A DNA stretch of 64,000 nucleotides. Source: Gallionellaceae bacterium (GTDB lineage Bacteria; Pseudomonadota; Gammaproteobacteria; Burkholderiales; Gallionellaceae). The notes beneath the pieces were generated by a model. That model ran no database searches. It saw only the letters and a list, made by a program, of their open reading frames with translations, and had not been told where the DNA came from. The stretch's first letter is position 1. Each line of letters opens with the position of its first letter. The translations under genes were made by a program, and so were the position numbers. The stretch is from positions 1 through 64,000 of the forward strand of contig JAUQWW010000049.1 of the NCBI GenBank assembly GCA_030834965.1, in the 5' to 3' direction. This document shows positions 1 through 64,000 of the stretch, piece by piece.

Positions 1-797
1 TTTTCCAGATCGGGCGCGCCGCCCTTGAGGCGGTAGCCGCGCTTCTGGGCGATGGCGGCAATGACGTCGGCGCCATCCATTTTATGACCCTCTCCCCAAC
101 CCTCTCCCTTGGAGGGAGAGGGAGCAGGTATGCCGTAGCGCGCGCTGAGCAGGGCAGGGTAGTGCGCCAGCAGGATGTCGCCGAGAAAGGTGGCGACCTC
201 TTCGTCGATGATGGCATTGCGGCCGATGGCGTGGCTGGCGGCGAGCATGAGGCCATCGCTGTCATGTTCGATTTTTGGCCACATCAGACCCGGCGTGTCG
301 ATCAGCGTCATGCGTTCGTTCAGGTCGAAGCTCTGCTGGCTCTTGGTGACGGCTGGCTCGTCGCCCACCGCGGCCACGCGGCGCTTCAGCAGTGCATTCA
401 TCAGGGTGGATTTGCCGACATTTGGGATGCCCATGATCATCATGCGCAACGGCTTGAGCCGGGTGCCGCGATGCGGAGCGAGCACTTCGCACAGGCCGGG
501 CACCTTGGCGACGTCGCCCGGTTTCTTGCACGACAGCGCCACCGCCTTGACGTTCTTCTGCGCGTTGTAGAAGTTGAGCCAGGCCTTGGTGGCAGCGGGA
601 TCGGCCAGGTCGGTCTTGTTGAGGATTTTCAGGCAGGGGCGCTGGCGATGCAAACGCAATTCATTGATCAGCGGGTTGCTGCCTGCCTCGGGCACGCGCG
701 CATCGAGCACTTCGATCACGACATCGATTCGTTCCATGGTCTCGGCCGCTTTCTTGCGCGCCGAGGTCATGTGACCGGGAAACCACTGGATAGACAT
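1..797 (-). CDS. rbgA: Ribosome biogenesis GTPase RbgA/YlqF, 3' end outside window
   Basis: Read on the minus strand from ATG at 797, the protein opens MSIQWFPGHMTSARKK, the typical YlqF/RbgA start. It has the circularly permuted GTPase order: NKTD (G4) comes before GIPNVGKST (G1), then DTPG (G3). The family is a 50S subunit assembly GTPase acting in the cytoplasm. The C-terminal part contains about 14 odd residues (SPSKGEGWGEGHK) encoded by a dispersed stem-loop repeat at 87-124, and the frame stays open through it into RGYRLKGGAPDLEK at the window edge. The gene is cut by the window start, so its stop is not seen. Family assignment is firm; whether the insertion alters function is unknown. 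Confidence 0.92.
   Translation of the reverse strand, partial: MSIQWFPGHMTSARKKAAETMERIDVVIEVLDARVPEAGSNPLINELRLHRQRPCLKILNKTDLADPAATKAWLNFYNAQKNVKAVALSCKKPGDVAKVPGLCEVLAPHRGTRLKPLRMMIMGIPNVGKSTLMNALLKRRVAAVGDEPAVTKSQQSFDLNERMTLIDTPGLMWPKIEHDSDGLMLAASHAIGRNAIIDEEVATFLGDILLAHYPALLSARYGIPAPSPSKGEGWGEGHKMDGADVIAAIAQKRGYRLKGGAPDLE
87..124. repeat. Dispersed stem-loop repeat inside rbgA
   Basis: The segment carries ACCCTCTCCCCAACCCTC followed by the stem CTCTCCCTT-GGAGGGAGAG. The same architecture recurs at 35073-35103 and, as an inverted pair, at 42141-42243. Here it lies within a coding frame and is translated on the minus strand. These look like REP-type intergenic repeats; the mechanism of dispersal is unknown. 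Confidence 0.75.
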
Positions 798-1022
798 TCG
801 TATTGAACCAGCCGACTAAAGGCGCATTCTACCTTTACCAATCCACCGCGTCATGCCAGAGCATACAGAGAGGCAAAATTCCCACTCTTTCCAGTAATGA
901 CGCCGGGCGATCTCGTGTCGTAGAGTTTGCGAAGCGGTTTTTTTACCGGCATTATTCGGCTCAATAAGATTTAGATCGATCGTCTGTACGATACGGATGC
1001 AGACAAATTTGTGGGGGCGTCA

Positions 1023-1100
1023 ATGAACCAATTGATGAGTGTGAAGCTGCATGGTTCTCGACTTCTGATAGTGCAGACTGTTGGCAGGGCGTGCGCATGA
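1023..1100 (+). CDS. Possible 25-aa leader peptide upstream of rssA
   Basis: ATG at 1023 follows a GGGGG run at 5-9 bases. The frame encodes 25 residues (MNQLMSVKLHGSRLL...) and ends in TGA at 1098-1100, overlapping the rssA ATG at 1097 as ATGA. This geometry would allow translational coupling. No homology is recognised, and a frame this short can occur by chance, so this is a weak call. Confidence 0.22.
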   Translation: MNQLMSVKLHGSRLLIVQTVGRACA

Positions 1101-2005
1101 GCGCGCGGCGCAAACCGCGCGTGGGCCTCGCGCTGGGCAGCGGATCTGCGCGCGGCTGGGCGCATGTGGGCGTGATACGCGCGTTGGAGCAGGCCGGTAT
1201 CCGGCCGGACGTGGTGTGCGGAACGTCGGTCGGAGCGCTGGTAGGCGCTGCCTATGCGGCGGGCGAACTGGATCGTTTCGAGCAATGGCTGCTCGGAATG
1301 CGCGTGTCGGACGTGGTCGGTTTTATCGATGTGAGTCTGAGCGGCGGGATGCTCAAGGGCGAGCGGCTGATGGAGTTTTTCCGGCGCAGCTTTGTGGATC
1401 GCCCGATCGAAGAACTGGACATGCCTTACGCGGCAGTGGGCACTGCGTTGCATACGGGCGCCGAGATATGGCTGCGCGAGGGCTCGACGGTGGAGGCGGT
1501 GCGCGCCTCCATTGCGCTGCCCGCTTTGTTCACACCGGTGCTGCGCGACGGCACAATGCTGGTGGATGGCGGGCTCGTCAATCCGGTGCCTGTGTCGCTG
1601 GCGCGCGCAATGGGCGCCGAGATTGTGATCGCGGTCGATCTCAGCTCCGACATTCTGGGGCGCCACCTGGCCGAGGAAGCCCAGGCCGAAGCGCACAGCA
1701 GCGCGATCGGCGAATGGATGCACAAGCTGCAGGAAAATCTGGGCGAACTCATTTCCTCGGATGTGCCCGACGAGCCCAGCCTGCCATCCATGCTCGACGT
1801 GATGGCTTCCAGCATCAATATCATGCAGGTGCGCATTACGCGCAGCCGCATGGCGGGCGACCCGCCGGACGTGATCGTGTCGCCGCGGCTGGCACACCTC
1901 GGCCTGTTCGATTTTCACCGCGCAAAGGAGGCAATCGACGAAGGCAAACGCGCGGTGGAGGCGATTCTGCACACTCTTCGTGTGCTCGACGAGCGTCCGT
2001 CATGA
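1097..2005 (+). CDS. Patatin-like phospholipase / RssA-type serine esterase
   Basis: The 302-aa protein has the patatin hallmarks: a glycine-rich oxyanion region (GLALGSGSARG, residues 10-20), the nucleophile elbow GTSVG with Ser44, and the DGG catalytic aspartate motif (VDGGLVNPVP, about residue 156). Together they form the Ser-Asp dyad of bacterial patatin/RssA hydrolases, which act on acyl esters or lipids. No signal peptide or membrane segment is visible, so it is probably cytosolic. ATG at 1097 is chosen over an in-frame GTG at 1091 because GGCAGG at 1082-1087 is better spaced. The substrate cannot be inferred from sequence. It stands alone between rbgA and the ene-reductase operon. Confidence 0.85.
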   Translation: MSARRKPRVGLALGSGSARGWAHVGVIRALEQAGIRPDVVCGTSVGALVGAAYAAGELDRFEQWLLGMRVSDVVGFIDVSLSGGMLKGERLMEFFRRSFVDRPIEELDMPYAAVGTALHTGAEIWLREGSTVEAVRASIALPALFTPVLRDGTMLVDGGLVNPVPVSLARAMGAEIVIAVDLSSDILGRHLAEEAQAEAHSSAIGEWMHKLQENLGELISSDVPDEPSLPSMLDVMASSINIMQVRITRSRMAGDPPDVIVSPRLAHLGLFDFHRAKEAIDEGKRAVEAILHTLRVLDERPS

Positions 2006-2105
2006 AGGCGCCGATGCTGGACTACGGCTAGTGACAGTGGAGCAGGCGGTCAAGAATTTCCCCCAATGCCGTACTGAGGTCGTAGCAGCAATCTTATTCA
2101 TGGCG

Positions 2106-3173
2106 CTAGTAATCTGTATATCCCTTTTCTCCCGGTGTATAGAACGTGCTGAAATCTGGTGCAGCCAGGGCACTGCCAGTACGCAATTTTTCCACCAGAT
2201 CGGGATTGGAGATGAACGGACGGCCGAACGCTACGAGGTCGCCACGCTGTGCGTCTAGGTCGGCACTCGCACGAGCCAGGTCATAGCCGCCGGACAGAAT
2301 GTACGTGCCTTTGAATGCGGCGCGTATTTTCGCTTTCAAGGCGGGGCTGACTTCCGGTGCGCCCATCGAGCTGTGATCAACGACGTGGATATATACCAGG
2401 CCGATGCGGTTCAGTTCGGCAATCAGGTGTTCGTACAGCGCGTCCATCTCGGCATCAGGCGTCATGCCGTTGAACACGCCATAAGGTGAGATGCGCATGC
2501 CAACACGATCCGCGCCGATGGCGGCAGCAGAAGCCTTGGCAACTTCTACGGCGAAGCGGACGCGGTGCTCAATACTGCCGCCCCAGCCGTCAGTGCGCTG
2601 GTTGGAAGCAGTATTGAGGAACTGGTCGATCAGATAGCCGTTCGCCGCATGCAGTTCGATGCCATCGAATCCTGCTTTGATAGCGAGTTTGGCGGCAGCA
2701 GCATATTCAGCGATGGCCTGCGCGATGTCTGCTTCGCTCATCGCAGTGGGGACGGGGTGCGGCTGTTGGCCGTTGCTGTCTGTCCACATTTCGCCCGGTG
2801 CGGCGACAGCCGAGGGCGCAAGTATTTTCGCTCCTGCCGGCATGTTTTCGGGATGGCTGACGCGCCCGGTGTGCATCAGCTGCACGAATATCTTGCCTCC
2901 AGCCTGATGCACGCCGTCAGTTACGCGGCGCCAGCCTTGCACTTGCGCATCGCTGAACAGGCCGGGGATGCGGGCATAGCCCAAGCCATTTGCAGAAGGC
3001 GACGTGCCTTCAGTGATGATGAGCCCGGCTGTTGCGCGCAGCCGATAATACTTTTCCATCATTTCGTTCGGCACATTGCCGATGGCACGGGAGCGAGTCA
3101 TGGGCGCCATGACGATGCGGTTCTTTAGTTGCAGCGTGCCGAGTGTGGCGTGGGTAAACAGGGTAGTAGTCAT
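2106..3173 (-). CDS. nemA: Old yellow enzyme family ene-reductase (NemA-like)
   Basis: This 355-aa flavoprotein opens MTTTLFTHATLGTLQLKNRI and runs through PMTR, the HAANGYLIDQF His-x-x-Asn substrate-binding motif and RTDGWGGSIEHR, as in FMN-dependent OYE/N-ethylmaleimide reductases that reduce electrophilic alkenes, maleimides and nitro compounds with NAD(P)H. The usual EYGGS is GWGGS here. An in-frame start at 3260 exists, but ATG at 3173 with AAGGAAA upstream matches the family N-terminus. It is the last gene of a pirin-DoxX-OYE set on the minus strand, probably expressed from the 4.6-kb divergent promoter as an electrophile or redox stress unit. Confidence 0.9.
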   Translation of the reverse strand: MTTTLFTHATLGTLQLKNRIVMAPMTRSRAIGNVPNEMMEKYYRLRATAGLIITEGTSPSANGLGYARIPGLFSDAQVQGWRRVTDGVHQAGGKIFVQLMHTGRVSHPENMPAGAKILAPSAVAAPGEMWTDSNGQQPHPVPTAMSEADIAQAIAEYAAAAKLAIKAGFDGIELHAANGYLIDQFLNTASNQRTDGWGGSIEHRVRFAVEVAKASAAAIGADRVGMRISPYGVFNGMTPDAEMDALYEHLIAELNRIGLVYIHVVDHSSMGAPEVSPALKAKIRAAFKGTYILSGGYDLARASADLDAQRGDLVAFGRPFISNPDLVEKLRTGSALAAPDFSTFYTPGEKGYTDY

Positions 3174-3225
3174 GTTGTTTTTCCTTTCTTGTAGATATTT
3201 AATCGATAAAGTTTGGTTCAGTAAC

Positions 3226-3684
3226 TCAACGTTGAGAAGACTGAGTCTGTGTTTCTCCATCCAGGCTCAGACGACCGGCGCCGAATACGGTGAATGCCAG
3301 CAGGCCGCCTGCCATCGTGAGATTTTTCATAAACATGATCTGCTGCATCTGGTCGGCCCCCGAATGAAACAACAGCGCAGAAACGATGCAAAACACCGCC
3401 AGTGCGAATGCCGCCAGACGTGCTTGAAACCCAAGCAGCAGTGCCAGTCCGCCACCAATTTCAAGCATGATCACGAGTGGCAGAAGCGCACCGGATACGC
3501 CAACCGAGGCCATGTAGGCCTGCGTTCCCGCGTAGCCAGCCCCCAGTTTGCTGAATCCCGCGCTGATGAAAATTGCCGAGGCCAGGAGTCTGGCGGCAAT
3601 TCCCAGCGACGCGTTGATTGCGGGTATCGACACCAATCTTACGATGCTGCTATTAAGCTGCTTAAAAATATTTGTCGTGCTCAT
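3226..3684 (-). CDS. DoxX family membrane protein
   Basis: A 152-aa protein with four hydrophobic segments and the DoxX/YqjF pattern (RLLASAIFISAGFSKLGAG, then LEIGGGLALLLGFQARLAAF and LFHSGADQ..FMKNLTMAGGLL). DoxX proteins are inner-membrane proteins; some are linked to thiol or redox stress and thiosulfate:quinone chemistry, but a specific reaction cannot be claimed here. It lies between pirin (33 bp downstream of it) and nemA (52 bp gap), which suggests co-transcription and a stress role rather than membership of the Sox pathway. Confidence 0.88.
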   Translation of the reverse strand: MSTTNIFKQLNSSIVRLVSIPAINASLGIAARLLASAIFISAGFSKLGAGYAGTQAYMASVGVSGALLPLVIMLEIGGGLALLLGFQARLAAFALAVFCIVSALLFHSGADQMQQIMFMKNLTMAGGLLAFTVFGAGRLSLDGETQTQSSQR

Positions 3685-3717
3685 GTCATGCTCCTTGTCG
3701 GTTAAAGGTTATGCCAT

Positions 3718-4587
3718 TCAGGCGAAGCGGCCCGAGCCAAAATCATCCAATGCCTGATGAATTTCTTCCTGTGTGTTCATCACGAACGGCCCGTACTGCA
3801 CGATGGGCTCGTTGAGAGGTTTGCCTGCGATCAGGATAAGACGCGCATCCTGTGTCGCGTTCAGCGTCACGCCATCGGCTCCCGGCGTATTGCTCAATAC
3901 TCCCATGCGCTGCGCTTCCACCCGCGTGTCGCCGACGCTTACCGCACCGCGATAGACGTAGATAAACGCGTTATGCGTATCCGGCAGCGCGGTCGAGAAT
4001 GAAGCGCCCGCAGGCAAGTGCACATCCAGATACAGCGGCTCGGTGACCTCGCGGGTAACAGCACCTGCAACACCGTTGCTTACACCTGCGATTACGCGCA
4101 CGGTGACGTTTTCTGCCGTGACATATTCCGGGATCTCCTCGCTCGAAAAGTCGCGATACCACGGTTCCGTCATCTTGCGCTGTGCGGGCAGATTGAGCCA
4201 AAGCTGGAAGCCTTCCATCACGCCGTCTTCCTGCTCGGGAATCTCGGAGTGGATCACCCCGCGCCCGGCAGTCATCCACTGCACGCCGCCATTTTCCAGC
4301 AAGCCTTCGTGTCCCGCGCTGTCGCGGTGCCGCATGCGACCGGAGAGCATGTAGGTCACCGTCTCGAAGCCGCGATGCGGGTGATCGGGGAAGCCGGCGA
4401 TGTAGTCGTCCGGGTCGTCGCTGCCGAAGGCATCCAGCATCAGGAACGGGTCGAGGCGGCGTTGCAATTTGCCGGTGAGCACGCGCGTAAGCTTGACGCC
4501 TGCACCATCTGACGTCGCGACGCCCTCAATGAGACGGTCGATACTGCGCGATTGGCTCAAAGTGGTTTTTTCAGTAATAGCATTCAT
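3718..4587 (-). CDS. Pirin family protein
   Basis: The 289-aa bicupin contains the pirin metal site HPHRGFETVTYMLSG...RHRD...GGVQWMTAGRGVIHSE, giving His, His, His and Glu ligands for iron. Bacterial pirins include quercetin 2,3-dioxygenases and redox-sensing regulators, so the exact role is open. It is the first gene of the pirin-doxX-nemA set and is transcribed away from the LysR regulator 91 bp off. That pairing (LysR with pirin and an OYE) suggests inducible electrophile detoxification. Confidence 0.9.
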   Translation of the reverse strand: MNAITEKTTLSQSRSIDRLIEGVATSDGAGVKLTRVLTGKLQRRLDPFLMLDAFGSDDPDDYIAGFPDHPHRGFETVTYMLSGRMRHRDSAGHEGLLENGGVQWMTAGRGVIHSEIPEQEDGVMEGFQLWLNLPAQRKMTEPWYRDFSSEEIPEYVTAENVTVRVIAGVSNGVAGAVTREVTEPLYLDVHLPAGASFSTALPDTHNAFIYVYRGAVSVGDTRVEAQRMGVLSNTPGADGVTLNATQDARLILIAGKPLNEPIVQYGPFVMNTQEEIHQALDDFGSGRFA

Positions 4588-4678
4588 GGTCTGCTCCTTA
4601 GAGGAAGGAAAGTGATTGCATATTAGGCGTCTCGAAAAGATAGATAAAGCCGTTAAACTGGGATAGACTATTCCAATA

Positions 4679-5584
4679 ATGGAACAAAAAAATACCTCCG
4701 CTGACGATTACATTCTGTTCGCCACCATCGTCGAACAGGAAAGCCTCGTGCGTGCTGCTGAATATCTCGGTATGCCCAAAGCGACGGTTTCCCGCCGCCT
4801 GACGAATCTTGAAGCAGCGCTGGGGCAGCGGCTGCTGTTGCGAACGACACGCCGCCTGACGCTCACTGAATTCGGGCAGGAATTCCTCGACCATTGCCGC
4901 CGCGTCGCCGAAGAAGTTGCCACGACGCAGGATTTTATTCGCAGCCAGGAAGCGCAGCCGCGCGGACGCTTGCGCGTTTCCATGCCGGGCGATTATGCCA
5001 GGCACCATTTTGCGCGTGCCATTGCAACTTTCATCGAAGCCTATCCCGAGATACAGCTTGATCTAGATCTGACTTCGCGGCGCGTTGATCTGATCGGCGA
5101 ACGCTTCGATCTGGCCATCCGCATGGGCGCTCTGGAAAACGATTCCAGCCTGGTGGCACGCAAAATTCATGAACAGGGCTTCGGCCTTTATGTCAGCCCT
5201 ATCTATCTTGCGCTCCATTCTGCACCGAAACATCCGGATGAACTGGAGCATCATACGGCGGTTCGCTTGCTGTCCGCACGAGGGAGTGCCGTCCCATGGA
5301 AACTGGTGCGCGGCAAAGCCGTTTGGGAAAGCATTCCGCCCGGGCGGCTTACGCTGAACTCGCCTGACATGATCCAGCAGCTATTGCTGAATGGTGCAGG
5401 CATTGGTGCATTGCCGAACAGTTTTGCTGAAGAAGACGTGCGCCTCAAACGGCTGGTGCGTGTGCTGCCGGAGTGGTCTCTGCCCTCTGTGCCCGCCTGG
5501 GCAGTGATGCCCATGCGCCGCTACCTGCCAGCCAAGACGCGCGTCTTTCTGGCGCATCTTGAACGGTTCATGGAGCGAGGGTGA
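4679..5584 (+). CDS. LysR family transcriptional regulator
   Basis: A 301-aa protein with an N-terminal winged HTH (ILFATIVEQESLVRAAEYLGMPKATVSRRLTNLEAALGQRLLLRTTRRLTLTEFG, residues 12-66) and the LysR effector domain (RGRLRVSMPGDYARHHFARAI...). It belongs to the CrgA/AaeR-like class. It is divergent from pirin. The 91-bp intergenic space holds GACTATTCCAATAATGG over the start, a possible autoregulatory site; no motif search was run. The likely target is the pirin-doxX-nemA operon. Confidence 0.92.
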   Translation: MEQKNTSADDYILFATIVEQESLVRAAEYLGMPKATVSRRLTNLEAALGQRLLLRTTRRLTLTEFGQEFLDHCRRVAEEVATTQDFIRSQEAQPRGRLRVSMPGDYARHHFARAIATFIEAYPEIQLDLDLTSRRVDLIGERFDLAIRMGALENDSSLVARKIHEQGFGLYVSPIYLALHSAPKHPDELEHHTAVRLLSARGSAVPWKLVRGKAVWESIPPGRLTLNSPDMIQQLLLNGAGIGALPNSFAEEDVRLKRLVRVLPEWSLPSVPAWAVMPMRRYLPAKTRVFLAHLERFMERG

Positions 5585-5757
5585 TCGAGGATATCGATTT
5601 CATCCTGCATGCGCAGGCGCCCGTGCGGCCGTCGCAGCCACTGGACGGTTGTAATGCAACATGGCGGTGCTCGGTTCCGGTACCGGGGACAGGCGAACAG
5701 GGACATTTTCTGCGGCTGCGCAAGGCCGCATATTGCCGACAATCAGAAAGGTCGCTT

Positions 5758-6456
5758 ATGAACAAGATTATGTTTTTAGTCATGCTGTGTTTTTTTGTGC
5801 CAGCGCCTTCCGGCATTGCGGGCGGGGAACCGGCCGTTGTCTATTGGGATTCGGAGGCGGGCAAGGCATTGCGCGCCCGCATTCCGGCTGATGCGGACTA
5901 CTGGGAGCTGAGCACGACCTTCGCCGTGCAAAGCACACAGACATATTGTTCGGTAGCCAGCGCCATTACCGTGCTCAACGCCATGCCTGTCAACAAACCC
6001 GTTGACCCTGCTTATGCGCCTTATGCCTATTTCACCCAGAGCAACTATTTCACTCCGGATGTGATTAGGGTCATCAGCCCACAGACCGTGCTGTCGATGG
6101 GGATGACACGGGAGCAGATGGCCGAAACGCTGGCCCTCCACGGCGTCAAGGCGCAAACCGTCGCCGGCGATACGCTGAACGATGAGGGGCTGCGCACCCT
6201 GTTGGGCAAGACGCTGGGTGACGACGGGCAGTTTGTGCTGGTCAATTACTTGCGTGCAAATCTGGGGCAGGTAGGCGGCGGACATTGGTCAGTCCTGGCG
6301 GCCTTTGATGCACAGTCCGACAGTGTTCTGATTCTCGATGTGGCCAGGTACAAATATGCCCCGGTGTGGATTGGCATCAGCACTCTGCGGCAGGCGATAG
6401 CCACTATCGACACCACCAGCAATATGGCGCGGGGACTGGTCATCGTATCCAAGTGA
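5758..6456 (+). CDS. Phytochelatin synthase-like cysteine protease, exported
   Basis: A 232-aa protein with a signal peptide (MNKIMFLVMLCFFVPAPSGIAGG) and the papain-fold phytochelatin synthase catalytic triad: Cys64 in QTYCSVASA, His176 in GGGHWSVLAAFD and Asp194 in LILDVARYKY. Bacterial short PCS-like proteins resemble cyanobacterial Alr0975, which cleaves the glycine from glutathione with little transpeptidation. It lacks the C-terminal cysteine-rich sensor domain of plant enzymes, as expected for this length. ATG at 5758 follows AGAAAGG. A longer in-frame extension upstream has no RBS and would bury the signal peptide. A periplasmic role in glutathione or thiol turnover near the sulfur genes is inference. 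Confidence 0.83.
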   Translation: MNKIMFLVMLCFFVPAPSGIAGGEPAVVYWDSEAGKALRARIPADADYWELSTTFAVQSTQTYCSVASAITVLNAMPVNKPVDPAYAPYAYFTQSNYFTPDVIRVISPQTVLSMGMTREQMAETLALHGVKAQTVAGDTLNDEGLRTLLGKTLGDDGQFVLVNYLRANLGQVGGGHWSVLAAFDAQSDSVLILDVARYKYAPVWIGISTLRQAIATIDTTSNMARGLVIVSK

Positions 6457-6757
6457 TGGGAACGAGGGCCCGTGCGCACGATGCGTGCAACGCAGGAAAG
6501 TGCGGTTTGATGTTTTTGTTTCATGCTACAACCGGCCCTTGGCATCTGTTTCCTGCCACCGCATTTCATTCACGTATTGTGTACATGCAAGTCGGGCAAT
6601 CGATAAACCGCCCGCAACGCCGCGCTGCCGGCACGCATCGACCCATTCTGGCTTGTTCCTTATTTTTTAAGAACTATATTGACGCTGCCACATTTAGGGC
6701 GGAAACTTTCAAACGTTGTATGGGCATTTTTCATTCACTTTCATTGTAGGGGGGATC
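6457..6757. other. Intergenic region before fccA
   Basis: About 300 bp with no credible gene: frames here lack ribosome sites and family features. The last 100 bp are A+T-rich around 6655-6690 and probably contain the fccAB promoter, but no clear -35/-10 pair stands out by eye. Confidence 0.4.
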
Positions 6758-7063
6758 ATGAAAATGGCATCAGCAAAATACCTGCTGGGCTTGCTGGCAT
6801 TGTGTGCTGGTACGGCTCACGCGGGGGAAAATCTCAACAGCCGCAACTGGGCGGCATCGTGCTCAGCCTGCCACGGCACTAACGGTCATGCTGTGACCGG
6901 AATGGCGGCGCTGGCGGGTGTGGACAAAGCCTACCTGGTCAACACCATGCTGGAGTTCAAGTCAGGCAAGAGGCCGGCGACCTTGATGCACCAAATCGCC
7001 AAGGGCTACTCCGACGAGCAGATCGGGCAAATCGCGGAATTCTTTGCCAAGCAAAAAAAATAG
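6758..7063 (+). CDS. fccA: Monoheme cytochrome c subunit of flavocytochrome c sulfide dehydrogenase
   Basis: A 101-aa protein with a Sec signal ending GTAHA and one heme motif CSACH (Cys35-His39), followed by a class I cytochrome c C-terminus (LMHQIAKGYSDEQIGQIAEFF, Met ligand). It lies 33 bp upstream of the flavoprotein fccB, so it is the electron-accepting heme subunit of sulfide:cytochrome c reductase (SoxE-type) in the periplasm. Purple sulfur bacteria have a diheme partner; this one is monoheme. ATG at 6758 follows TAGGGGGGATC. An upstream in-frame ATG at 6716 would disrupt the signal peptide. Confidence 0.88.
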   Translation: MKMASAKYLLGLLALCAGTAHAGENLNSRNWAASCSACHGTNGHAVTGMAALAGVDKAYLVNTMLEFKSGKRPATLMHQIAKGYSDEQIGQIAEFFAKQKK

Positions 7064-7096
7064 CGTTCACCAACGTTTTCAACAGGAGAATAAATC

Positions 7097-8368
7097 ATGG
7101 AAAGGCGCGAATTTATTAAGTTGGTCTCGGCGGGTGCTGCGCTGGCTGCGCTGCCTGGTTGCGCCACGACCAGCGGCGGCAGAACCATCGGCAGGGTGGT
7201 TGTAGTGGGTGGCGGGTACGCAGGCGCGGCCGCGGCGAAATATGTGCGCATGTGGGGGCCGGACATCGAAGTGGTACTGGTCGAGCGCAATGCCGAATTC
7301 ATTTCATGTCCCTTGAGCAACCGCGTGCTGGCAGGCGTAATGAGCATTCAGGATTTGACCAGAGGCTATGACCAGCTGGGGTCCAAGCACGGCGTAAAGG
7401 TCGTACAAGACGAAGTGCTCGCGGTGGACGCGGATAAGCGCACGCTCAAGCTCGCTCAGGGCGATACGCTCAGCTATGACCGCCTGATCGTCGCGCCCGG
7501 AATAAACTTCATGTATGAGGCAATACCCGGCCTGAATAGTGCCGAGGCGCAGCAAAAAGTGCTGCATGCCTGGAAAGCGGGGCCAGAGACCGTGGCGCTG
7601 CGCAAGCAGCTGGAAGCGATGCCGGACGGCGGCGTATACGCGCTCACGATTCCCAAGGCGCCATACCGCTGCCCACCCGGCCCTTACGAGCGCGCCTGCC
7701 AAGTGGCATTCTATTTCAAGCAGCACAAACCCAAATCCAAGGTGCTCATCCTGGATGCCAACGAGGATATCGTGTCAAAGAAAGGCCTGTTCACCAAGGC
7801 CTGGAAAGATCTGTACCCTGGCATAGTGGAATACCGAAACAACAGCGAGCTGGTTGATGTGGATGCAAAAACCCTTACTGCCAAGCTGCAATTCGATGAT
7901 GTGAAAGCCGATGTGTTGAATGTGGTGCCGCCGCAGAAGGCCGGAAAAATCGCCGAAAGTGCAGGCCTCATTACCGCGAACAATCGTTGGTGCGGGGTGG
8001 ACTTCCTGAGTTTCGAATCGCTGGCGCATAAAAACATCCACGTGCTGGGCGACTCGATCCTGGCCGCACCCGCCATGCCCAAGTCCGGCCACATGTCGAA
8101 CCAGCATGCCAAGGTGTGTGCCGCCGCCGTTGTAGCGCTGATGCATGGAGAGCAGGTGAACGCCGATCCGATGATCGCTAACACGTGCTACAGCTTTGTG
8201 AGCGACAAGGAGGCGGTGCATGTGTCGTCCATCCACAAGTATGACACCGAAAAGAAAACCATGGTCACGGTGCAGGGAAGCGGCGGCTTGTCGAGTGCTT
8301 CATCCGACATTGAGGGCCAATACGCCGAAGCATGGGCGCACAATATCTGGGCAGATATGCTGGGGTGA
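7097..8368 (+). CDS. fccB: Flavocytochrome c sulfide dehydrogenase, flavoprotein subunit
   Basis: This 423-aa protein has a twin-arginine start (MERREFIKLVSAGAALAA), a Rossmann FAD motif VVVVGGGYAGAAAAKY (residues 34-49) and the paired redox cysteines Cys192 (YRCPPGPYER) and Cys364 (ANTCYSF), which form the disulfide that takes electrons from sulfide in FccB/SoxF. A second FAD segment, IHVLGDS, lies at about 314-320. It oxidises sulfide to sulfur or polysulfide in the periplasm and passes electrons to FccA. The signal ends ALPGCATT, so a lipobox-like cleavage at Cys22 is possible, which would tether it to a membrane; this is speculative. A strong terminator follows. Confidence 0.93.
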   Translation: MERREFIKLVSAGAALAALPGCATTSGGRTIGRVVVVGGGYAGAAAAKYVRMWGPDIEVVLVERNAEFISCPLSNRVLAGVMSIQDLTRGYDQLGSKHGVKVVQDEVLAVDADKRTLKLAQGDTLSYDRLIVAPGINFMYEAIPGLNSAEAQQKVLHAWKAGPETVALRKQLEAMPDGGVYALTIPKAPYRCPPGPYERACQVAFYFKQHKPKSKVLILDANEDIVSKKGLFTKAWKDLYPGIVEYRNNSELVDVDAKTLTAKLQFDDVKADVLNVVPPQKAGKIAESAGLITANNRWCGVDFLSFESLAHKNIHVLGDSILAAPAMPKSGHMSNQHAKVCAAAVVALMHGEQVNADPMIANTCYSFVSDKEAVHVSSIHKYDTEKKTMVTVQGSGGLSSASSDIEGQYAEAWAHNIWADMLG

Positions 8369-8392
8369 TACTCAAGGAAGTTAGTGTTTGAG

Positions 8393-8418
8393 AACCCGCC
8401 CGATAGGGCGGGTTTTTT
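8393..8418 (+). terminator. Rho-independent terminator after fccAB
   Basis: AACCCGCCC-GATA-GGGCGGGTT followed by TTTT is a perfect 9-bp stem with a U-run, 24 bp after the fccB stop. It sits between convergent fccAB and soxT and mainly serves the plus strand. Confidence 0.92.
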
Positions 8419-8461
8419 ATGCCTCGTATCGGAGGCTCTATGGCAAACTAAATGCTACCCA

Positions 8462-9574
8462 TCATGCCTCCCGCATCAGGATGGCATACTGGATCTTCAT
8501 GGTGATGGCAGAACCCGCGACGATGGAGGCAAAAGCCAGAAAAGAACCCAGAGAGAGCGTAGATACACCGGTTATGCCCTGGCCGATGGTACAACCCATG
8601 GCCGTGACGCCGCCGAATCCCATCAGGACTGCGCCAACCATGTGGTTGATCATGTCCTGCGCAGATGAAAAATATTCCCAGCGGAATGTTCTGGTGACCA
8701 CGGCGTAAAGGAAGGAGCCGATGCCGACGCCGAATACGGTCGCAACACCAAAGGTGACGATGTTCGAAGCGTCGGTCCAGTACGCCCAATATTCCAGGGT
8801 GTATCCGCTCGGGGCGACAAATGACATCGATTCAGCCAGGTGGGAGTTGGTGCCGAAATAGGTCATTTCAAGCGTATCCGGATTTTCCGCAAAGCCGATG
8901 TGGCCAGTGAGGTACCAGCCGGCTACTACGCTCAGGCCGATGATCAGGCCAGACAGCTTGTTGTCCGGCTCTTTGCGGAATTGCTTGTCCTTGAAAACGA
9001 ATATCAGGATGGCAAGCGCGATCACGCCGGTTAGCGCCAGGTGCAGGGTTTGCGGATCCATTCCGCCGATGCCGGAGAGCAGGGCGGGGAGGGTCTGCCC
9101 ATGCTCGAACTGGAGGGAGACTTTGGGCGATTGCAGCACGTTCACGCGGAACGCGCCAAGAATGCCTTTCAGCGTGGTTATCGCGGCAAAGCCCATAAAA
9201 ATGAACACAACAACAGATTTCAGGTTGCCGCTGCCGACGCGCACCAGTGATTTATTTCCGCAGCCAGAAGCGAGGGTCATGCCGACGCCGAAACATAGTC
9301 CGCCTACGATATAGGCGAGCCAAGGGAAGCTGTTGCCGGTATAAATGGTTTTCGACAAATCAATATAGCCAAGATACGCCAGCGCATTGGTGCCTATCAT
9401 GGCGACTGCAATCGCCAGCAGCCATGCGCGCATGCGCCCCCAGTGTCCCATGTTGACGACATCCGAAACGGCACCCATTGTGCAGAAATTGGTTTTGTTG
9501 GCGATGAAGCCGAATATGACTCCAAGGCCCAATCCTCCCCAGACGATTGTTGTTGTCAGACTCGATTCAGCCAT
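8462..9574 (-). CDS. soxT: YeeE/YedE family sulfur-compound transporter (SoxT-like)
   Basis: A 370-aa polytopic membrane protein with about nine to ten hydrophobic segments and the conserved cysteines of YeeE/YedE transporters (NFCTMG near residue 31, SGCGNKSLVR, and MGCTIGQGITG near the end). The family imports thiosulfate (TsuA) or other sulfur compounds through relay cysteines. Its position as the last gene of soxY-Z-XA-B-T, 42 bp after soxB, points to thiosulfate or a sulfur intermediate moving between periplasm and cytoplasm. The symbol rests on context; substrate and direction are inferred. Confidence 0.85.
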   Translation of the reverse strand: MAESSLTTTIVWGGLGLGVIFGFIANKTNFCTMGAVSDVVNMGHWGRMRAWLLAIAVAMIGTNALAYLGYIDLSKTIYTGNSFPWLAYIVGGLCFGVGMTLASGCGNKSLVRVGSGNLKSVVVFIFMGFAAITTLKGILGAFRVNVLQSPKVSLQFEHGQTLPALLSGIGGMDPQTLHLALTGVIALAILIFVFKDKQFRKEPDNKLSGLIIGLSVVAGWYLTGHIGFAENPDTLEMTYFGTNSHLAESMSFVAPSGYTLEYWAYWTDASNIVTFGVATVFGVGIGSFLYAVVTRTFRWEYFSSAQDMINHMVGAVLMGFGGVTAMGCTIGQGITGVSTLSLGSFLAFASIVAGSAITMKIQYAILMREA

Positions 9575-9616
9575 GTTTTTCTCCTTTTTCTCAAGTTCAA
9601 TGTATCTGCATGTTGC

Positions 9617-11332
9617 TCAGGCGATACCGCCGTTGCCTCCCACCCCGAGCAGCCTGGGCAGGTTGAGTTTGCGCGGTGTGATCACCTTCTTGTCGCGCAG
9701 ATAGCCTGCCACGATGTCCCAGACAGGTTCTCCGCTCGCGCCTTCGGCGACCGGCGCCCAGCCCGCTACCTTGTATTTTTTGCTGGCTTCGAGCGCCTTG
9801 CCGTTGAGCATCATGTTGTTGATGCGCTTGCCCATGCCCTGCCGCAAATCGCAGGTATAGCTGATGCCGCCGACACGCACCATGTCGCCGCCCTGCTGTT
9901 TGTAGGGATCGGGATTGAACAGATTGTCGCAGACATCTTCCATGATGTCCTTGATGGTTGCGCCGGTCATTTCAGTCAGCGTTGTTTGCGGGTAGGTGAT
10001 CGCGGTCTGATCCATCAAGTGCTCCAGGGTAATGGCTTCGCCCGATAGCAGCGAAGTGCCCCAACGGAAGCCGGGAGAAAAAGCTGCATCCGCACCCTTT
10101 ACTTCCATCAACGCATCCAGGATCAGCTGATCGAAGGTACCGTTAAAGTTGCCGCGCCGGTATAGCGTGCCTTCGCTGATAGCCAGTTTTTCAGCCAGTT
10201 TTGCTGCATAGGGTGCGCGTACATTTTTTATCAGTGCGGCCATTTCCGCATCCGGTTCGATCAGGTTGGCAAACACCGGAAGCAGCTTGTATTTGAAGCC
10301 GACCGCCTTGCCGCCCCTGACATCCATATCCAGCACGCCAAGAAACTTGCCGTTGGAGCCGGCATTGGTCACCAAGGTCTGGCCGCCGGAATTTTTGACA
10401 ATCGACGGGGCAGGCACGCCATCGTGGGTATGTCCACCCAGGATGGCGTCAATGCCACTCACGCGACCGGCCATTTTCAGATCGACATCCATGCCGTTAT
10501 GGGACAGTACGACCACCACTTGTGCACCTTTGGCGCGGGCTTCGCTGACGACCTTTTGCATGTTGTCATCCTGAATGCCGAAGGTCCAGTCCGGGATCAT
10601 GTAGCTCGGGTTGGCAATGGGCGTATAGGGGAAAGCCTGGCCGATGATGGCGACAGGGATGCTGTTGATCTCCCTGATCACGTAGTGCGGGAAAACCGGG
10701 TCGCCGAAATCGCGGGTCTTGATGTTCTGCGCAACGAAATCCACCTTGCCCCTGAAATCGTTTTCAATGATCTGCTGGACCCGCTCGGCACCCAGCGTGA
10801 ATTCCCAGTGGCCGGTCATCACGTCAACCCCCAGCAGCTTGCAGGCGTCCACCATGTCCTGTCCCTTGGTCCACAGGGCGGTGGCGGAACCCTGCCAAGT
10901 ATCGCCACCGTCAAGCAGCAAGGCACCGGGGCGGCTGGCGCGGATTTTCTTCACTAACGTTGCCAGGTGGGCGAAGCCGCCGACTCTGCCGTAGGTGCGC
11001 GCTGCGTTTTCAAAATCCAGGCTGGTGAAGGCGTGCGCCTCGATTGTGCCGGGGCGGATGCCAAAGGATTTCAAAAGTTTTTCACCCACCAGATGCGGTG
11101 GGCGGTCCAGGCTTTCTCCCAGGCCGATGTTGAAGTCGGGTTCGCGATAGTAAATGGGTAGCAGTTGAGCATGGCAATCCGTGAAGTGCAGCAGGGAGAC
11201 ATTGCCGAAGGCTGGCAGATCATAAAAATTTTCGGCGCTGCCTTCTGACAAGGCCGGGCGGCCGTTCAATGCAAACCCGGCGGCGGAGGCTATCGCCAGT
11301 ATCTGCAGGAATTCGCGACGGCTCATGGACAT
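9617..11332 (-). CDS. soxB: Thiosulfohydrolase SoxB
   Basis: A 571-aa metallophosphoesterase-like protein with a Tat signal (SRREFLQILAIASAAG) and SoxB motifs: HFTDCHAQLLP, LLDGGDTWQGSATALW, MTGHWEFTLG, LSHNGMDVDLKMA and ILGGHTHDGVP, which hold the dinuclear Mn site. SoxB hydrolyses sulfate from the SoxY-bound sulfonate in the periplasm. ATG at 11332 has AAGGTG six bases upstream; a GTG nine bases earlier lacks such spacing. It follows soxXA by 94 bp. Confidence 0.96.
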   Translation of the reverse strand: MSMSRREFLQILAIASAAGFALNGRPALSEGSAENFYDLPAFGNVSLLHFTDCHAQLLPIYYREPDFNIGLGESLDRPPHLVGEKLLKSFGIRPGTIEAHAFTSLDFENAARTYGRVGGFAHLATLVKKIRASRPGALLLDGGDTWQGSATALWTKGQDMVDACKLLGVDVMTGHWEFTLGAERVQQIIENDFRGKVDFVAQNIKTRDFGDPVFPHYVIREINSIPVAIIGQAFPYTPIANPSYMIPDWTFGIQDDNMQKVVSEARAKGAQVVVVLSHNGMDVDLKMAGRVSGIDAILGGHTHDGVPAPSIVKNSGGQTLVTNAGSNGKFLGVLDMDVRGGKAVGFKYKLLPVFANLIEPDAEMAALIKNVRAPYAAKLAEKLAISEGTLYRRGNFNGTFDQLILDALMEVKGADAAFSPGFRWGTSLLSGEAITLEHLMDQTAITYPQTTLTEMTGATIKDIMEDVCDNLFNPDPYKQQGGDMVRVGGISYTCDLRQGMGKRINNMMLNGKALEASKKYKVAGWAPVAEGASGEPVWDIVAGYLRDKKVITPRKLNLPRLLGVGGNGGIA

Positions 11333-11426
11333 GTAGAGCACCTTGTACGATCAAAACTGCCCGGTGAAGGGCCTGTAGCAGATAGCCTTCCAGCACCTTT
11401 CATTGCATCTGCTGCATCCGCGGGAT

Positions 11427-12686
11427 TTAATGGCGAATGCCCGGTACGCTGATTTTCAAGCCGTTATTGAGGGCGGAAAGTGCCAGTTCCAGGTCGCCAT
11501 ACTCCGGGGCGCCAGGTTGCAGTTCGTTGGCGCGAATAGATACGTTGCACCACTGGAAGCGCTTGCCGATATCCCATATTTCCGAGCGGCTGGTGCGCCA
11601 GGTAGGGAAATGATCTAACTGGCCGCGGAATTCACCCAGCCACTGGCCACGTATCCATTTGCTGCCGCCACGCTCTGCAGTATGGCAGTCAACACAGGAC
11701 ATGTTCAGTTGACCGAGTTTGCGGTTCAGCAGTTCGGTTCCGCGCTTGATTGCTTCCTTGTGGGCCTGGGAATTGGTATCCACGTTGATTGGCTGGCCAT
11801 TGGCAAGATAGCGCAGGTAGATGGAAAGAGACAGATTCTGGCTGCTCTGCAGCGGGTATTCTTCACCCGTGGTGGCGCGGGCATGGCGGGTAACAAACTC
11901 CTCCACACCCATTACCTTGCCCAGCCGAGGTTCGTTCCTGGGCATGGTTGCTGCCCATGTCTTGAATTTTTGCTCCGGATCGGCATGGCAGGATGCGCAG
12001 GATTTCTTGCTGGCGCCATCCTTGACGAACAGTTCCGCGCCCTTTTCCATTGCTGCCATCGCTTCATTGAGGAATGGGTCGAGATTATCGCGAGTTTCTA
12101 CAGGGACCGGGCGAGTGGCGGGGTTTTCCAGCTTGTCCTTGAATTCCGCTGGAGAATTCTGCGTCTTGAGGAATGCCACAATGTCCTTGATTTCGTCAGC
12201 GCTGAAAAGCTTGTGTGTTCCCCATGGCGCCATTACCGTATTAGGGTTTGTGCTGCGATGGTCATAAATGTAATTGAACGTGTATTCGTCGCTGCGGCCC
12301 CATGTTGCGTAAGCGGAAAGATCCGGGCCGACGTTGCCGGGCATTGATGGCGTCGGCTTGCCCATGACATGGCAGGCCACACAACTGCCGCCGCGTGTAC
12401 GGTCAAAGGCAAGTTTTTCGCCTTTTTTTGGGTCGCCCACGATGGCGCCTTCAATCTTCATGGGGTTGGCGGGCAGCGATGGCTTCAGCGTCGACAGCGT
12501 GGAATATTCGTTCCACTTTTCTTCCGGCCAGCCTTTATATCGCACCCACGGTGTGGCGTAAGCGGGTTTTTCCAGTTCCAGCGGGATCGTATTTGATTTG
12601 GCTTCTGGAGCAGGTTCAACGGCCGCAATGGGTGCGGCAATTGAGATGCCTAGCGCAAAAACAACCAGTGAGCTTTTGCTTTTCAT
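11427..12686 (-). CDS. soxXA: Fused SoxX-SoxA triheme cytochrome c
   Basis: One continuous 419-aa frame joins two Sox subunits. After a Sec signal (to about residue 22), residues 75-175 form a SoxX-type monoheme domain (CVACH, Cys102-His106, with Met152 a possible ligand). Residues 200-419 form a diheme SoxA domain (CASCH at 230-234, CVDCH at 331-335) that includes the active-site cysteine Cys380 in FQWCNVSIRANEL. SoxXA normally is two polypeptides and couples thiosulfate to the SoxY cysteine. Here both lie in one protein with no stop or frameshift between them. The gene lies between soxZ and soxB, and GGGGAAGTT precedes the ATG at 12686. Confidence 0.93.
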   Translation of the reverse strand: MKSKSSLVVFALGISIAAPIAAVEPAPEAKSNTIPLELEKPAYATPWVRYKGWPEEKWNEYSTLSTLKPSLPANPMKIEGAIVGDPKKGEKLAFDRTRGGSCVACHVMGKPTPSMPGNVGPDLSAYATWGRSDEYTFNYIYDHRSTNPNTVMAPWGTHKLFSADEIKDIVAFLKTQNSPAEFKDKLENPATRPVPVETRDNLDPFLNEAMAAMEKGAELFVKDGASKKSCASCHADPEQKFKTWAATMPRNEPRLGKVMGVEEFVTRHARATTGEEYPLQSSQNLSLSIYLRYLANGQPINVDTNSQAHKEAIKRGTELLNRKLGQLNMSCVDCHTAERGGSKWIRGQWLGEFRGQLDHFPTWRTSRSEIWDIGKRFQWCNVSIRANELQPGAPEYGDLELALSALNNGLKISVPGIRH

Positions 12687-12846
12687 AACTTCCCCCTCTC
12701 TTCATATTTTGTATGTTCCAACCTGCCTTCAACGGGAGCGCTCAAGCTTTTCCGCTAAAACAACTTGCAACACCATGAAAATTATTGTGGCTTGGGCAAA
12801 CTCACCCGGACACCCCTTATCACGTCAGGCCGATATGAAACTATGG

Positions 12847-13170
12847 CTATTTCGCTGCTACGACCGTCGTCTCACCACCGTACTTTGTGCCTAAATTATC
12901 AACAGCACTGATGGCAATTTTATCGCCGGGTTTAGCACCCTTGATTCTGAATCCGATGAAGGGGTTTTTGGCAATCGCGACACCCCACTGCGCATCCAGC
13001 ACGGTCTTGCCATTTAATGTGGCCACAATCTGGTCAATGAAGTGTGCGGGAATGAATTTGTCTGTTTTGGCATCTTTGCGTAAGCCGGTCTCCATGATAT
13101 GGGTCATCCGCACCTTCACGTCGGCGACGTCACCTTGCATCGTCGCGCGCATTTTCATTTCGTCTGCCAT
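12847..13170 (-). CDS. soxZ: Sulfur carrier subunit SoxZ
   Basis: A 107-aa protein with the SoxZ pattern: KVRMTHIMETGLRKDAKT, IPAHFIDQIVATLNG, and a GVAIAKNPFIGFRIKG stretch. It has no signal peptide and pairs with SoxY for co-export through the SoxY Tat signal. It lies 57 bp after soxY. SoxYZ carries the sulfur substrate through the periplasmic Sox cycle. Confidence 0.95.
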   Translation of the reverse strand: MADEMKMRATMQGDVADVKVRMTHIMETGLRKDAKTDKFIPAHFIDQIVATLNGKTVLDAQWGVAIAKNPFIGFRIKGAKPGDKIAISAVDNLGTKYGGETTVVAAK

Positions 13171-13227
13171 GTTCGCCCCCTCGTTAATTCGTTAAGTAAG
13201 ATGGATTTCCAAACCGGCCCGGTGGAA

Positions 13228-13698
13228 TCAGCCGCCACAGCCGCCGATCGTAACCTTGACTTCCTTGCCCTGAGTGTAGGCCTTGCCGCCAGCCTTTACC
13301 GCCACGCGAACCTGGGAAGTCTGGCTCATTTTGATGAACGTGTTGATATATGGCTCAGCGCCATTGGACAGTTCAAAATCGGCAACCAGCGGGTTCTGGT
13401 TCTTCTCCACAAAAATGGCGATGGAAGTGGTTCCGGGAATGTGGCTGGTTACTTCTATTGGCACTGATGCACCATTTTCTGCGATATCCGGCAATTTGAG
13501 CTGAATGTCCTTGCTTTCTGCGGCTCCGCCGTAATTGGCATTCTTCATGGCGTCGGCTACATTTGTCGAGGTGAATGCGAGCTTGTTCCATGTTGCTGCC
13601 AGTACTTCACCAGACCTGAGCAAGCCGGTGCCGATTGCGACCATTACCGCTCCGGCAATGCCAGCGTTTTTCAAAAATGCCCTGCGCAACTGATCCAT
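13228..13698 (-). CDS. soxY: Sulfur carrier subunit SoxY
   Basis: A 156-aa protein with a Tat-type N-terminus (LRRAFLKNAGIAGAVMVAIG) and the diagnostic flexible C-terminal tail GGCGG, whose cysteine is covalently loaded with thiosulfate. It is the first gene of the sox operon, and GGGGGTG precedes the ATG at 13698. The substrate cycles through SoxXA and SoxB; no SoxCD partner is encoded in the window. Confidence 0.96.
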   Translation of the reverse strand: MDQLRRAFLKNAGIAGAVMVAIGTGLLRSGEVLAATWNKLAFTSTNVADAMKNANYGGAAESKDIQLKLPDIAENGASVPIEVTSHIPGTTSIAIFVEKNQNPLVADFELSNGAEPYINTFIKMSQTSQVRVAVKAGGKAYTQGKEVKVTIGGCGG

Positions 13699-14034
13699 TT
13701 CACACCCCCAGAAATAAATTTGACTTCAATGTTTGATATTGCATTCGACAACCTGTTGGTCCTGTTCCGTGAAGATTTTTTCGAAAAGGCGGCAGCTCGG
13801 TGTTAGGGCTTGCCCATAGAAAAATACAACTAGCTAATTCTTTAGGAGATTTATCCATGGAGTGATGCTTTCCCAACAAACACTACGCCTAATTGAGCTA
13901 TTGACGCAACTACCCTTTAGGATTACCTCTATTGGATTATGCTCCTGCAAGAAAATTCACTATTTGGTGTGTGCCAGGCATGCATACAGGCATGCCGGGA
14001 AAAGGCGGCAGAAAAAAATTTGGCGCGGTCTGGC
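13699..14034. other. Intergenic region upstream of the sox operon
   Basis: About 336 bp separate soxY from the dsbC-like gene, both read on the minus strand. The segment is A+T-rich at 13715-13870 and likely carries the sox promoter. A 52-codon frame at 13700-13858 (minus) has no ribosome site and is not called. Confidence 0.4.
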
Positions 14035-14745
14035 TTACCTAGTGCTCGATGCGGCAAGCTGCTTTTCAAGCAGATCGAGCGGCATCCAGCCTGGCTTCAT
14101 GAAACCGTCTTCGAAGATCAGCGTAGGCGTTGTGCTTATCCTGCGTTTTTTTGCGAGTTGGGAAAATTCGGTCAATGCGGCGGTATCGCACTTCTTCTCA
14201 GGTGCGGGTGCCACTCCTTTCTGCATCATATCTTCCCATGCCTTGAGCCTGTCCGGAGAACACCATACGGCACGAATTTTTTCTTCAGAACCGTTCAGTA
14301 TGGGAATCGGAAATATGTAAACCGTTACATTGGTCAGATTGGCGATCTCTTTTTCCAGGCTCTTGCAGTACGAGCAGTTCGGATCGGAAAAGATGACCAG
14401 CTTTCTCTGGCCATTACCCCTGACGCTCTTGATTGCCTGGCTGAGCGGCAATGTGTCCAAATTGACTGCATACAGCTCTTTTTCTCTTGCTTCTGTCAAA
14501 TTCTGCATCGTACGCATGTCAATAACATTGCCAGAAAAAAGATAATTCAATTTCTCGTCGGTATAGACCAACTGGTCCTCAAAGACCACTTCATATAAAC
14601 CAGAATAAGGTGTTTTGGTGACGCTGATGAGCTTCTGATAGGGAAATCGTTTTTGCATCGCGGATCTGATGCTGGCTTCACTGGCAAAGGCAGCATTGGC
14701 TATAAAAAGGGATAGCAATACCAAACATGAAAGTGGTTTCATCAT
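14035..14745 (-). CDS. dsbC: DsbC/DsbG-like periplasmic thiol:disulfide interchange protein
   Basis: A 236-aa protein with a signal peptide (MMKPLSCLVLLSLFIANAAFAS), an N-terminal dimerisation-like domain (EASIRSAMQKRFPYQKLISVTKTPYSGLYEV) and a thioredoxin-fold domain with active site FSDPNCSYCKSLEKEI (CSYC). DsbC isomerises disulfides in the periplasm. It lies upstream of soxY on the same strand. Sox systems often carry a thioredoxin partner (SoxS/SoxW) that keeps the SoxY cysteine reduced, so a similar role is possible but inferred from position only. Confidence 0.9.
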   Translation of the reverse strand: MMKPLSCLVLLSLFIANAAFASEASIRSAMQKRFPYQKLISVTKTPYSGLYEVVFEDQLVYTDEKLNYLFSGNVIDMRTMQNLTEAREKELYAVNLDTLPLSQAIKSVRGNGQRKLVIFSDPNCSYCKSLEKEIANLTNVTVYIFPIPILNGSEEKIRAVWCSPDRLKAWEDMMQKGVAPAPEKKCDTAALTEFSQLAKKRRISTTPTLIFEDGFMKPGWMPLDLLEKQLAASSTR

Positions 14746-14857
14746 TTTTCCCTGCTGCAGGTGAAGGCGAACCGTGATGGCGCCAGAGGTGATCTGGCCG
14801 ATATCTTACACCAACATTTCCTGAACACGATTGTGCAAGGTGCCAAGCGGATCGCTG

Positions 14858-14886
14858 AAAAAAGCCTGTCCCAATGGAATAGGCTT
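14858..14886 (-). terminator. Intrinsic terminator on the minus strand
   Basis: Read on the minus strand, AAGCCT-A-TTCC-ATT-GGGA-C-AGGCTT is followed by TTTT. This is an interrupted stem with a U-run, about 30 bp past the stop of the small gene at 14915-15052 and before dsbC. Confidence 0.7.
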
Positions 14887-14914
14887 CGGCAATGCGTGAA
14901 TGGAGAGGGGCTTG

Positions 14915-15052
14915 TCAGACAGGAAAATAGAAATCAATCGTTCTGCCCTGTGCATCTACAACCAGCCAGGATTCTTTCCCTTGGCGAGTGGGTATCTCGG
15001 ACTTGTCACCTAGTTTGATGGCAGGGATGCCATTGACGAATAAAGTGAACAT
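14915..15052 (-). CDS. Small hypothetical protein, 45 aa
   Basis: ATG at 15052 on the minus strand, with GGAG eight bases upstream, encodes 45 residues beginning MFTLFVNGIPAIKLGDKSEI and ending IDFYFPV. A good intrinsic terminator lies about 30 bp downstream, which supports a real transcript. No family is recognised. The rest of the 14746-15356 region shows nothing else convincing. Confidence 0.42.
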   Translation of the reverse strand: MFTLFVNGIPAIKLGDKSEIPTRQGKESWLVVDAQGRTIDFYFPV

Positions 15053-15356
15053 GATTGAAACTCCATCGAATGAGTTGAGTGAAGTCTAGCCTTCCGAAAC
15101 TGAATGTCATTGATGGATAAGACGGCAAAAAATGCAGCATTTCTGCTGTTATTGGCTGTGTATTTGTTTCCCAGCTTTGCGATAAGCGCCAAAAGGGTTG
15201 GACGCTCGGCGGCCATTTGCTGATGGAAAATTGATGTGAAATATCTTGCAGTCTATACTCCCAAACGATATTGGATTCGCAATCAATACAGGTGGTCGCC
15301 CTCCGCGTTGTTTGAACAAGAGGGATTCTTCGTGCTTGCTTAGTAAAGGGGCGGTT

Positions 15357-16670
15357 ATGGCAGGTGTCAGGTTTCAGCAGCGCGGACAGCTATCACGTTC
15401 GGCCAGATCAAAGAATGGATTTGATCACCCTATCCTGGTGGTGCAAGACCAGGAATCGATTGCCCAATATGTCGCGGCCATGATCAAGGAGCACTGGGAC
15501 TGTGAAGTGGTTGTGGCCAGTAACATGCAGGCTGCGAGGAACGCGCTTAGTTCTGTAGCCCCCGCCATACAGGTCGCGATATGTGATTTGAATCTGCCGG
15601 ACGCTCATCACGGCGAGGTGATTGATCTCATGAATGAGCATGGTGTAGCCCCCATCGTCCTTACCGGCGCGTTTGGCGATGCCGCGCGTGAGACAGTGAT
15701 AAAAGAAGGCGTGGTCGATTTCATTCAGAAGGACAGCATCAATGCATACGAATACGCCGTTAAGCTCGCGGGAAGGGTACAAAAAAACGCCCAAGTCAGC
15801 GTATTGATCGTTGATGATTCGCCGGACGCATTGGCGGATTACAAGAATATGTGCGAGCTGCTATGGTTCAAGGTTTTTACCGCCAGCAACGGCAAGGAAG
15901 CATTGCACGTGCTGAAGCAGCACCCTGAAATCACCTTGATGCTGACCGACCATATCATGCCAGGAATGGATGGGTTTGAGCTCACGGCAAAGGCACGATC
16001 CATGTTCAGCATGGACAGGCTGGCGATTATCGGCATCTCGGCGGCGACCGAGGAAGACATCTCCATCAACTTTCTGAAGTGCGGCGCAAACGATTACCTT
16101 GCAAACCCCTTTTCCTACCAGGAGTTTCTGTGCCGCATTCATCAGAATCTGGATATGCTCGATATCATCAGAGCCAACCAGGAGGCCGCCCAATGCGACT
16201 TCATGACACGGCTGTATAACCGCCGCCACTTCTTTGCACTGGCCGGGCCGATTCATGCCAATGCGAAGAAAGACAACTCCGGCCTGACAGCTGCAGTAAT
16301 CGACCTGGATTCAGTCAAGAGCATCAATGACAAGTATGGTCATGATTGCGGCGACGTGGTGATTCAGCACTTCGCCTCTCTTCTGGAAAAGCGGTTCGGA
16401 ACGAACCTGGTGGCACGCCTAGGAGGCGAGGAATTTGCTGTTTTGCTGACTGATGCGCTGCCGCCAGAGGTTCGTAAACGATTTGAAGATCTCCGCCTGG
16501 CTGTAAAAAATAGCACGGTGGATTGCGGCACGGAAAAAATTTCGTACACAATCAGCATCGGCCTCAGTGACCGGACAGGTGAAAATATTGACGACTTGCT
16601 CAAAGAGGCCGGCATCGCGCTCTATCAGGCAAAAGCCAGCAAACGCGATCAGATTTGCGGCTTGGACTGA
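15357..16670 (+). CDS. Dual-receiver response regulator with GGDEF domain
   Basis: A 437-aa protein with two tandem REC domains and a C-terminal diguanylate cyclase. REC1 (about residues 22-130) has the phospho-acceptor in AICDLNLPD. REC2 (about 145-262) has VLIVDDSPDA and LTDHIMPGMDG. The GGDEF domain (about 275-435) contains DFMTRLYNRRHF and the active motif GGEEF, so c-di-GMP synthesis is expected in the cytoplasm. ATG at 15357 follows AAAGGGG; an upstream in-frame start at 15246 adds residues unlike REC. No histidine kinase lies next to it. The architecture resembles PleD. Confidence 0.92.
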   Translation: MAGVRFQQRGQLSRSARSKNGFDHPILVVQDQESIAQYVAAMIKEHWDCEVVVASNMQAARNALSSVAPAIQVAICDLNLPDAHHGEVIDLMNEHGVAPIVLTGAFGDAARETVIKEGVVDFIQKDSINAYEYAVKLAGRVQKNAQVSVLIVDDSPDALADYKNMCELLWFKVFTASNGKEALHVLKQHPEITLMLTDHIMPGMDGFELTAKARSMFSMDRLAIIGISAATEEDISINFLKCGANDYLANPFSYQEFLCRIHQNLDMLDIIRANQEAAQCDFMTRLYNRRHFFALAGPIHANAKKDNSGLTAAVIDLDSVKSINDKYGHDCGDVVIQHFASLLEKRFGTNLVARLGGEEFAVLLTDALPPEVRKRFEDLRLAVKNSTVDCGTEKISYTISIGLSDRTGENIDDLLKEAGIALYQAKASKRDQICGLD

Positions 16671-16729
16671 CTGCGAATGCGTTCTTACCGATAATCTGCC
16701 CCCACCACACCATCAACTCTCACCAAGCC

Positions 16730-18256
16730 ATGACGACCATCCATCAGCAGGATTTCATCGACAGCATTGCTGCCGCGTTACAGTTTATTTCCTATTACCA
16801 CCCCGCAGATTATATCCACGCGCTGGCGGCGGCCTACCAGCGTGAAGAATCGGCTGCGGCCAAGGACGCGATGGCGCAGATTCTGACCAACTCGCGCATG
16901 TGCGCGCAGGGCCATCGCCCCATCTGCCAGGACACCGGCATCGTGGCGGCATTCGTGCGTGTGGGGATGGATGTGCGCTGGGGCAATGCGACGATGGGCG
17001 TAGCCGACATGGTGCATGAAGGCGTGCGCCGCGCCTATCTCGATCGGGATAATGTGCTGCGCGCTTCCGTCGTGAGCGACCCGGCAGGCACGCGCAGGAA
17101 CACGGGCGACAATGCACCTGCGGTGGTGCATTTCGATCTGGTGCCGGGCGACAAGGTGGAAGTGCGCATTGCGGCCAAGGGCGGCGGCTCGGAGAACAAG
17201 ACACGCTTCGCGATGCTGAATCCCGGCGACGATGTGGTGGAGTGGGTAGTGAACCAACTGCCGGGCATGGGCGCGGGCTGGTGCCCCCCCGGGATGCTGG
17301 GTATCGGCATCGGCGGCACGGCGGAGAAGGCAATGCTGCTGGCAAAGGAATCCTTGATGCAGCCTATCGACATGCATGAACTCAAGGCGCGCGGCCCGCA
17401 AAACCGGCTGGAGGAGTTGCGCATCGAGATACACGACAAGGTGAATGCTCTGGGCATAGGCGCGCAGGGCCTGGGTGGACTGACCACGGTGCTCGATGTG
17501 AAGGTGCTGGATTACCCCACCCACGCGGCTTCCAAGCCGATCGCCATGATTCCGAACTGTGCCGCGACGCGGCACGTTCATTTCGAGCTGGATGGCAGCG
17601 GGGTGGCGCAATTTACCCCGCCCAGGCTGGAAGATTACCCCGCGGTGCATTGGCAGCCGGCGGCGGATGCGCGCCGGGTGAACCTCGACGGCGTCACGCG
17701 CGAGGATATCGCGCAGTGGCAGCCGGGCGAAACGCTGCTGCTGTCCGGCAGACTGCTCACGGGGCGCGATGCCGCGCACAAGCGTATTACCGAGATGCTG
17801 GCGCGCGGCGAAAAACTGCCGCATGGCGTGGATTTTACGGGTCGGTTCATATACTACGTCGGGCCGGTCGATCCAGTGCGCGATGAAGTGGTTGGGCCAG
17901 CGGGGCCGACGACGGCGACGCGCATGGATAAGTTTACCGGAACGCTGCTGGCGCAGACCGGGCTGATCGGGATGATAGGCAAGGCTGAGCGCGGCAAGGC
18001 CGCGATCGAGGCGATCAAACAACATGGCGCGGTGTACCTGATCGCGGTGGGCGGCGCTGCCTATCTGGTGGCTCAGGCCATCCGCAGCGCGAAGGTGGTC
18101 GCCTTCGCCGACCTGGGTATGGAAGCGATTTACGAATTCGAGGTGGTGGACATGCCGGTGACCGTGGCGGTGGATGCGAACGGGCGCTCGGTGCACGAAA
18201 CCGGCCCGGCAGAATGGCGCAGCCGCATCAGCGCAATGCCGCTGAAGGCCGAATGA
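16730..18256 (+). CDS. fumA: Fumarate hydratase, class I (iron-sulfur)
   Basis: A 508-aa single-chain class I fumarase with cluster-ligand regions RPICQDTGIVAAF, WCPPGMLGIGIGGTAEKAM and MIPNCAATRHVHFELDG, and a C-terminal beta-like half (GRFIYYVGPVDPVRDEVVGPAGPTTATRM). It interconverts fumarate and malate in the TCA cycle with an oxygen-sensitive [4Fe-4S] cluster. ATG at 16730 is chosen because MTTIHQQDFIDSIAAALQF matches the family start; the ribosome site is weak. fumA versus fumB naming is arbitrary. Confidence 0.94.
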   Translation: MTTIHQQDFIDSIAAALQFISYYHPADYIHALAAAYQREESAAAKDAMAQILTNSRMCAQGHRPICQDTGIVAAFVRVGMDVRWGNATMGVADMVHEGVRRAYLDRDNVLRASVVSDPAGTRRNTGDNAPAVVHFDLVPGDKVEVRIAAKGGGSENKTRFAMLNPGDDVVEWVVNQLPGMGAGWCPPGMLGIGIGGTAEKAMLLAKESLMQPIDMHELKARGPQNRLEELRIEIHDKVNALGIGAQGLGGLTTVLDVKVLDYPTHAASKPIAMIPNCAATRHVHFELDGSGVAQFTPPRLEDYPAVHWQPAADARRVNLDGVTREDIAQWQPGETLLLSGRLLTGRDAAHKRITEMLARGEKLPHGVDFTGRFIYYVGPVDPVRDEVVGPAGPTTATRMDKFTGTLLAQTGLIGMIGKAERGKAAIEAIKQHGAVYLIAVGGAAYLVAQAIRSAKVVAFADLGMEAIYEFEVVDMPVTVAVDANGRSVHETGPAEWRSRISAMPLKAE

Positions 18257-18381
18257 TTAGCTCAACCGGAGGACAAGAACTAAAACATTTCCTTATTTTT
18301 CAGCGCGCAACTTGCTTTGTCAGGAATGGATTGATACTGTCAAAACACAGACAATTTTTCAACTAATAAAAGGGATTAATC

Positions 18382-18777
18382 ATGAATCAGCATCTCATGC
18401 GCATTACCAGCCGCCTGTTGATCGTCACCACGTTGGGGCTCGGCGTGCCCCTTCATTCGGCCCATGCAGGTGTGGTGGCAACGGACAAGGTGGCTATATC
18501 GGTTCAGTCCCAATCCGAACGTGATCGAATCCGCAGCTTCCTCGACCGTGAAGATGTACGCAAGGCACTGCAAAGCCAGGGAATTGATGCCAGTAACGCG
18601 AAGGCCAGAGTGGATGCGCTGACCGACGACGAAGTGCAGCGGCTCGCGGGCCGGCTGGACAATATGCCTGCTGGCGGCGATATCATTGGAGTGTTGTTTC
18701 TCATTTTCATCGTCCTGCTGGTGACGGATATACTGGGCTTTACCAAGGTATACAGCTTTACGCGACCGATCAAGTAA
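18382..18777 (+). CDS. PA2779 family small exported membrane protein
   Basis: A 131-aa protein with a signal peptide (ending SAHAG), a helical middle region (SERDRIRSFLDREDVRKALQSQGI...VDALTDDEVQRLAGRLDNMPAGG) and a C-terminal membrane segment (IIGVLFLIFIVLLVTDILGF). This matches the PA2779-like family, found beside PA2778-type cysteine peptidases. The next gene, 9 bp downstream, is such a peptidase, so the two probably form an operon. The biochemical role is unknown. Confidence 0.8.
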   Translation: MNQHLMRITSRLLIVTTLGLGVPLHSAHAGVVATDKVAISVQSQSERDRIRSFLDREDVRKALQSQGIDASNAKARVDALTDDEVQRLAGRLDNMPAGGDIIGVLFLIFIVLLVTDILGFTKVYSFTRPIK

Positions 18778-18786
18778 ATCCGAACC

Positions 18787-19740
18787 ATGCTTCTGTCAGC
18801 ACTCGCCCGCCTGACCGCGGGCGTTTTCTTTCTGGCCTGGTTGGGCGGCTGTGCGACGCTGCAAACACAGGGCCTGCTCGAGTCCACTAACCCGACGCAG
18901 CTGCCGCCGCGGGTTGAGCTGGACAAGGTGAAGTTTTATCCGCAGGAAACCCACCAGTGCGGCCCTGCATCTCTGGCCATGGTGCTGGATGCAGCTGGCA
19001 TCAAAGTGACGCCTCAAGAGTTGGCAAAGCAAGTGTATTTGCCCAGCCGTGAAGGTAGCCTGCAGGTGGAAATGCTCGCTGCGGCACGGCGTAACGGCAT
19101 GCTTGCCTATGAGCTGGCGCCGAAGCTGGAAGATCTGCTGACAGAAGTCGCTGCCGGTACGCCGGTAATTGTGCTGCAAAATCTTGCGCTGAGCTGGTAT
19201 CCGTTATGGCATTACGCAGTCGTCGTTGGCTACGATCTTCAGCGCGGGGAAATTATTTTGCGCTCCGGCCTGGAACGGCGACAGGTGATGGCGCTCTCAA
19301 CTTTCGAACGTACTTGGGAGCGCGCCGGATACTGGGCCATGCTTGCATCGCCGCCGGGCCGGATGCCGCAAACTGCGAGCGAAGTCTCATACGTTGGCGC
19401 TGCAATGGCATTGGAAAAGTCGGGACAGCCGGGACGCGCAGCGTCAGCCTACGAGGCCGCGCTCAAGCGCTGGCCGCGCAATCTCGCCGCGCGCATCGGC
19501 CTGGGCAATGCGGCCTACGCCATGAGTGACTTGCGGCGCGCCGAAGAAGCCTACCGGCAGGCAACGCTGGATCATCCGGATTCAGCCGTTGCCTTCAACA
19601 ACCTCGCCCAAACGCTGGCCGACCAGAAGCGCTTTTTCGAGGCGCTGGTCGCGGCGAATCAGGCAGTCAGCCTGGATAGAACGCAACAGGCGGACATAAG
19701 GGATACTTTGGAGCAGATCAAAAAGAAGATGCTGAAATAG
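18787..19740 (+). CDS. PA2778 family C39-like cysteine peptidase with TPR repeats
   Basis: A 317-aa predicted lipoprotein (lipobox LGGC at about residue 20) with a papain-like C39 domain: HQCGPASLAMVLDAAG holds the catalytic Cys, and PLWHYAVVVGYD holds the His. A C-terminal TPR region (about 205-315) contains GRAASAYEAALKRWPRNLAARIGLGNAAY and a second repeat. C39-type domains cleave leader peptides or bind peptides. The partner and substrate are unknown. It follows the PA2779-like gene closely. Confidence 0.84.
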   Translation: MLLSALARLTAGVFFLAWLGGCATLQTQGLLESTNPTQLPPRVELDKVKFYPQETHQCGPASLAMVLDAAGIKVTPQELAKQVYLPSREGSLQVEMLAAARRNGMLAYELAPKLEDLLTEVAAGTPVIVLQNLALSWYPLWHYAVVVGYDLQRGEIILRSGLERRQVMALSTFERTWERAGYWAMLASPPGRMPQTASEVSYVGAAMALEKSGQPGRAASAYEAALKRWPRNLAARIGLGNAAYAMSDLRRAEEAYRQATLDHPDSAVAFNNLAQTLADQKRFFEALVAANQAVSLDRTQQADIRDTLEQIKKKMLK

Positions 19741-19880
19741 CCCTTGCACGTGGCAATCTGAATGCGCCCTTCCTATGCGGAGTCACGATGCAACCCTCCG
19801 CTCATCACCGAACATGGATTTTGCCGGACGATTCGTCTATCATGCCGGGCTCGTGTACGCATTTACAGATTTTACGAATT

Positions 19881-19978
19881 GGCGGGCCTCCCCGCATTGC
19901 AGGGTAGTGAACCTGGTCAGGTCCGGAAGGAAGCAGCCACAGCTACTTACTGTAAGTGCCGGGGGTAAGGCTCGCCTC
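19881..19978 (+). ncRNA. ffs: Signal recognition particle RNA (4.5S, small bacterial)
   Basis: The conserved SRP apical domain GGTCAGGTCCGGAAGGAAGC is present at 19915-19934, followed by AGCCACAGC and GTGCCGGG. The ends pair as GGCGGGC (19882 region) with GCTCGCC (19971 region), giving a hairpin of about 98 nt. It binds Ffh for co-translational targeting. Its place just upstream of dnaX is common in beta- and gammaproteobacteria. Exact ends are estimated from the pairing. Confidence 0.93.
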
Positions 19979-20079
19979 CTTTTGAAGACGGGTAGTGACA
20001 GTCTGGATACGCGACTTTTCACTGCCCTGTTAGCAGGTCAAATGCATTTTTCTCGTCATCAATTGAGGTTAGTCAAAAC

Positions 20080-21699
20080 TTGTCAGCAACTTCCGTTCTA
20101 GCGCGTAAATGGCGGCCCAGGAGCTTCGCCCAGCTGGCGGGGCAGGGGCATGTCGTGCAGGCCTTGAGCAATGCGCTGACGCAGAACCGTTTGCATCATG
20201 CCTACCTGTTCACCGGCACGCGCGGTGTGGGCAAGACCACCATCGCCCGCATTTTTGCCAAGTCGTTGAACTGCATCAACGGTATTACTGCTACGCCGTG
20301 CGGTGTTTGCAGCGCCTGCACTGAAATCGACAGCGGGCGCTTTGTCGATCTCATCGAGCTGGATGCGGCATCCAACACCCAGGTGGACAACATGCGCGAG
20401 CTGCTGGAAGGCGCGCTGTATGCGCCGACCAGCGGACGTTTCAAGGTTTATATCATCGACGAAGTGCACATGCTGTCGAAGTCGGCGTTCAACGCCATGC
20501 TGAAGACGCTGGAAGAGCCGCCCGCGCACGTCAAGTTCATTCTCGCCACCACCGACCCGCAGAAAATCCCGGTCACCGTGCTGTCACGCTGTTTGCAATT
20601 CAACCTGAAACAGTTGCCTCCTGCGCTGATCCACACGCATTTGCAGTATGTACTGGAGCAGGAAAACATTCCCTTTGAAGCGGGTGCGCTGGTGCTGCTG
20701 TCGCGTGCGGCGCAGGGCAGCATGCGCGATGCGCTGAGCCTGCTCGACCAGGCCATCGCCTATTCCGATTCCAGGGTGGACGAGGCAACAGTACGCAACA
20801 TGCTGGGTGCGATCGACCAGAGCTATTTGTATGATCTGCTGCAATCCCTGCGGGCGCAGGACGGAGCGGGGCTGCTGCGCATTGCCGATGAAATGGCCAG
20901 CCGCAGCCTGGCGTTCGATGCCGCGTTGCAGGACCTGGCAACCCTGCTGCATCGCATCGCATTGGCGCAGACCGTGCCGCAGGCCATCGCCGAAGACGAG
21001 CCGGAGCGCGTGCGCCTGCTGGAACTTGCACAGAATTTCAGTGCCGAAGAAATCCAGTTGATCTACCAGATCGCCATACACGGACGCAACGAGATCGACC
21101 TCGCACCCGATGAATATGCCGGGTTCACCATGACGCTGCTGCGCATGCTGGCCTTCACCCCGGCCGGCGCGCAGGCTATGCCAGAGCGGCCCGCACCCGC
21201 GATTTTGTCCGCGCCGCCGGCATCCTATGCTGCCGCGATACCCGTTGCGAAGCCGCAACAGCAAGCAGAGCCAGTTGAGGCTGTTGCCCAGGCTGCACAG
21301 CCGTTAGCGTCATCTTCCGTACAGCTCGATTGGGGTGTGCTGCTGGCCCAGTTGAGTGTGCAGGGCATGGCGCGCGAGCTGGCCAAACATTGCACGTTGG
21401 AAAGTTTTGCCGATGGGCGCCTGGCTTTGAATCTGGCGCCGCAGCACAAGCATTTGCTGAGCAACAAAATGGCGCAGGAAAAGTTACAGGCTGCGCTCAC
21501 CGATTATTTTGCGCAGCCGGTACGGCTGGTGGTCACGCCGGGCGTAGCCAGTGCAGCCACGCCTGCCGCGATCGAGCAGCAGGAGAAACAGACGCGCCAG
21601 CAGCAGGCGGTGGACGCCATTACGCAAGACCCGTTCGTGCGCGATGCCCAGGCGCAACTGGGTGCGCAGCTGATCGAAGAGTCAATCAGACCAGTTTAG
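20080..21699 (+). CDS. dnaX: DNA polymerase III subunit gamma/tau
   Basis: A 539-aa clamp-loader ATPase with VLARKWRPRSFAQLAGQ, Walker A GTRGVGKTT, a zinc module (CxxCxxC in PCGVCSACTE), Walker B IIDEVHM and the SRC sensor in VLSRCLQF. The C-terminal part has the tau-like linker and domain V (about 415-539). The family start lies just before VLARKW, and the only sensible codon there is TTG at 20080 with GAGG 11 bases upstream. No obvious A-rich slippery site was noticed, so gamma formation is not claimed. It begins the dnaX-ybaB-recR operon. Confidence 0.94.
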   Translation: MSATSVLARKWRPRSFAQLAGQGHVVQALSNALTQNRLHHAYLFTGTRGVGKTTIARIFAKSLNCINGITATPCGVCSACTEIDSGRFVDLIELDAASNTQVDNMRELLEGALYAPTSGRFKVYIIDEVHMLSKSAFNAMLKTLEEPPAHVKFILATTDPQKIPVTVLSRCLQFNLKQLPPALIHTHLQYVLEQENIPFEAGALVLLSRAAQGSMRDALSLLDQAIAYSDSRVDEATVRNMLGAIDQSYLYDLLQSLRAQDGAGLLRIADEMASRSLAFDAALQDLATLLHRIALAQTVPQAIAEDEPERVRLLELAQNFSAEEIQLIYQIAIHGRNEIDLAPDEYAGFTMTLLRMLAFTPAGAQAMPERPAPAILSAPPASYAAAIPVAKPQQQAEPVEAVAQAAQPLASSSVQLDWGVLLAQLSVQGMARELAKHCTLESFADGRLALNLAPQHKHLLSNKMAQEKLQAALTDYFAQPVRLVVTPGVASAATPAAIEQQEKQTRQQQAVDAITQDPFVRDAQAQLGAQLIEESIRPV

Positions 21700-21720
21700 T
21701 TGTCTTAGGAGGAAGCAAAC

Positions 21721-22047
21721 ATGATGAAAGGCGGATTGGGCGGGCTGATGAAACAGGCCCAGCAGATGCAGGCAAACATGAAGAAGGCGCAGGCCGAACT
21801 GGACACCGTCGAGGTGGAAGGCCAGGCCGGCTCAGGCTTGGTGAAGGTCGTCATGACTTGCGGTCACGAGGTGCGCCGTGTGTCGCTGGACGATAGCCTG
21901 TTGTCCGACGACAAGGAAATGCTGGAAGACCTGATCGCGGCGGCCATGAATGATGCGGTGAAACAGGCTGCCGCCGTGACCAAGCAAAGAATGAGCGGCT
22001 TTACGGCAGGGATGAATTTGCCGCCCGGCATGAATCTGCCGTTTTGA
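21721..22047 (+). CDS. ybaB: Nucleoid-associated protein YbaB/EbfC
   Basis: A 108-aa protein opening [22 protein letters not shown] with the YbaB core [23 protein letters not shown] and a [11 protein letters not shown] tail. It is a small dimeric DNA-binding nucleoid protein. AGGAGG precedes the ATG, and it lies 21 bp after dnaX and before recR in the classic dnaX-ybaB-recR order. Confidence 0.95.
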
Positions 22048-22080
22048 CCGGTGAGCCAAAAACCTTCTTGCTCCAGAGAT

Positions 22081-22126
22081 CACAGAGTACACAGAGAAAA
22101 TCAACGCCCAATACTCTCTGTGCTGT
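22081..22126. repeat. Inverted CACAGAG-type intergenic repeat
   Basis: CACAGAGTACACAGAGAAAA at 22081-22100 faces ATACTCTCTGTGCTGT at 22111-22126, forming an imperfect stem in the ybaB-recR spacer. Similar 'cacagag' dyads are widespread intergenic repeats in proteobacteria. It may also weaken transcription between the two genes. Confidence 0.6.
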
Positions 22127-22151
22127 CCATGACCGATTTATTTGAGTTGAA

Positions 22152-22751
22152 ATGAATACCCCCTCTAGCCTGGAGGACCTGATCGCTGCGTTGCGCTGTC
22201 TGCCCGGTGTAGGGCCAAAATCCGCACAGCGCATGGCTTACCACTTGCTGCAGCGCGACAGGACGGGCGCACTGCGGCTGGCGCAGGCGCTCGGGCATGC
22301 GGTGGAAAGCATCCACCATTGCGCCAAGTGCAATAATTTTTCCGAAGAAGAAGTGTGTGCCTTGTGCCGTTCTTCGCGGCGCGACCCGAGCCTGCTGTGC
22401 GTGGTGGAGATGCCGGCGGACTTGCTGATGATGGAGCAGGCGCAATGTTATCGCGGCATGTATTTCGTGCTGATGGGCAGGTTGTCTCCGCTGGACGGCA
22501 TCGGCGCGCGCGAGCTGCATCTCGAGCGGCTGATCAGGCGTGCGCAGGAGCAGCCGTGCGAGGTGATACTCGCCACCAATTTTACGGTGGAAGGCGATGC
22601 GACGGCGCATTACATTGCCACTCTGCTGTGCGCACAGGGTATCAAGGTGTCGCGCATCGCGCGTGGTTTGCCAGTGGGCGGAGAATTGGAGCATGTGGAT
22701 AGCGGCACACTGGCGCAAGCCGTGCTGGAACGGCGCGAGGTGACGGGATGA
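22152..22751 (+). CDS. recR: Recombination mediator RecR
   Basis: A 199-aa protein with an N-terminal HhH region ([20 protein letters not shown]), the zinc finger C-x2-C...C-x2-C ([16 protein letters not shown]), a Toprim domain ([16 protein letters not shown]) and a Walker-B-like tail ([18 protein letters not shown]). RecR works with RecO, encoded at 37884-38609, to load RecA on gapped DNA. Confidence 0.96.
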
Positions 22752-23752
22752 GCAAACAGGAAGAAGAGCAGACGCCGCAAGAGCAACAAGGCGAACGCCT
22801 GCAAAAAGTGCTGGCTCAGGCTGGCGTCGGGTCCCGTCGCGAGATGGAGGAATGGATTTCCGCCGGGCGCGTGACGGTGAACGGGGACGCGGCGACGCTG
22901 GGCATGCGCGTGCACGAAGGGGACGTGGTGCGCGTGGATCGCCGCACCATACGCGTTGAGGCACCGGGCAGCAGCCTGCCGCGTGTCTTGCTGTACCACA
23001 AGCAGGAGGGCGAAATCGTCAGCCGCGACGACCCCGAGCAGCGCGCCAGCGTGTTCGACAAGCTGCCCAAGGTGCGCGGGCAGAAATGGATCGCCATCGG
23101 GCGGCTGGATTTCAATACCAGCGGCCTGCTGATTTTTACCACCTCGGGCGACTTGGCCAACCGCCTGATGCATCCGCGCTTCGAGATAGAGCGCGAATAT
23201 GCGGTGCGCGTGCAGGGCAGCATGACCGAGGAACAGATGCGGCAGATGCTGAAGGAAGGTATCACGCTGGACGATGGGCCGGTTAAATTTGAGAAGCTTC
23301 TGGACGAAGGCGGCGAAGGCTACAACCACTGGTATCGCCTGGTGCTGAAGGAAGGACGTAACCGCGTCGTGCGCCGCACCTTCGAGGCGCTGGGACTGCC
23401 GGTGAGCCGGTTGATGCGGGTGCGTTTCGGTATCGTCCACTTGCCGCCGCGCCTGAAGCGCGGCATGCTGGCGGAGCTTGGGGTGGGCGAGGTGACCGCG
23501 ATGCTGAATTGGGTAGGGATGGAAGCACCGCCTGCTGTACAGCAGTCAGCACCGCGCAAGGCTGATGAGCGGCTGGCGCGCGGCCAAGTTGCAAAGTCAA
23601 AGCGCGATGACAAGGCGAGGAGACCCGACAGATCCGTGGCCACGGAAGGACCAAGCGCAAAGGGTAGGCAGAAGCATGTTCCCGCCGTGCCGCGCAGCAA
23701 GTCAGGCCCAGCTCACGGCGTCCCACGCAGAAAGCCCAAAGCGGGCGCATAA
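22748..23752 (+). CDS. rluB: 23S rRNA pseudouridine synthase RluB
   Basis: A 334-aa protein with an N-terminal S4 domain ([22 protein letters not shown]), the catalytic [14 protein letters not shown] motif with its Asp, and a long basic, low-complexity tail (about 262-334, rich in K, R, P, S). It modifies helix 89 uridine of 23S rRNA (position 2605 in E. coli) by family assignment. The ATG overlaps the recR stop as ATGA. RluB rather than RluE/F is inferred from length and tail. Confidence 0.9.
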
Positions 23753-23868
23753 CCATGGTACGAGCATGGGTTTAATGGCGCAAGTTCCGTGCCCGGTGCT
23801 GCGCTGGAGCAAGAAAAGATTAACCAATAGCGCTACAATGTTCGCGGCATAACATCTGATAGGATCGA

Positions 23869-25089
23869 ATGGAAAAGCAGGGCAATAAACCCATAATGTG
23901 CAGCGTGCTGTTCATGGACATTGTGGAGTATTCCCGGAAGCAGGTTTCTGCGCAGATTGCTTTGAAAGAAGGCTTTAATGCCATTTTGTCCAATGCGATC
24001 AGCGATGTGCCCGCCAGCGACCGCATTATCCTGGATACGGGCGATGGTGCGGCAATCTGCTTCTTGGGAGACGCTGATAATGCGCTCAAGGTGGCATTGC
24101 TGCTGCGCAAGGGCCTGCAAAGCGAAGCTGCGCACACTGATCCTCCGTTGCAGGTACGCCTGGGCATCAACTATGGCCCGGTGTGCCTGGTCAAGAACAT
24201 CAATGAGCAGCCCAATATTGTCGGTGATGGCATCAACGTAGCCCGGCGGGTGATGGGGTTTGCGAAGCCTGGGCAGATGCTGGCTTCGCGTTCCTATTAT
24301 GATGCGGTGTCGCGCCTGACACAGAAATATGCTGGCATGTTTCGACACGAAGGTTCGCGCACGGATAGGCACGTGCGTGAACATGAGCTATATGCAATTG
24401 CTCCCCCTGGCGAATCGACCATAACGCAACTGGGCCCGGTGCACGGTTACGCGGCAGCGGGGAAGACGGATGCGGCACGCCGTGATTCGTTGCAACTGCG
24501 CGCGCTGTATGTGGGGGTGATCACTGCACTGCTGATCTTTGTGCTATTCAAGGTTAATCTCCCAGACGAACAGAGTGTCCCGGTACAAGCGCCGCCGGTG
24601 GCGGAAGTGCAGGGTCAGTTGGCCGCGTCACAAACTGCTGCTATAGATGCCGGCATGCCGCTCAAAATGAGCGAGCCGATCGCCGAGCAGACGCCGGGAG
24701 CGCCGCAGCATCCTGTGACGGGCGCACAACAAGGTGTGCGGCCCGCTCAGGATGCGCCCGGAAGTACTCCTGCCGGGCAGAAAAGCATGCCTGCCCACCC
24801 TGAGGTGTCGAAGGAGAATGGACTGCCGCACGCGCCCGGCCCCATCCCTGGGGAACTCGTTGTGGCCGGGCAAGGTACCATGGCGACCGTGGGTATTGCT
24901 GTCACGCCTTGGGGGGAGGTTTATCTGGATGGTAGAATGCGCGGCGTCAGCCCCCCCTTGGTTGAACTGCAGGTGGCGCCGGGAAAACACAAAATCGAGA
25001 TTCGCAACATGGCCTTTCCGGCCTATACACAGAGCATCCAGGTCAAGGCAGGCGAAAAAATAAAGATCAGGCACAAGTTCGCTAATTGA
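23869..25089 (+). CDS. Class III adenylate/guanylate cyclase-like protein with PEGA domain
   Basis: A 406-aa protein with an N-terminal class III cyclase homology domain (about residues 8-180: VLFMDIVEYSRK metal-binding Asp, DTGDGAAICF, RLGINYGPVCLV, VGDGINVARRV), one membrane helix (about 211-226, LYVGVITALLIFVLFK), a Pro/Ala-rich linker and a C-terminal PEGA domain (GEVYLDGRMRGVSPPLVELQVAPGKHKIEIR). The cyclase domain is cytoplasmic, the PEGA end probably periplasmic. Catalytic activity is uncertain. It is followed by a TPR lipoprotein and a Ser/Thr kinase, forming a likely signalling operon. Confidence 0.85.
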   Translation: MEKQGNKPIMCSVLFMDIVEYSRKQVSAQIALKEGFNAILSNAISDVPASDRIILDTGDGAAICFLGDADNALKVALLLRKGLQSEAAHTDPPLQVRLGINYGPVCLVKNINEQPNIVGDGINVARRVMGFAKPGQMLASRSYYDAVSRLTQKYAGMFRHEGSRTDRHVREHELYAIAPPGESTITQLGPVHGYAAAGKTDAARRDSLQLRALYVGVITALLIFVLFKVNLPDEQSVPVQAPPVAEVQGQLAASQTAAIDAGMPLKMSEPIAEQTPGAPQHPVTGAQQGVRPAQDAPGSTPAGQKSMPAHPEVSKENGLPHAPGPIPGELVVAGQGTMATVGIAVTPWGEVYLDGRMRGVSPPLVELQVAPGKHKIEIRNMAFPAYTQSIQVKAGEKIKIRHKFAN

Positions 25090-25130
25090 GGAACCTCATC
25101 AGAGCTTCCCTAACTGAACGGGAGTTTAAT

Positions 25131-25526
25131 ATGTCGAGTGTTCGCACGATGCTGATTGCCGCAATGGCCGCATTTTTGTTGAATGCTTGCGCTGGAGCGG
25201 GCACCGGTGGCAGATTGCTCCAGACAGGCCATGCCGAACAAAAGCTTTCCAGCGGCGTGAAATATTATGAAGAGGGCGATTACAAGTCCTCCGCAGAGGC
25301 ATTGCAGAACGCACTGGATGCAGGCTTGAAAAATAAGAGCGACCAGGTATCGGCACACAAGTATCTGGCCTTCATTCATTGCGTTTCCAAGCGCGAGAAA
25401 CAGTGCCGGGACGCATTCAGGAATGCACTCCAGATCGACCCGGGATTTGAACTGAAGACCGAGGAAGCCGGCCATCCCGTGTGGGGGCCGGTATTTCGCA
25501 GCGTGAAGGCTCTGTCCACCAACTAA
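25131..25526 (+). CDS. TssQ-like TPR lipoprotein
   Basis: A 131-aa lipoprotein with lipobox LNAC (about residue 20) and a TPR-like body (SSGVKYYEEGDYKSSAEALQNALDAGL..., then CVSKREKQCRDAFRNALQIDPGF and EAGHPVWGPVFRSVK). The pattern matches what is known of TssQ family lipoproteins associated with type VI secretion in betaproteobacteria. No T6SS core gene is in the window, so the role is open. ATG at 25131 follows CGGGAGTTTAAT. Confidence 0.72.
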   Translation: MSSVRTMLIAAMAAFLLNACAGAGTGGRLLQTGHAEQKLSSGVKYYEEGDYKSSAEALQNALDAGLKNKSDQVSAHKYLAFIHCVSKREKQCRDAFRNALQIDPGFELKTEEAGHPVWGPVFRSVKALSTN

Positions 25527-25543
25527 TTTTTATCAGCGATGCC

Positions 25544-26782
25544 ATGATCAGCCAATTGGGACGGTATGAAATTATCAGCGAGCTCGGACAGGGCGCGATG
25601 GGCGTGGTCTATAAAGCGCGCGATCCGCTGATCGAACGCCTGGTGGCAATTAAAACAATCAATCTGAGCCTGGCACAGGAAGAAAAAGAAGAATACGAAG
25701 CGCGCTTCTACCAGGAAGCCAAGGCGGCGGGCCGTCTGAGCCACCCCAACATCGTCACCATTTATGACGTGGGCAAGTGCGGGGATATCGCCTATATCGC
25801 GATGGAATTCCTCGAAGGCCGTGAATTGCGCGACATTCTCGATGATGGGCGGCATTTGCCGGTCGATCAGGTGCTCGACCTGGTGGCCCAGGTAGCGCGG
25901 GGGCTGGCCTATGCACACGAGAATGGAGTCGTGCACCGCGACGTGAAACCCGCCAATATCATGGTGGTGCGCGACGACCATGTGAAGATCACCGACTTCG
26001 GCATTGCACGCATGGCGACTTCTGCGGTGCGCACGCAAACCGGCATGGTGCTCGGCTCACCCAAGTACATGTCGCCGGAACAGGTGATGGGCAAGAAGAT
26101 CGATCAGCGCTCGGATGTTTTTTCTCTCGGCGTCATGCTGTATGAAATGCTTGCCGGACAAGCGCCATTCGCCGGCGAGAACATCAACGCGATCATGTAC
26201 CAGACCCTGAATACCGTACCTCCTCCCCCGAGCACGCTGAACCCTGCAGTTCCCGAGATGCTTGATTTTATTGTTGCCAAGGCGCTGGCGAAAAATGTGG
26301 ATGACCGCTATCCGGATGCCAGCGAATTTGCGATGGATTTGCGTGCTTGCCGCGATACCATGCCGCGCTCCAGAGATCGTGTCGGTGTCGTCAATCCACC
26401 ACCTCCATCAAGAACACAGATACCGGATGCCATTCCTGCGATGGGGCTGGCTGAAGCGGATGCTGAGGAATCCAAACCGGTGGCAACCATGGGTTTATCT
26501 GCCCTCTTTGATTCGTCCGAAGCCACGATGCGCCTGGCCGCGATGACCACCTCTCCGGAAGAGACCGAAGCGGTCGCCAAGACGCTCAAGGTGGGACGGA
26601 TCACGGACACCGTCAATATAAATGCCATCCCCACAGCCAAGCTCCAGGCTGGCGCGCGCCCCACGCCTGCCCCGGTGAGCCAGGGCGAGGCAGAGAGAAA
26701 GCCCTCCAAAAGCGGCAATTTACTGCTGATCATAATCGTGCTGCTGGTGCTGGCCGGCGTGGTTTCGCTGTTCTTTTTCTGA
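25544..26782 (+). CDS. Membrane-anchored Ser/Thr protein kinase (PknB-like)
   Basis: A 412-aa Hanks-type kinase: GQGAMGVVYKARD (P-loop), VAIKTI lysine, HRDVKPANIMV catalytic loop, DFGIAR, and SPKYMSPEQ, spanning residues 7-265. A disordered Pro/Ala-rich linker leads to one C-terminal membrane helix (LLLIIIVLLVLAGVVSLFFF) with no extracellular sensor, so it is tail-anchored. It lies 18 bp after the TssQ-like gene. In T6SS loci such kinases (PpkA type) control secretion post-translationally; that link here is inference. Confidence 0.92.
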   Translation: MISQLGRYEIISELGQGAMGVVYKARDPLIERLVAIKTINLSLAQEEKEEYEARFYQEAKAAGRLSHPNIVTIYDVGKCGDIAYIAMEFLEGRELRDILDDGRHLPVDQVLDLVAQVARGLAYAHENGVVHRDVKPANIMVVRDDHVKITDFGIARMATSAVRTQTGMVLGSPKYMSPEQVMGKKIDQRSDVFSLGVMLYEMLAGQAPFAGENINAIMYQTLNTVPPPPSTLNPAVPEMLDFIVAKALAKNVDDRYPDASEFAMDLRACRDTMPRSRDRVGVVNPPPPSRTQIPDAIPAMGLAEADAEESKPVATMGLSALFDSSEATMRLAAMTTSPEETEAVAKTLKVGRITDTVNINAIPTAKLQAGARPTPAPVSQGEAERKPSKSGNLLLIIIVLLVLAGVVSLFFF

Positions 26783-26816
26783 TCCGGCTGCTGCCCTTCT
26801 TGTTAAAGAAGCAGAT

Positions 26817-27233
26817 ATGCAGCGGCAATTCAAACTTCAACCCTCCCGTTATCTTGCAGCCGTTCTGGTGGTCGTGCACGGCAGCGCACTTGCCGTTCTT
26901 TTTCCTCTGACCCTGCCAGTCTGGGCAAGGACGGCATTGGCGATCGTTATCCTGTTCAGCCTGGCGTATCACCTGCGGCGCGATGCCTTGTTATCCTCAA
27001 GGATTGCCGTCATGGCGTTGCTGCTGGAAGAGGAACAGGCGGTGCTGACCCTGCGCGGCGGCGATCAATTGGCTGGGCAGGTGTTGCGCACCACCCTGGT
27101 CACGCCTTTCCTCACCGTGCTGAATGTCCGGCCGCAAGGCGCGCGCCTTGCGCGCAGCGTGGTCATCCTGCCGGACAGCCTGAATGCGGAATCCTTCCGA
27201 CAGTTGCGGGTGCGACTGAAGTGGGGGAGTTAG
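26817..27233 (+). CDS. YgfX-like small membrane protein
   Basis: A 138-aa protein with two adjacent hydrophobic segments ([22 protein letters not shown] and [18 protein letters not shown]) and a soluble C-terminal part ([30 protein letters not shown]...[24 protein letters not shown]), matching the YgfX/DUF1434-type layout. E. coli YgfX (CptA) was reported as a membrane toxin paired with SdhE; no SdhE homologue is seen here. It ends 4 bp inside the convergent nadB 3' end. Confidence 0.72.
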
Positions 27234-28819
27234 CGCGCTGTATAGGCGGGCGGCGTAAGCACGGTGGGTAGGGCTTGCGGCAGCGTATCGGGGTAGTCCT
27301 TGCTGTAATGCAGGCCACGGCTTTCGTGCCGCACCAGCGCACTCTGCACGATGAGATCGGCGCTCAACACCAGATTGCGCAGTTCCAGCAGGTCGGAGGT
27401 CACGCGGAAGTTGCTGTAGTACTCGTTAATTTCTTCATGCAACAATTTGATGCGATGCTGCGCACGTTGCAGCCGTTTGGTGGTGCGCACGATGCCGACA
27501 TAGTCCCACATGAAGCGGCGCAGCTCGGCCCAGTTGTGCGCGATGACGATTTCCTCGTCTGCATCGGTCACGCGGCTTTCATCCCACTGCGGCAGCGGAA
27601 TGGGCGGGGCGTGCGGCTTGGCCAGAATATCCCGGGCGGCGGCTTCGGCGAATACCAGGCATTCGAGCAGTGAGTTGCTGGCCAGGCGGTTGGCGCCATG
27701 CAGGCCGGTATGCGATGTTTCGCCGATGGCATACAGGTTGTCCACGTCGGCACGGCCGCGCAGGTCGGTGACGACGCCGCCGCAGGTGTAGTGCGCGGCC
27801 GGCACCACCGGAATGGGCTGGCGCGTGATGTCGATGCCCAGCGCCAGGCAATACGCGTAAATGGTGGGGAAATGCTCCTGCAGGAAGGCCGCCGGCTGGT
27901 GCGAGATGTCGAGGTACACGCAGTCCAGGCCGCGTTTTTTCATTTCGAAGTCGATGGCGCGCGCCACGATGTCGCGCGGGGCCAGTTCGGCTCGTTCGTC
28001 ATGCCAAGGCATGAAGCGCGTGCCATCGGGCAGCTTCAGGAGCCCGCCTTCGCCGCGCACCGCCTCGGAGATGAGGAAGGATTTGGCGTGCGGGTGGTAC
28101 AGGCAGGTGGGGTGAAACTGGATGAATTCCATGTTGGCGACCCTGCAGCCGGCGCGCCAGCCCATCGCGATGCCGTCCCCGGTGGCGGTGTCCGGATTGG
28201 TGGTGAACAGATATACCTTGCCTGCGCCGCCGGTGGCAAGAATAGTGTCGTGCGCCGCCAGGGTGCTGATTTCGCCGCTCAGGCTGTTGAGCGCATAGGC
28301 GCCATGGCAGCGGTTGTCCTGGTGGCCGAGCTTGTTGCCGGTGATCAGGTCGATGGCGATGTAGTTTTCCAGCAGCGTGATGTTGGGGTGCGCCAGCACC
28401 TTGGCGCCGAGGGTTTCCTGTACCGCCATGCCGGTGGCATCGGCGGCATGGATGATGCGCCGGTGGCTGTGGCCGCCTTCGCGCGTCAGGTGGTAGCCCG
28501 TGTCGGTGTTTGTATCGCGTGTGAATGGCACACCCTGTGCGATCAGCCAGTCGATTGCCGGCCGCGCATGCTCGATGACATAGCGCGTGGTGTTTGGGTC
28601 GCACAGGCCGGCCCCGGCGGTCAATGTGTCCTGTATGTGCTCGGCCAGGGAATCTGCCCGCGACAGTACGGCAGCGATTCCGCCCTGCGCCCGGGCGCTT
28701 GCGCCTTCCAAGAGGGATTTCTTGGTGATGATGGCAACCTTTTGGCGGTCGGCGAGTTTCAGCGCCAGCGACAGCCCCGCGAGGCCGCTGCCTATGATCA
28801 GGGTATCAAATTGCATCAT
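27230..28819 (-). CDS. nadB: L-aspartate oxidase
   Basis: A 529-aa flavoenzyme with the dinucleotide-binding start [21 protein letters not shown], the substrate region [20 protein letters not shown] and the HPTCLYHP / [13 protein letters not shown] motifs of NadB. It oxidises L-aspartate to iminoaspartate for quinolinate and NAD synthesis. It is divergent from rpoE, a pairing known from proteobacteria, with a 170-bp spacer. Confidence 0.95.
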
Positions 28820-28989
28820 TGCGAATCCGCCTGGTTATGCATGAAGCCGAACTATAGCAAAAATGGAGTGAACTAATTCCACTCTGCCATGTCAACTTGG
28901 CTGGTGAGGCAATTGGCTGACGCCTTGGGCCTGTCCGGTTATACTAGCGTGCCGTGTTGGGGCGGAATTAAAGACTGGGATAACGGGAA

Positions 28990-29589
28990 ATGGGCGACAG
29001 GGAGGTCGATCAGCAATTGGTTGAACGCGCGCAACGCGGCGACAAGCATGCGTTCGAGCTGCTGATTGCCAAGTATCAGCGCCGGTTGGCTCGCCTGATT
29101 TCCCGTTTCGTACGCGATGCGGGCGAGGTTGAGGATGTAACCCAGGAAGCGTTTATCAAGGCATATCGCGCCTTGCCGACGTTCCGCGGGGAAAGTGCTT
29201 TTTATACCTGGCTGTACCGCATCGGCATCAACACCGCAAAGAATTATCTGCTGGCGCTCAAGAGACGTGCGCCGACCAGCACCCCATTCGATGCGGACGA
29301 GGCAGAAGGCTTCGAGGAAGCGGGGCTGCTGCAGGAGGTCAGTACGCCGGAAAATGAGCTAATGAGCAAACAGGTGGTGGATGTGGTGAACTCATCCTTG
29401 CAGGCATTGCCTGATGATCTGCGTACCGCGCTTACCCTGCGTGAAATTGAAGGTCTTAGCTATGAAGAAATCGCAGACGTAATGAATTGCCCGATCGGCA
29501 CAGTGCGTTCCCGGATTTTCCGGGCGCGTGAGGCGATTGCAGAAAATTTGCGCCCGCTCCTGGGCACGAGTAAAGACAACAGGTGGTGA
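28990..29589 (+). CDS. rpoE: RNA polymerase sigma factor RpoE/AlgU
   Basis: A 199-aa ECF sigma factor with region 2 (DKHAFELLIAKYQRRLARLISRFVRDAGEVEDVTQEAFIKAYRAL) and region 4 (LPDDLRTALTLREIEGLSYEEIADVMNCPIGTVRSRIFRAREAI). It directs envelope-stress transcription and is held by RseA/RseB encoded just downstream. A TATACT element lies at 28940-28945, but no well-spaced -35 was found by eye. Confidence 0.96.
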   Translation: MGDREVDQQLVERAQRGDKHAFELLIAKYQRRLARLISRFVRDAGEVEDVTQEAFIKAYRALPTFRGESAFYTWLYRIGINTAKNYLLALKRRAPTSTPFDADEAEGFEEAGLLQEVSTPENELMSKQVVDVVNSSLQALPDDLRTALTLREIEGLSYEEIADVMNCPIGTVRSRIFRAREAIAENLRPLLGTSKDNRW

Positions 29590-29591
29590 AT

Positions 29592-30077
29592 ATGAAACAG
29601 CAAATTTCAGCATTAATGGATGGCGAATTATTCGAAGACGAAGCGGAAACACTGCTCGATAAACTGAAACACAATCCTGCCGCGCATGCCGAGTGGCAAA
29701 CTTACCACCTGATCAGCGATGCGCTGCGCCAGCCCGATCATCTCCATTCCAATATCAGTTCTGCCATGCGTGAGCGTCTGCAGGCCGAGCCTACGGTGCT
29801 TGCTCCGCAGAGGCGAACCGGCCGGAGGATGCAGATGTACGCACTCTCTGCCGCCGCATCGGTCATGGCGCTGGCCATGGTTGCATGGATGTCGGTGCAG
29901 ATCGGTTCCGAACCAGCTGCGCAGATGGCGGCGGTGCAGCAGCCATCAGGGGCGCGCCCGGCCAGCTTCCCCTCCGATAAGGGGCTGAATGGCTACCTGA
30001 TGGCCCATCAGGAGTTTTCTCCCAGTGCTGATGTGCAGGGCGCTGCCTCTTATATTCGTACGGTGGCGGGGCAATAG
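29592..30077 (+). CDS. rseA: Anti-sigma-E factor RseA
   Basis: A 161-aa protein with the RseA N-terminal sigma-binding domain (KQQISALMDGELFEDEAETLLDKLK...WQTYHLISDALR), one membrane helix (about 81-98, MYALSAAASVMALAMVAWM) and a periplasmic tail. It sequesters RpoE at the inner membrane until proteolysis. ATG at 29592 is preferred over GTG codons just upstream because of AGGTGG spacing. It lies 2 bp after rpoE. Confidence 0.9.
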   Translation: MKQQISALMDGELFEDEAETLLDKLKHNPAAHAEWQTYHLISDALRQPDHLHSNISSAMRERLQAEPTVLAPQRRTGRRMQMYALSAAASVMALAMVAWMSVQIGSEPAAQMAAVQQPSGARPASFPSDKGLNGYLMAHQEFSPSADVQGAASYIRTVAGQ

Positions 30078-31069
30078 TGCAAGCTATCGTGATGAAATCT
30101 GCGTTCTTGTTGGTTGCGCTGCTGTCAGTTACAGCCCCCAGAGCGTTTGCCGACCCGTTGTGGCAGGATGATCTGAACTGGCTGAAAACCATGGCATTTG
30201 CCGCGCATCAGACGGATTACAGCGGCACTTTTGTGTATCAATATGGCAATCACGTTGAAACCACGCGCATTACCCATGTCGTGGACAGCGATGGCGAGCA
30301 TGGCAGGTTGGAGGGTCTGGACGGTGCACGGCGTGAAATCATCCATCACAATGATCAGGTATGGTGTTATCTGGGCGACCGCAAGGTAAAGCTGGAAAGG
30401 CGCCATGGTGGCCGAACGTTTCCTGCATTACTGCCGGACCAGCTTTCATTAATGAATGAAAACTATCAGGTGAGGCAGACCGACGAAGGAAGAGTGGCGG
30501 GTTTCCATGCGCATGCCATGATTCTCAAACCCAGGGATAGCCTGCGCTACCACCACAGAATGTGGGCGCACGTTGATTCCGGCTTGCTGCTCAAGGCAGA
30601 GGTGCTGGATGAACGTGGCCGTGTGGTTGAACAATACGCTTTCACCCAGTTGACCATAGGTGGCGATATTGATCGCAAATGGATCGAGGTGGAAAAATCG
30701 GCTGCCGACGTTTCGGAATATAAGCAGCATGCTGAAGCCATGGCAAAAACGGTGGTATCGACTAACTCCAGTGGCTGGCAGGTAGATGCCTTGCCAGCCG
30801 GGTTCAGAAAAATCACGGAAATGCGCCGCACGCTGCGCAGCAAGAAAGCACCGGTTACGCAGATGGTGTTTTCGGATGGGCTGGCCGGGATTTCGGTCTT
30901 TATTGAGGCCGTGGCAGACAATCCGGATGCCAATACGGGACTCTCCAGTCAGGGGGCGATGCATATTTACAGCAAGGTGAACGGCGACAATCGGGTGACG
31001 GTGGTGGGTGAGGTACCGCCGCGCACGGTGATACAAGTCGCCGATTCCGTGCGCTACAGCGGGAAATGA
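30077..31069 (+). CDS. rseB: Sigma-E regulatory protein RseB/MucB
   Basis: A periplasmic protein of up to 330 aa: signal peptide ending RAFAD, then the MucB/RseB N-domain (WLKTMAFAAHQTDYSGTFVYQYGNHVETTRITHVVD) and C-domain (GWQVDALPAGFRKI...MVFSDGLAGISVFIE). It protects RseA from DegS-type cleavage and senses lipid or LPS signals. Two starts are possible: GTG at 30077 with GGCGGGG upstream (overlapping the rseA stop) or ATG at 30092. Both keep the signal peptide. Confidence 0.93.
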   Translation: MQAIVMKSAFLLVALLSVTAPRAFADPLWQDDLNWLKTMAFAAHQTDYSGTFVYQYGNHVETTRITHVVDSDGEHGRLEGLDGARREIIHHNDQVWCYLGDRKVKLERRHGGRTFPALLPDQLSLMNENYQVRQTDEGRVAGFHAHAMILKPRDSLRYHHRMWAHVDSGLLLKAEVLDERGRVVEQYAFTQLTIGGDIDRKWIEVEKSAADVSEYKQHAEAMAKTVVSTNSSGWQVDALPAGFRKITEMRRTLRSKKAPVTQMVFSDGLAGISVFIEAVADNPDANTGLSSQGAMHIYSKVNGDNRVTVVGEVPPRTVIQVADSVRYSGK

Positions 31070-31085
31070 CGATGCGGGGGATACT

Positions 31086-31538
31086 ATGCTAGAGACGCGC
31101 GCCATTATCATCCGGCTTGACGGTGACGAGGCCATCGTCGAGGCCAAGCAGGGTGGAGGTTGCGGCCAGTGCGACAGCACAAAGGGTTGCGGCAAGGCAT
31201 CACAGCTGTTTTCTTTGCAGCCGCGCCGCTTCCGGGTGCGTAACGAGATCAATGCACGCGTGGGTGAAGAAGTTCAGGTATTCGTGGCGGATGGCGTGCT
31301 GCTGCGCAGCGCGGCCATTATTTACATGTTTCCGCTAGCCTTGCTGCTGCTGGGCGGTTCACTGGGTACACAGTTTGCGGGCGAATCCGGCAGCAGTGAC
31401 GGTTATGCGGTCATTGGTGCCATGCTCGGGTTGGCAGCCGGATTTGTGCTGGCCAGGTTGTTTACGCTCCGCCAGCGTGCATTATCTTCCGCACAGCCGG
31501 TCATCGCGCGCAGCGAGGAGATGTGTCATTTCCACTAA
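31086..31538 (+). CDS. rseC: SoxR-reducing system / RseC family protein
   Basis: A 150-aa membrane protein with an N-terminal cysteine cluster (GGGCGQCDSTKGCGKA) and two hydrophobic segments (SAAIIYMFPLALLLLGGSLG and YAVIGAMLGLAAGFVLARL), the RseC layout. It modulates the sigma-E pathway and, in some bacteria, SoxR reduction. It is the fourth gene of rpoE-rseA-rseB-rseC. Confidence 0.9.
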   Translation: MLETRAIIIRLDGDEAIVEAKQGGGCGQCDSTKGCGKASQLFSLQPRRFRVRNEINARVGEEVQVFVADGVLLRSAAIIYMFPLALLLLGGSLGTQFAGESGSSDGYAVIGAMLGLAAGFVLARLFTLRQRALSSAQPVIARSEEMCHFH

Positions 31539-31724
31539 TTTCCGTCAACGAGAGTTGATGCGGCGACATTGTGCAACCCCTCTCCCGGAGCGGAAGCCCC
31601 TGTAATGTAATGCTGCACATGGCGGTTCTGTACCAGTAAAAATTCTTGAGTAATGCGGCCCTCTGTCGAAGAAGGGTAAGCAGTCAATCTGCGCAGGGGT
31701 AGTGCGCAATTCTGAGGTATGGAA

Positions 31725-31749
31725 ATGCGCCTTTGGCGCATCTTTTTTT
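31725..31749 (+). terminator. Intrinsic terminator upstream of degP
   Basis: ATGCGCC-TTT-GGCGCAT followed by CTTTTTTT: a perfect 7-bp stem with a U-run, 20 bp before the degP start. It would end or attenuate sigma-E operon transcripts entering degP. The rest of the 230-bp spacer shows nothing else. Confidence 0.85.
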
Positions 31750-31769
31750 GCACAAGTGAGGAGAGGAGT

Positions 31770-33164
31770 ATGTTGAGGAAGCTGTTTGCCATTGCTCTGG
31801 TCTGTTATTTTTCGCAGCACGCATCGGCCAAGGGATTGCCCGATTTCACCGAACTGGTGGAAAAGCAGGGTCCGGCAGTGGTCAACATCAGCACAACCCA
31901 GATTACCCGCAATGCACAGGTGCCGGGCATCCCCAATCTGCCCCCGGGTGATCCCTTCCTCGAGTTTTTCAAACGTTTCTCGCCTCCCATGCCGCGCGGT
32001 CATGAAACACATTCACTCGGCTCCGGATTCATCATCAGCGATGATGGCTATATTATGACCAATGCACATGTCGTGAGCAGCGCCGACGCGATTAGCGTGC
32101 GTCTGACCGACAAACGTGAATTCAAGGCCAAGGTGATCGGAGTCGATAAGCGTACCGATGTTGCGCTGATCAAGATCGAGGCGAGCGGATTGCCGAAAGT
32201 TGTCCAGGGTGACCCGAATGTTCTCAAAGTGGGCGAATGGGTGCTGGCGATCGGTTCGCCGTTCGGTTTCGACAGCAGCGTCACTGCCGGCATCGTGAGT
32301 GCGAAGGGGCGTTCCTTGCCGCAGGAAAATTATGTTCCCTTCATACAGACCGATGTCGCGATCAACCCCGGAAGTTCAGGCGGCCCGCTATTCAATATGA
32401 AGGGTGAGGTGATCGGCATCAATTCGCAGATATATACCCGTAACGGCGGCTCGATGGGATTGTCGTTTGCCATTCCCATCGATGTGGCAATGGACGTGGC
32501 CACCCAGTTGCGCGCTACCGGCAAGGTAACGCGTGGGCGCATCGGCGTCACCATTCAGGAAGTCACCCAGGAACTGGCCGAATCGTTCGGGTTAAACAAG
32601 GCTAGCGGCGCCTTGATCAGCGGCGTTGAAACAGGGGGGGCGGCAGACAAGGCCGGCATACAGGTCAGCGATGTCATTCTCAAATTTGGCGGCAAAGCGA
32701 TCGCTACATCCACAGACTTGCCGCGTGTCGTCGCTGCAACCCGCCCCGGCAGCAAAGTGACATTGCAGGTATGGCGCAAGGGCGCGATCAAGGACATCCA
32801 GCTGACCGTGGGCGAGATGCCGGATGAAACACGGCTTGCGCAGGGGGGCGGCAAGCCGGGTAGCGGCCCCGGCACAGGAGAAAATGTGGCGCGGCTGGGG
32901 CTGGTGGTGAGTGAATTAAATGCCGAACAGAAGAACGAACTGCAAGTGAAAGGCGGGCTGGTGGTGGAGGAGGTGAAGGGGGCTGCGGCACGGGCCGAGT
33001 TGCGTGCTGGCGATGTCATTCTGGCGATAGGCAATGTCGCAGTACGCTCGCTGGAGCATTTCAACGAACTGCTGAAGCAGATACCCAAGGGGCGCAATAT
33101 CGCGCTGCTGGTCCGGCGCGACGATGCCGTTTCCTACATCGCGCTCAAGCTCGACGAAAAATAA
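31770..33164 (+). CDS. degP: Periplasmic serine endoprotease DegP/MucD
   Basis: A 464-aa HtrA protease with a signal peptide (ending SQHASAKG), the trypsin-like triad His in MTNAHVVS, Asp in RTDVALIKI and Ser in NPGSSGGPLFN, and two PDZ domains (about 260-350 and 370-460). It degrades misfolded envelope proteins and is commonly sigma-E controlled, matching its place after rseC. ATG at 31770 follows GAGGAGAGGAGT. Confidence 0.95.
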   Translation: MLRKLFAIALVCYFSQHASAKGLPDFTELVEKQGPAVVNISTTQITRNAQVPGIPNLPPGDPFLEFFKRFSPPMPRGHETHSLGSGFIISDDGYIMTNAHVVSSADAISVRLTDKREFKAKVIGVDKRTDVALIKIEASGLPKVVQGDPNVLKVGEWVLAIGSPFGFDSSVTAGIVSAKGRSLPQENYVPFIQTDVAINPGSSGGPLFNMKGEVIGINSQIYTRNGGSMGLSFAIPIDVAMDVATQLRATGKVTRGRIGVTIQEVTQELAESFGLNKASGALISGVETGGAADKAGIQVSDVILKFGGKAIATSTDLPRVVAATRPGSKVTLQVWRKGAIKDIQLTVGEMPDETRLAQGGGKPGSGPGTGENVARLGLVVSELNAEQKNELQVKGGLVVEEVKGAAARAELRAGDVILAIGNVAVRSLEHFNELLKQIPKGRNIALLVRRDDAVSYIALKLDEK

Positions 33165-33277
33165 AGCCAAAGAAAGTAAGGTAGTACCAGCGTATCCGGC
33201 CAAAATCGGCTAAAATTCGCCTTTTCGCGAATCCTGGCTGGTTCCGGCGGGATTACGTTTCAGGACACAAGAACCGA

Positions 33278-35071
<1,794 letters not shown>

Positions 35072-35072
35072 T

Positions 35073-35103
35073 CCCTCACCCCCACCCTCTTCCAGAGGGA
35101 GTT
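35073..35103. repeat. Dispersed stem-loop repeat between lepA and lepB
   Basis: CCCTCACCCCCACCCTC followed by the short stem CCCTCTTCCAGAGGG, same layout as the repeat in rbgA and the pair at 42141-42243. It begins right after the lepA stop. Confidence 0.6.
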
Positions 35104-35117
35104 TAAAAGGAAGTTAA

Positions 35118-35921
35118 ATGGATTTTGCGTTGATTATGTTTGTGCTGCTGGTGGTGACTGGCAGCGTGTGGTTGCTGGACCGTTTTGTATTGGAGCCGAG
35201 ACGTGCGGCGTCAGATAAAGAATCGTGGTGGGTAGAATATTCCAAGAGCTTCTTTCCGGTGATCCTGGCAGTGTTCCTGTTGCGCTCGTTTCTGGTGGAG
35301 CCGTTCAAGATACCGTCCGGTTCGATGATCCCCACCTTGCAGGTAGGCGATTTCATTCTGGTCAACAAATTCACTTACGGCATCCGCCTGCCTATCATCA
35401 GCAAAAAACTGGTCGATATCAATATGCCCAAACGTGGGGATGTGATGGTATTTCACTATCCGGAAAACCCATCGTTGGATTATATTAAGCGCGTGGTGGG
35501 GCTGCCCGGAGACACGATCGGGTACCGCAACAAGAAGGTTTATGTGAACGGCAAGTTGCAGGAGCAGAAGCCGGAGGGCGACTACAATTATGTGGAAGGT
35601 GCGCTGAAGTTCGTGCATACCGAGCGTTACAACGAAAATCTGGATGGTAAAAATCATCCCATGCTGATCAACCCCGAAATGCCCGGCTTGCATCTGGGAT
35701 CGGTGGCGGAATTTGCTTACCGAGAAAACTGCCGGTACAGCGATGATGAGTTGCGCTGCACGGTTCCGCCCGGGCATTATTTCATGCTGGGCGACAATCG
35801 TGACAACAGCCGCGACAGCCGTTACTGGGGGTTCGTTCCGGATAACATGATCGTTGGCAAGGCGTTTGCAATCTGGATGAATTTCAATAACTTGAAGCGT
35901 ATAGGCTTATCCATTAACTGA
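35118..35921 (+). CDS. lepB: Signal peptidase I
   Basis: A 267-aa inner-membrane protease with N-terminal membrane segments, catalytic Ser in KIPSGSMIPTLQVGDFI and Lys in LDYIKRVVGLPGD, and box E GDNRDNSRDSRYWG. It removes Sec and Tat signal peptides at the periplasmic face. It lies 46 bp after lepA, with a stem-loop repeat in the spacer. Confidence 0.97.
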   Translation: MDFALIMFVLLVVTGSVWLLDRFVLEPRRAASDKESWWVEYSKSFFPVILAVFLLRSFLVEPFKIPSGSMIPTLQVGDFILVNKFTYGIRLPIISKKLVDINMPKRGDVMVFHYPENPSLDYIKRVVGLPGDTIGYRNKKVYVNGKLQEQKPEGDYNYVEGALKFVHTERYNENLDGKNHPMLINPEMPGLHLGSVAEFAYRENCRYSDDELRCTVPPGHYFMLGDNRDNSRDSRYWGFVPDNMIVGKAFAIWMNFNNLKRIGLSIN

Positions 35922-35942
35922 ACGAAAACCAAGGGGGGCGTG

Positions 35943-36311
35943 ATGAATAGCATGGTGAACAGGCAGCGTGGCTTGAGTTTGTCCGGCCTTATGTTTATGG
36001 CGGTTATTCTGATATTTGCGGCGGTCGGCGCGATGAAACTCATCCCGGCTTATATGCAGAGTGCGCAAGTCCAGAACGTATTCGATGCCATCGTGCAAGA
36101 TCCGGAAATGCAAAAAGCTTCGGTCAGGGATGTCCGCATGTCCTACATAAAGCGCGCTTCAATCAATGACATCACTGCTGTCAAGGCGGAAGACATCGAG
36201 GTGGAAAAGGAAGCAAACGGCATATCGCTGAGCACCAGCTATACCGTCAAAATCCCGGTGGCCGGGAATGCCAGCCTGTTGCTCGAATTCAATATCCGCA
36301 GCCCAAAATAG
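35943..36311 (+). CDS. DUF4845 domain membrane protein
   Basis: A 122-aa protein with a single N-terminal hydrophobic segment ([29 protein letters not shown], pilin-like in look) and a DUF4845 body ([14 protein letters not shown]-type region, [24 protein letters not shown], ending [11 protein letters not shown]). It is always found between lepB and rnc in betaproteobacteria; function unknown. ATG at 35943 after AAGGGGGG is preferred to GTG at 35940. Confidence 0.85.
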
Positions 36312-36319
36312 ACAAGCTG

Positions 36320-36994
36320 ATGAGCCGCGATGCCTTGTGCCGCCAGCTCGGCTACGTGTTTACGCAGCCGCAGCTGCTGCAGCGCGCACTGACGCACCGC
36401 AGCCACAGCCAGACCCACTACGAACGCCTGGAATTCCTCGGTGACAGCGTGTTAAATTGCGTCGTCGCCAGGCATCTGTACGACGCCTACCCCGGATTGC
36501 CGGAAGGTGACCTGTCGCGCCTGCGTTCCAACCTCGTGAACCAGCAGACCCTATCCATCCTGGCGCAGCAATTGCACCTGGGTGAAATGCTGTTGCTGGG
36601 CGAGGGAGAGCGCAAGAGCGCCGGGTTTCGCCGCCCCTCCATTCTGGCCGATGCAATGGAGGCCCTGTTCGGCGCAGTGTTCCTTGATGGCGGCTTTGAA
36701 GCCGCACGGCAAGTAGTACTGAATTTATATGTTCCCTTCATCGCGCAAGCCGATGTACAGACGCTGGGCAAGGATTACAAGACGCTATTGCAGGAATACC
36801 TGCAAGGCAGGAAATTGGCGCTGCCCAAATACACGGTGATTGCCACTCGGGGAGAGGCGCATGCGCAAGAGTTTCAGGTTCAATGCGAGGTCGGGCAATT
36901 GAAGATCACTGCGCGCGGCGAGGGCGTTAGCCGCCGCGCGGCAGAACAGGTGGCGGCAGAGGCGGCCTACCGCCAAATCGAGGCACAACCATAA
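36320..36994 (+). CDS. rnc: Ribonuclease III
   Basis: A 224-aa enzyme with the signature [16 protein letters not shown], the second catalytic region [18 protein letters not shown] and a C-terminal dsRNA-binding domain ([23 protein letters not shown]...[13 protein letters not shown]). It processes rRNA and other structured RNA. It is immediately followed by era. Confidence 0.97.
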
Positions 36995-37887
36995 TGGATA
37001 CAAGCAATTTTCACAGCGGTTTCATCGCCATCGTTGGCCGTCCGAACGTGGGCAAGTCCACTCTGCTCAATCACCTCATCGGGCAGAAGATCAGCATTAC
37101 CTCGCGCAAGGCGCAGACCACGCGGCATCGCATCACCGGCATCCTGACGGATGAACGCAGCCAGTTCGTTTTTGTGGATACCCCCGGTTTTCAGACACAG
37201 CACAAGAACGCACTCAACCGCGGCATGAACCGCGTGGTGAGCAGCAGCATGCGCGATGTGGATGTCATCCTGTTCGTGCTCGAAGCACGCCACTATGACG
37301 AGCGCGACCGGCAGGTATTGCAGATGCTGCCCAAAGATGCGCCGGTGATTCTGGTCATCAACAAAGTGGATGTCATGATCGACAAGAGCGAGCTGCTGCC
37401 GTTCATCGAGGGAATCGCTGACGAGCATCATTTTGCCGCCATCGTGCCGGTCAGCGCCAAGCTGGACAAGCAGTTGGACACCTTGCTGGACGCCATTCGC
37501 CAGCATCTGCCGGAAGCCGCTCCGATTTATGCGGCCGACGAGATTACCGACCGCAACGAACGCTTTCTCGCCGCCGAGCTGCTGCGCGAGAAAGTCTTCC
37601 GCTTCACCGGCGAGGAATTGCCGTATTCGGCCAGCGTAGTGATCGAACAATTCAAGCAGGAAGAAAGCGGCCTGCGCCGCATCAACGCCGCCATTCTGGT
37701 GGACAAGGAAGCGCACAAGGCGATGCTGATCGGCAAGGGCGGCGCCAAGCTCAAGGAAATCGCCACCCAGGCGCGGCTGGACATGGAAAAGCTGTTCGAC
37801 GGAAAAGTATTTCTCGAAGTGTTCGTCAAGGTGAAGAGCGGCTGGGCGGACGACGAACGGGTTCTGAAATCTTTGGGTTATGAATGA
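36994..37887 (+). CDS. era: GTPase Era
   Basis: A 297-aa GTPase with [12 protein letters not shown] (G1), TTRHRITG (G2), DTPGF (G3) and NKVD (G4), plus a C-terminal KH domain ([23 protein letters not shown]). It binds 16S rRNA in 30S assembly. Its start touches the rnc stop, and its stop overlaps the recO start as ATGA. Confidence 0.97.
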
Positions 37888-38609
37888 CAGCGCATAAACA
37901 TCGGCTGGAAGATCAGCCGGCCTTCGTTCTGCACAGTTACCCGTTTCGCGAGACCAGCCTGCTGCTGGAGGTGTTCAGCCGCCAGCATGGCCGCGTGGCG
38001 CTCGTGGCACGCGGCGCACGGCGTCCCAGATCGGCGCTGCGCGGATTGCTGTTGAATTTTCAGCCGCTGTCATTAAGCTGGTTCGGCAAGAGTGAGCTGC
38101 GCACCCTGCACAGCGCGGAGTGGCAGGGCGGCCAGCCGCAGTTGCAGGGCACGGCGCTGCTGTGCGGCTTCTACCTGAACGAGCTGCTGCTCAACCTGAT
38201 GGCACGCGACGATCCGCACGAACAATTGTTCGATTACTACCAGCGCACCTTGCAGCGCCTGGCGAGCGAGCCGGATCACGCCGCCACCCTGCGGTGTTTT
38301 GAAAAGCATATGCTGCAGGAACTGGGATACGCGCTGTTGCTGGAACATGAAGCGGATAGCGGCAGGCCCGTAAACCCCGGGCTGCAATACCGTTACGTGA
38401 TCGAGCGCGGCGCGATAGCGGATGCGGGTGATACGACAGAGGGGCTGGCGGTGCTGGGCAAAACATTGCTGGACATGGCAGCCGATGATTACCGCGATGC
38501 TGTCAGCGCACACCAGAGCAAGCAACTGATGCGCATGTTGCTGAATCACCATCTCGCAGGCAAAGCGCTGCATACGCGCGAACTGATTAAGGATTTGTTG
38601 AGAACGTAA
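37884..38609 (+). CDS. recO: DNA repair protein RecO
   Basis: A 241-aa protein with an N-terminal OB fold ([37 protein letters not shown]) and the RecO helical C-terminal domain ([28 protein letters not shown]). No zinc CxxC pair is obvious, as in many betaproteobacterial RecO. It is the partner of RecR (22152-22751). Confidence 0.95.
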
Positions 38610-38741
38610 TCAGGTACGGACTGAACGCTTGCCGGTAGCAGCACCCCGCCGTGCCGGCCAGCAGATTGTGCAGGGGCCGGGACCGCGGTATTTATGACCA
38701 CGGCTGCATGTTTTCCAGCCGCCACGATTTGGTTTATCCAT
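38610..38741 (-). CDS. Small zinc-ribbon-like protein, 43 aa
   Basis: ATG at 38741 on the minus strand follows a near-perfect AAGGAG six bases upstream. The 43-aa product has C-x3-H-x7-C-x2-C: Cys12, His16, Cys24, Cys27 in TCSRGHKYRGPGPCTICWP, then a basic tail. The stop abuts the recO stop on the other strand. The spacing looks like a zinc knuckle, similar to short zinc-ribbon heads of RNA-binding or transcription-linked small proteins. Family assignment is not firm. It is followed on the same strand upstream by the O-GlcNAc-transferase-like gene's 3' end (147 bp away). Confidence 0.62.
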   Translation of the reverse strand: MDKPNRGGWKTCSRGHKYRGPGPCTICWPARRGAATGKRSVRT

Positions 38742-38888
38742 GTACTTTCTCCTTGATTGACGTGACGTTAGGACTTGCACGATCCTGGTTGCGTCGAATG
38801 TCAGAACAATGGTGCGGTAGAACGCAAGAAAGGCTGTCCGAGTGAAAATCGCGAGCCTGAGGATTTGCAGCAGGACAGGCGCGCCCCG

Positions 38889-40862
38889 TTAAACATGTAA
38901 TGCTGAAGCATGGCCTCGGGAACGGCTGCTCCACATCAGCTCGCATGCCGCCTCGAAGCGGCGCGCCAGTCCGGCGTGATCGCACAGGGCGGATTGCAGC
39001 AGCCTGTCCCGGCCATGTTCGCGCAGGGATTTCAGGTAATCCGCATCGCTGGCCATCTGCGCCGCCTTGGCAGCGAACACGGCCGCAGAATCGGAGATCC
39101 AGTCGTGCAGCTGCACCGCGCTCAACACCATCTCGCCAAAGCGTCCGGCATGGTGCCGGCCGCGCACGGATACGGTGGGGACGCCCATCCATAGCGCGTG
39201 CAACGTCGTGGTGTGGCCGTTCCACGGAATGCTGTCGAGGATCAGGTCGATCGCGTTGTGTGCTTCCAGAAATACGGTCATCGACCCCGCACCCCGGAAT
39301 TGCAGCCGTGATTTCTCGATGCCGCGCTCGGCAAACTGGTCAAGTAACTCAGCTGCGGCATCCGGCGCATGCAGCCCCTTGCTCATGATCAGCATGCGGG
39401 CGTTTGGTACGGCGCGCAAGGCCGCGCACCACATGTCCAGCGTGTCGGGGCTGATCTTGCGCAGCTGGGCAAACGAGGCGAAGGTCGGGTAGCCATTCTG
39501 CAGCATGGGGAGCGGCCCGATCTTTACGTCGAGCGGCGGCGGGGTATAGGTTGCGAGCACCGGCCCAAGGCGCAACAGGCGCTCGGTATAGTGGGATTCC
39601 GTGAGTCCCGGCGGATCCAGCACGTCATCCGTCAGCAGATAGTCCATCGCCTGGATGCCGGTCGTTGTGCAGTAGCCCAGATAGGTGGCCTGAACCGGTG
39701 CGAGCCGGCGCGCGAAGGCAGCCAAGCGCCCGCCATCGGTGTATCCGGCAAGGTCGATCATCACATGCACGCCGTCCGCGGCAACCTTCGCGGCCAGTGC
39801 CGAATCGTCGCACCCCTGTACATCGTGCCAGCCATCCGCCAGTGCACGGAATCGCTCCGTCACCGCATCGCCGTTGCGTGCGGTGGAATAGAGATAGACC
39901 TTGAAGCGCGAGCGATCCAGCTGGCGCAGCATACCCTCGATGAAGTATGCGACCGGATGCTCGCGGAAGTCGCCGGACAGGAAACCGATACGCAACGGCG
40001 CGCCCTCTGCGCGGCTGACGGTGGCGGCAAAGACGGGGCTGTTTCCAAAAGAGCGCCGGGCGAAAGCTTCGTGTTCTGCTTTCACCGCGAGCGGATCGAG
40101 CGGCGTGACGTAGTTGAGGCACAGCAGGTGCGACTCGCGCGCCGCCGGCAAATTGCTGCGGGAAAAAGCGTCCAGTGCGGGCTGCAAATGGCCGGCAGAA
40201 AATTGGGCGACGCCTAGGTTGTAAAGCGCCGCGTCATCGCCGGGCTTGGCGTCTACGGCTAACTGCGCATACTTTGCGGCATTGCCGTAGTCGTTGAGCG
40301 CGTAGTGGCAGGTGCCGAGATTCAGGTTCAGCGTATAGCCGCTACTACCCCGCTCCAGCGCATGGCGGTATGCATCCAGTGCCTTCTGCGGCTGGCCTGC
40401 GCCCTGGTACGCCATCCCCAGCAGCGTCCAGATTTCGCCGTCGTCTTTCGTTGCCACCAAGGATTCGAGCAGGCGGATCGCCTCCTCGTAATGATCGAGC
40501 TGGAGCTGGCACGCGGCCAGGTTGTACACCAGCACCGGATGGGTGGCGGCGGAGACGGAGGCCGCCTTCTCGAACGCCGCGCACGCTTGTTCCAGTTTGC
40601 CCTGAGTGGAAAGCGACAGCCCGAGGTTGTGCCAGCCGTCGGGATTTTTCGGCTGGATCGCGGCGGCCTTGCGGAAGCACGGTTCCGCGCCGGCGTGGTC
40701 GTTCAGCATACCCTTGGCTTGCCCGAGAGCCAGCCACCCCTCGAACCCCTTGGGAACTTTTGCCACGACCTTCTCAAGGTCTTCCAGCGCTCCGGCCGGA
40801 TGGCCCGCGTGGATGTATGCCTGTGCGCGCTGCAAGGCTTTCAGGATTCGTTCCGGGTACAT
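38889..40862 (-). CDS. TPR and GT41 O-GlcNAc transferase-like protein
   Basis: A 657-aa protein: N-terminal TPR array (about residues 1-265, for example GWHNLGLSLSTQGKLEQACAAFEKA) and C-terminal GT41/SPINDLY-type glycosyltransferase (LRIGFLSGDFREHPVAYFIEGML, VMIDLAGYTDGGRLAAFARRLAPVQATYLGY, LILDSIPWNGHTTTLHALWMGVPTVSVRG). Family members attach sugars to proteins such as flagellin or elongation factors. The start at 40862 begins at the first TPR; upstream in-frame starts at 40922 and 40949 exist, and no ribosome site is convincing. It sits inverted between recO and pdxJ, which are usually adjacent. Its acceptor is unknown. Confidence 0.86.
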   Translation of the reverse strand: MYPERILKALQRAQAYIHAGHPAGALEDLEKVVAKVPKGFEGWLALGQAKGMLNDHAGAEPCFRKAAAIQPKNPDGWHNLGLSLSTQGKLEQACAAFEKAASVSAATHPVLVYNLAACQLQLDHYEEAIRLLESLVATKDDGEIWTLLGMAYQGAGQPQKALDAYRHALERGSSGYTLNLNLGTCHYALNDYGNAAKYAQLAVDAKPGDDAALYNLGVAQFSAGHLQPALDAFSRSNLPAARESHLLCLNYVTPLDPLAVKAEHEAFARRSFGNSPVFAATVSRAEGAPLRIGFLSGDFREHPVAYFIEGMLRQLDRSRFKVYLYSTARNGDAVTERFRALADGWHDVQGCDDSALAAKVAADGVHVMIDLAGYTDGGRLAAFARRLAPVQATYLGYCTTTGIQAMDYLLTDDVLDPPGLTESHYTERLLRLGPVLATYTPPPLDVKIGPLPMLQNGYPTFASFAQLRKISPDTLDMWCAALRAVPNARMLIMSKGLHAPDAAAELLDQFAERGIEKSRLQFRGAGSMTVFLEAHNAIDLILDSIPWNGHTTTLHALWMGVPTVSVRGRHHAGRFGEMVLSAVQLHDWISDSAAVFAAKAAQMASDADYLKSLREHGRDRLLQSALCDHAGLARRFEAACELMWSSRSRGHASALHV

Positions 40863-41039
40863 GGGCGAAAGAGGGCAAGAATTCGAGGTTAGAGGCGGAC
40901 GGTCCGTATAATGGGCGCTCATCTTAGCGGCGCGCACCGTGATAAGCAACGCTGCGCCTCTTTGCGGCAGGCGGCCGGTTGCATCCTGAGTGTGCCTCTG
41001 CTACGTTACGCCCTTGTTTGGAAAGGCTTTGGACTGGAA

Positions 41040-41756
41040 ATGATAAAACTCGGATTGAACATAGATCATGTCGCCACGCTGCGCCAGGTGCGCGGCGCGC
41101 GTTACCCCAACGTGGTTCGCGCCGCGCTGGTTTGCGAGGAGGCGGGGGCAGATGCAATCACCCTGCACCTGCGCGAGGACCGCCGCCATATTCAGGACAG
41201 GGATGTGGAAATCCTGCGCGCCATGCTGCAGACGCGCATGAACCTGGAGAGTGCAGTCACCGACGAAATGATCGATATTGCATTGCGCATCAAGCCGCAT
41301 GATCTTTGCCTGGTGCCGGAGCGGCGCGAGGAACTCACGACCGAAGGCGGGCTGGATGTGGTGCGCCACTTTGATAGCGTCAAGCACGCCACGGAGCGTT
41401 GTCTTGCTGCGGGTATCCGCGTCTCATTGTTTATCGACGCGGACGAAAAGCAGCTGGATGCCGCAAAGAAGCTCGGCGCGCCGGTGGTGGAAATCCATAC
41501 TGGCAAATATGCCGATGCCGACAGCGTGTCGGAGCGGGAGCATGAACTGGAGCGCATCCGGCGCGCGGCGATCCATGCCCATGCACTGGGCTTGCAGGTG
41601 AATGCCGGGCACGGACTGAATTACCACAACGTGCGGCCCATTGTTGCCATCCCCAACATCTGCGAGCTCAACATCGGGCACGCCATCATCGCCGAGGCCG
41701 TATTCATCGGGCTGGAACAGGCAGTGAAGAAAATGAAGACGCTGCTGCTTGCATGA
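41040..41756 (+). CDS. pdxJ: Pyridoxine 5'-phosphate synthase
   Basis: A 238-aa TIM-barrel enzyme opening [19 protein letters not shown] with [37 protein letters not shown] and [15 protein letters not shown]. It condenses 1-deoxyxylulose 5-phosphate with 3-amino-2-oxopropyl phosphate. An in-frame extension to 40911 exists but does not match the family start. The stop overlaps the acpS start. Confidence 0.97.
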
Positions 41757-42133
41757 TTTTCGGCATCGGCACCGACATTGTTTCCCATGCACGCATCGAA
41801 GCGATGCATGTGCGCTACGGCGTGCGCTTCGCGCAGCGCGTGCTGAGCCCTGTGGAATTGCCGGATTACCACAACTCTAACCAGCCTGTGCGCCTGCTCA
41901 TGAAACGCTTCGCCGCCAAGGAGGCGCTGGCCAAGGCAGCGGGCAGCGGCCTGCGTCATCCCGTCACGCTACAGCACATCGTTGTGACACACGATGCGCT
42001 CGGCAAGCCAACTTTCGCGTTCGATGCGGAGCTGAACGCACACTTCATGCAATTGGGTATAACGCGCCACCATCTCAGCATCAGCGACGAACGCGATGCT
42101 GCCGTGGCATTTGTGATTCTGGAAAAAGATTAA
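41753..42133 (+). CDS. acpS: Holo-[acyl-carrier-protein] synthase
   Basis: A 126-aa phosphopantetheinyl transferase with [21 protein letters not shown] and [17 protein letters not shown], the AcpS metal- and CoA-binding motifs. It activates acyl carrier protein. The ATG overlaps the pdxJ stop as ATGA. Confidence 0.96.
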
Positions 42134-42140
42134 AACCGTC

Positions 42141-42243
42141 AGTCCCTTCCCCCTTGCAGGGGGAAGGTTAGGAAGGGGGTAGAGTAGTGTATAAGCCAAG
42201 TTTCCACCCCCTCCCCAACCCTCCCCCTCACAGGGGGAGGGAG
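42141..42243. repeat. Inverted pair of dispersed stem-loop repeats
   Basis: One copy at 42141-42180 (CCCTTCCCCC-TTGC-AGGGGGAAGG, then TTAGGAAGGGGG) and an opposite-facing copy at 42204-42243 (CCCCCTCCCCAACC, then CTCCCCCTCACAGGGGGAG), separated by 23 bp. Together they fill the acpS-nagZ spacer and could fold into a large cruciform or act as a bidirectional transcript end. The left copy is the reverse complement of the same family found in rbgA and after lepA. Confidence 0.75.
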
Positions 42244-42276
42244 ATATCGCACTAATTGATTTTTTGAGGAGATAGT

Positions 42277-43326
42277 ATGGGCTTGGGGCCGGTCATGCTG
42301 GACATTCTGGGAACGAACCTCACGGCTGAGGATGAGGCGCGCTTGCGTCATCCGCTGGTGGGCGGCGTTATTCTGTTTACGCGCAATTACACCTCGCCGC
42401 GCCAGCTCACCGAGCTGACTGCCAGCATCCGCGCGCTGCGCAGCCCCGCGCTGCTGATTGCGGTGGACCATGAGGGCGGACGTGTGCAGCGTTTCCGTGA
42501 CGGATTTACCCGCATTCCGGCGATGCGTGAACTGGGCAAGATCTGGGATGAACACCCCAAGCGCGCCAAGCATCTGGCGCAGCACGCGGGTTATGTACTG
42601 GCAGCCGAGTTGCGCGCATGTGGGGTGGATTTCAGTTTTACGCCGGTACTTGATGTGGATTTCGGCAGCAGCGGAGTAATCGGCGACCGCGCGTTCCATT
42701 CCGACCCTCAGGCCATCGCCGAGCTGGCGCACAGCCTGCTGGTGGGGATGAGGCACGGCGGCATGCACACGGTGGGCAAACATTTTCCGGGACACGGTTT
42801 TGTGCGCGCCGATTCGCACCTGGAAATTCCGGTGGATGAGCGCAGCTATACCGACATTGAGCTGTGCGACCTGGTTCCGTTCCGCCAGATGGTGAATTAC
42901 GGCCTGACTGCAGTCATGCCCGCCCACGTGATCTATCCCAAGGTGGATAAGTATCCGGCGGGTTTTTCGAAAATATGGCTGAAGGATGTGCTGCGCGGTG
43001 AGCTGGGTTTCGAGGGGTGCATTTTCAGCGACGACCTCAGCATGGAAGGCGCGACCGTAGCGGGCGGCATCGTGCAACGTGCCGAAGCGGCGCTGCAAGC
43101 CGGCTGCGACATGGTGCTGGTATGCAACAGGCCCGATCTGGCGGATGAACTGCTGGCCGGGCTGAGCTGGGAGATGCCGGCAACCGGCAAGGCGCGCCTG
43201 GCGCAGATGCGTGGCCGCCCCCACGCGGGTACGCTGGTGCAGCTGCACGAGCAGACTGAATTCGTGAAGGCGGTGCACGAAGTTGCCAGCATAGGCACAG
43301 GCACTGCCGAGCTGCCGCTGGCATAG
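42277..43326 (+). CDS. nagZ: Beta-N-acetylhexosaminidase NagZ
   Basis: A 349-aa GH3 enzyme with [41 protein letters not shown] (catalytic His loop) and [10 protein letters not shown] (nucleophile Asp). It cleaves GlcNAc from anhydromuropeptides in cytoplasmic cell-wall recycling. GAGGAG precedes the ATG at 42277. Confidence 0.95.
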
Positions 43327-43450
43327 CAGCCTCGTCTAGTGGAGTGTCTTCAATCGGGGTGCTTTTGCAATTTCACGGCGCACTTGCGATAATCCGGTGC
43401 CGGCGCATTGCGCCTGGCAAGCATAAAAATAACCTGGCACGAACATCCAT

Positions 43451-46646
<3,196 letters not shown>

Positions 46647-46686
46647 AAAACGGGCTTCATCAATTTGATGTGAAGGAGAGGGCGTA

Positions 46687-47556
46687 GTGAGAAAGGTGAC
46701 TAAAGCTGTCTTTCCCGTGGCTGGGTTGGGCAGCCGCTTCCTGCCCGCTACCAAGGCTAGTCCCAAGGAGATGATGCCGGTGGTGGACAAGCCGCTGATT
46801 CAGTATGCGGTGGAAGAGGCGGTGGCGGCGGGCATCACCGACATGGTGTTCATCACCGGGCGCAACAAGCGCGCCATCGAAGACCATTTTGACACTGCTT
46901 ACGAGATTGAAGCGGAACTTGCGGCACGCGGCAAGACCGAGCTGTTGCGCGCGGTGCAGGAGGTCATCCCGAAGCACGTGAATTGCATTTACATTCGCCA
47001 GTCTGAGCCGCTCGGGCTGGGCCATGCGGTGCTGTGTGCGCAACCGGTGGTGCAGGATGAGCCGTTTGCGGTGATTCTTGCCGACGATTTGATTGATGGC
47101 GAGATACCCATCATGAAGCAGATGGTGGAGGTGTATGGGCGTTATGGCTGCTCGGTGCTGGGGGTGCAGGATGTACCGCGCGCACAGACCGGGCAATATG
47201 GCATCGTCAGCAGCAGCAAGCTGGAAGAGGATGTGGAGCAGGTGCACGGCATTGTCGAGAAGCCCAGCCCGGAAGCGGCGCCTTCCACCCTGGCGGTGGT
47301 CGGGCGCTATGTGCTGACATCGCGCATCTTTCATCATCTGACACAAGTGCAGGCAGGTGCAGGCGGCGAAATCCAGTTGACCGACGGTATAGCGGCATTG
47401 TTGCAGGAAGAGAAATTCCTGGCCTATCGCTTTGATGGCATTCGTTACGATTGCGGCTCCAAGCTGGGTTATCTCAAGGCAACGGTGGCGTTCGGCCTGA
47501 AGCATCCGGAGCTGAGCGGAGAGTTTGCCGCTTACCTGGCAACGATTAAATGCTAA
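46687..47556 (+). CDS. galU: UTP-glucose-1-phosphate uridylyltransferase
   Basis: A 289-aa nucleotidyltransferase with [36 protein letters not shown] and ADDLIDGE. It makes UDP-glucose for envelope polysaccharides. It starts with GTG at 46687, and AAGGAGAGGG lies upstream. Its stop overlaps the hpt start by 7 bp. Confidence 0.96.
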
Positions 47557-48155
47557 TCTCCGATCAGCAGGCACGCGACACCCTGCAACAGGCCGAACTG
47601 ATCTGTTCTGCGGAAGAGGTGCGTGCGGCTGTGGTGCGCGTTGCGCAGGAAATTAATGCTGCGCTGGCAGGCGCGCACCCGTTGGTGTTGTCGGTGATGG
47701 GCGGGGCGGTAGTGTTCACCGGCCAGCTGTTGCCGATGCTCACCTTTCCGCTCGACTTCGATTATGTGCATGTATCGCGCTATGGCAGCAGCCAGCAGGG
47801 GGGAACATTGCACTGGAAGGTCGAGCCGCGCGAAAATGTGCGCGGCAAGGTGGTGCTGGTTCTGGACGACGTCCTCGACGAGGGCGAAACGCTGGCTGCA
47901 ATCAGGCAGCGCGTGATGGACCTGGGGGCCGCCGGGTTTTACTGTGCAGTGTTTGCCGACAAGCGAAATGGCCGAGTCAAGCCAATCCGCGCCGATTTTG
48001 TCGGAATGGAACTGCCGAACCGTTTTGTGTTCGGTTTTGGCATGGATATTCATGGTGCGTGGCGCAACCTGCCCGCGATTTATGCAGTGTCCGAGAGTGG
48101 CGGAACACCCGGGACTGGCGAAACGTCCCCGAATGACGAAACAAGGAAAAAGTAG
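47550..48155 (+). CDS. hpt: Hypoxanthine-guanine phosphoribosyltransferase
   Basis: A 201-aa purine salvage enzyme with [23 protein letters not shown] and the PRPP motif [14 protein letters not shown], and the [20 protein letters not shown]-terminal region. It converts hypoxanthine or guanine to nucleotide. It is followed 2 bp later by a nucleoside phosphorylase that releases hypoxanthine, so the two probably act in series. The tail (about 22 residues after AVSES) is an unusual extension. Confidence 0.9.
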
Positions 48156-48156
48156 A

Positions 48157-48903
48157 ATGCTGGCAATTATTGGTGGTACAGGACTGACCCAGTTGGCGAA
48201 TCTGGTAATTTCACATCGCCAGGTGATGCGCACGCCGTATGGCGAGCCTTCCGGTGCGATCACTTTCGGCCATTTGCAGCAGCACGAGGTGATGTTCATT
48301 GCGCGCCACGGCTACGGGCATACCATCCCGCCGCATGAGGTGAATTACCGCGCAAACCTGTGGGCGTTGCACGATCAGGGTGCGAAGCGCGTGATCTCGG
48401 TGGCGGCGGTGGGGGGGATACGCGCCGACCTGTCGCCCGGCGATATCGTCGTACCGGATCAGATCATCGACTATACCTACGGACGGCAATTTACCTACTT
48501 TGACGGAAAAGACCGATCGGTGACGCACATCGATTTTACCCGGCCTTATACCCAGGAACTGCGCCAGCAGATACTCGATGCCGCGAAGCGCGCCAACGAG
48601 GCTTGTCGGGATGGCGGCGTGTATGCCGCCACGCAGGGTCCGCGCCTGGAGACGGCGGCGGAGGTCAATCGCCTGGAGCGTGATGGCGCTGATATGGCTG
48701 GCATGACCTGCATGCCGGAAGCTGCACTGGCCCGGGAGCTCGGCCTGAGTTACGCCACGATTGCGGTGGTGGTGAATCATGCTGCCGGACGCGGCAGCAG
48801 CCGCGATGGCGTGCATCTGGAGAGTATCAGCACGGTGGTGCAGCCTGCCATGGCGCGCGTGCGCAACATTCTGGAATGCGTGGTGGGAAGCGATGGCGAT
48901 TAA
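48157..48903 (+). CDS. S-methyl-5'-thioinosine/adenosine phosphorylase
   Basis: A 248-aa PNP/MTAP family protein with [53 protein letters not shown] and [10 protein letters not shown]. The closest known type is the Pseudomonas methylthioinosine phosphorylase (PA3004), which yields hypoxanthine for Hpt. The neighbouring hpt supports that route over MTA phosphorylase. The start at 48157 follows AAGGAAAAAG. Its 3' end overlaps def by 11 bp. Confidence 0.88.
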
Positions 48904-49429
48904 AGAAGTGCTGCGCATGGGAGATGTGCGCCTGTTGCGCCGGGCGGACGAGGTGACTGCATTTGATACGCCGGATCTACACGCCTTGCTGACTGATATG
49001 TACAACACGATGCGCGCGCTGGAGGGGGCGGGACTGGCTGCGCCACAGATCGGCGTAAACCTGCGCGTGGTAATTTTTGGCGTGGATAGCAACCCGCGCT
49101 ATCCCGAGGCAGAAACGGTTCCGCACACGGTATTGATCAATCCCGTCATCACCCCTGCAGGTAATGACATGGAAGAAGGATGGGAAGGATGTCTGAGTGT
49201 GCCGGGAATGCGCGGGCTGGTGCCACGCTATGCAACCATCCGCTATCAGGGGCAAGACCAGTCTGGTGCGCCGATAGACCGTACTGTGCGTGGCTTCCAC
49301 GCCCGCGTGGTGCAGCACGAGTGCGACCATCTGGATGGAATTCTATATCCGATGCGCGTGAAAGATATGCGCTTCTTTGGGTTTCAAGATGTATTATTCC
49401 CTGATGGGCAATATCCTTTAAGTGAATGA
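48893..49429 (+). CDS. def: Peptide deformylase; 3' end probably supplied by the integrated element
   Basis: A 178-aa metallohydrolase with motif 1 GAGLAAPQI, motif 2 EGCLS and motif 3 QHECDH, binding Fe/Zn through Cys and two His. It removes the N-formyl group from new proteins. From codon 153 (about 49349) onward the DNA becomes A+T-rich (for example ATGTATTATTCC), and a second def 3' end lies at 63351-63428 (PMRIRDMRQFGYSDVLFP). Thus the original tail was displaced by integration and this one reads through into element DNA. The enzyme core is intact. Confidence 0.93.
49349..49357 (+). other. Candidate attL core (left junction of the element)
   Basis: CCGATGCGC in the def codons for YPMR matches exactly at 63351-63359; the flank TA[T/C]-CCGATGCGC makes 11 of 12 identical. 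Sequences upstream (def body) and downstream diverge. The core is short, so the boundary is approximate. Confidence 0.6.
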
Positions 49430-49505
49430 TGTATATCGAAAAATAGACGAATTGAAACCAGCCGAGACAGCATGAAACAGGGCTTGCAGTTTCTAGAAAA
49501 ATTGT

Positions 49506-49555
49506 GTAACGTTGTGGGTAATTCATGCTGTTACCCAATTTCTGATGTGGGTAAC
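49506..49555. promoter_or_regulatory. Candidate integrase arm-binding sites, left end
   Basis: GTAACGTTGTGGGTAA (49506-49521) is followed by the 8-bp inverted repeat GTTACCCA (49530-49537) / TGGGTAAC (49548-49555). A 14-of-16 match to the first word occurs at 63276-63291 near the right end. Repeated short words just before int are typical arm-type sites. Function is inferred. Confidence 0.5.
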
Positions 49556-49571
49556 GTTTTTGGAGCCCACT

Positions 49572-50852
49572 ATGTCGCTGAAAAAATCCGATATCGAAGC
49601 CGCAAAACCGCAGGACAAGCCCTATCGCTTGGCTGACCGCGATGGTCTCTATCTGGATGTCCGCGCCAAGTCGAAATCCTGGCGCTACCGCTACCGCTTT
49701 GCCGGCAAGGAAAATATATGCACCCTCGGGCGTTATCCCGAAATGGGGCGCGACGAAGCGCGCGAAGCGCTGATCGCAGTACGCAAACTGCTGGCGCAAG
49801 GCAAGGACCCGAGCAAGGAAAAAAAGCTGGAGCGTATTCGCGCTGGCCACCAGAACGCACAAACCTTTCGCGCCATCTTTGATGAATGGGTTGCCTCGCG
49901 CACTTGGGCCGAATCGACCAAGCGCAACCGTCTGGCGCAGATCGAATTCCATGTCCTGCCATACCTGGGGCCGCTGCCTGTGCGGGAAATCACTTCCATG
50001 CACGTCCTCGACGTATTGCGCCGGGCGGGAAAGCCTGCGCAAAGCACCAAGAAGGCGGGCAGGGGTGCACGGGTGCGCGATGTCGGCAGCCCGAACGTTG
50101 CCCGCCGGTTACGCCATTACATTGCCAGCGTCTTCAATGTAGCCATTGCCACTGGACGCGCCGACAACAATCCTGCAGGCTCGCTACGCGAAGTGCTCAC
50201 ACCGGCCGTCAAGGCTGCGCACAAAACCCCGTTGAAGCCCAAGCAGATCGGCGAATTCTTGCGCGCCCTCGACGGCTACCGTGGTGATCCCAAGACGGTA
50301 TTGGCATTCCGTCTGCTGTGGTGGTCTATGCTTCGGCCAGGGGAGGTGGTTGCGGCTCATTGGGATGAGTTCGATTTGGAGGCGGCGACATGGACTATCC
50401 CGCGCGCGCGGATGAAGCATAAGAACCCGCACCTCCCGCCGCACATCGTCCCCTTGCCGCACCAGGCAGTAGAAAAGCTTCAAGCGTGGAAAGACTTTAC
50501 AGGAGGCATCGGGCACCTGTTCCCGCACCGCGACAAGCCCGGAACTCCCATGATAGCCAGCACACTTGGCAAGGTGCATGCGCGCATGAAGGGCCTCGAT
50601 TTTGCATACTCGCCACACGCGACCCGCACCACCGCCTCGACACACTTGAACCAGTTGGGATACCGCTACGATGCCATCGAAAAGCAGCTCGATCACGAAG
50701 ACCGCGACGCGATCCGCCGCGCATACAACCGGGCCGACTATCTCGACGAGCGGCGCCAGATGATGCAGCAGTGGGCGGATATGTTGGATGAATGGAAGTC
50801 TGGCGGGAAGGTGATTCCCGTTGGCGTACGCAAGAGCAGCACGGCGACCTGA
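49572..50852 (+). CDS. int: Tyrosine recombinase/integrase, P4-like
   Basis: A 426-aa integrase. The N-terminal arm-binding region (LTKSDIEAAKP-like MSLKKSDIEAAKP, then YRYRFAGKENICTLGRYPEMG) is of the P4/DUF4102 type; the catalytic domain shows Arg in WWSMLRPGEV, HATR-type HxxR in SPHATRTTASTHLNQ, His in QLDHED and the Tyr in RRAYNRADYL. It directs site-specific insertion into def. ATG at 49572 follows GGAG; an extension to 49512 would overlap the arm sites. Confidence 0.93.
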   Translation: MSLKKSDIEAAKPQDKPYRLADRDGLYLDVRAKSKSWRYRYRFAGKENICTLGRYPEMGRDEAREALIAVRKLLAQGKDPSKEKKLERIRAGHQNAQTFRAIFDEWVASRTWAESTKRNRLAQIEFHVLPYLGPLPVREITSMHVLDVLRRAGKPAQSTKKAGRGARVRDVGSPNVARRLRHYIASVFNVAIATGRADNNPAGSLREVLTPAVKAAHKTPLKPKQIGEFLRALDGYRGDPKTVLAFRLLWWSMLRPGEVVAAHWDEFDLEAATWTIPRARMKHKNPHLPPHIVPLPHQAVEKLQAWKDFTGGIGHLFPHRDKPGTPMIASTLGKVHARMKGLDFAYSPHATRTTASTHLNQLGYRYDAIEKQLDHEDRDAIRRAYNRADYLDERRQMMQQWADMLDEWKSGGKVIPVGVRKSSTAT

Positions 50853-50942
50853 CCGTTTCAGGCAAAGCGGGGCGGCACGATGCGGACACACCGCGCCACC
50901 CCTACCACAATGTAGCACCCAACATCAAAGGAGACATACATC

Positions 50943-51713
50943 ATGGATAACGGCAATTTTACATTAACAAGCACCGAAGAAACGCGCGCCGGGGCGATGG
51001 CCTGCCTGGAAGCACTGCGGGCCATACAAAAAATTGCGGAAGATCCCAACCCCGATCGTTCGAAAGCAGGGTGGTGGCTCGAAAAAGATAACGCAGTAGC
51101 GGTCATGCTTCGTGCGGCGGGGAATCCGGGCGGTTTCATGGCGGGTTTTATTGCCACTCTTGCTGAGTATGTAAAGGACGATCTCTCTAGCGTCGGTTGC
51201 TATCCAGATGGTTGGGAAAAGCCGGAAGCCGCCATGACAGACGAGGAAAAGATAGCTTCGCGTGTCAGGCTTGATGAAGAGGTGGCGAGTACTGTTGAGA
51301 ATGGCTGCGTTACCGAAGAAGAAAAAGAGCAGTCATATCAAGAAGCCGCTGCGCAGGCCAGAAAATCAATTAGTGAGATGTTCAACAGCGCGAAAAACTT
51401 TGGGAGCGCATGCGCGAGGCATGTCACGAAAATAGCACCTATCCTGGTGGTGGACGCAGACGGCTATTCTTTCGGAGAAAAAACGGCGGAAAAAATCGGC
51501 CAATCGATCACTGCATTGGGCGAAATTATCAGGGGCGGCGAGATTGTGTTTTTCCCTGCAATCCACGAGCAGTGCCGCAACGAGATCGTGGCCAAAGCAT
51601 TCCAAGGGTGCCGGTACTATTTTACCGAGACTGAAATGGAAGCCAATATCCAGAGGTTCATGACCGAATCGCTTGCAGCCAAAAGCGATGCAGAGACAAC
51701 AGTTTCCGCTTGA
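50943..51713 (+). CDS. Unknown element protein, 256 aa
   Basis: ATG at 50943 follows AAAGGAGACATACATC, an excellent ribosome site. The protein opens MDNGNFTLTSTEETRAGAMA, is acidic in the middle (TDEEKIASRVRLDEEVAS) and has a predicted globular C-terminal half with IAPILVVDADGYSFGEKTAEK and GGEIVFFPAIHEQCRNEIVAKAF. No signal peptide or membrane segment. No known family is recognised. It lies right after int, a position where satellites often carry cargo, and is followed by twin hairpins. Confidence 0.8.
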   Translation: MDNGNFTLTSTEETRAGAMACLEALRAIQKIAEDPNPDRSKAGWWLEKDNAVAVMLRAAGNPGGFMAGFIATLAEYVKDDLSSVGCYPDGWEKPEAAMTDEEKIASRVRLDEEVASTVENGCVTEEEKEQSYQEAAAQARKSISEMFNSAKNFGSACARHVTKIAPILVVDADGYSFGEKTAEKIGQSITALGEIIRGGEIVFFPAIHEQCRNEIVAKAFQGCRYYFTETEMEANIQRFMTESLAAKSDAETTVSA

Positions 51714-51719
51714 GGCAAT

Positions 51720-51760
51720 GTCCGGCCAGACACCCTGGCCGGACCGCCGCGTTAGCGGCG
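51720..51760 (+). promoter_or_regulatory. Twin perfect hairpins between two unknown genes
   Basis: GTCCGGCCAG-ACACC-CTGGCCGGAC (51720-51744, 10-bp stem, 5-nt loop) is followed at once by CGCCGC-GTTA-GCGGCG (51745-51760, 6-bp stem, 4-nt loop). No U-run follows, so it is not a plain terminator. It could be an attenuator, an RNase or protein site, or a transcript-stability element separating the 50943 and 51805 genes. Confidence 0.72.
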
Positions 51761-51804
51761 CAAGCGCGAATATTTACTGGCATTACATCAACCAAGAGGC
51801 TGAC

Positions 51805-52599
51805 ATGGAGAATAGCAATTATCCAAGCTACATTACGAAGGATGTCATTGCTGCGCATGAAAGGGTTGTGCACGACTGGGGAGAGGAAGGCGACATCGTG
51901 GCGCGGCGACTGATCTTTCGCCCGTGCATGGAAAAGGTATATCGGGATGTCGGCAAGCTGCTTAATGGACTGCCAGAGGCGCCTGGCCCATCAGGAAGCG
52001 TGGGGACGCCATGGGATTGGTTTCTCGAAATTATGGTCACGGTGGAGGGCGAATACAATTGGATTTCCAAGACTATTAAGCCGGCGCGAAAGGAACTGAA
52101 ACAGCGCATGAAAAAAATCCATAGTTCAGGTGCACAGTTACTGACAGACTTGAAATGGGCGCTGGGTGGCAGTGATAGGTGGCTCAATCATTTGCAATAT
52201 AACCGCTCGCAATATCACGGATTGAGTCTCCCCGATGAGTTTGAGTTCGAAATGGTCGAAAAACTTGAAAAAATTATTGAGGCTGCCTCAACGTGGGATG
52301 GAAAATCGGCTTATGATGAATTCGCTGCGATTTGTGAGGGAGGGGTTTTTAAGAAGTCGTCACCCGAGATTCATTATGCGAAATCGGTGTACGGTCTTCT
52401 TCGCCATGCTTGCGAGCATGGCTCGTATGGATTTCCGGCAGTTGAGAAATTCCGCCTTCCATATCTGCTTTCCTACGATAACTATGCCCGCATTACTCGT
52501 GCCGCCCTCGATTTGCCTGACGATCTTGGGCCGTACAGGCGACCGTTTTCTGGTGAAGACTTGCGGTTGGCAAAGGCATTTTCCAAAACTACCCCGTAG
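51805..52599 (+). CDS. Unknown element protein, 264 aa
   Basis: ATG at 51805 follows AAGAGGC. The protein opens MENSNYPSYITKDVIAAHERVV and is Trp/Tyr-rich (GTPWDWFLEIMVTVEGEYNWI), with a helical C-terminal half (YAKSVYGLLRHACEHGSYGFPAVEKFRLPYLLSYDNYARITRAALDLPDDLG). No membrane segment, no known family. Its A+T content is higher than that of the packaging genes downstream. A longer frame from 51673 lacks a ribosome site. It may be cargo with the previous gene. Confidence 0.75.
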   Translation: MENSNYPSYITKDVIAAHERVVHDWGEEGDIVARRLIFRPCMEKVYRDVGKLLNGLPEAPGPSGSVGTPWDWFLEIMVTVEGEYNWISKTIKPARKELKQRMKKIHSSGAQLLTDLKWALGGSDRWLNHLQYNRSQYHGLSLPDEFEFEMVEKLEKIIEAASTWDGKSAYDEFAAICEGGVFKKSSPEIHYAKSVYGLLRHACEHGSYGFPAVEKFRLPYLLSYDNYARITRAALDLPDDLGPYRRPFSGEDLRLAKAFSKTTP

Positions 52600-52618
52600 T
52601 TTTTCGCTCACCGAATAA

Positions 52619-52644
52619 CTTAAAATCCTACGGATTATATTAAG
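52619..52644. promoter_or_regulatory. Palindromic A+T-rich site upstream of the AlpA-like gene
   Basis: CTTAAAATCC-TAC-GGATTATATTAAG is an imperfect dyad 52 bp upstream of the AlpA-like start, and includes a TATATT word. It is a candidate operator and promoter, perhaps bound by the HTH protein itself. Only the symmetry is seen. Confidence 0.4.
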
Positions 52645-52695
52645 CACATAGAAGCGGCATGATGCGCCTTGTATCACCAAGTACGAGGAGCAGCC

Positions 52696-52923
52696 ATGCA
52701 AACCAAACGCAACACAATCCCCGACGCATTGCGTCATTTCGATTCCCTTCCCGATAGCGCCTACGTGCGCAGCCGTGTTGTCCAGGGGCTGCTGTCATGC
52801 TCACGCGCGACAGTTCACCGTCGAGTCGCTGACGGAACGCTGCCAGCGCCTACCCACCCTTCACCGGGCATAGCGGCCTTCAAAGTCGGTGATCTGCGCC
52901 GCGCCCTTGCCGCGAGGGGCTAA
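52696..52923 (+). CDS. AlpA/excisionase-like small HTH protein
   Basis: A 75-aa protein with an AlpA-like winged HTH: AYVRSRVVQGLLSCSRATVHRRVADGTLPAPTHPSPGIAAFKVGDLRRALA. P4-type elements carry such a protein to control excision and int expression. ATG at 52696 follows ACGAGGAGCAGCC. It precedes the tiny basic genes and tape measure. Confidence 0.78.
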   Translation: MQTKRNTIPDALRHFDSLPDSAYVRSRVVQGLLSCSRATVHRRVADGTLPAPTHPSPGIAAFKVGDLRRALAARG

Positions 52924-52925
52924 TC

Positions 52926-53093
52926 ATGAACTACAGGGCCACCCCGCGAGGAATGAACGGAATGAGCGAAAACCTCAACAAAACTACCAGACCCGTTGCC
53001 CTGGAGGATGTCATCGCCAACGGCAATAGGGCGCAGCGCAGATTCGCCAAGAAGAAACTCGCAGCAATACCGCGCAGCAAATCCAAGAAATGA
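52926..53093 (+). CDS. Tiny basic protein, 55 aa
   Basis: ATG at 52926, two bases after the previous stop. Product MNYRATPRGMNGMSENLNK... with NRAQRRFAKKKLAA and a Lys/Arg-rich tail (SKSKK). The NRAQRR motif is common in small phage basic proteins. Its stop overlaps the next start (ATGA), showing coupling. Function unknown; nucleic-acid binding is plausible. Confidence 0.58.
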   Translation: MNYRATPRGMNGMSENLNKTTRPVALEDVIANGNRAQRRFAKKKLAAIPRSKSKK

Positions 53094-53245
53094 GCAGGGC
53101 CCGCACTGGAGCCTGGAAAGCGCGGGCGGAGCACAAACGCACAGGGCGTGGCTTCATGCAGATGCTCGCCAAAACCAATCAGCGTCGCACCGATAAAAAA
53201 TGCGCGATCAAGCGCGCAACGGTGGCAAAGATAAAGGGAAGCTAA
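53090..53245 (+). CDS. Tiny basic protein, 51 aa
   Basis: ATG at 53090 overlaps the stop of the 55-aa gene (ATGA), and its own TAA at 53243-53245 is one base before the tape-measure ATG. The product (MSRARTGAWKARAEHKRTGRG... RRTDKKCAIKRATVAKIKGS) is strongly basic. No family recognised. Tight coupling with both neighbours supports it. Confidence 0.55.
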   Translation: MSRARTGAWKARAEHKRTGRGFMQMLAKTNQRRTDKKCAIKRATVAKIKGS

Positions 53246-53246
53246 C

Positions 53247-55199
53247 ATGGCCAACAACGAAACAAAGGTTGTCGTCACCGCCAATACCGCACAAGCAGAA
53301 TCATCGATCAAGACGTTTGGCCAATCGCTGGATTTGACGACACGCAGCATGCTCAACCTAAGCGGAATGGCCGGTACGCTGGGCGGCGCACTGAGCATCA
53401 CAGCCTTTGCGGGATTCATCAAGAGCAGCATTGATGCTGCCGATCAACTCTCCAAGCTCGCGCAGAAGACCGGCACCACGGTGGAAGCGCTCGCCGGGCT
53501 GAAATTTGCCGCCGAACAAAACGATGTATCGCTGGAATCCACCGCGAACGCCGCCAAGAAGCTCGCCACCAACATCGCAGACAATCCGGAGCTGTTCAAA
53601 AAGTTCGGCATCACCGCCAAAGACACCACCGGAGCTTTGGTGCAGATGGCCGACATCTTCGCAGCCATGCCGGACGGCGTGGAGAAATCAGCTCTCGCAA
53701 CCAAGCTATTGGGGAAGGCGCTTGGGGATGAAATGATCCCGTTCCTGAACCAGGGCAGCGCCGAGCTGCAGAGGCTCATTGAAAAGGGGCAGGAGTACAA
53801 CCCGGTAACGGAAGAAAGCGCGAAGCAGGCCCAGGCGTTCAACGACCAGCTAAAGGAGTTGCAGTCCAGTTCAGCCACGCTGGGCGTGACGATTGCGGGC
53901 GAATTGCTGCCAAAGATGAACGAACTGCTCGCGCAGATGATCGAGGGCAAAAAGATATTCGGCGGATTCTGGAGCGCGATGATCGGAGCCGGTGCGATGG
54001 ACCCGGTAAAAACATGGGGGCAGCACGCAAAGGAATTGCGCGCAGAACTCGAAAAGCTCGAAGGCGACCGCGCGAAGAGGCTCGGCGCCGGGATGGGCAC
54101 GAACCTGATCGACACACAAATCGCCGCCGCCAGGCAGAAACTGGAATGGGCGAAATATAACCAGAATCAGGAAGCGCTTGCTGCACTTCCGCCCGGAGGT
54201 TACCGGGACGAGGCCGCTCGTTTGTTGGGAAATGCAAAAAACAAGAACGACGGGAAAGGGATATCCCTGTACGGCGCGCTGGGTGGAGACAGTAAAGACG
54301 ACAAGGTCTTAAAGGCGCCGAAAGATTTCAACCCGGACGCCGATTACCAGTTCGCTATCGATGAGGCGCGGCGCAAGAACAACAAAAAGGCGCAGGAAGA
54401 TTACCTGCGCGATATGGTCAAAGCGGAGGAAGACGCTAACCGCGAATTGCAGCGCAGCGCGCTGGAGGCGCAGGCGATCATCTTCGATGTCGATCCAATC
54501 GCGAAAGCGACTCACGAATGGGAGAAGCTCACTGCGCTGAAGGAGCGCGGCCTGCTCACGGATGAGCAGATCGGCAAGGCGTATGCCAAGACATTCGGCG
54601 AGAACATGGAACAGATGAGTCAGTACGGCAAGCGATTTGCAGAAAATATCCAGCGCAATCTGGGGGACGTTTTATACGATGGGCTTAACGGAAAATTCGA
54701 CAGCATAGGGGATTCGTTCAAGCAAATGCTTGAACGCATGGCGGCTGATGCGGCAGCGGCGCAACTGGCCAAGAAGTTGGTCGGAGATATGGCGACCACT
54801 GGCAATGCTGGAGGATGGGTTGGTGATTTAATGAGTATGTTCTCTGGCGGAAATCCGTTTAGCGGTGGAGGCGGATGGAGCGGCACAGGAACAGCAGCGT
54901 CGAACGGAACAGAAGCTGTTTTAGCCAGCCTTGGCCTGCCTGGGTATGGTGGAACTTTTGCAACCGGCATCGACTACGTTCCACGCGACATGCTGGCCTT
55001 CATTCATAAGGGCGAGCGCGTCGTGCCGGCGGCGCAGAATAACGGAAGCGCAGGCGGTATCGTCTATTCCCCAGTCAACAACATAAGCATTGATTCGCGC
55101 ACGGACCAGGCCGAGGTTCATCGGCTGGTATCGAATGCTATCCGGCAAGGAAATGCTGAGCTTGTTGACAAGCTGCAGCGCGCAGGGGCGCTGGCGTGA
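53247..55199 (+). CDS. Phage tail tape-measure protein
   Basis: A 650-aa protein with an N-terminal helical part (NTAQAESSIKTFGQSLDLTTRSM), a hydrophobic patch (LGGALSITAFAGFI), long Ala/Lys/Glu-rich helices and a C-terminal signature FATGIDYVPRDMLAFIHKGERVVPAAQN typical of lambda-gpH-like tape measures of siphophages. If functional, 650 residues would set a tail near 100 nm (0.15 nm per residue rule). It is far from other tail genes and upstream of replication genes, which is unusual. AAAGGGAAGC precedes the ATG. Confidence 0.86.
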   Translation: MANNETKVVVTANTAQAESSIKTFGQSLDLTTRSMLNLSGMAGTLGGALSITAFAGFIKSSIDAADQLSKLAQKTGTTVEALAGLKFAAEQNDVSLESTANAAKKLATNIADNPELFKKFGITAKDTTGALVQMADIFAAMPDGVEKSALATKLLGKALGDEMIPFLNQGSAELQRLIEKGQEYNPVTEESAKQAQAFNDQLKELQSSSATLGVTIAGELLPKMNELLAQMIEGKKIFGGFWSAMIGAGAMDPVKTWGQHAKELRAELEKLEGDRAKRLGAGMGTNLIDTQIAAARQKLEWAKYNQNQEALAALPPGGYRDEAARLLGNAKNKNDGKGISLYGALGGDSKDDKVLKAPKDFNPDADYQFAIDEARRKNNKKAQEDYLRDMVKAEEDANRELQRSALEAQAIIFDVDPIAKATHEWEKLTALKERGLLTDEQIGKAYAKTFGENMEQMSQYGKRFAENIQRNLGDVLYDGLNGKFDSIGDSFKQMLERMAADAAAAQLAKKLVGDMATTGNAGGWVGDLMSMFSGGNPFSGGGGWSGTGTAASNGTEAVLASLGLPGYGGTFATGIDYVPRDMLAFIHKGERVVPAAQNNGSAGGIVYSPVNNISIDSRTDQAEVHRLVSNAIRQGNAELVDKLQRAGALA

Positions 55200-55292
55200 T
55201 CCTCCATCCCGCATTGCAGGGAGCCACCAAGACTGGCGAATGTAAGCCACGTTCGGTCTGGTCGCCGATCTTACCGGTTCGTACTAGCAAGC

Positions 55293-55715
55293 ATGGCTAT
55301 TGACCAATTACTCTCACGGTTGGATGGTGTTAAACGCACCGGTAAAGACCGTTGGATGGCACGCTGCCCAGCGCATGAGGATAAGCGCGCATCGCTGGCG
55401 ATAACTGAGCTTGGTGATGGACGGGTGCTCTGTCATTGCTTCGCGCTCTGCGATGTTCAATCCGTTCTATCGGCTGTTGGCCTTGAGTTTGACGCGCTGT
55501 TTCCTGAGCGTGCCGTTGATACGCATTGCAAGGTTGAGCGCAGGCCATTCCCCGCATCTGACGTGCTGCGTGCAATCGCTTTTGAGGCGCGCATCGTGAG
55601 CTTGGCAGCACTCGACATGGCGCATGGCAGAACGCTATCAGAAGAGGCGCGCACGCGTTTGCTGTTGGCTAACCAGCGCATTGCTGGCGGACTTTCAGCG
55701 GGTGGGCTGTCATGA
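55293..55715 (+). CDS. CHC2-type zinc-finger protein (primase N-domain-like)
   Basis: A 140-aa protein with primase-like zinc ligands: CPAH (Cys25, His28) and CHCFALC (about Cys47-Cys52), in the context KDRWMARCPAHEDKRASLAI...GRVLCHC. This is the zinc domain of P4/DnaG-type primases encoded apart from the helicase. Its stop overlaps the next start by 4 bp, so it probably works with the downstream primase/helicase in origin-specific priming. Confidence 0.83.
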   Translation: MAIDQLLSRLDGVKRTGKDRWMARCPAHEDKRASLAITELGDGRVLCHCFALCDVQSVLSAVGLEFDALFPERAVDTHCKVERRPFPASDVLRAIAFEARIVSLAALDMAHGRTLSEEARTRLLLANQRIAGGLSAGGLS

Positions 55716-57106
55716 AAGAAGTTGGCGACTCGATAGGCAAACTCGATGCGCTCCTGGAGCGCGAAACTAAAGTAGCAGAGAAAAAACGTAACGCAATCGC
55801 AGCGACACCATCCGGCGCGCTGGCGTTATCCGAGGATTCGCTTGCGTCCGCGTACGAAGAAAAATATGCAGGCCGCCTTCTCTATGCGCACAAATTAGGG
55901 CGATGGTATATCTACGATCCAAAAACAGGGGCGTGGCGTGTTGATACGATGGAGCGAGTCCAGCACTGGGTAAGGGAATTCGTTCGTAGCCTCAACTCCG
56001 AACAGAGGGAAAAATGGGCCAAGGCTTCTATCGTGTCTGCGGTGGATCAATACTGTCGCCGCGCCCCTGCGATGGCGCGCTCAGGCGATGAATTTGACGC
56101 TGATACTTGGCTGCTCGGGACACCATCCGGCGTGCTGGATTTGCGCACTTCAACGATGCTACAAAAATCACCGGAACATTATGTCAGTAAACGTACCTCT
56201 GTTTCGCCGTGCGCAAGCGAGCCAACGCTCTGGCTGACATTTCTTAAGCAGGCAACCGGCGGAGACAAGGATCTGATTGATTATCTCCAGCGTCTTGCTG
56301 GGTACTGTTTGACAGGCGAAACAAGGGAAGAGGTGCTGGTATTTATGCACGGCCCCGGCGGCAACGGCAAGGGCGTGTTTATGAATGTGCTGCGAGACAT
56401 TTTGGGAGAGTATGCGCGCCAGGCACCGATGCAGATTTTCCTCGCCAACAACGGCGACCGCCACCCGACAGAGCTTGCCGCCCTATTTGGCGCGCGCCTG
56501 GTGCTGGCAAGCGAAAGCCCCGAGGGGCGGCGCTGGGATGAAGAGCGTATCAAATCTTTGACCGGGCGCGATGCCATCTCTGCGCGATTTATGAATCGTG
56601 ACTTTTTCGAGTTCATCCCTCGCTTCAAATTGCTGGTTGCATCCAACCACAAACCCAGGATTAAAACTGTTGACGATGCTTGGCGCAGGCGGCTTCACCT
56701 CGTCCCCTTCACCCGCAAACCCGAACAACCAGACCCGGGGCTTAAGGACAAGCTGCGTGGGGAGTATCCGTCAATCTTGCAATGGATGATCGACGGCGCC
56801 GAGTGGTGGTCAAGGGAGGGTCTGGTGCCACCAGCAACGATTACTGAAGCGACAGCCGAGTATTTCAGGGAAGAGGATGTTATCGGCCTATGGTTTGCCG
56901 AGCGCTGCGACAAGTGCGACAGCGTCACTTACACCGAACGCAGCCAGCTTTACCATTCTTATGAGGCATGGTGCCGTGGTATGGGGCACGCAGCCGCAAC
57001 CATGCACTCAATGACGCGATGGTTAACTCAGAATGGTTTTGAGCAGCACAGCACTAATAAGACCCGCCCCATCAAAGGGGTGGTGTTGAAACCGCTGGAT
57101 AGCTGA
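55712..57106 (+). CDS. P4-type primase/superfamily 3 helicase
   Basis: A 464-aa protein with a D5-N/P4 alpha-like domain (about 20-190) and an SF3 helicase: Walker A HGPGGNGKGVF (about 212), LASESPEGRRWDEERIKSLTGRD (Walker B/B' region) and sensor KLLVASNHKPRI with arginine-rich AWRRRLHLVPF. It replicates the excised element from its own origin. The iteron cluster at 57116-57297 just downstream is the likely binding site. It overlaps the CHC2 gene. Confidence 0.92.
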   Translation: MKEVGDSIGKLDALLERETKVAEKKRNAIAATPSGALALSEDSLASAYEEKYAGRLLYAHKLGRWYIYDPKTGAWRVDTMERVQHWVREFVRSLNSEQREKWAKASIVSAVDQYCRRAPAMARSGDEFDADTWLLGTPSGVLDLRTSTMLQKSPEHYVSKRTSVSPCASEPTLWLTFLKQATGGDKDLIDYLQRLAGYCLTGETREEVLVFMHGPGGNGKGVFMNVLRDILGEYARQAPMQIFLANNGDRHPTELAALFGARLVLASESPEGRRWDEERIKSLTGRDAISARFMNRDFFEFIPRFKLLVASNHKPRIKTVDDAWRRRLHLVPFTRKPEQPDPGLKDKLRGEYPSILQWMIDGAEWWSREGLVPPATITEATAEYFREEDVIGLWFAERCDKCDSVTYTERSQLYHSYEAWCRGMGHAAATMHSMTRWLTQNGFEQHSTNKTRPIKGVVLKPLDS

Positions 57107-57115
57107 AATGGTTAT

Positions 57116-57297
57116 TTGCGCACTTGCGCACTTTGCGCAGCGTTTTCCCGTTAATCGGCTATAGGGCATTTTTTGCAATAAGTCTCAAAACAAGTGCGCA
57201 AAGTGCGCAAGTGGCGCATTTCTTTATACGCGGGCGCGCACCCCCGCGCATTAGGGAAACATCCCGAAAATGCTGCGCAAAGTGCGCAAGTGCGCAA
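57116..57297. other. Iteron cluster, candidate replication origin
   Basis: A 25-bp unit starting CTGCGCAAAGTGCGCAAG occurs at 57273-57297 and as a perfect reverse complement at 57116-57140; its 19-bp core TGCGCAAAGTGCGCAAGTG repeats at 57195-57213. Between them lies an A+T-rich stretch (57142-57192). This is just downstream of the primase/helicase gene and has no credible coding frame. The pattern matches iteron-type origins such as P4 ori/crr, but binding is inferred. Confidence 0.78.
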
Positions 57298-57335
57298 AGG
57301 CATCACCTGCATCACACCACTCGAAAGGAAGCAAG

Positions 57336-57605
57336 ATGAGTCACGCTATTGATAGATCATCTGTCGAACTCTCCGCATATCTGCTGGAGCGGCGCAGTTT
57401 ATTTTCTCGGCTTTCCGGCATCGAAACACTTTCCAATAAGTTCCGCGAAGCATGCCGCGATGTCATATCAGCCATGGATCAGTATCAGTCTCGCGATGAA
57501 GGTGAGGCGATGCATGAATTAGAGGCGGCCCTGCATCAATGGGTTCGTGTCGGCAATAACGAGTGGCTGCTGCACGACGATAGCTTGGAGGTGGGGTCAT
57601 GCTGA
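57336..57605 (+). CDS. Unknown element protein, 89 aa
   Basis: ATG at 57336 follows CGAAAGGAAGCAAG. A helical, acidic protein (MSHAIDRSSVELSAYLLERRSLF... ACRDVISAMDQYQSRDEGEAMHELEAALHQW). No family recognised. It overlaps the gpZ-like start by 7 bp, so it is co-translated with the structural genes. Confidence 0.68.
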   Translation: MSHAIDRSSVELSAYLLERRSLFSRLSGIETLSNKFREACRDVISAMDQYQSRDEGEAMHELEAALHQWVRVGNNEWLLHDDSLEVGSC

Positions 57606-58294
57606 ACTTGCGCGTAACGATAACCGGCCTTGATGCCGTCAAGAAGACCATCGCCGACCTAGAAAAACAGACGCGCTACGCCACAGCCGTGGCGCTGACC
57701 CGCACGGCCAAGGCCGTCAAGGATGGGATGCCAGCGGTAATGGAGCGCGAACTCGACAGGCCTACCCCGTTCTCCAAGCGAGGCTTGTTCGTGCAGCCTG
57801 CGCGCCCCATCGACTTGAAGGCGGTAGTTGGGTTTATGGATCGCCAGGCATCCTATCTGAAATACCAGATCGCTGGCGGCGCACGCATGCCAACAGCACG
57901 CGGCATCAAGCTGCCTGGCAATGTCGAGCTTAATTCATTTGGCAACATCCCCAAGGGGTTGATCGACAAGCTCAAGCAGGCGGCGCAGTCTGGCCTGCTG
58001 TCAAAGGCTATCGGCAAGAAGTTGGGCGTTGGCGATCGGCGCAAGGGTGCTGCACCTATCCAGCTCTTTCTCGGCAAGCCCATCGGGCGCGGATGGGAGA
58101 AGGCGCCAATGGGTATATGGCGGCGCGTGCCTGGCAGCCCAGGCAAGTTGATCCCCGTGATCCTCTTCGAAGATACGCCAGCCAAGTACAAGCCGCGCTT
58201 CAAGTTCCACGAAGCGGCAGCATCCATTGTGCGACGCGAATGGGATCGGCAGTTCGCCAACGCCTTTGCCGAAGCCATGAGGACGGCCAAATGA
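57599..58294 (+). CDS. gpZ-like minor tail protein
   Basis: A 231-aa protein with the pattern of phage tail-completion/minor tail protein Z families: ITGLDAVKKTIADLEKQTRYATAVALTRTAKAVKDGMPAVMERELDRPTPF and a basic middle, ending HEAAASIVRREWDRQFANAFAEAM. gpZ-like proteins terminate or cap the tail at the head end. Assignment is moderate; HK97-gp10-like is an alternative. A 20-codon frame overlaps its stop (58291) and is not called. Confidence 0.66.
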   Translation: MLNLRVTITGLDAVKKTIADLEKQTRYATAVALTRTAKAVKDGMPAVMERELDRPTPFSKRGLFVQPARPIDLKAVVGFMDRQASYLKYQIAGGARMPTARGIKLPGNVELNSFGNIPKGLIDKLKQAAQSGLLSKAIGKKLGVGDRRKGAAPIQLFLGKPIGRGWEKAPMGIWRRVPGSPGKLIPVILFEDTPAKYKPRFKFHEAAASIVRREWDRQFANAFAEAMRTAK

Positions 58295-58415
58295 TCAAGG
58301 TACTCCGCCAGCTTTTCCAAGTACGGGTTATTCGCACCGCGTTTTTTGTTTAGTTTTATCAATGCACTAGGTTTCATTAAGCAGTACTTATCCACCACTA
58401 CAGAAAGGAAATATC

Positions 58416-59531
58416 ATGCAACAGAGCCCCGTAATATCTACCCACCATCGCCAGCGGCGCGTCCCGGCTGCCATCGCCCATGCCGCGCTTGCCCACGAAG
58501 AAGCAAGCAAGGTTAATCCGACAGAGGGCTTTCGCAGCTTTGGTGAATTCGTCTATCAAGTAAAGCAGGCATGCACCGGCCCCGCTGCCGACCCACGTCT
58601 GGTACGCGCAGCAACCACCTTCGGAAGCGAGGGCGTTGGCCCATCGGGCGACTATGCGGTTCCTTCGGCGTTCGCACAAGAAATTGCCAGCCTCGCTTAC
58701 AGCGAAGGGTCGCTGCTGCCGCTGTGCAGCGAGTTGCCGATCAGCAGCAGCACCGTCGATATTCCGCGCGACGAAACCACGCCCTGGGGGTCAACCGGCA
58801 TCGTCGCCGCATGGGAAGGCGAAGGCGGGCAATCCGCACAGAGTAAGCCTGACCTTGATTCAACCTCATGCCGCCTGCGGAAACTGAAGACACTTGTGCC
58901 GATTACCGACGAACTGTTGGAAGACTCGCCGGCAATGGAAGGCTATCTCAAGCGCGTGATGAGTGCCGCCATATGCTGGAAGATAAACGACGCGATCATC
59001 AACGGCACCGGCGCAGGGGTTCCGCTTGGCATCCTCAAGGCACCTTCCTTGATAGTGCAAGCCAAGGAAGGTGCGCAGACCGCAGACACCATCAACGCTG
59101 CGAACGTGACGAACATGCTATCCCGCGCGATTCTGACCGGAGGCGGCAATATCGTCTGGCTCATCAATCCTGATGCCTATGGGCAGGTGATGAGCCTCGT
59201 CTTGAATGAGTCGCCAATCTGGACACCCGGCACCAGCGTCGATGCACCCAACGGCCTGCTGCTTGGCCGCCCCATTGTGCTGACGGATGCCTGCCAGACC
59301 TTGGGCGATCAAGGGGACATCATCCTGGCAAATATGAGCGGATATCAGGCTGTCACCCGTGCAGGCGGTGCCGTGCTCGCGAGCAGCATGCATCTGTGGT
59401 TTGACCAGGACATTACCGCTTTTCGCCTGACGTTCCGTATGGATGGCCAGCCGCTGTTGTCGGCAGCAGTCACCCCGCCCCATAGCACGGTAACGCGCAG
59501 CCATTTTGTCACCCTGGCCGTACGTGCCTAA
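58416..59531 (+). CDS. Phage major capsid protein, HK97 fold
   Basis: A 371-aa protein with the HK97-type pattern: GPSGDYAVPSAFAQEIASLAYSEGSLLPLCSELP, a core EDSPAMEGYLKRVMSAAICWKINDAIINGTGAGVPLGIL, and a C-terminal P-domain strand MHLWFDQDITAFRLTFRMDGQPL. The N-terminal region before GDYAVP is about 75 residues, shorter than the 103-residue HK97 delta domain. No head protease is seen, so maturation may not need cleavage or uses a helper's. AGAAAGGA precedes the ATG at 58416. Confidence 0.9.
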   Translation: MQQSPVISTHHRQRRVPAAIAHAALAHEEASKVNPTEGFRSFGEFVYQVKQACTGPAADPRLVRAATTFGSEGVGPSGDYAVPSAFAQEIASLAYSEGSLLPLCSELPISSSTVDIPRDETTPWGSTGIVAAWEGEGGQSAQSKPDLDSTSCRLRKLKTLVPITDELLEDSPAMEGYLKRVMSAAICWKINDAIINGTGAGVPLGILKAPSLIVQAKEGAQTADTINAANVTNMLSRAILTGGGNIVWLINPDAYGQVMSLVLNESPIWTPGTSVDAPNGLLLGRPIVLTDACQTLGDQGDIILANMSGYQAVTRAGGAVLASSMHLWFDQDITAFRLTFRMDGQPLLSAAVTPPHSTVTRSHFVTLAVRA

Positions 59532-59578
59532 AACACGGGCCGGAATAACACCGGCCCATTGATGAAAGGAAACACATC

Positions 59579-60226
59579 ATGCAAAACAACATACCAAACG
59601 AAATTCTTGAGTACGTCAACAAGAAAGGCATCCTTGAGCGCATTGCGGAAACGCAACAGGCGGAGCGCGAAGAAGAACGCGTCCGCCTGGCAGAAGAAAT
59701 TATTGCCCTCAAGAAACACGAAGCCGAAATACTGCCGCCCCTACTGGAGCGCCAGCGTAACGCCAGAGCAGCTCTGGAGGCCGCAGAAGTCGCGCTGCAG
59801 CAAGCCCGCGTGGAACTTGCCGAAGCCAATTCACAGGTTATTGCCGCTGACACAAGTTTCCGTATAGAGCGGCGCCACAACCTGCTTGCCGGGCTGGCCG
59901 ATCCGCGTATCCATGGCGCCATCACTCAGCTGCTCAACTTCGATGAAAAGGCCCGCCAGGGTGGGTTTAGCGCTTGGACACAGACCGAGAAAAAATGGGA
60001 CGGTGATAAGACAAAGATTGAGTGCAACAACTCCGATGTGCTGGAAGCGGTTCGCGCTCAAATCCGCAAGGCCGTCACCGATCTGGAAGCGCTGTTATAC
60101 GCGCCCCGCCCGGCCAACCTGTCCGAAATCCTGGAAGCGGCGCTATCTGCAGGCGAGGCCGCCTGCCATCGCATCGGCGTCACCGTGCACCGCGCCGACC
60201 ACCTGGCAAGCATTACGAAACACTGA
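59579..60226 (+). CDS. Coiled-coil protein, possible scaffold
   Basis: A 215-aa protein with a long coiled-coil (about residues 15-90: RIAETQQAEREEERVRLAEEIIALKKHEAEILP... ARAALEAAEVALQQARVELAEANSQ) and a globular tail with two Cys (IECNNSDVLEAV, EAACHRIGV). It lies between the capsid and small terminase genes. Position and coiled-coil suggest a scaffold or head-assembly role; no family is recognised. Confidence 0.72.
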   Translation: MQNNIPNEILEYVNKKGILERIAETQQAEREEERVRLAEEIIALKKHEAEILPPLLERQRNARAALEAAEVALQQARVELAEANSQVIAADTSFRIERRHNLLAGLADPRIHGAITQLLNFDEKARQGGFSAWTQTEKKWDGDKTKIECNNSDVLEAVRAQIRKAVTDLEALLYAPRPANLSEILEAALSAGEAACHRIGVTVHRADHLASITKH

Positions 60227-60230
60227 CGCC

Positions 60231-60722
60231 ATGCGCATCATCGGCCAGACCGAAATCGCCGCCATCTTTGGCGTCACGCCACGCACCATCAACGAATGGC
60301 AGGATGCCGGCATGCCCGTTGCCGTACAGGGCGGTCCCGGCGTGCCTGGCGAATACGACAGCGAGGCATGCATCCGCTGGCGGGTTGAGCGTGAAGTCGC
60401 CAAGGTGCAGGGGCCGGAAACGCCAAAGGACCGGCTCGCGCGCCTGCAGGGCGACGATCTGGAAATGAAGCTGGCACGCGAACGCGGCAAGCTGATCGAG
60501 AAAGCAGCCGTCGAACCGGCCATGCGTGCCGCCATCGTCTCGGCACGCGAGCGCGTGCGCAACGAGCCGGCGCGCATCGCCGCACAAATGGAGAGCCTTG
60601 ATCGCGCCGGGCGGGAAGCCCTGCTGCGCGATCTCTTGGATGAAGTGCTGACCAAGCTTTCCCGCTGGCAGCAGGTCGGCACATACGATGGCGAACAACA
60701 AGCCGATGAATGCGCCGCTTGA
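60231..60722 (+). CDS. Terminase small subunit, gpNu1-like
   Basis: A 163-aa protein with a winged HTH (IIGQTEIAAIFGVTPRTINEWQDAGMPVAVQGG) and a helical part (LARLQGDDLEMKLARERGKLIEKAAVEPAMRAAIVSARERVRNEPARIAAQM), as in lambda gpNu1, which recognises cos for packaging. Its 3' end overlaps the TerL start by 35 bp, a common Nu1-A coupling. Confidence 0.88.
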   Translation: MRIIGQTEIAAIFGVTPRTINEWQDAGMPVAVQGGPGVPGEYDSEACIRWRVEREVAKVQGPETPKDRLARLQGDDLEMKLARERGKLIEKAAVEPAMRAAIVSARERVRNEPARIAAQMESLDRAGREALLRDLLDEVLTKLSRWQQVGTYDGEQQADECAA

Positions 60723-62793
60723 CCTGACGGGTACGCTCGCTACCGGCTGGGCCGATGCCACGCTGGACGCCCTGATAGCTTCTGTCTGGAGTGAGTTTGC
60801 GCCGCCGCCGCGCCTGAGCATCGATGAGTGGGCCGAGCGTTATCGCGAGCTGTCGCCCGAAGAATCGCCGATCCCTGGCCCCTATTCGCTCGAATATACG
60901 CCCGTGCTGCGCGAAATCCTGCGCGCCTGTTCAGATCCCAAGGTGCGCAAAGTAGTGGTGCAGAAATCGGCGCAGCTTGGCTATACCGTCGGTGTTGTCT
61001 GCAACGTCATGGGCTATCACGCGCACCAGCGCCCGAGCGTGCAGATTGCCGTATTCCCGCGCGAGAAAAGCGCCAAGGATTTCGCTGCGGAGAAGTTCGA
61101 CCCCATGGTGCGCGCCACCAAACCACTGGCCGAGCGCATCAGCCTGAAAAGCCGCGCGGCCGGCAACAGCCAGACCCGCAAGCATTATCCTGGCGGCCTG
61201 ATCAAACTTGTCGGCAGCAACTCGCCCAGCGACGTGAAATCGACCAGCGCCCGCGTGGTGATCGTCGAAGAGCCAGATGATGCCAGTAACAACGTGCGAG
61301 GCCAGGGCGACGCCATCAAACTGGCGGAAGAGCGCGCGAAAGCCTACCCCGACCACCTGATCCTGATAGGCGGCACCCCGACCGCGAAGGGCGCGAGCAG
61401 CATCGAACAAGAGATACTTGCCAGCGATCAGCGCAAGTTCCATGTGCCATGCCCGCACTGCGGCGACGAACATATCCTCGCATGGGACCACATCATCATC
61501 CCCGAGGATGACGAGCAGCCCCGCGAAATCTACGGCCGCTCCCGCTGGGAAGATGCCTTCTACACCTGCCCGGCCTGCGGCACAGCGTGGACTGAAGAAG
61601 AACGGCACGACGCCATCCGGCGCGGACATTTTGAGGCGACGGCGCCCGCCACCGCCGCCGTCGGCTTCCTGGTTAACGAGCTGCTGTCCACCTTCGACGG
61701 CTCGCGCGTCCCTGTGCTGGCCCGTAAATACCTGGAGGCGAAACACAAACAGGACGAGGGTGATCACAGCGAGATGGTCGCCTTCTGGAATTCCACGCTT
61801 GGGCTGCCGTGGGAGTATCGCGGCGAGCTGCCCGAGGAAGACGAACTGCGCGCCCGCGCAGAAGCCTACGCCGAATGGACAGCGCCAGATGGCGGCCTGA
61901 TCCCCGTGCTCACTGTCGACGTGCAGCATGATCGCCTGGCCGTCACCTGCTGGGTGATCGGTCGCCGCGAGGAAATGTGGCTGGCCTTCTGGGGCGAGCT
62001 GCACGGCCAGACTATCGTCCCATTTGCCGGTGCATGGCAGGAACTCGACAACCTTCTGGAAAACACCGTGCGGCACGCCAGCGGTTCCGCTCTGCCAATT
62101 GCCGCCGTTGCGCTCGATTCATCGGACGGCCAGACCAGCGGTGCGGTGTATGACTACGTGCGCAAGCGCAACCGCCCGGGCCGCCCCGTGTATGCGATCA
62201 AGGGCGCAAGCGATAGCGAGGGAAAAATCGAAATATGGCGCCAGCCGCAGGCGCAATCGATCGAGCCGCACTGGAATGGGCGCAAGTCCGCGAAGTATGG
62301 CGTGCATGTGCACATTGTCGGCACGGCCAAGGCGAAAGACAGCATTCTTGGCTGGGCGCAGGAAGGCGGGCGCGTGCGGCTGACCGGCGGCGGCCCGCAC
62401 CGCATGCACTGGTATGAAAACGTCCGTCCCGACTTTTATGAGCAACTGCTGTCTGAAATCAAAATTCCGATGCGCCAGAACCCAAAGCGGCGCCAATGGA
62501 AGAAGCGCACAGACCGGCGCAATGAAGCACTGGATTGCACCGTGTACGCACTCTGGCTGGTGCATGCCCTGCGGCTGCACATACAGAAGCCCGCCTGGTG
62601 GGATCACACCGAAGAAAAAATAAGGCAGCGCGGACTGTTCGAGGCGGAAGCTGCTGCGGCAATCCCCCCAATCGAGCCTGCAACAATAAGCGCTGGAGAG
62701 ACTGACCCGCAAGCGCCAGCGGAGACGGAAGGCGAATACAAACAGCCGGCGCGGCGCAACCGCCCGCGCCAGGGATTCGCTACGCGATGGTGA
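60688..62793 (+). CDS. Terminase large subunit, lambda gpA-like
   Basis: A 701-aa packaging ATPase/nuclease. Walker-A-like KSAQLGYTVGV (about residue 93; the last Lys of lambda's KSARVGYSK is Val here), Walker B VVIVEEPDDAS, a zinc-like CPHC/CPAC pair (about 256 and 297), and nuclease Asp in LTVDVQHD, ALDSSDG and EALDCTVYALWL. It packages DNA into proheads from cos sites. It is intact, which suggests the element packages its own genome. Confidence 0.92.
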   Translation: MANNKPMNAPLDLTGTLATGWADATLDALIASVWSEFAPPPRLSIDEWAERYRELSPEESPIPGPYSLEYTPVLREILRACSDPKVRKVVVQKSAQLGYTVGVVCNVMGYHAHQRPSVQIAVFPREKSAKDFAAEKFDPMVRATKPLAERISLKSRAAGNSQTRKHYPGGLIKLVGSNSPSDVKSTSARVVIVEEPDDASNNVRGQGDAIKLAEERAKAYPDHLILIGGTPTAKGASSIEQEILASDQRKFHVPCPHCGDEHILAWDHIIIPEDDEQPREIYGRSRWEDAFYTCPACGTAWTEEERHDAIRRGHFEATAPATAAVGFLVNELLSTFDGSRVPVLARKYLEAKHKQDEGDHSEMVAFWNSTLGLPWEYRGELPEEDELRARAEAYAEWTAPDGGLIPVLTVDVQHDRLAVTCWVIGRREEMWLAFWGELHGQTIVPFAGAWQELDNLLENTVRHASGSALPIAAVALDSSDGQTSGAVYDYVRKRNRPGRPVYAIKGASDSEGKIEIWRQPQAQSIEPHWNGRKSAKYGVHVHIVGTAKAKDSILGWAQEGGRVRLTGGGPHRMHWYENVRPDFYEQLLSEIKIPMRQNPKRRQWKKRTDRRNEALDCTVYALWLVHALRLHIQKPAWWDHTEEKIRQRGLFEAEAAAAIPPIEPATISAGETDPQAPAETEGEYKQPARRNRPRQGFATRW

Positions 62794-63071
62794 GCGATTG
62801 CATTATCGATTTCATCATGGGTCTCGTGGAAGAAGAAGCACGCAAGGCCGGGATCCACTTCCCGGTCGAAATGCGGAAAGCGATCGACCGTCGCACCCGC
62901 AACACATGGGGCGGCAGCGAGCCATATATCGCCCATGGAAGGGAGGCGCGCATCATCGAGCGCAACGAAAAGATCGTCGCGCTGTGGGATGCCGGCAACC
63001 ATGACGTGCGCATGCTGGCGACCCGCTTCGGGCTTTCGACCAAGCAGGTGCGGCGGATTGTCAGAAAATGA
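62787..63071 (+). CDS. Mor-like transcription activator
   Basis: A 94-aa protein with NTWGGSEPYIAHGREARIIERNEKIVALWDAGNHDVRMLATRFGLSTKQVRRIVRK: the strand plus HTH pattern of the Mor/C activator family of Mu-like phages. ATG at 62787 overlaps the TerL stop. Such proteins switch on late genes, so it may drive the element's own or a helper phage's late genes. The family call is by pattern, not search. Confidence 0.66.
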   Translation: MVSDCIIDFIMGLVEEEARKAGIHFPVEMRKAIDRRTRNTWGGSEPYIAHGREARIIERNEKIVALWDAGNHDVRMLATRFGLSTKQVRRIVRK

Positions 63072-63126
63072 GCAGGCGCCGCTCTTTAATGGAGTTTATA
63101 CCGCCACTCGAGTAGAGGACTTCGGC

Positions 63127-63165
63127 CCCATCACCGCGAGAGAGCAGACCCATGGCGGTGATGGG
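63127..63165. promoter_or_regulatory. Perfect 11-bp inverted repeat after the last element gene
   Basis: CCCATCACCGC (63127-63137) and GCGGTGATGGG (63155-63165) are perfectly complementary with a 17-nt loop. No U-run follows. It may end the late transcript, or be a recombination or cos-associated site. Confidence 0.55.
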
Positions 63166-63275
63166 TGGCGTACCTTCCGGTGCTGACCTCCTGGCAGTGA
63201 CACGGTGCACCCTTACCCGCGAATACGATCATCAAGTGCGGATGGCGTCGCAAAAATCAGCGAAAGTGATAGCGG

Positions 63276-63291
63276 GTAAAGTTGTGTGTAA
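63276..63291. promoter_or_regulatory. Candidate integrase arm-binding site, right end
   Basis: GTAAAGTTGTGTGTAA differs from the left-end word GTAACGTTGTGGGTAA (49506-49521) at two of sixteen positions and lies 60 bp before the right junction. It is a likely arm-type site for integrase or excisionase. Confidence 0.45.
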
Positions 63292-63350
63292 ACCAATTTT
63301 ATCCACCTCGAAAACAAGCAACAACAATGGTCTTGGAAGCTATCCAATAC

Positions 63351-63428
63351 CCGATGCGCATACGTGACATGAGGCAGTTTGGTTACTCTGACGTGCTGTT
63401 CCCCAACGGCGGCGTGATGGAAGAATAA
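63351..63428 (+). pseudogene. def: Displaced native 3' end of def (attR)
   Basis: Beginning at the shared core CCGATGCGC, the plus strand reads PMRIRDMRQFGYSDVLFPNGGVMEE and a TAA at 63426-63428, which matches the end of a peptide deformylase (compare [21 protein letters not shown] at the intact gene). It has no start and is G+C-rich like the def body, unlike the current def tail. This is the original chromosome tail cut off by integration. Confidence 0.85.
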
Positions 63429-63854
63429 TGGGTATGTCCATCGCAGAATAGTGACTGGCGCGCAATGTGCCACATGTTGTCCGCGATGCTGGGTTAAGCT
63501 TGTGCCCTGTAAAATTTCTCCCGGCCATTATGCATAGTGGCTCTGTTATGGAAACTTTCACAGCACCTTAAAGAGCGGTCGATCTAGTGAGCATTCGAGG
63601 CATTCACTAGAGTTGCCGGCCAGCCATCATTAGTTCCTCTCAGTTTTGAATAACAAGCAAGTGCGTGGCTCATAGGGCTTGATCGCCGCAAAATGGACGG
63701 TCTACTGTAGAGGTGTTACCCTTTAATTGCTATTGGTCGCCAAGGGTGCGCATGCAGAATAAGTTCCCCTTCATCCCGATGATAAACATGGGCGGCACAC
63801 TTGCTCGCGATTCGACCATAACCCGAGGTTTGAAATTTTTTGATGAGGTAAAAA
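63429..63854. other. Intergenic region between def remnant and rnk
   Basis: About 425 bp with no gene that can be supported on either strand. It contains the promoter region of rnk; GATGAGGTAA precedes its ATG. No tRNA or repeat was recognised. Confidence 0.4.
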
Positions 63855-64000
63855 ATGAAAGCAAGACCCAAGGTGATACTTTCGACGCTTGATGCAGAGC
63901 GGCTGGACAGGCTTCTGGAATCACTGCCCAGCAGCGCGATCCCGGGCAAGGCAGACCTGGAGGCGGAGCTGGCACGCGCAGAGGTGATGGATCCGAAAAA
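63855..64000 (+). CDS. rnk: Regulator of nucleoside diphosphate kinase (Rnk), 5' part
   Basis: ATG at 63855 follows GAGGTAAAAA. The 48 visible residues (VILSTLDAERLDRLLES, then ADLEAELARAEVMDP) match the N-terminal coiled region of Rnk, a GreA/GreB-like protein that binds RNA polymerase. The gene runs off the window end, so the C-terminal FKBP-like domain is not seen. Confidence 0.8.
   Translation, partial: MKARPKVILSTLDAERLDRLLESLPSSAIPGKADLEAELARAEVMDPK

Follow-up and report, generated by a model that had tools for sequence, protein, structure and literature searches.

A 14.0-kb satellite-like element in def of a Gallionellaceae bacterium with its own terminase, tape measure protein and major capsid protein

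P4-like satellites carry a P4-type integrase and primase/helicase together with sid, psu and delta genes. The available text on the Vibrio cholerae PLEs describes virions made of modified capsids and ICP1 tail parts, and it reports that PLE11 contributes a satellite tape measure protein (TMP) to chimeric tails (Mathur et al. 2026, PMC12987554). The same text describes every well characterized satellite as hijacking phage tails and says that a tape measure had been reported from no other satellite, and the legend of its Extended Data Fig. 10 mentions putative tmp genes in some cf-PICIs. The definition of cf-PICIs used here is the one given in the introduction of PMC10690885.

The element described here shares with P4-like satellites its P4-type integrase and primase/helicase, but no Sid-, Psu- or Delta-like family was matched among its proteins in Pfam and PHROG searches, and it has its own terminase, TMP and major capsid protein (MCP). 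Its described features can be compared with those of the PLEs: as far as the available text on PLEs goes, each has its own TMP with an adjoining small gene (the tail assembly chaperone in PLE, the candidate s5 or s6 here), and each must obtain the remaining tail parts from a helper. Unlike the PLEs so described, the element encodes a terminase pair (TerS/TerL) and an MCP of its own and carries a cos-like site. With cf-PICIs, as defined in that introduction, it has in common an MCP, TerS and TerL of its own, but it is without a detected portal, head protease or HNH endonuclease (the last likewise gave no Pfam or PHROG family match among its proteins), and its sister in def, L133, is without an MCP. 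Judged by its gene content, the element falls outside the cf-PICI definition, in keeping with the initial annotation, which had called it akin to capsid-forming islands yet different.

The element spans 49349-63359 of the window (the whole 64,000-nt stretch of DNA analysed) and is inserted in def, the disrupted gene being that of peptide deformylase (Pep_deformylase 3.1e-49). The longest exact repeat that the left-hand def 3′ end shares with the displaced def tail on the right is CCGATGCGC, at 49349 and 63351, and this repeat and the deformylase match confirm the annotated position of a 14.0-kb element in def. A new def C-terminus is provided by the inserted element. Among 20 def loci taken for comparison (+ strand only), 8 had a readable tail, of which five favour the displaced right-hand tail, one is a tie and two, the window itself and G002, favour the element-borne tail. 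G002 was also considered as the carrier of a relative because of a displaced-def-tail match, and was rejected since its loci hold no element gene. The conserved noncoding stretch at the right end is likely the integrase arm region. The 15 reading frames that were checked are free of internal stops, in line with the initial description of the genes as looking intact; nu1 was located independently, from its ATG at 60231.

The closest relatives were recognized by their large terminases. The six close TerLs (window, L133, L134, L067, L068 and G471) are monophyletic with support 1.0, a result that is partly expected because the members were chosen by TerL identity of at least 77%. Four of the relatives (L133, L134, L067 and L068) are environmental viral contigs, some of them cut, and G471, in def of another genus of the same family, is a deletion derivative without a TMP. 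L133 (13.3 kb, in def, TerL 84% identical) has the gene set int-alpA-s5-TMP-primase-TerS-TerL, with no MCP; L134 has HTH-s5-TMP-primase-TerS-TerL, with no MCP between; and L067 has gpZ, a helical ORF, RadC, TerS, TerL and Mor, again with no MCP ("helical" is our own reading of the sequence for all proteins other than o13). TerL is common to all six, the TMP to the window, L133 and L134, the integrase to the window, L133 and G471, and the alpA-slot HTH and a small NRAQRR protein to the window, L133, L134 and G471. Among the other loci that extend 3 kb or more beyond TerL, 21 of 22 show a portal-like match in that stretch; none of the five relatives searched does, and of these only L068 and G471 have room there for a portal.

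By these gene sets the element belongs to a lineage characterized by terminase plus tape measure. Its capsid is not the defining trait: an MCP is missing from the def sister L133 and from the covered part of the region in L134 and L067, so "capsid-encoding satellite" fits a single variant. The lineage that the initial annotation proposed is indeed found elsewhere, though not as a capsid-encoding one, and decay of the gene set in relatives is seen in G471 and not in L133.

Table 1. Features of the element and its boundaries in the window
Feature	Position	Strand	Basis or remark
attL core CCGATGCGC	49349..49357	+	in def 3′ end; repeated at 63351
replacement def C-terminus, element-borne	from attL core to 49429	+	sequence; relatives' def tails
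P4-type tyrosine integrase	49572..50852	+	ATG start; TTG at 49512 also open
o2, 256 aa	50943..51713	+	66% identical in G471
o3, 264 aa	51805..52599	+	variable slot
AlpA-like HTH (putative)	52669..52923	+	TTG start
s5, 55 aa, GNRAQRR motif	52926..53093	+	same slot in L133, L134, G471
s6, 51 aa	53090..53245	+	29-aa match at 62% in G471
tape measure protein (TMP), 650 aa	53247..55199	+	PHROG tape-measure families
primase zinc-ribbon piece	55293..55715	+	phrog_6088 1.5e-13
P4-type primase/helicase C-terminal part	55712..57106	+	D5_N/DUF5906; TIGR01613 2.9e-82
TTGCGCA-type inverted repeats, candidate origin	57115..57298	.	paired arms
o9, unknown	57270..57605	+	no family match above cutoff
gpZ-like tail/neck completion protein	57599..58294	+	phrog_1924 1.2e-41
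cos-like conserved noncoding site (putative function)	58297..58381	+	alignment of 22 loci
HK97-type major capsid protein (MCP), no protease part	58416..59531	+	Phage_capsid 1e-47
o13, long-helix protein	59579..60226	+	modelled helix 18-88, pLDDT 75.5
Nu1-type small terminase (TerS)	60231..60722	+	Phage_Nu1 1.8e-12
GpA-type large terminase (TerL)	60688..62793	+	GpA ATPase 1.2e-75, nuclease 1e-79
Mor-family late activator	62787..63071	+	Pfam Mor 1.9e-8; phrog_532 4.6e-11
conserved noncoding right end	63207..63293	.	78% to L133, 73% to G471
attR core	63351..63359	+	then displaced native def tail up to 63429

The annotated P4-type integrase, primase/helicase, capsid, Nu1/TerL, tape measure and gpZ-like protein are all borne out by Pfam, PHROG or NCBIfam matches. 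The integrase (Phage_integrase 7.6e-16 and Arm-DNA-bind_3 8e-22 in Pfam) is 86% identical over 425 aa in G471 and 85% in L133, where 117 aa of it are present; as a query it found three viral loci (34-41%), none bearing another element gene. Searches of Pfam, PHROG, NCBIfam and PADLOC gave no match for o2 and no family match for o3, and o3 has no counterpart in L133, L134 or G471. The AlpA-like protein reaches HTH_17 in Pfam at E 0.045, below the cutoff; the relatives' proteins in the same slot are 38-39% identical to it, and the one in L134 matches HTH_17 (1.9e-8). The AlpA-like identity, a weak point of the initial annotation, is based on position and on these relatives. In the primase/helicase, the TIGR01613 match is to the C-terminus of P4 primase and lies on the D5_N/DUF5906 helicase. 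The repeats reported beside it are real, the inverted repeats having 33-nt arms that are 97% complementary and 19-nt arms that are 100% complementary, and 8 of the 14 TTGCGCA-type occurrences within 49301-63400 fall at 57116-57291.

The TMP matches a PHROG tape-measure family at 2e-25 and also a PHROG of unknown function at 1.8e-38; its N-terminal 228 aa are 54% identical to the TMP of phage L136, and as a query it found two viral loci, neither bearing another element gene. Directly before it lie s5 and s6, neither of which matched a Pfam or PHROG family. An alignment search with s5 matched one of 369 genomes of the class, the window's own, and a single slippery-type heptamer, AAAAAAT at 53195 within s6, occurs in 52901-53260. 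By its position s5 is a candidate tail-assembly chaperone. The gpZ-like protein also matches the connector family phrog_27 ("tail completion or Neck1") at 1e-3, and its structure model is poor (pLDDT 61). The preceding o9 has no family match above cutoff and is 39.6% identical over 48 aa to the ORF preceding gpZ in L067.

Downstream of gpZ the order is cos-like site, MCP, o13, TerS. A profile built from the 21 other loci, with the window left out, recovered the cos-like site at E 1.8e-9 (next best 4.2). An exact search for GGGTCCTTCC had suggested that cos was lost in the window; the alignment shows a variant, GGTACTCC, that is shared by other loci. This site and the Mor gene are additions to the gene list of the initial annotation. 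What had been taken by eye for a "Mor" downstream of TerL in G471 proved by Pfam to be a sub-cutoff HTH only.

The MCP (TIGR01554 4.7e-51) is encoded in a frame of 371 aa, or 386 at most up to the preceding stop, and is without the N-terminal part of its phage relatives. Among the nearest MCPs with uncut frames, 12 of 13 lie in frames of 622-780 aa, and the one long frame tested encodes an S78 protease fused to the MCP and follows a portal. The nearest phage MCPs mostly form the ends of long fused frames, and that of the element stands alone. A frame in L035 was considered as another satellite capsid and rejected, as a separate frame precedes it. MCP relatives 40-45% identical occur at L012-L017 (same family and order), L019 and L020 (genome contigs); of the other element genes, these loci matched only the helicase (L013 and L014, 44-46%), the TMP (L012 and L017, 29-32%) and, weakly, Nu1 (L020). 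The 29.7-kb phage contig G451 (L135/L136) holds together relatives of gpZ (30%), TerL (29%), Mor (63%), MCP (60%) and TMP (54%, N-terminal), but it has a portal (PF05136 9e-94), an S78-MCP fusion and further genes between MCP and TMP. For TerL, Nu1, gpZ and MCP, dN/dS lies well under 1, which is no proof of selection inside the satellite because the divergence of MCP and gpZ from phages may predate their capture.

The o13 protein is 30% identical to a protein adjoining the MCP in L053 (8e-12) and 25% to one in the mini-island L149 (5e-5). Homology among all helical proteins of the relatives was considered, and only these two pairs and G471/L134 (6e-29) hold. As a marker, o13 matched 2 of 399 genomes of the order (the window's own and G336, in two places) and no viral contigs, and its model gave no fold match in BFVD or PDB at E 0.001 or below. 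Position and modelled shape make it a candidate scaffold or capsid-remodelling factor.

Pfam and PHROG searches of the element's proteins found no portal, protease, tail tube, baseplate or lysis genes, as had been noted originally. The host genome (104 contigs) was considered as the home of a resident helper; it has neither a PF04860 nor a PF05136 portal, the two families searched, and a further TMP or MCP was likewise not found. The search therefore identified no resident helper.

With a motor, a TMP and an MCP but no portal, protease or rest of the tail, the element looks like a phage parasite that mixes its own and stolen virion parts. Our main reading, to which we give a probability of about one half, is a satellite of a terminase-plus-tape-measure lineage that packages from cos with its own terminase and forms hybrid particles, which combine a helper's portal and tail with satellite TMP, gpZ and perhaps MCP. 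A helper phage would trigger the element, which would excise and replicate, and Mor would switch on the late genes. The element's terminase would cut at the cos-like site, and the 14.0-kb DNA would be pumped via the helper portal into a head whose shell is satellite MCP, entirely or in part. Here o13 would serve as scaffold or size factor, and the helper's protease would mature the head; satellite TMP and gpZ would enter a tail otherwise made by the helper. By gaining MCP and o13 between cos and TerS, a packaging-and-tail hijacker would have become one that also contributes shell subunits. Tentatively, the fixed kit of the lineage may be the packaging motor and, in complete-enough members, the tail ruler, the capsid being an optional plug-in between cos and TerS; a bare MCP would then have to nucleate on the helper portal, giving heads and tails of mixed origin.

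The terminase and cos-like site are shared with MCP-less relatives, so the lineage is presumably packageable without an MCP of its own, and the same satellite might ride in helper-MCP heads and use its MCP (with o13) as a poison or redirector of helper capsid assembly, through sizing or interference. The MCP's lack of an accompanying portal or protease and the o13 relatives in small islands where no MCP was seen agree with this, but the MCP retains a full Phage_capsid match and low dN/dS, and we think such a use rather unlikely. A remnant, too, would show an MCP that lacks portal and protease. Loss of portal, protease and tail genes from a small prophage, by decay or recombination, would account for their absence, for the clearly deleted relative G471 and for a host genome without a portal of the two families; it is nonetheless improbable, given that none of the 15 checked frames is interrupted, that independent contigs which have close TerLs and in which no portal was found show a similarly reduced gene set and order, and that the element has att repeats and the cos-like site.

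It is very improbable that the element is a true cf-PICI with a portal and connectors too diverged to detect: it does have an AlpA-like gene, a P4-type integrase and its own MCP and terminase, but no portal or protease was matched, and its unknowns are of 256, 264, 215, 111, 55 and 51 aa, compared with 499 aa for the portal of L136. Similarly, a TMP and an MCP in a chromosome without a portal of the two families might suggest a gene-transfer or tailocin-like domesticated element, to which the integrase, att repeats and replication genes, and the lack of a tail tube or lysis gene among those found, leave very little probability.

Satellite TMPs have been known since 2026, from Vibrio PLEs and, according to the available text, putatively from some cf-PICIs (PMC12987554). 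The TMP of the terminase-plus-tape-measure lineage, which couples it with a terminase of its own, suggests that TMP carriage by satellites is wider than Vibrio. Since def hosts one element with and one without an MCP, their comparison makes testable both the benefit of a lone capsid gene to a satellite and the ability of its MCP to assemble on a foreign portal.

The element, whose genes all run rightward, extends from one CCGATGCGC repeat to a second copy (see table), with its left junction in the peptide deformylase gene (def); it carries a replacement def C-terminus, and the native def tail is displaced to its right end. Among def loci (20, scanned on the + strand only, of which 12 yielded no tail), the displaced tail scores higher in five of the eight readable ones and ties in one, and the element-borne tail scores higher in two, the window itself and genome G002. 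We also note that in G002 the def at locus L191 has an element-like C-terminus, and that a separate contig, L190, bears an isolated def-tail match; no element gene was found on either, and these tails are a possible scar of a lost element.

Family searches matched an integrase, a P4-type primase/helicase, Phage_capsid (the major capsid protein, MCP), Nu1 and GpA (small terminase and large terminase, TerL) and Mor, and further a tape measure protein (TMP) and a gpZ-like protein. No portal, protease, tail tube, baseplate or lysis family was matched among the element's proteins, which upholds the absence of these genes reported in the initial annotation. HNH families had no match there either, and no function was assigned from family searches to o2, o3, s5, s6, o9 or the long-helix protein o13. 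The element ends 566 bases past TerL.

Features and their coordinates
Feature	Location	Coordinates
Element	window	49349-63359
Second repeat copy	window	63351-63359
TMP gene	window	53247-55199
cos-like site	window	58297-58381
TMP gene	L133	3272-5389
RelE-like toxin gene	L133	1010-1348
S78 protease-capsid fusion	L136	2337-4484
Nu1, bare MCP and o13-like protein	L053	2940-5503
Small island with o13-like protein	L149 (G336)	6425-13572
Small island with o13-like protein	L150 (G336)	7285-15011
def with element-like C-terminus	L191 (G002)	near 6548
Stray def-tail match	L190 (G002)	4927-4995

Scans of viral contigs gave 45 MCP, 23 TerL and 4 gpZ loci. Four TerL loci (L066, L067, L068 and L084) are 77-84% identical to the window, and none of the remaining 19 exceeds 64%. 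L066 belongs to a longer record, L133 (13,293 bases). Its first bases encode part of an integrase, 117 aa that share 85% identity with the window's, and its last bases resemble the 3′ end of def, in the same context around the core; these two ends place it in def, the left junction lying off the contig. The gene order in L133 runs integrase, RelE-like gene, unassigned ORFs, small HTH gene, alpA-like gene, s5, TMP (705 aa, largely covered by matches to tape-measure families), helical ORF, unassigned ORFs, primase/VapE helicase, Nu1 (77%) and TerL (84%); the window's MCP and gpZ match nothing in it. The alpA slot of the cut contig L134 (11.3 kb, no MCP) is filled by an HTH_17 protein, followed by s5, helical ORF, TMP, primase/helicase, Nu1 and TerL. 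L067, also cut (5.6 kb, no MCP), has an o9-like ORF, gpZ (Minor_tail_Z, 2.1e-6), helical ORF, RadC, Nu1, TerL and Mor (2.1e-8), and L068 (10.2 kb) has RadC, a primase piece (53%), VapE helicase, Nu1, TerL and a weak Mor match, with tRNA-Glu and tRNA-Ala genes at its end.

TerL matches occur in nine of the 158 genomes of the host's family, namely the window's own, G471 from another genus (79%), G524 (44%) and six at 29-34%; in the host's order they occur in 45 of 399, none above 47% save the window's own. The G471 copy also sits in def, preceded by nucleotidyl-transferase and phosphoribosyl-transferase genes and otherwise the same genes as in the window (G471 translations were read beside the window's Pfam matches). 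It retains integrase (86%), o2 (66%), alpA-like gene (38%), s5 (49%), a helical protein of its own and a def tail at its right end, and lacks TMP, most of the primase, Nu1 and the TerL start, a primase-start-like stub running into TerL; the gene past TerL gave an HTH match below cutoff and nothing more. When the gene set was sought in other genomes, G471 bore out the def site and the lineage, and its deleted genes told against intactness everywhere. The element belongs to a lineage. Between integrase and alpA the window has o3, L133 the RelE-like toxin and G471 (L167 and L168, between o2 and the alpA-like gene) HTH genes that look antitoxin-like by eye.

In a tree of 31 TerLs, without the duplicates L066 and L084 and fragments of 380 residues or fewer, the six close ones are monophyletic (support 1.0); they had been picked by identity beforehand, so the main lesson is that the set contains no portal-bearing phage branching within the clade. 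Where other loci extend 3 kb or more past TerL, 21 of the 22 contain a match to the portal of L136, part of the 29.7-kb phage contig G451 (the exception is L083). None of the five relatives searched contains one, although enough sequence follows TerL in just two of them, L068 (3.3 kb) and G471 (11.4 kb).

MCP frames were compared across homologs from 53 loci. Of 13 MCPs at least 47.8% identical and uncut by a contig end, 12 lie at the C-terminal end of stop-to-stop frames of 622-780 aa (L023, L025 and L026 have like scores and may be one phage); L035 instead has a 428-aa frame behind a separate upstream frame, and five more loci of at least this identity run off the contig. Frames of more distant relatives are mostly 450-540 aa. 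The one fusion examined, in L136, joins an S78 protease to the capsid domain directly behind a lambda-type portal. The window's frame is 371 aa, at most 386. A second bare MCP (316 aa, 47.7%) has an o13-like neighbour (30% identity) in L053, where Nu1 and a DUF3987 primase precede them, a cos-like motif is present and TerL has no match; L053 is a candidate for a second, different capsid-bearing satellite. Genome G336 has two islands with o13-like proteins, one with an integrase (36% to the window's), an AAA_25 helicase-like gene and Phage_AlpA (6.6e-18; L149), the other with an integrase, a DUF3987 primase-like gene and an ATPase-Toprim defence-like gene (PADLOC 3.2e-43; L150); no capsid or terminase gene was recognised in either.

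Noncoding stretches from 22 loci were aligned, after gpZ in the window and L067 and before Nu1 in L133, L134, L068, L053 and 16 other TerL loci, omitting L079 (too near a contig end) and L146-L148 (Nu1 33-41% identical). GGT(A/C)CT(C/T)C is present in 21 of the 22, L134 having GGTTCTTC; past a gap comes (A/G)CGG, in all except L068, then a (C/T)AGTT-like end. A profile of the 21 other loci finds the window's site at E 1.8e-9 (next best 4.2), and a regular expression built with the window included matches the window once and also 7 of 200 simulated windows. MCP and o13 lie between site and Nu1 in the window, helical ORF and RadC in L067, and the site adjoins Nu1 in L133. We infer that this conserved site is cos.

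The dN/dS values are 0.10/1.38 and 0.14/1.53 for TerL (against L133 and L067), 0.14/0.96 for Nu1 (L133), 0.24/1.10 for gpZ (L089), 0.35/1.42 for MCP and 0.56/1.69 for TMP (both L136) and 0.20/0.48 for o2 (G471); they show functional histories, not necessarily function after capture. The TMPs of L133 and the window share their N-terminal part (39% over 225 aa) and 75 matching bases close to the 3′ end, and beyond the N-terminal part match different PHROG families, a pattern that would arise had their bodies been swapped to suit different helpers.

Searches of the accessible literature, to which few subscription papers belong and the original cf-PICI paper does not, turned up no satellite described as having MCP and terminase but no portal, and none in def. 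The element departs from the cf-PICI gene list given in PMC10690885. PMC12987554 (Nature 2026) finds the TMP of PLE11 in virions whose chimeric tails are ~10 nm shorter, and in the legend to its Extended Data Fig. 10 putative tmp genes are listed for PLE-like elements and for some cf-PICIs; PMC11364771 concerns satellite-borne inhibition of tail assembly, not TMP genes. Sequence comparison establishes the element's gene set, sites and lineage, and its most likely life cycle is inferred: a helper phage would induce it, the helper's portal, protease and tail would be put to use, and satellite MCP, TMP and gpZ would be incorporated into the particles. Phage contig G451 has relatives of the element's MCP (60%), Mor (63%), TMP (54%, N-terminal) and gpZ (30%), and the donor or helper may resemble it.

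Follow-up and report, generated by a model that had tools for sequence, protein, structure and literature searches.

Elements integrated in tRNA or protein genes usually carry, within their attP, a replacement for the end of the target (PMC10111431). In such gene-restoring elements, a tyrosine integrase lies beside attL, the target is made whole by attP and the displaced original 3′ fragment is found at attR, an arrangement shared by the locus described here, where the target is a peptide deformylase gene (def) of a Gallionellaceae bacterium. Gene-restoring integration into protein genes is already known, and def adds another target, in several different hosts. In the literature searched, no description of a deformylase as attachment site was found, the matches being incidental; an earlier listing in a target survey is possible.

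The stretch analysed, called the window below, has 64,000 nt and corresponds to positions 1 to 64,000 of the forward strand of contig JAUQWW010000049.1 (assembly GCA_030834965.1). It very probably contains a phage-derived element integrated in a second-type def, with an attP-borne tail replacing the displaced original end of the gene. The features on which this reading is built are the following.

48893..49429, + strand: def, second-type peptide deformylase with host body and element-borne tail (Pfam Pep_deformylase, 3.1e-49; PDB homologue 5kob)
49349..49357, + strand: attL core CCGATGCGC; crossover probably within CCGATG, 49349-49354
49358..49429, + strand: replacement def tail from the element, 23 residues, 37.5% GC; resembles the tails of other element carriers, not native tails
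63351..63359, + strand: attR core CCGATGCGC, repeat of the attL core
63351..63428, + strand: displaced original def 3′ end, PMRIRDMRQFGYSDVLFPNGGVMEE followed by a stop (genome def search, native-tail comparison)

The initial annotation of this DNA had noticed an orphan def 3′ end starting at the core of an intact def 14.0 kb upstream, and this is confirmed. Searching the whole genome with def returns three matches, namely def itself, a paralogue of 36% identity on contig C5, and the orphan (E 4.5e-6). The orphan, read from 63348 to 63428 in the same register as def, translates as YPMRIRDMRQFGYSDVLFPNGGVMEE up to a stop at 63426-63428, and it scores 106 against the native-tail consensus versus 29 for the best other 26-codon stretch in the rest of the window on both strands. 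Taken alone, the 9-mer CCGATGCGC is unremarkable, with five copies in the window for 2.65 expected; homologous coding sequence starts at those of positions 49349 and 63351, which are 14,002 bp apart. When the flanks are joined at the core, an uninterrupted def of 177 codons ending in NGGVMEE results. In the present gene, which aligns to residue 172 with 5kob, its closest solved homologue, the coding sequence after the core occupies 49358-49426 and the stop codon 49427-49429. The A+T richness of this tail, also pointed out initially, is borne out (37.5% GC, the def body having 58.9%): of 1,411 windows of 72 nt from the chromosomal genes just upstream, not one is as rich in A+T.

Since half of each att site must be element-derived, the flanks alone cannot fix polarity, and the present def tail could in principle be native, with the orphan tail being element cargo from another host. 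Comparison with relatives makes this reversed polarity highly improbable. In element-free relatives, def ends in (I/M)RD(L/M)R.FG(F/Y)S(D/E)(V/A)LFP, with variations, and the orphan is of this type. A DNA query of 952 bp running from the orphan onward was searched against 120 genomes of the family, as was the present tail. It matches 26 of them: the window's own genome, four that match the rnk region and 21 others in which the match starts at query base 1 and covers only the first 32-85 bases, that is the orphan itself. Where inspected, these 21 matches are def 3′ ends, and they stop at about the stop codon. The reverse control, made with the present tail and the next 142 bp, matches only five of the 120 genomes: the window, the L033 genome (76% over the whole query), G002, and two def genes without interruption, weak native homologues matching over ~60 bp only; the present tail accompanies, in essence, the element alone. 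In this sample, the element-type tail is thus carried by three of the 120 genomes. At the nucleotide level, native tails resemble the orphan at up to 40 of 54 positions and carrier tails resemble the present tail at 37-42 of 54. Tails of the present type (FGFQDVL) were encountered again only next to this integrase or remnants of it, and their hosts belong to different families. The foreign composition of the present tail and the position of the G002 orphan, which occupies the native junction downstream of def (see below), likewise speak against the reversed polarity. A scan of IMG/VR with a tail-specific 17-mer gave 15 matches, none of them in def context.

The genome does possess a second def, so that the orphan might be what is left of that gene or of a def duplication independent of the element. 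The probability of such an origin is negligible: the C5 def, next to fmt, ends in FVEYLSQLKQSRIRAKIKKHRRETF, unlike the orphan, and the orphan has no def sequence upstream of the shared core at which it starts, as is also the case in other genomes. Between the orphan tail and rnk lie ~430 bp without evident gene (63429-63855), a flank that adjoins def in no relative found; this region may hold a further insertion or mark a rearrangement of older date. No empty-site relative with the window's own right flank was found, and in G450 rnk (90% identical) adjoins other genes.

The pair formed by an attL def and an orphan attR tail is also present in three other host genomes. In L033 (Gallionellales RIFCSPLOWO2_02_FULL_59_110) and in L034 (Sulfuritalea), integrase relatives of 86% and 81% identity, respectively, start shortly after def, with the orphan tail 9.7 kb downstream in the former and 15.0 kb downstream on the Sulfuritalea contig (L034/L098). 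The third case, G002, belongs to another genus of the family. There, a def with the element-type tail is followed by an element-like left end, the integrase is not intact, and attL and attR are on separate contigs. Directly after the G002 orphan comes a K+-channel-like gene, and the same gene is located 3-95 bp after def in 15 empty-site relatives. The left end of this element (L099 4548-6447) passes from def tail and arm-like repeats to a broken integrase start and then to an unrelated repeat-rich coding sequence, and is either a contig chimera or a copy that has decayed or been rearranged. In another locus with an integrase relative (~45%) starting shortly after def, L070, attL alone is visible and the tail could be native rather than element-type. 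In addition, a 13.3-kb IMG/VR contig encodes an integrase piece (85% identical) and a terminase (84%), its right end consisting of the terminase large subunit followed by an orphan def tail. In all carriers def is open to its stop.

The integrase of the window begins 142 bp past the present def stop.

49572..50852, + strand: tyrosine integrase, 426 aa, with arm-binding, core-binding and catalytic domains (Pfam)

Arm-DNA-bind_3, Phage_int_M and Phage_integrase all score above cut-off in it, and R255, H349, R352, H375 and Y385 are invariant across the four def-adjacent integrases. In a tree of 61 integrases these four form one side of a branch (support 99/92), while a neighbouring clade of 42 holds all 40 integrases labelled ychF, a label given by recognizing the gene from its translation; further groups lie beside other genes. 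Shuffling the labels never gave a value as low as the observed grouping, although near relatives inflate such tests. From the sequences, the tree is read as indicating that the use of def arose once, inside an integrase group favouring the 3′ ends of conserved protein genes. The ychF-adjacent sister integrases, ~40-45% identical, start ~170-290 bp after ychF in 41 loci (L035-L057, L059-L062, L078-L080, L086, L095 and L104-L112), mostly in Betaproteobacteria-type hosts and Pseudomonas, with one host labelled Micavibrio. Their attachment repeats are mostly not visible within the flanks examined; in L045 a copy of the last ychF codons and stop lies 6.7 kb downstream of the integrase.

Taken together, native tails, reverse control, recurrence, G002 synteny and integrase clade support the initial proposal of def as an integration site with tail replacement. 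The locus displays the integrase domains, the bounding direct repeat, the open attL frame and, in relatives, the uninterrupted target that characterize a target-restoring element of the tyrosine-integrase type. According to the model proposed, the 14,002-bp phage-derived element would have entered by site-specific recombination, presumably performed by this integrase, between the attP core and the Tyr-Pro-Met-Arg codons of the second-type def. The attP would supply the last 23 codons anew and in frame, so that attL reads as an intact chimeric def, and the host's original last codons would be left at attR as the orphan. Excision, the reverse reaction, would restore the original gene; the orphan tails being still open, a full gene would be recovered, and the element is probably still able to excise.

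The crossover can be delimited further. Just 5′ of CCGATGCGC, the window has different bases at attL (TAT) and attR (TAC), and the codons that precede attR (AIQ) do not resemble def, which places the exchange 3′ of this position. In G002, the att sites diverge just 3′ of CCGATG (CGG versus AGG). Provided that the site is shared between elements, the exchange would fall within CCGATG, the Pro-Met codons of residues 153-154, which follow closely on the active-site helix (134-148 in the AlphaFold model). The attL/attR repeat has nine exact bases in the window and 18-20 bp in L033 and L034, and the predicted junction of the circular attP is CTATCCAATAC joined to CCGATGCGCGTGAAAGATATG. Both ends of the element carry candidate sites for the arm-binding domain of the integrase.

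49514..49554, + strand: two GTGGGTAA repeats 33 bp apart, candidate integrase arm-type sites, left end (same spacing in L033, L034 and G002)
63213..63279, no strand assigned: inverted pair TTACCCGC / GCGGGTAA, candidate arm-type sites, right end (repeat search)

GYGGGTAA repeats 33 bp apart occur at the left end of four elements, with similar copies at the right ends of the window element, L033, L034 and L223; they are absent from the right end of G002 and from the interiors of the three complete elements. For the arm sites of the integrase, these repeats are the best candidates.

Between the cores, the element (49349-63350; 14,002 bp) encodes phage functions.

53247..55199, + strand: tape-measure-like protein (PHROGs)
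55293..57106, + strand: primase zinc-finger ORF and D5-like primase/helicase (Pfam/PHROGs scans)
57599..58294, + strand: minor tail protein, phrog_1924 (PHROGs; 81% identical to that of the L034 element)
58416..59531, + strand: HK97-type major capsid protein (Pfam Phage_capsid, 1e-47)
60222..60722, + strand: terminase small subunit, Nu1-like (Pfam/PHROGs scans)
60688..62793, + strand: terminase large subunit, GpA type (close to the right end here, as in L033, L034 and L223)
62787..63071, + strand: Mor-like late transcription activator (Pfam/PHROGs scans)

Pfam and PHROGs scans of the larger ORFs of the element revealed no portal, protease, tail tube or lysis gene, so that the complete head, tail and lysis modules of an autonomous temperate prophage are not seen. 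The tape-measure-like gene precedes the primase genes near the left end and is separated from the remaining virion genes, which is unusual for a prophage. Overall, the element is either a satellite or a reduced prophage. Its closest similarity to the L033 and L034 elements lies in the integrase and the large terminase, and the position of the terminase near attR is constant. This terminase is ~80% identical near the right end of four def elements (60688-62793 in the window; 15172-16998 in L033; L098; L223), the other genes of which differ widely, with sizes of 9.7-15 kb. It is possible that the def elements are a satellite lineage with its own large terminase. A more ambitious version, in which a small terminase-carrying satellite lineage is dedicated to second-type def and its C-terminal swap both preserves and alters the deformylase at work in the carrier, is quite improbable.

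Concerning the target itself, the initial annotation had seen an essential gene used as attachment site. This view is not supported: on C5 the other def is intact in its canonical arrangement, upstream of fmt and in the neighbourhood of dprA and a LysM-domain gene (gene names read from translations), so that the element targets a second deformylase. In three genomes of one genus of the family (G007, G017 and G032), the second def has a single frame of 234 residues whose match is split in two, pointing to some 15-20 residues inserted near residue 89.

Whether the replacement tail matters is a separate question from its origin. The target deformylase may be redundant and its loss cheap, the insertion being real and simply tolerated; this is unlikely, though with an appreciable chance of being right. 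The intact def-fmt operon on C5 fits such a view, as does the location of the tail outside the catalytic core: in the AlphaFold model of the chimeric protein the core is mostly confident and the tail low (pLDDT 52-58), hence the model is no test of the tail. Conservation of the tails argues the other way. The four carrier tails each keep 23 open codons and the FGFQDVL motif, and in frame their synonymous changes exceed non-synonymous ones (pS 0.56 and pN 0.26; 0.50 and 0.15 over the first 14 codons), with no such excess in the other frames; from these few short sequences, the excess suggests selection on the protein. Thus, of the functional replacement tail proposed initially, the replacement stands, while a function for the tail is inferred from the intact frame and the synonymous excess, and the chimeric enzyme probably works. 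The E. coli deformylase is brought to the ribosome by a positively charged helix at its C-terminus (PMC3130931). A natural swap experiment on the deformylase C-terminus is offered by the long divergent replacement tail.

With displaced native tails, shared element-borne tails and one integrase clade, def joins the protein-gene integration sites on unusually clear evidence. Its att sites may serve genome insertion in relatives of these hosts, and the def and ychF clades together constitute a tractable case for how integrases change targets. Among phage satellites, the element resembles PICIs and capsid-forming PICIs in its size class (10-15 kb), its integrase, primase, capsid and terminase genes and the lack of a full recognized tail or lysis set; unlike them, it has its own GpA-type large terminase and could equally be a reduced prophage. 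The ychF-adjacent systems are alike in having a related integrase (~40-45% identity) shortly after a conserved protein gene. They differ in the position of the repeat, which in L045, the one locus with a downstream copy, extends over the final codons and the stop of ychF and makes a long tail unnecessary. Other gene-restoring elements differ from the def element in their target, here a second peptide deformylase interrupted 23 codons ahead of its stop, and it is this internal cut that obliges the element to carry a long, divergent tail.
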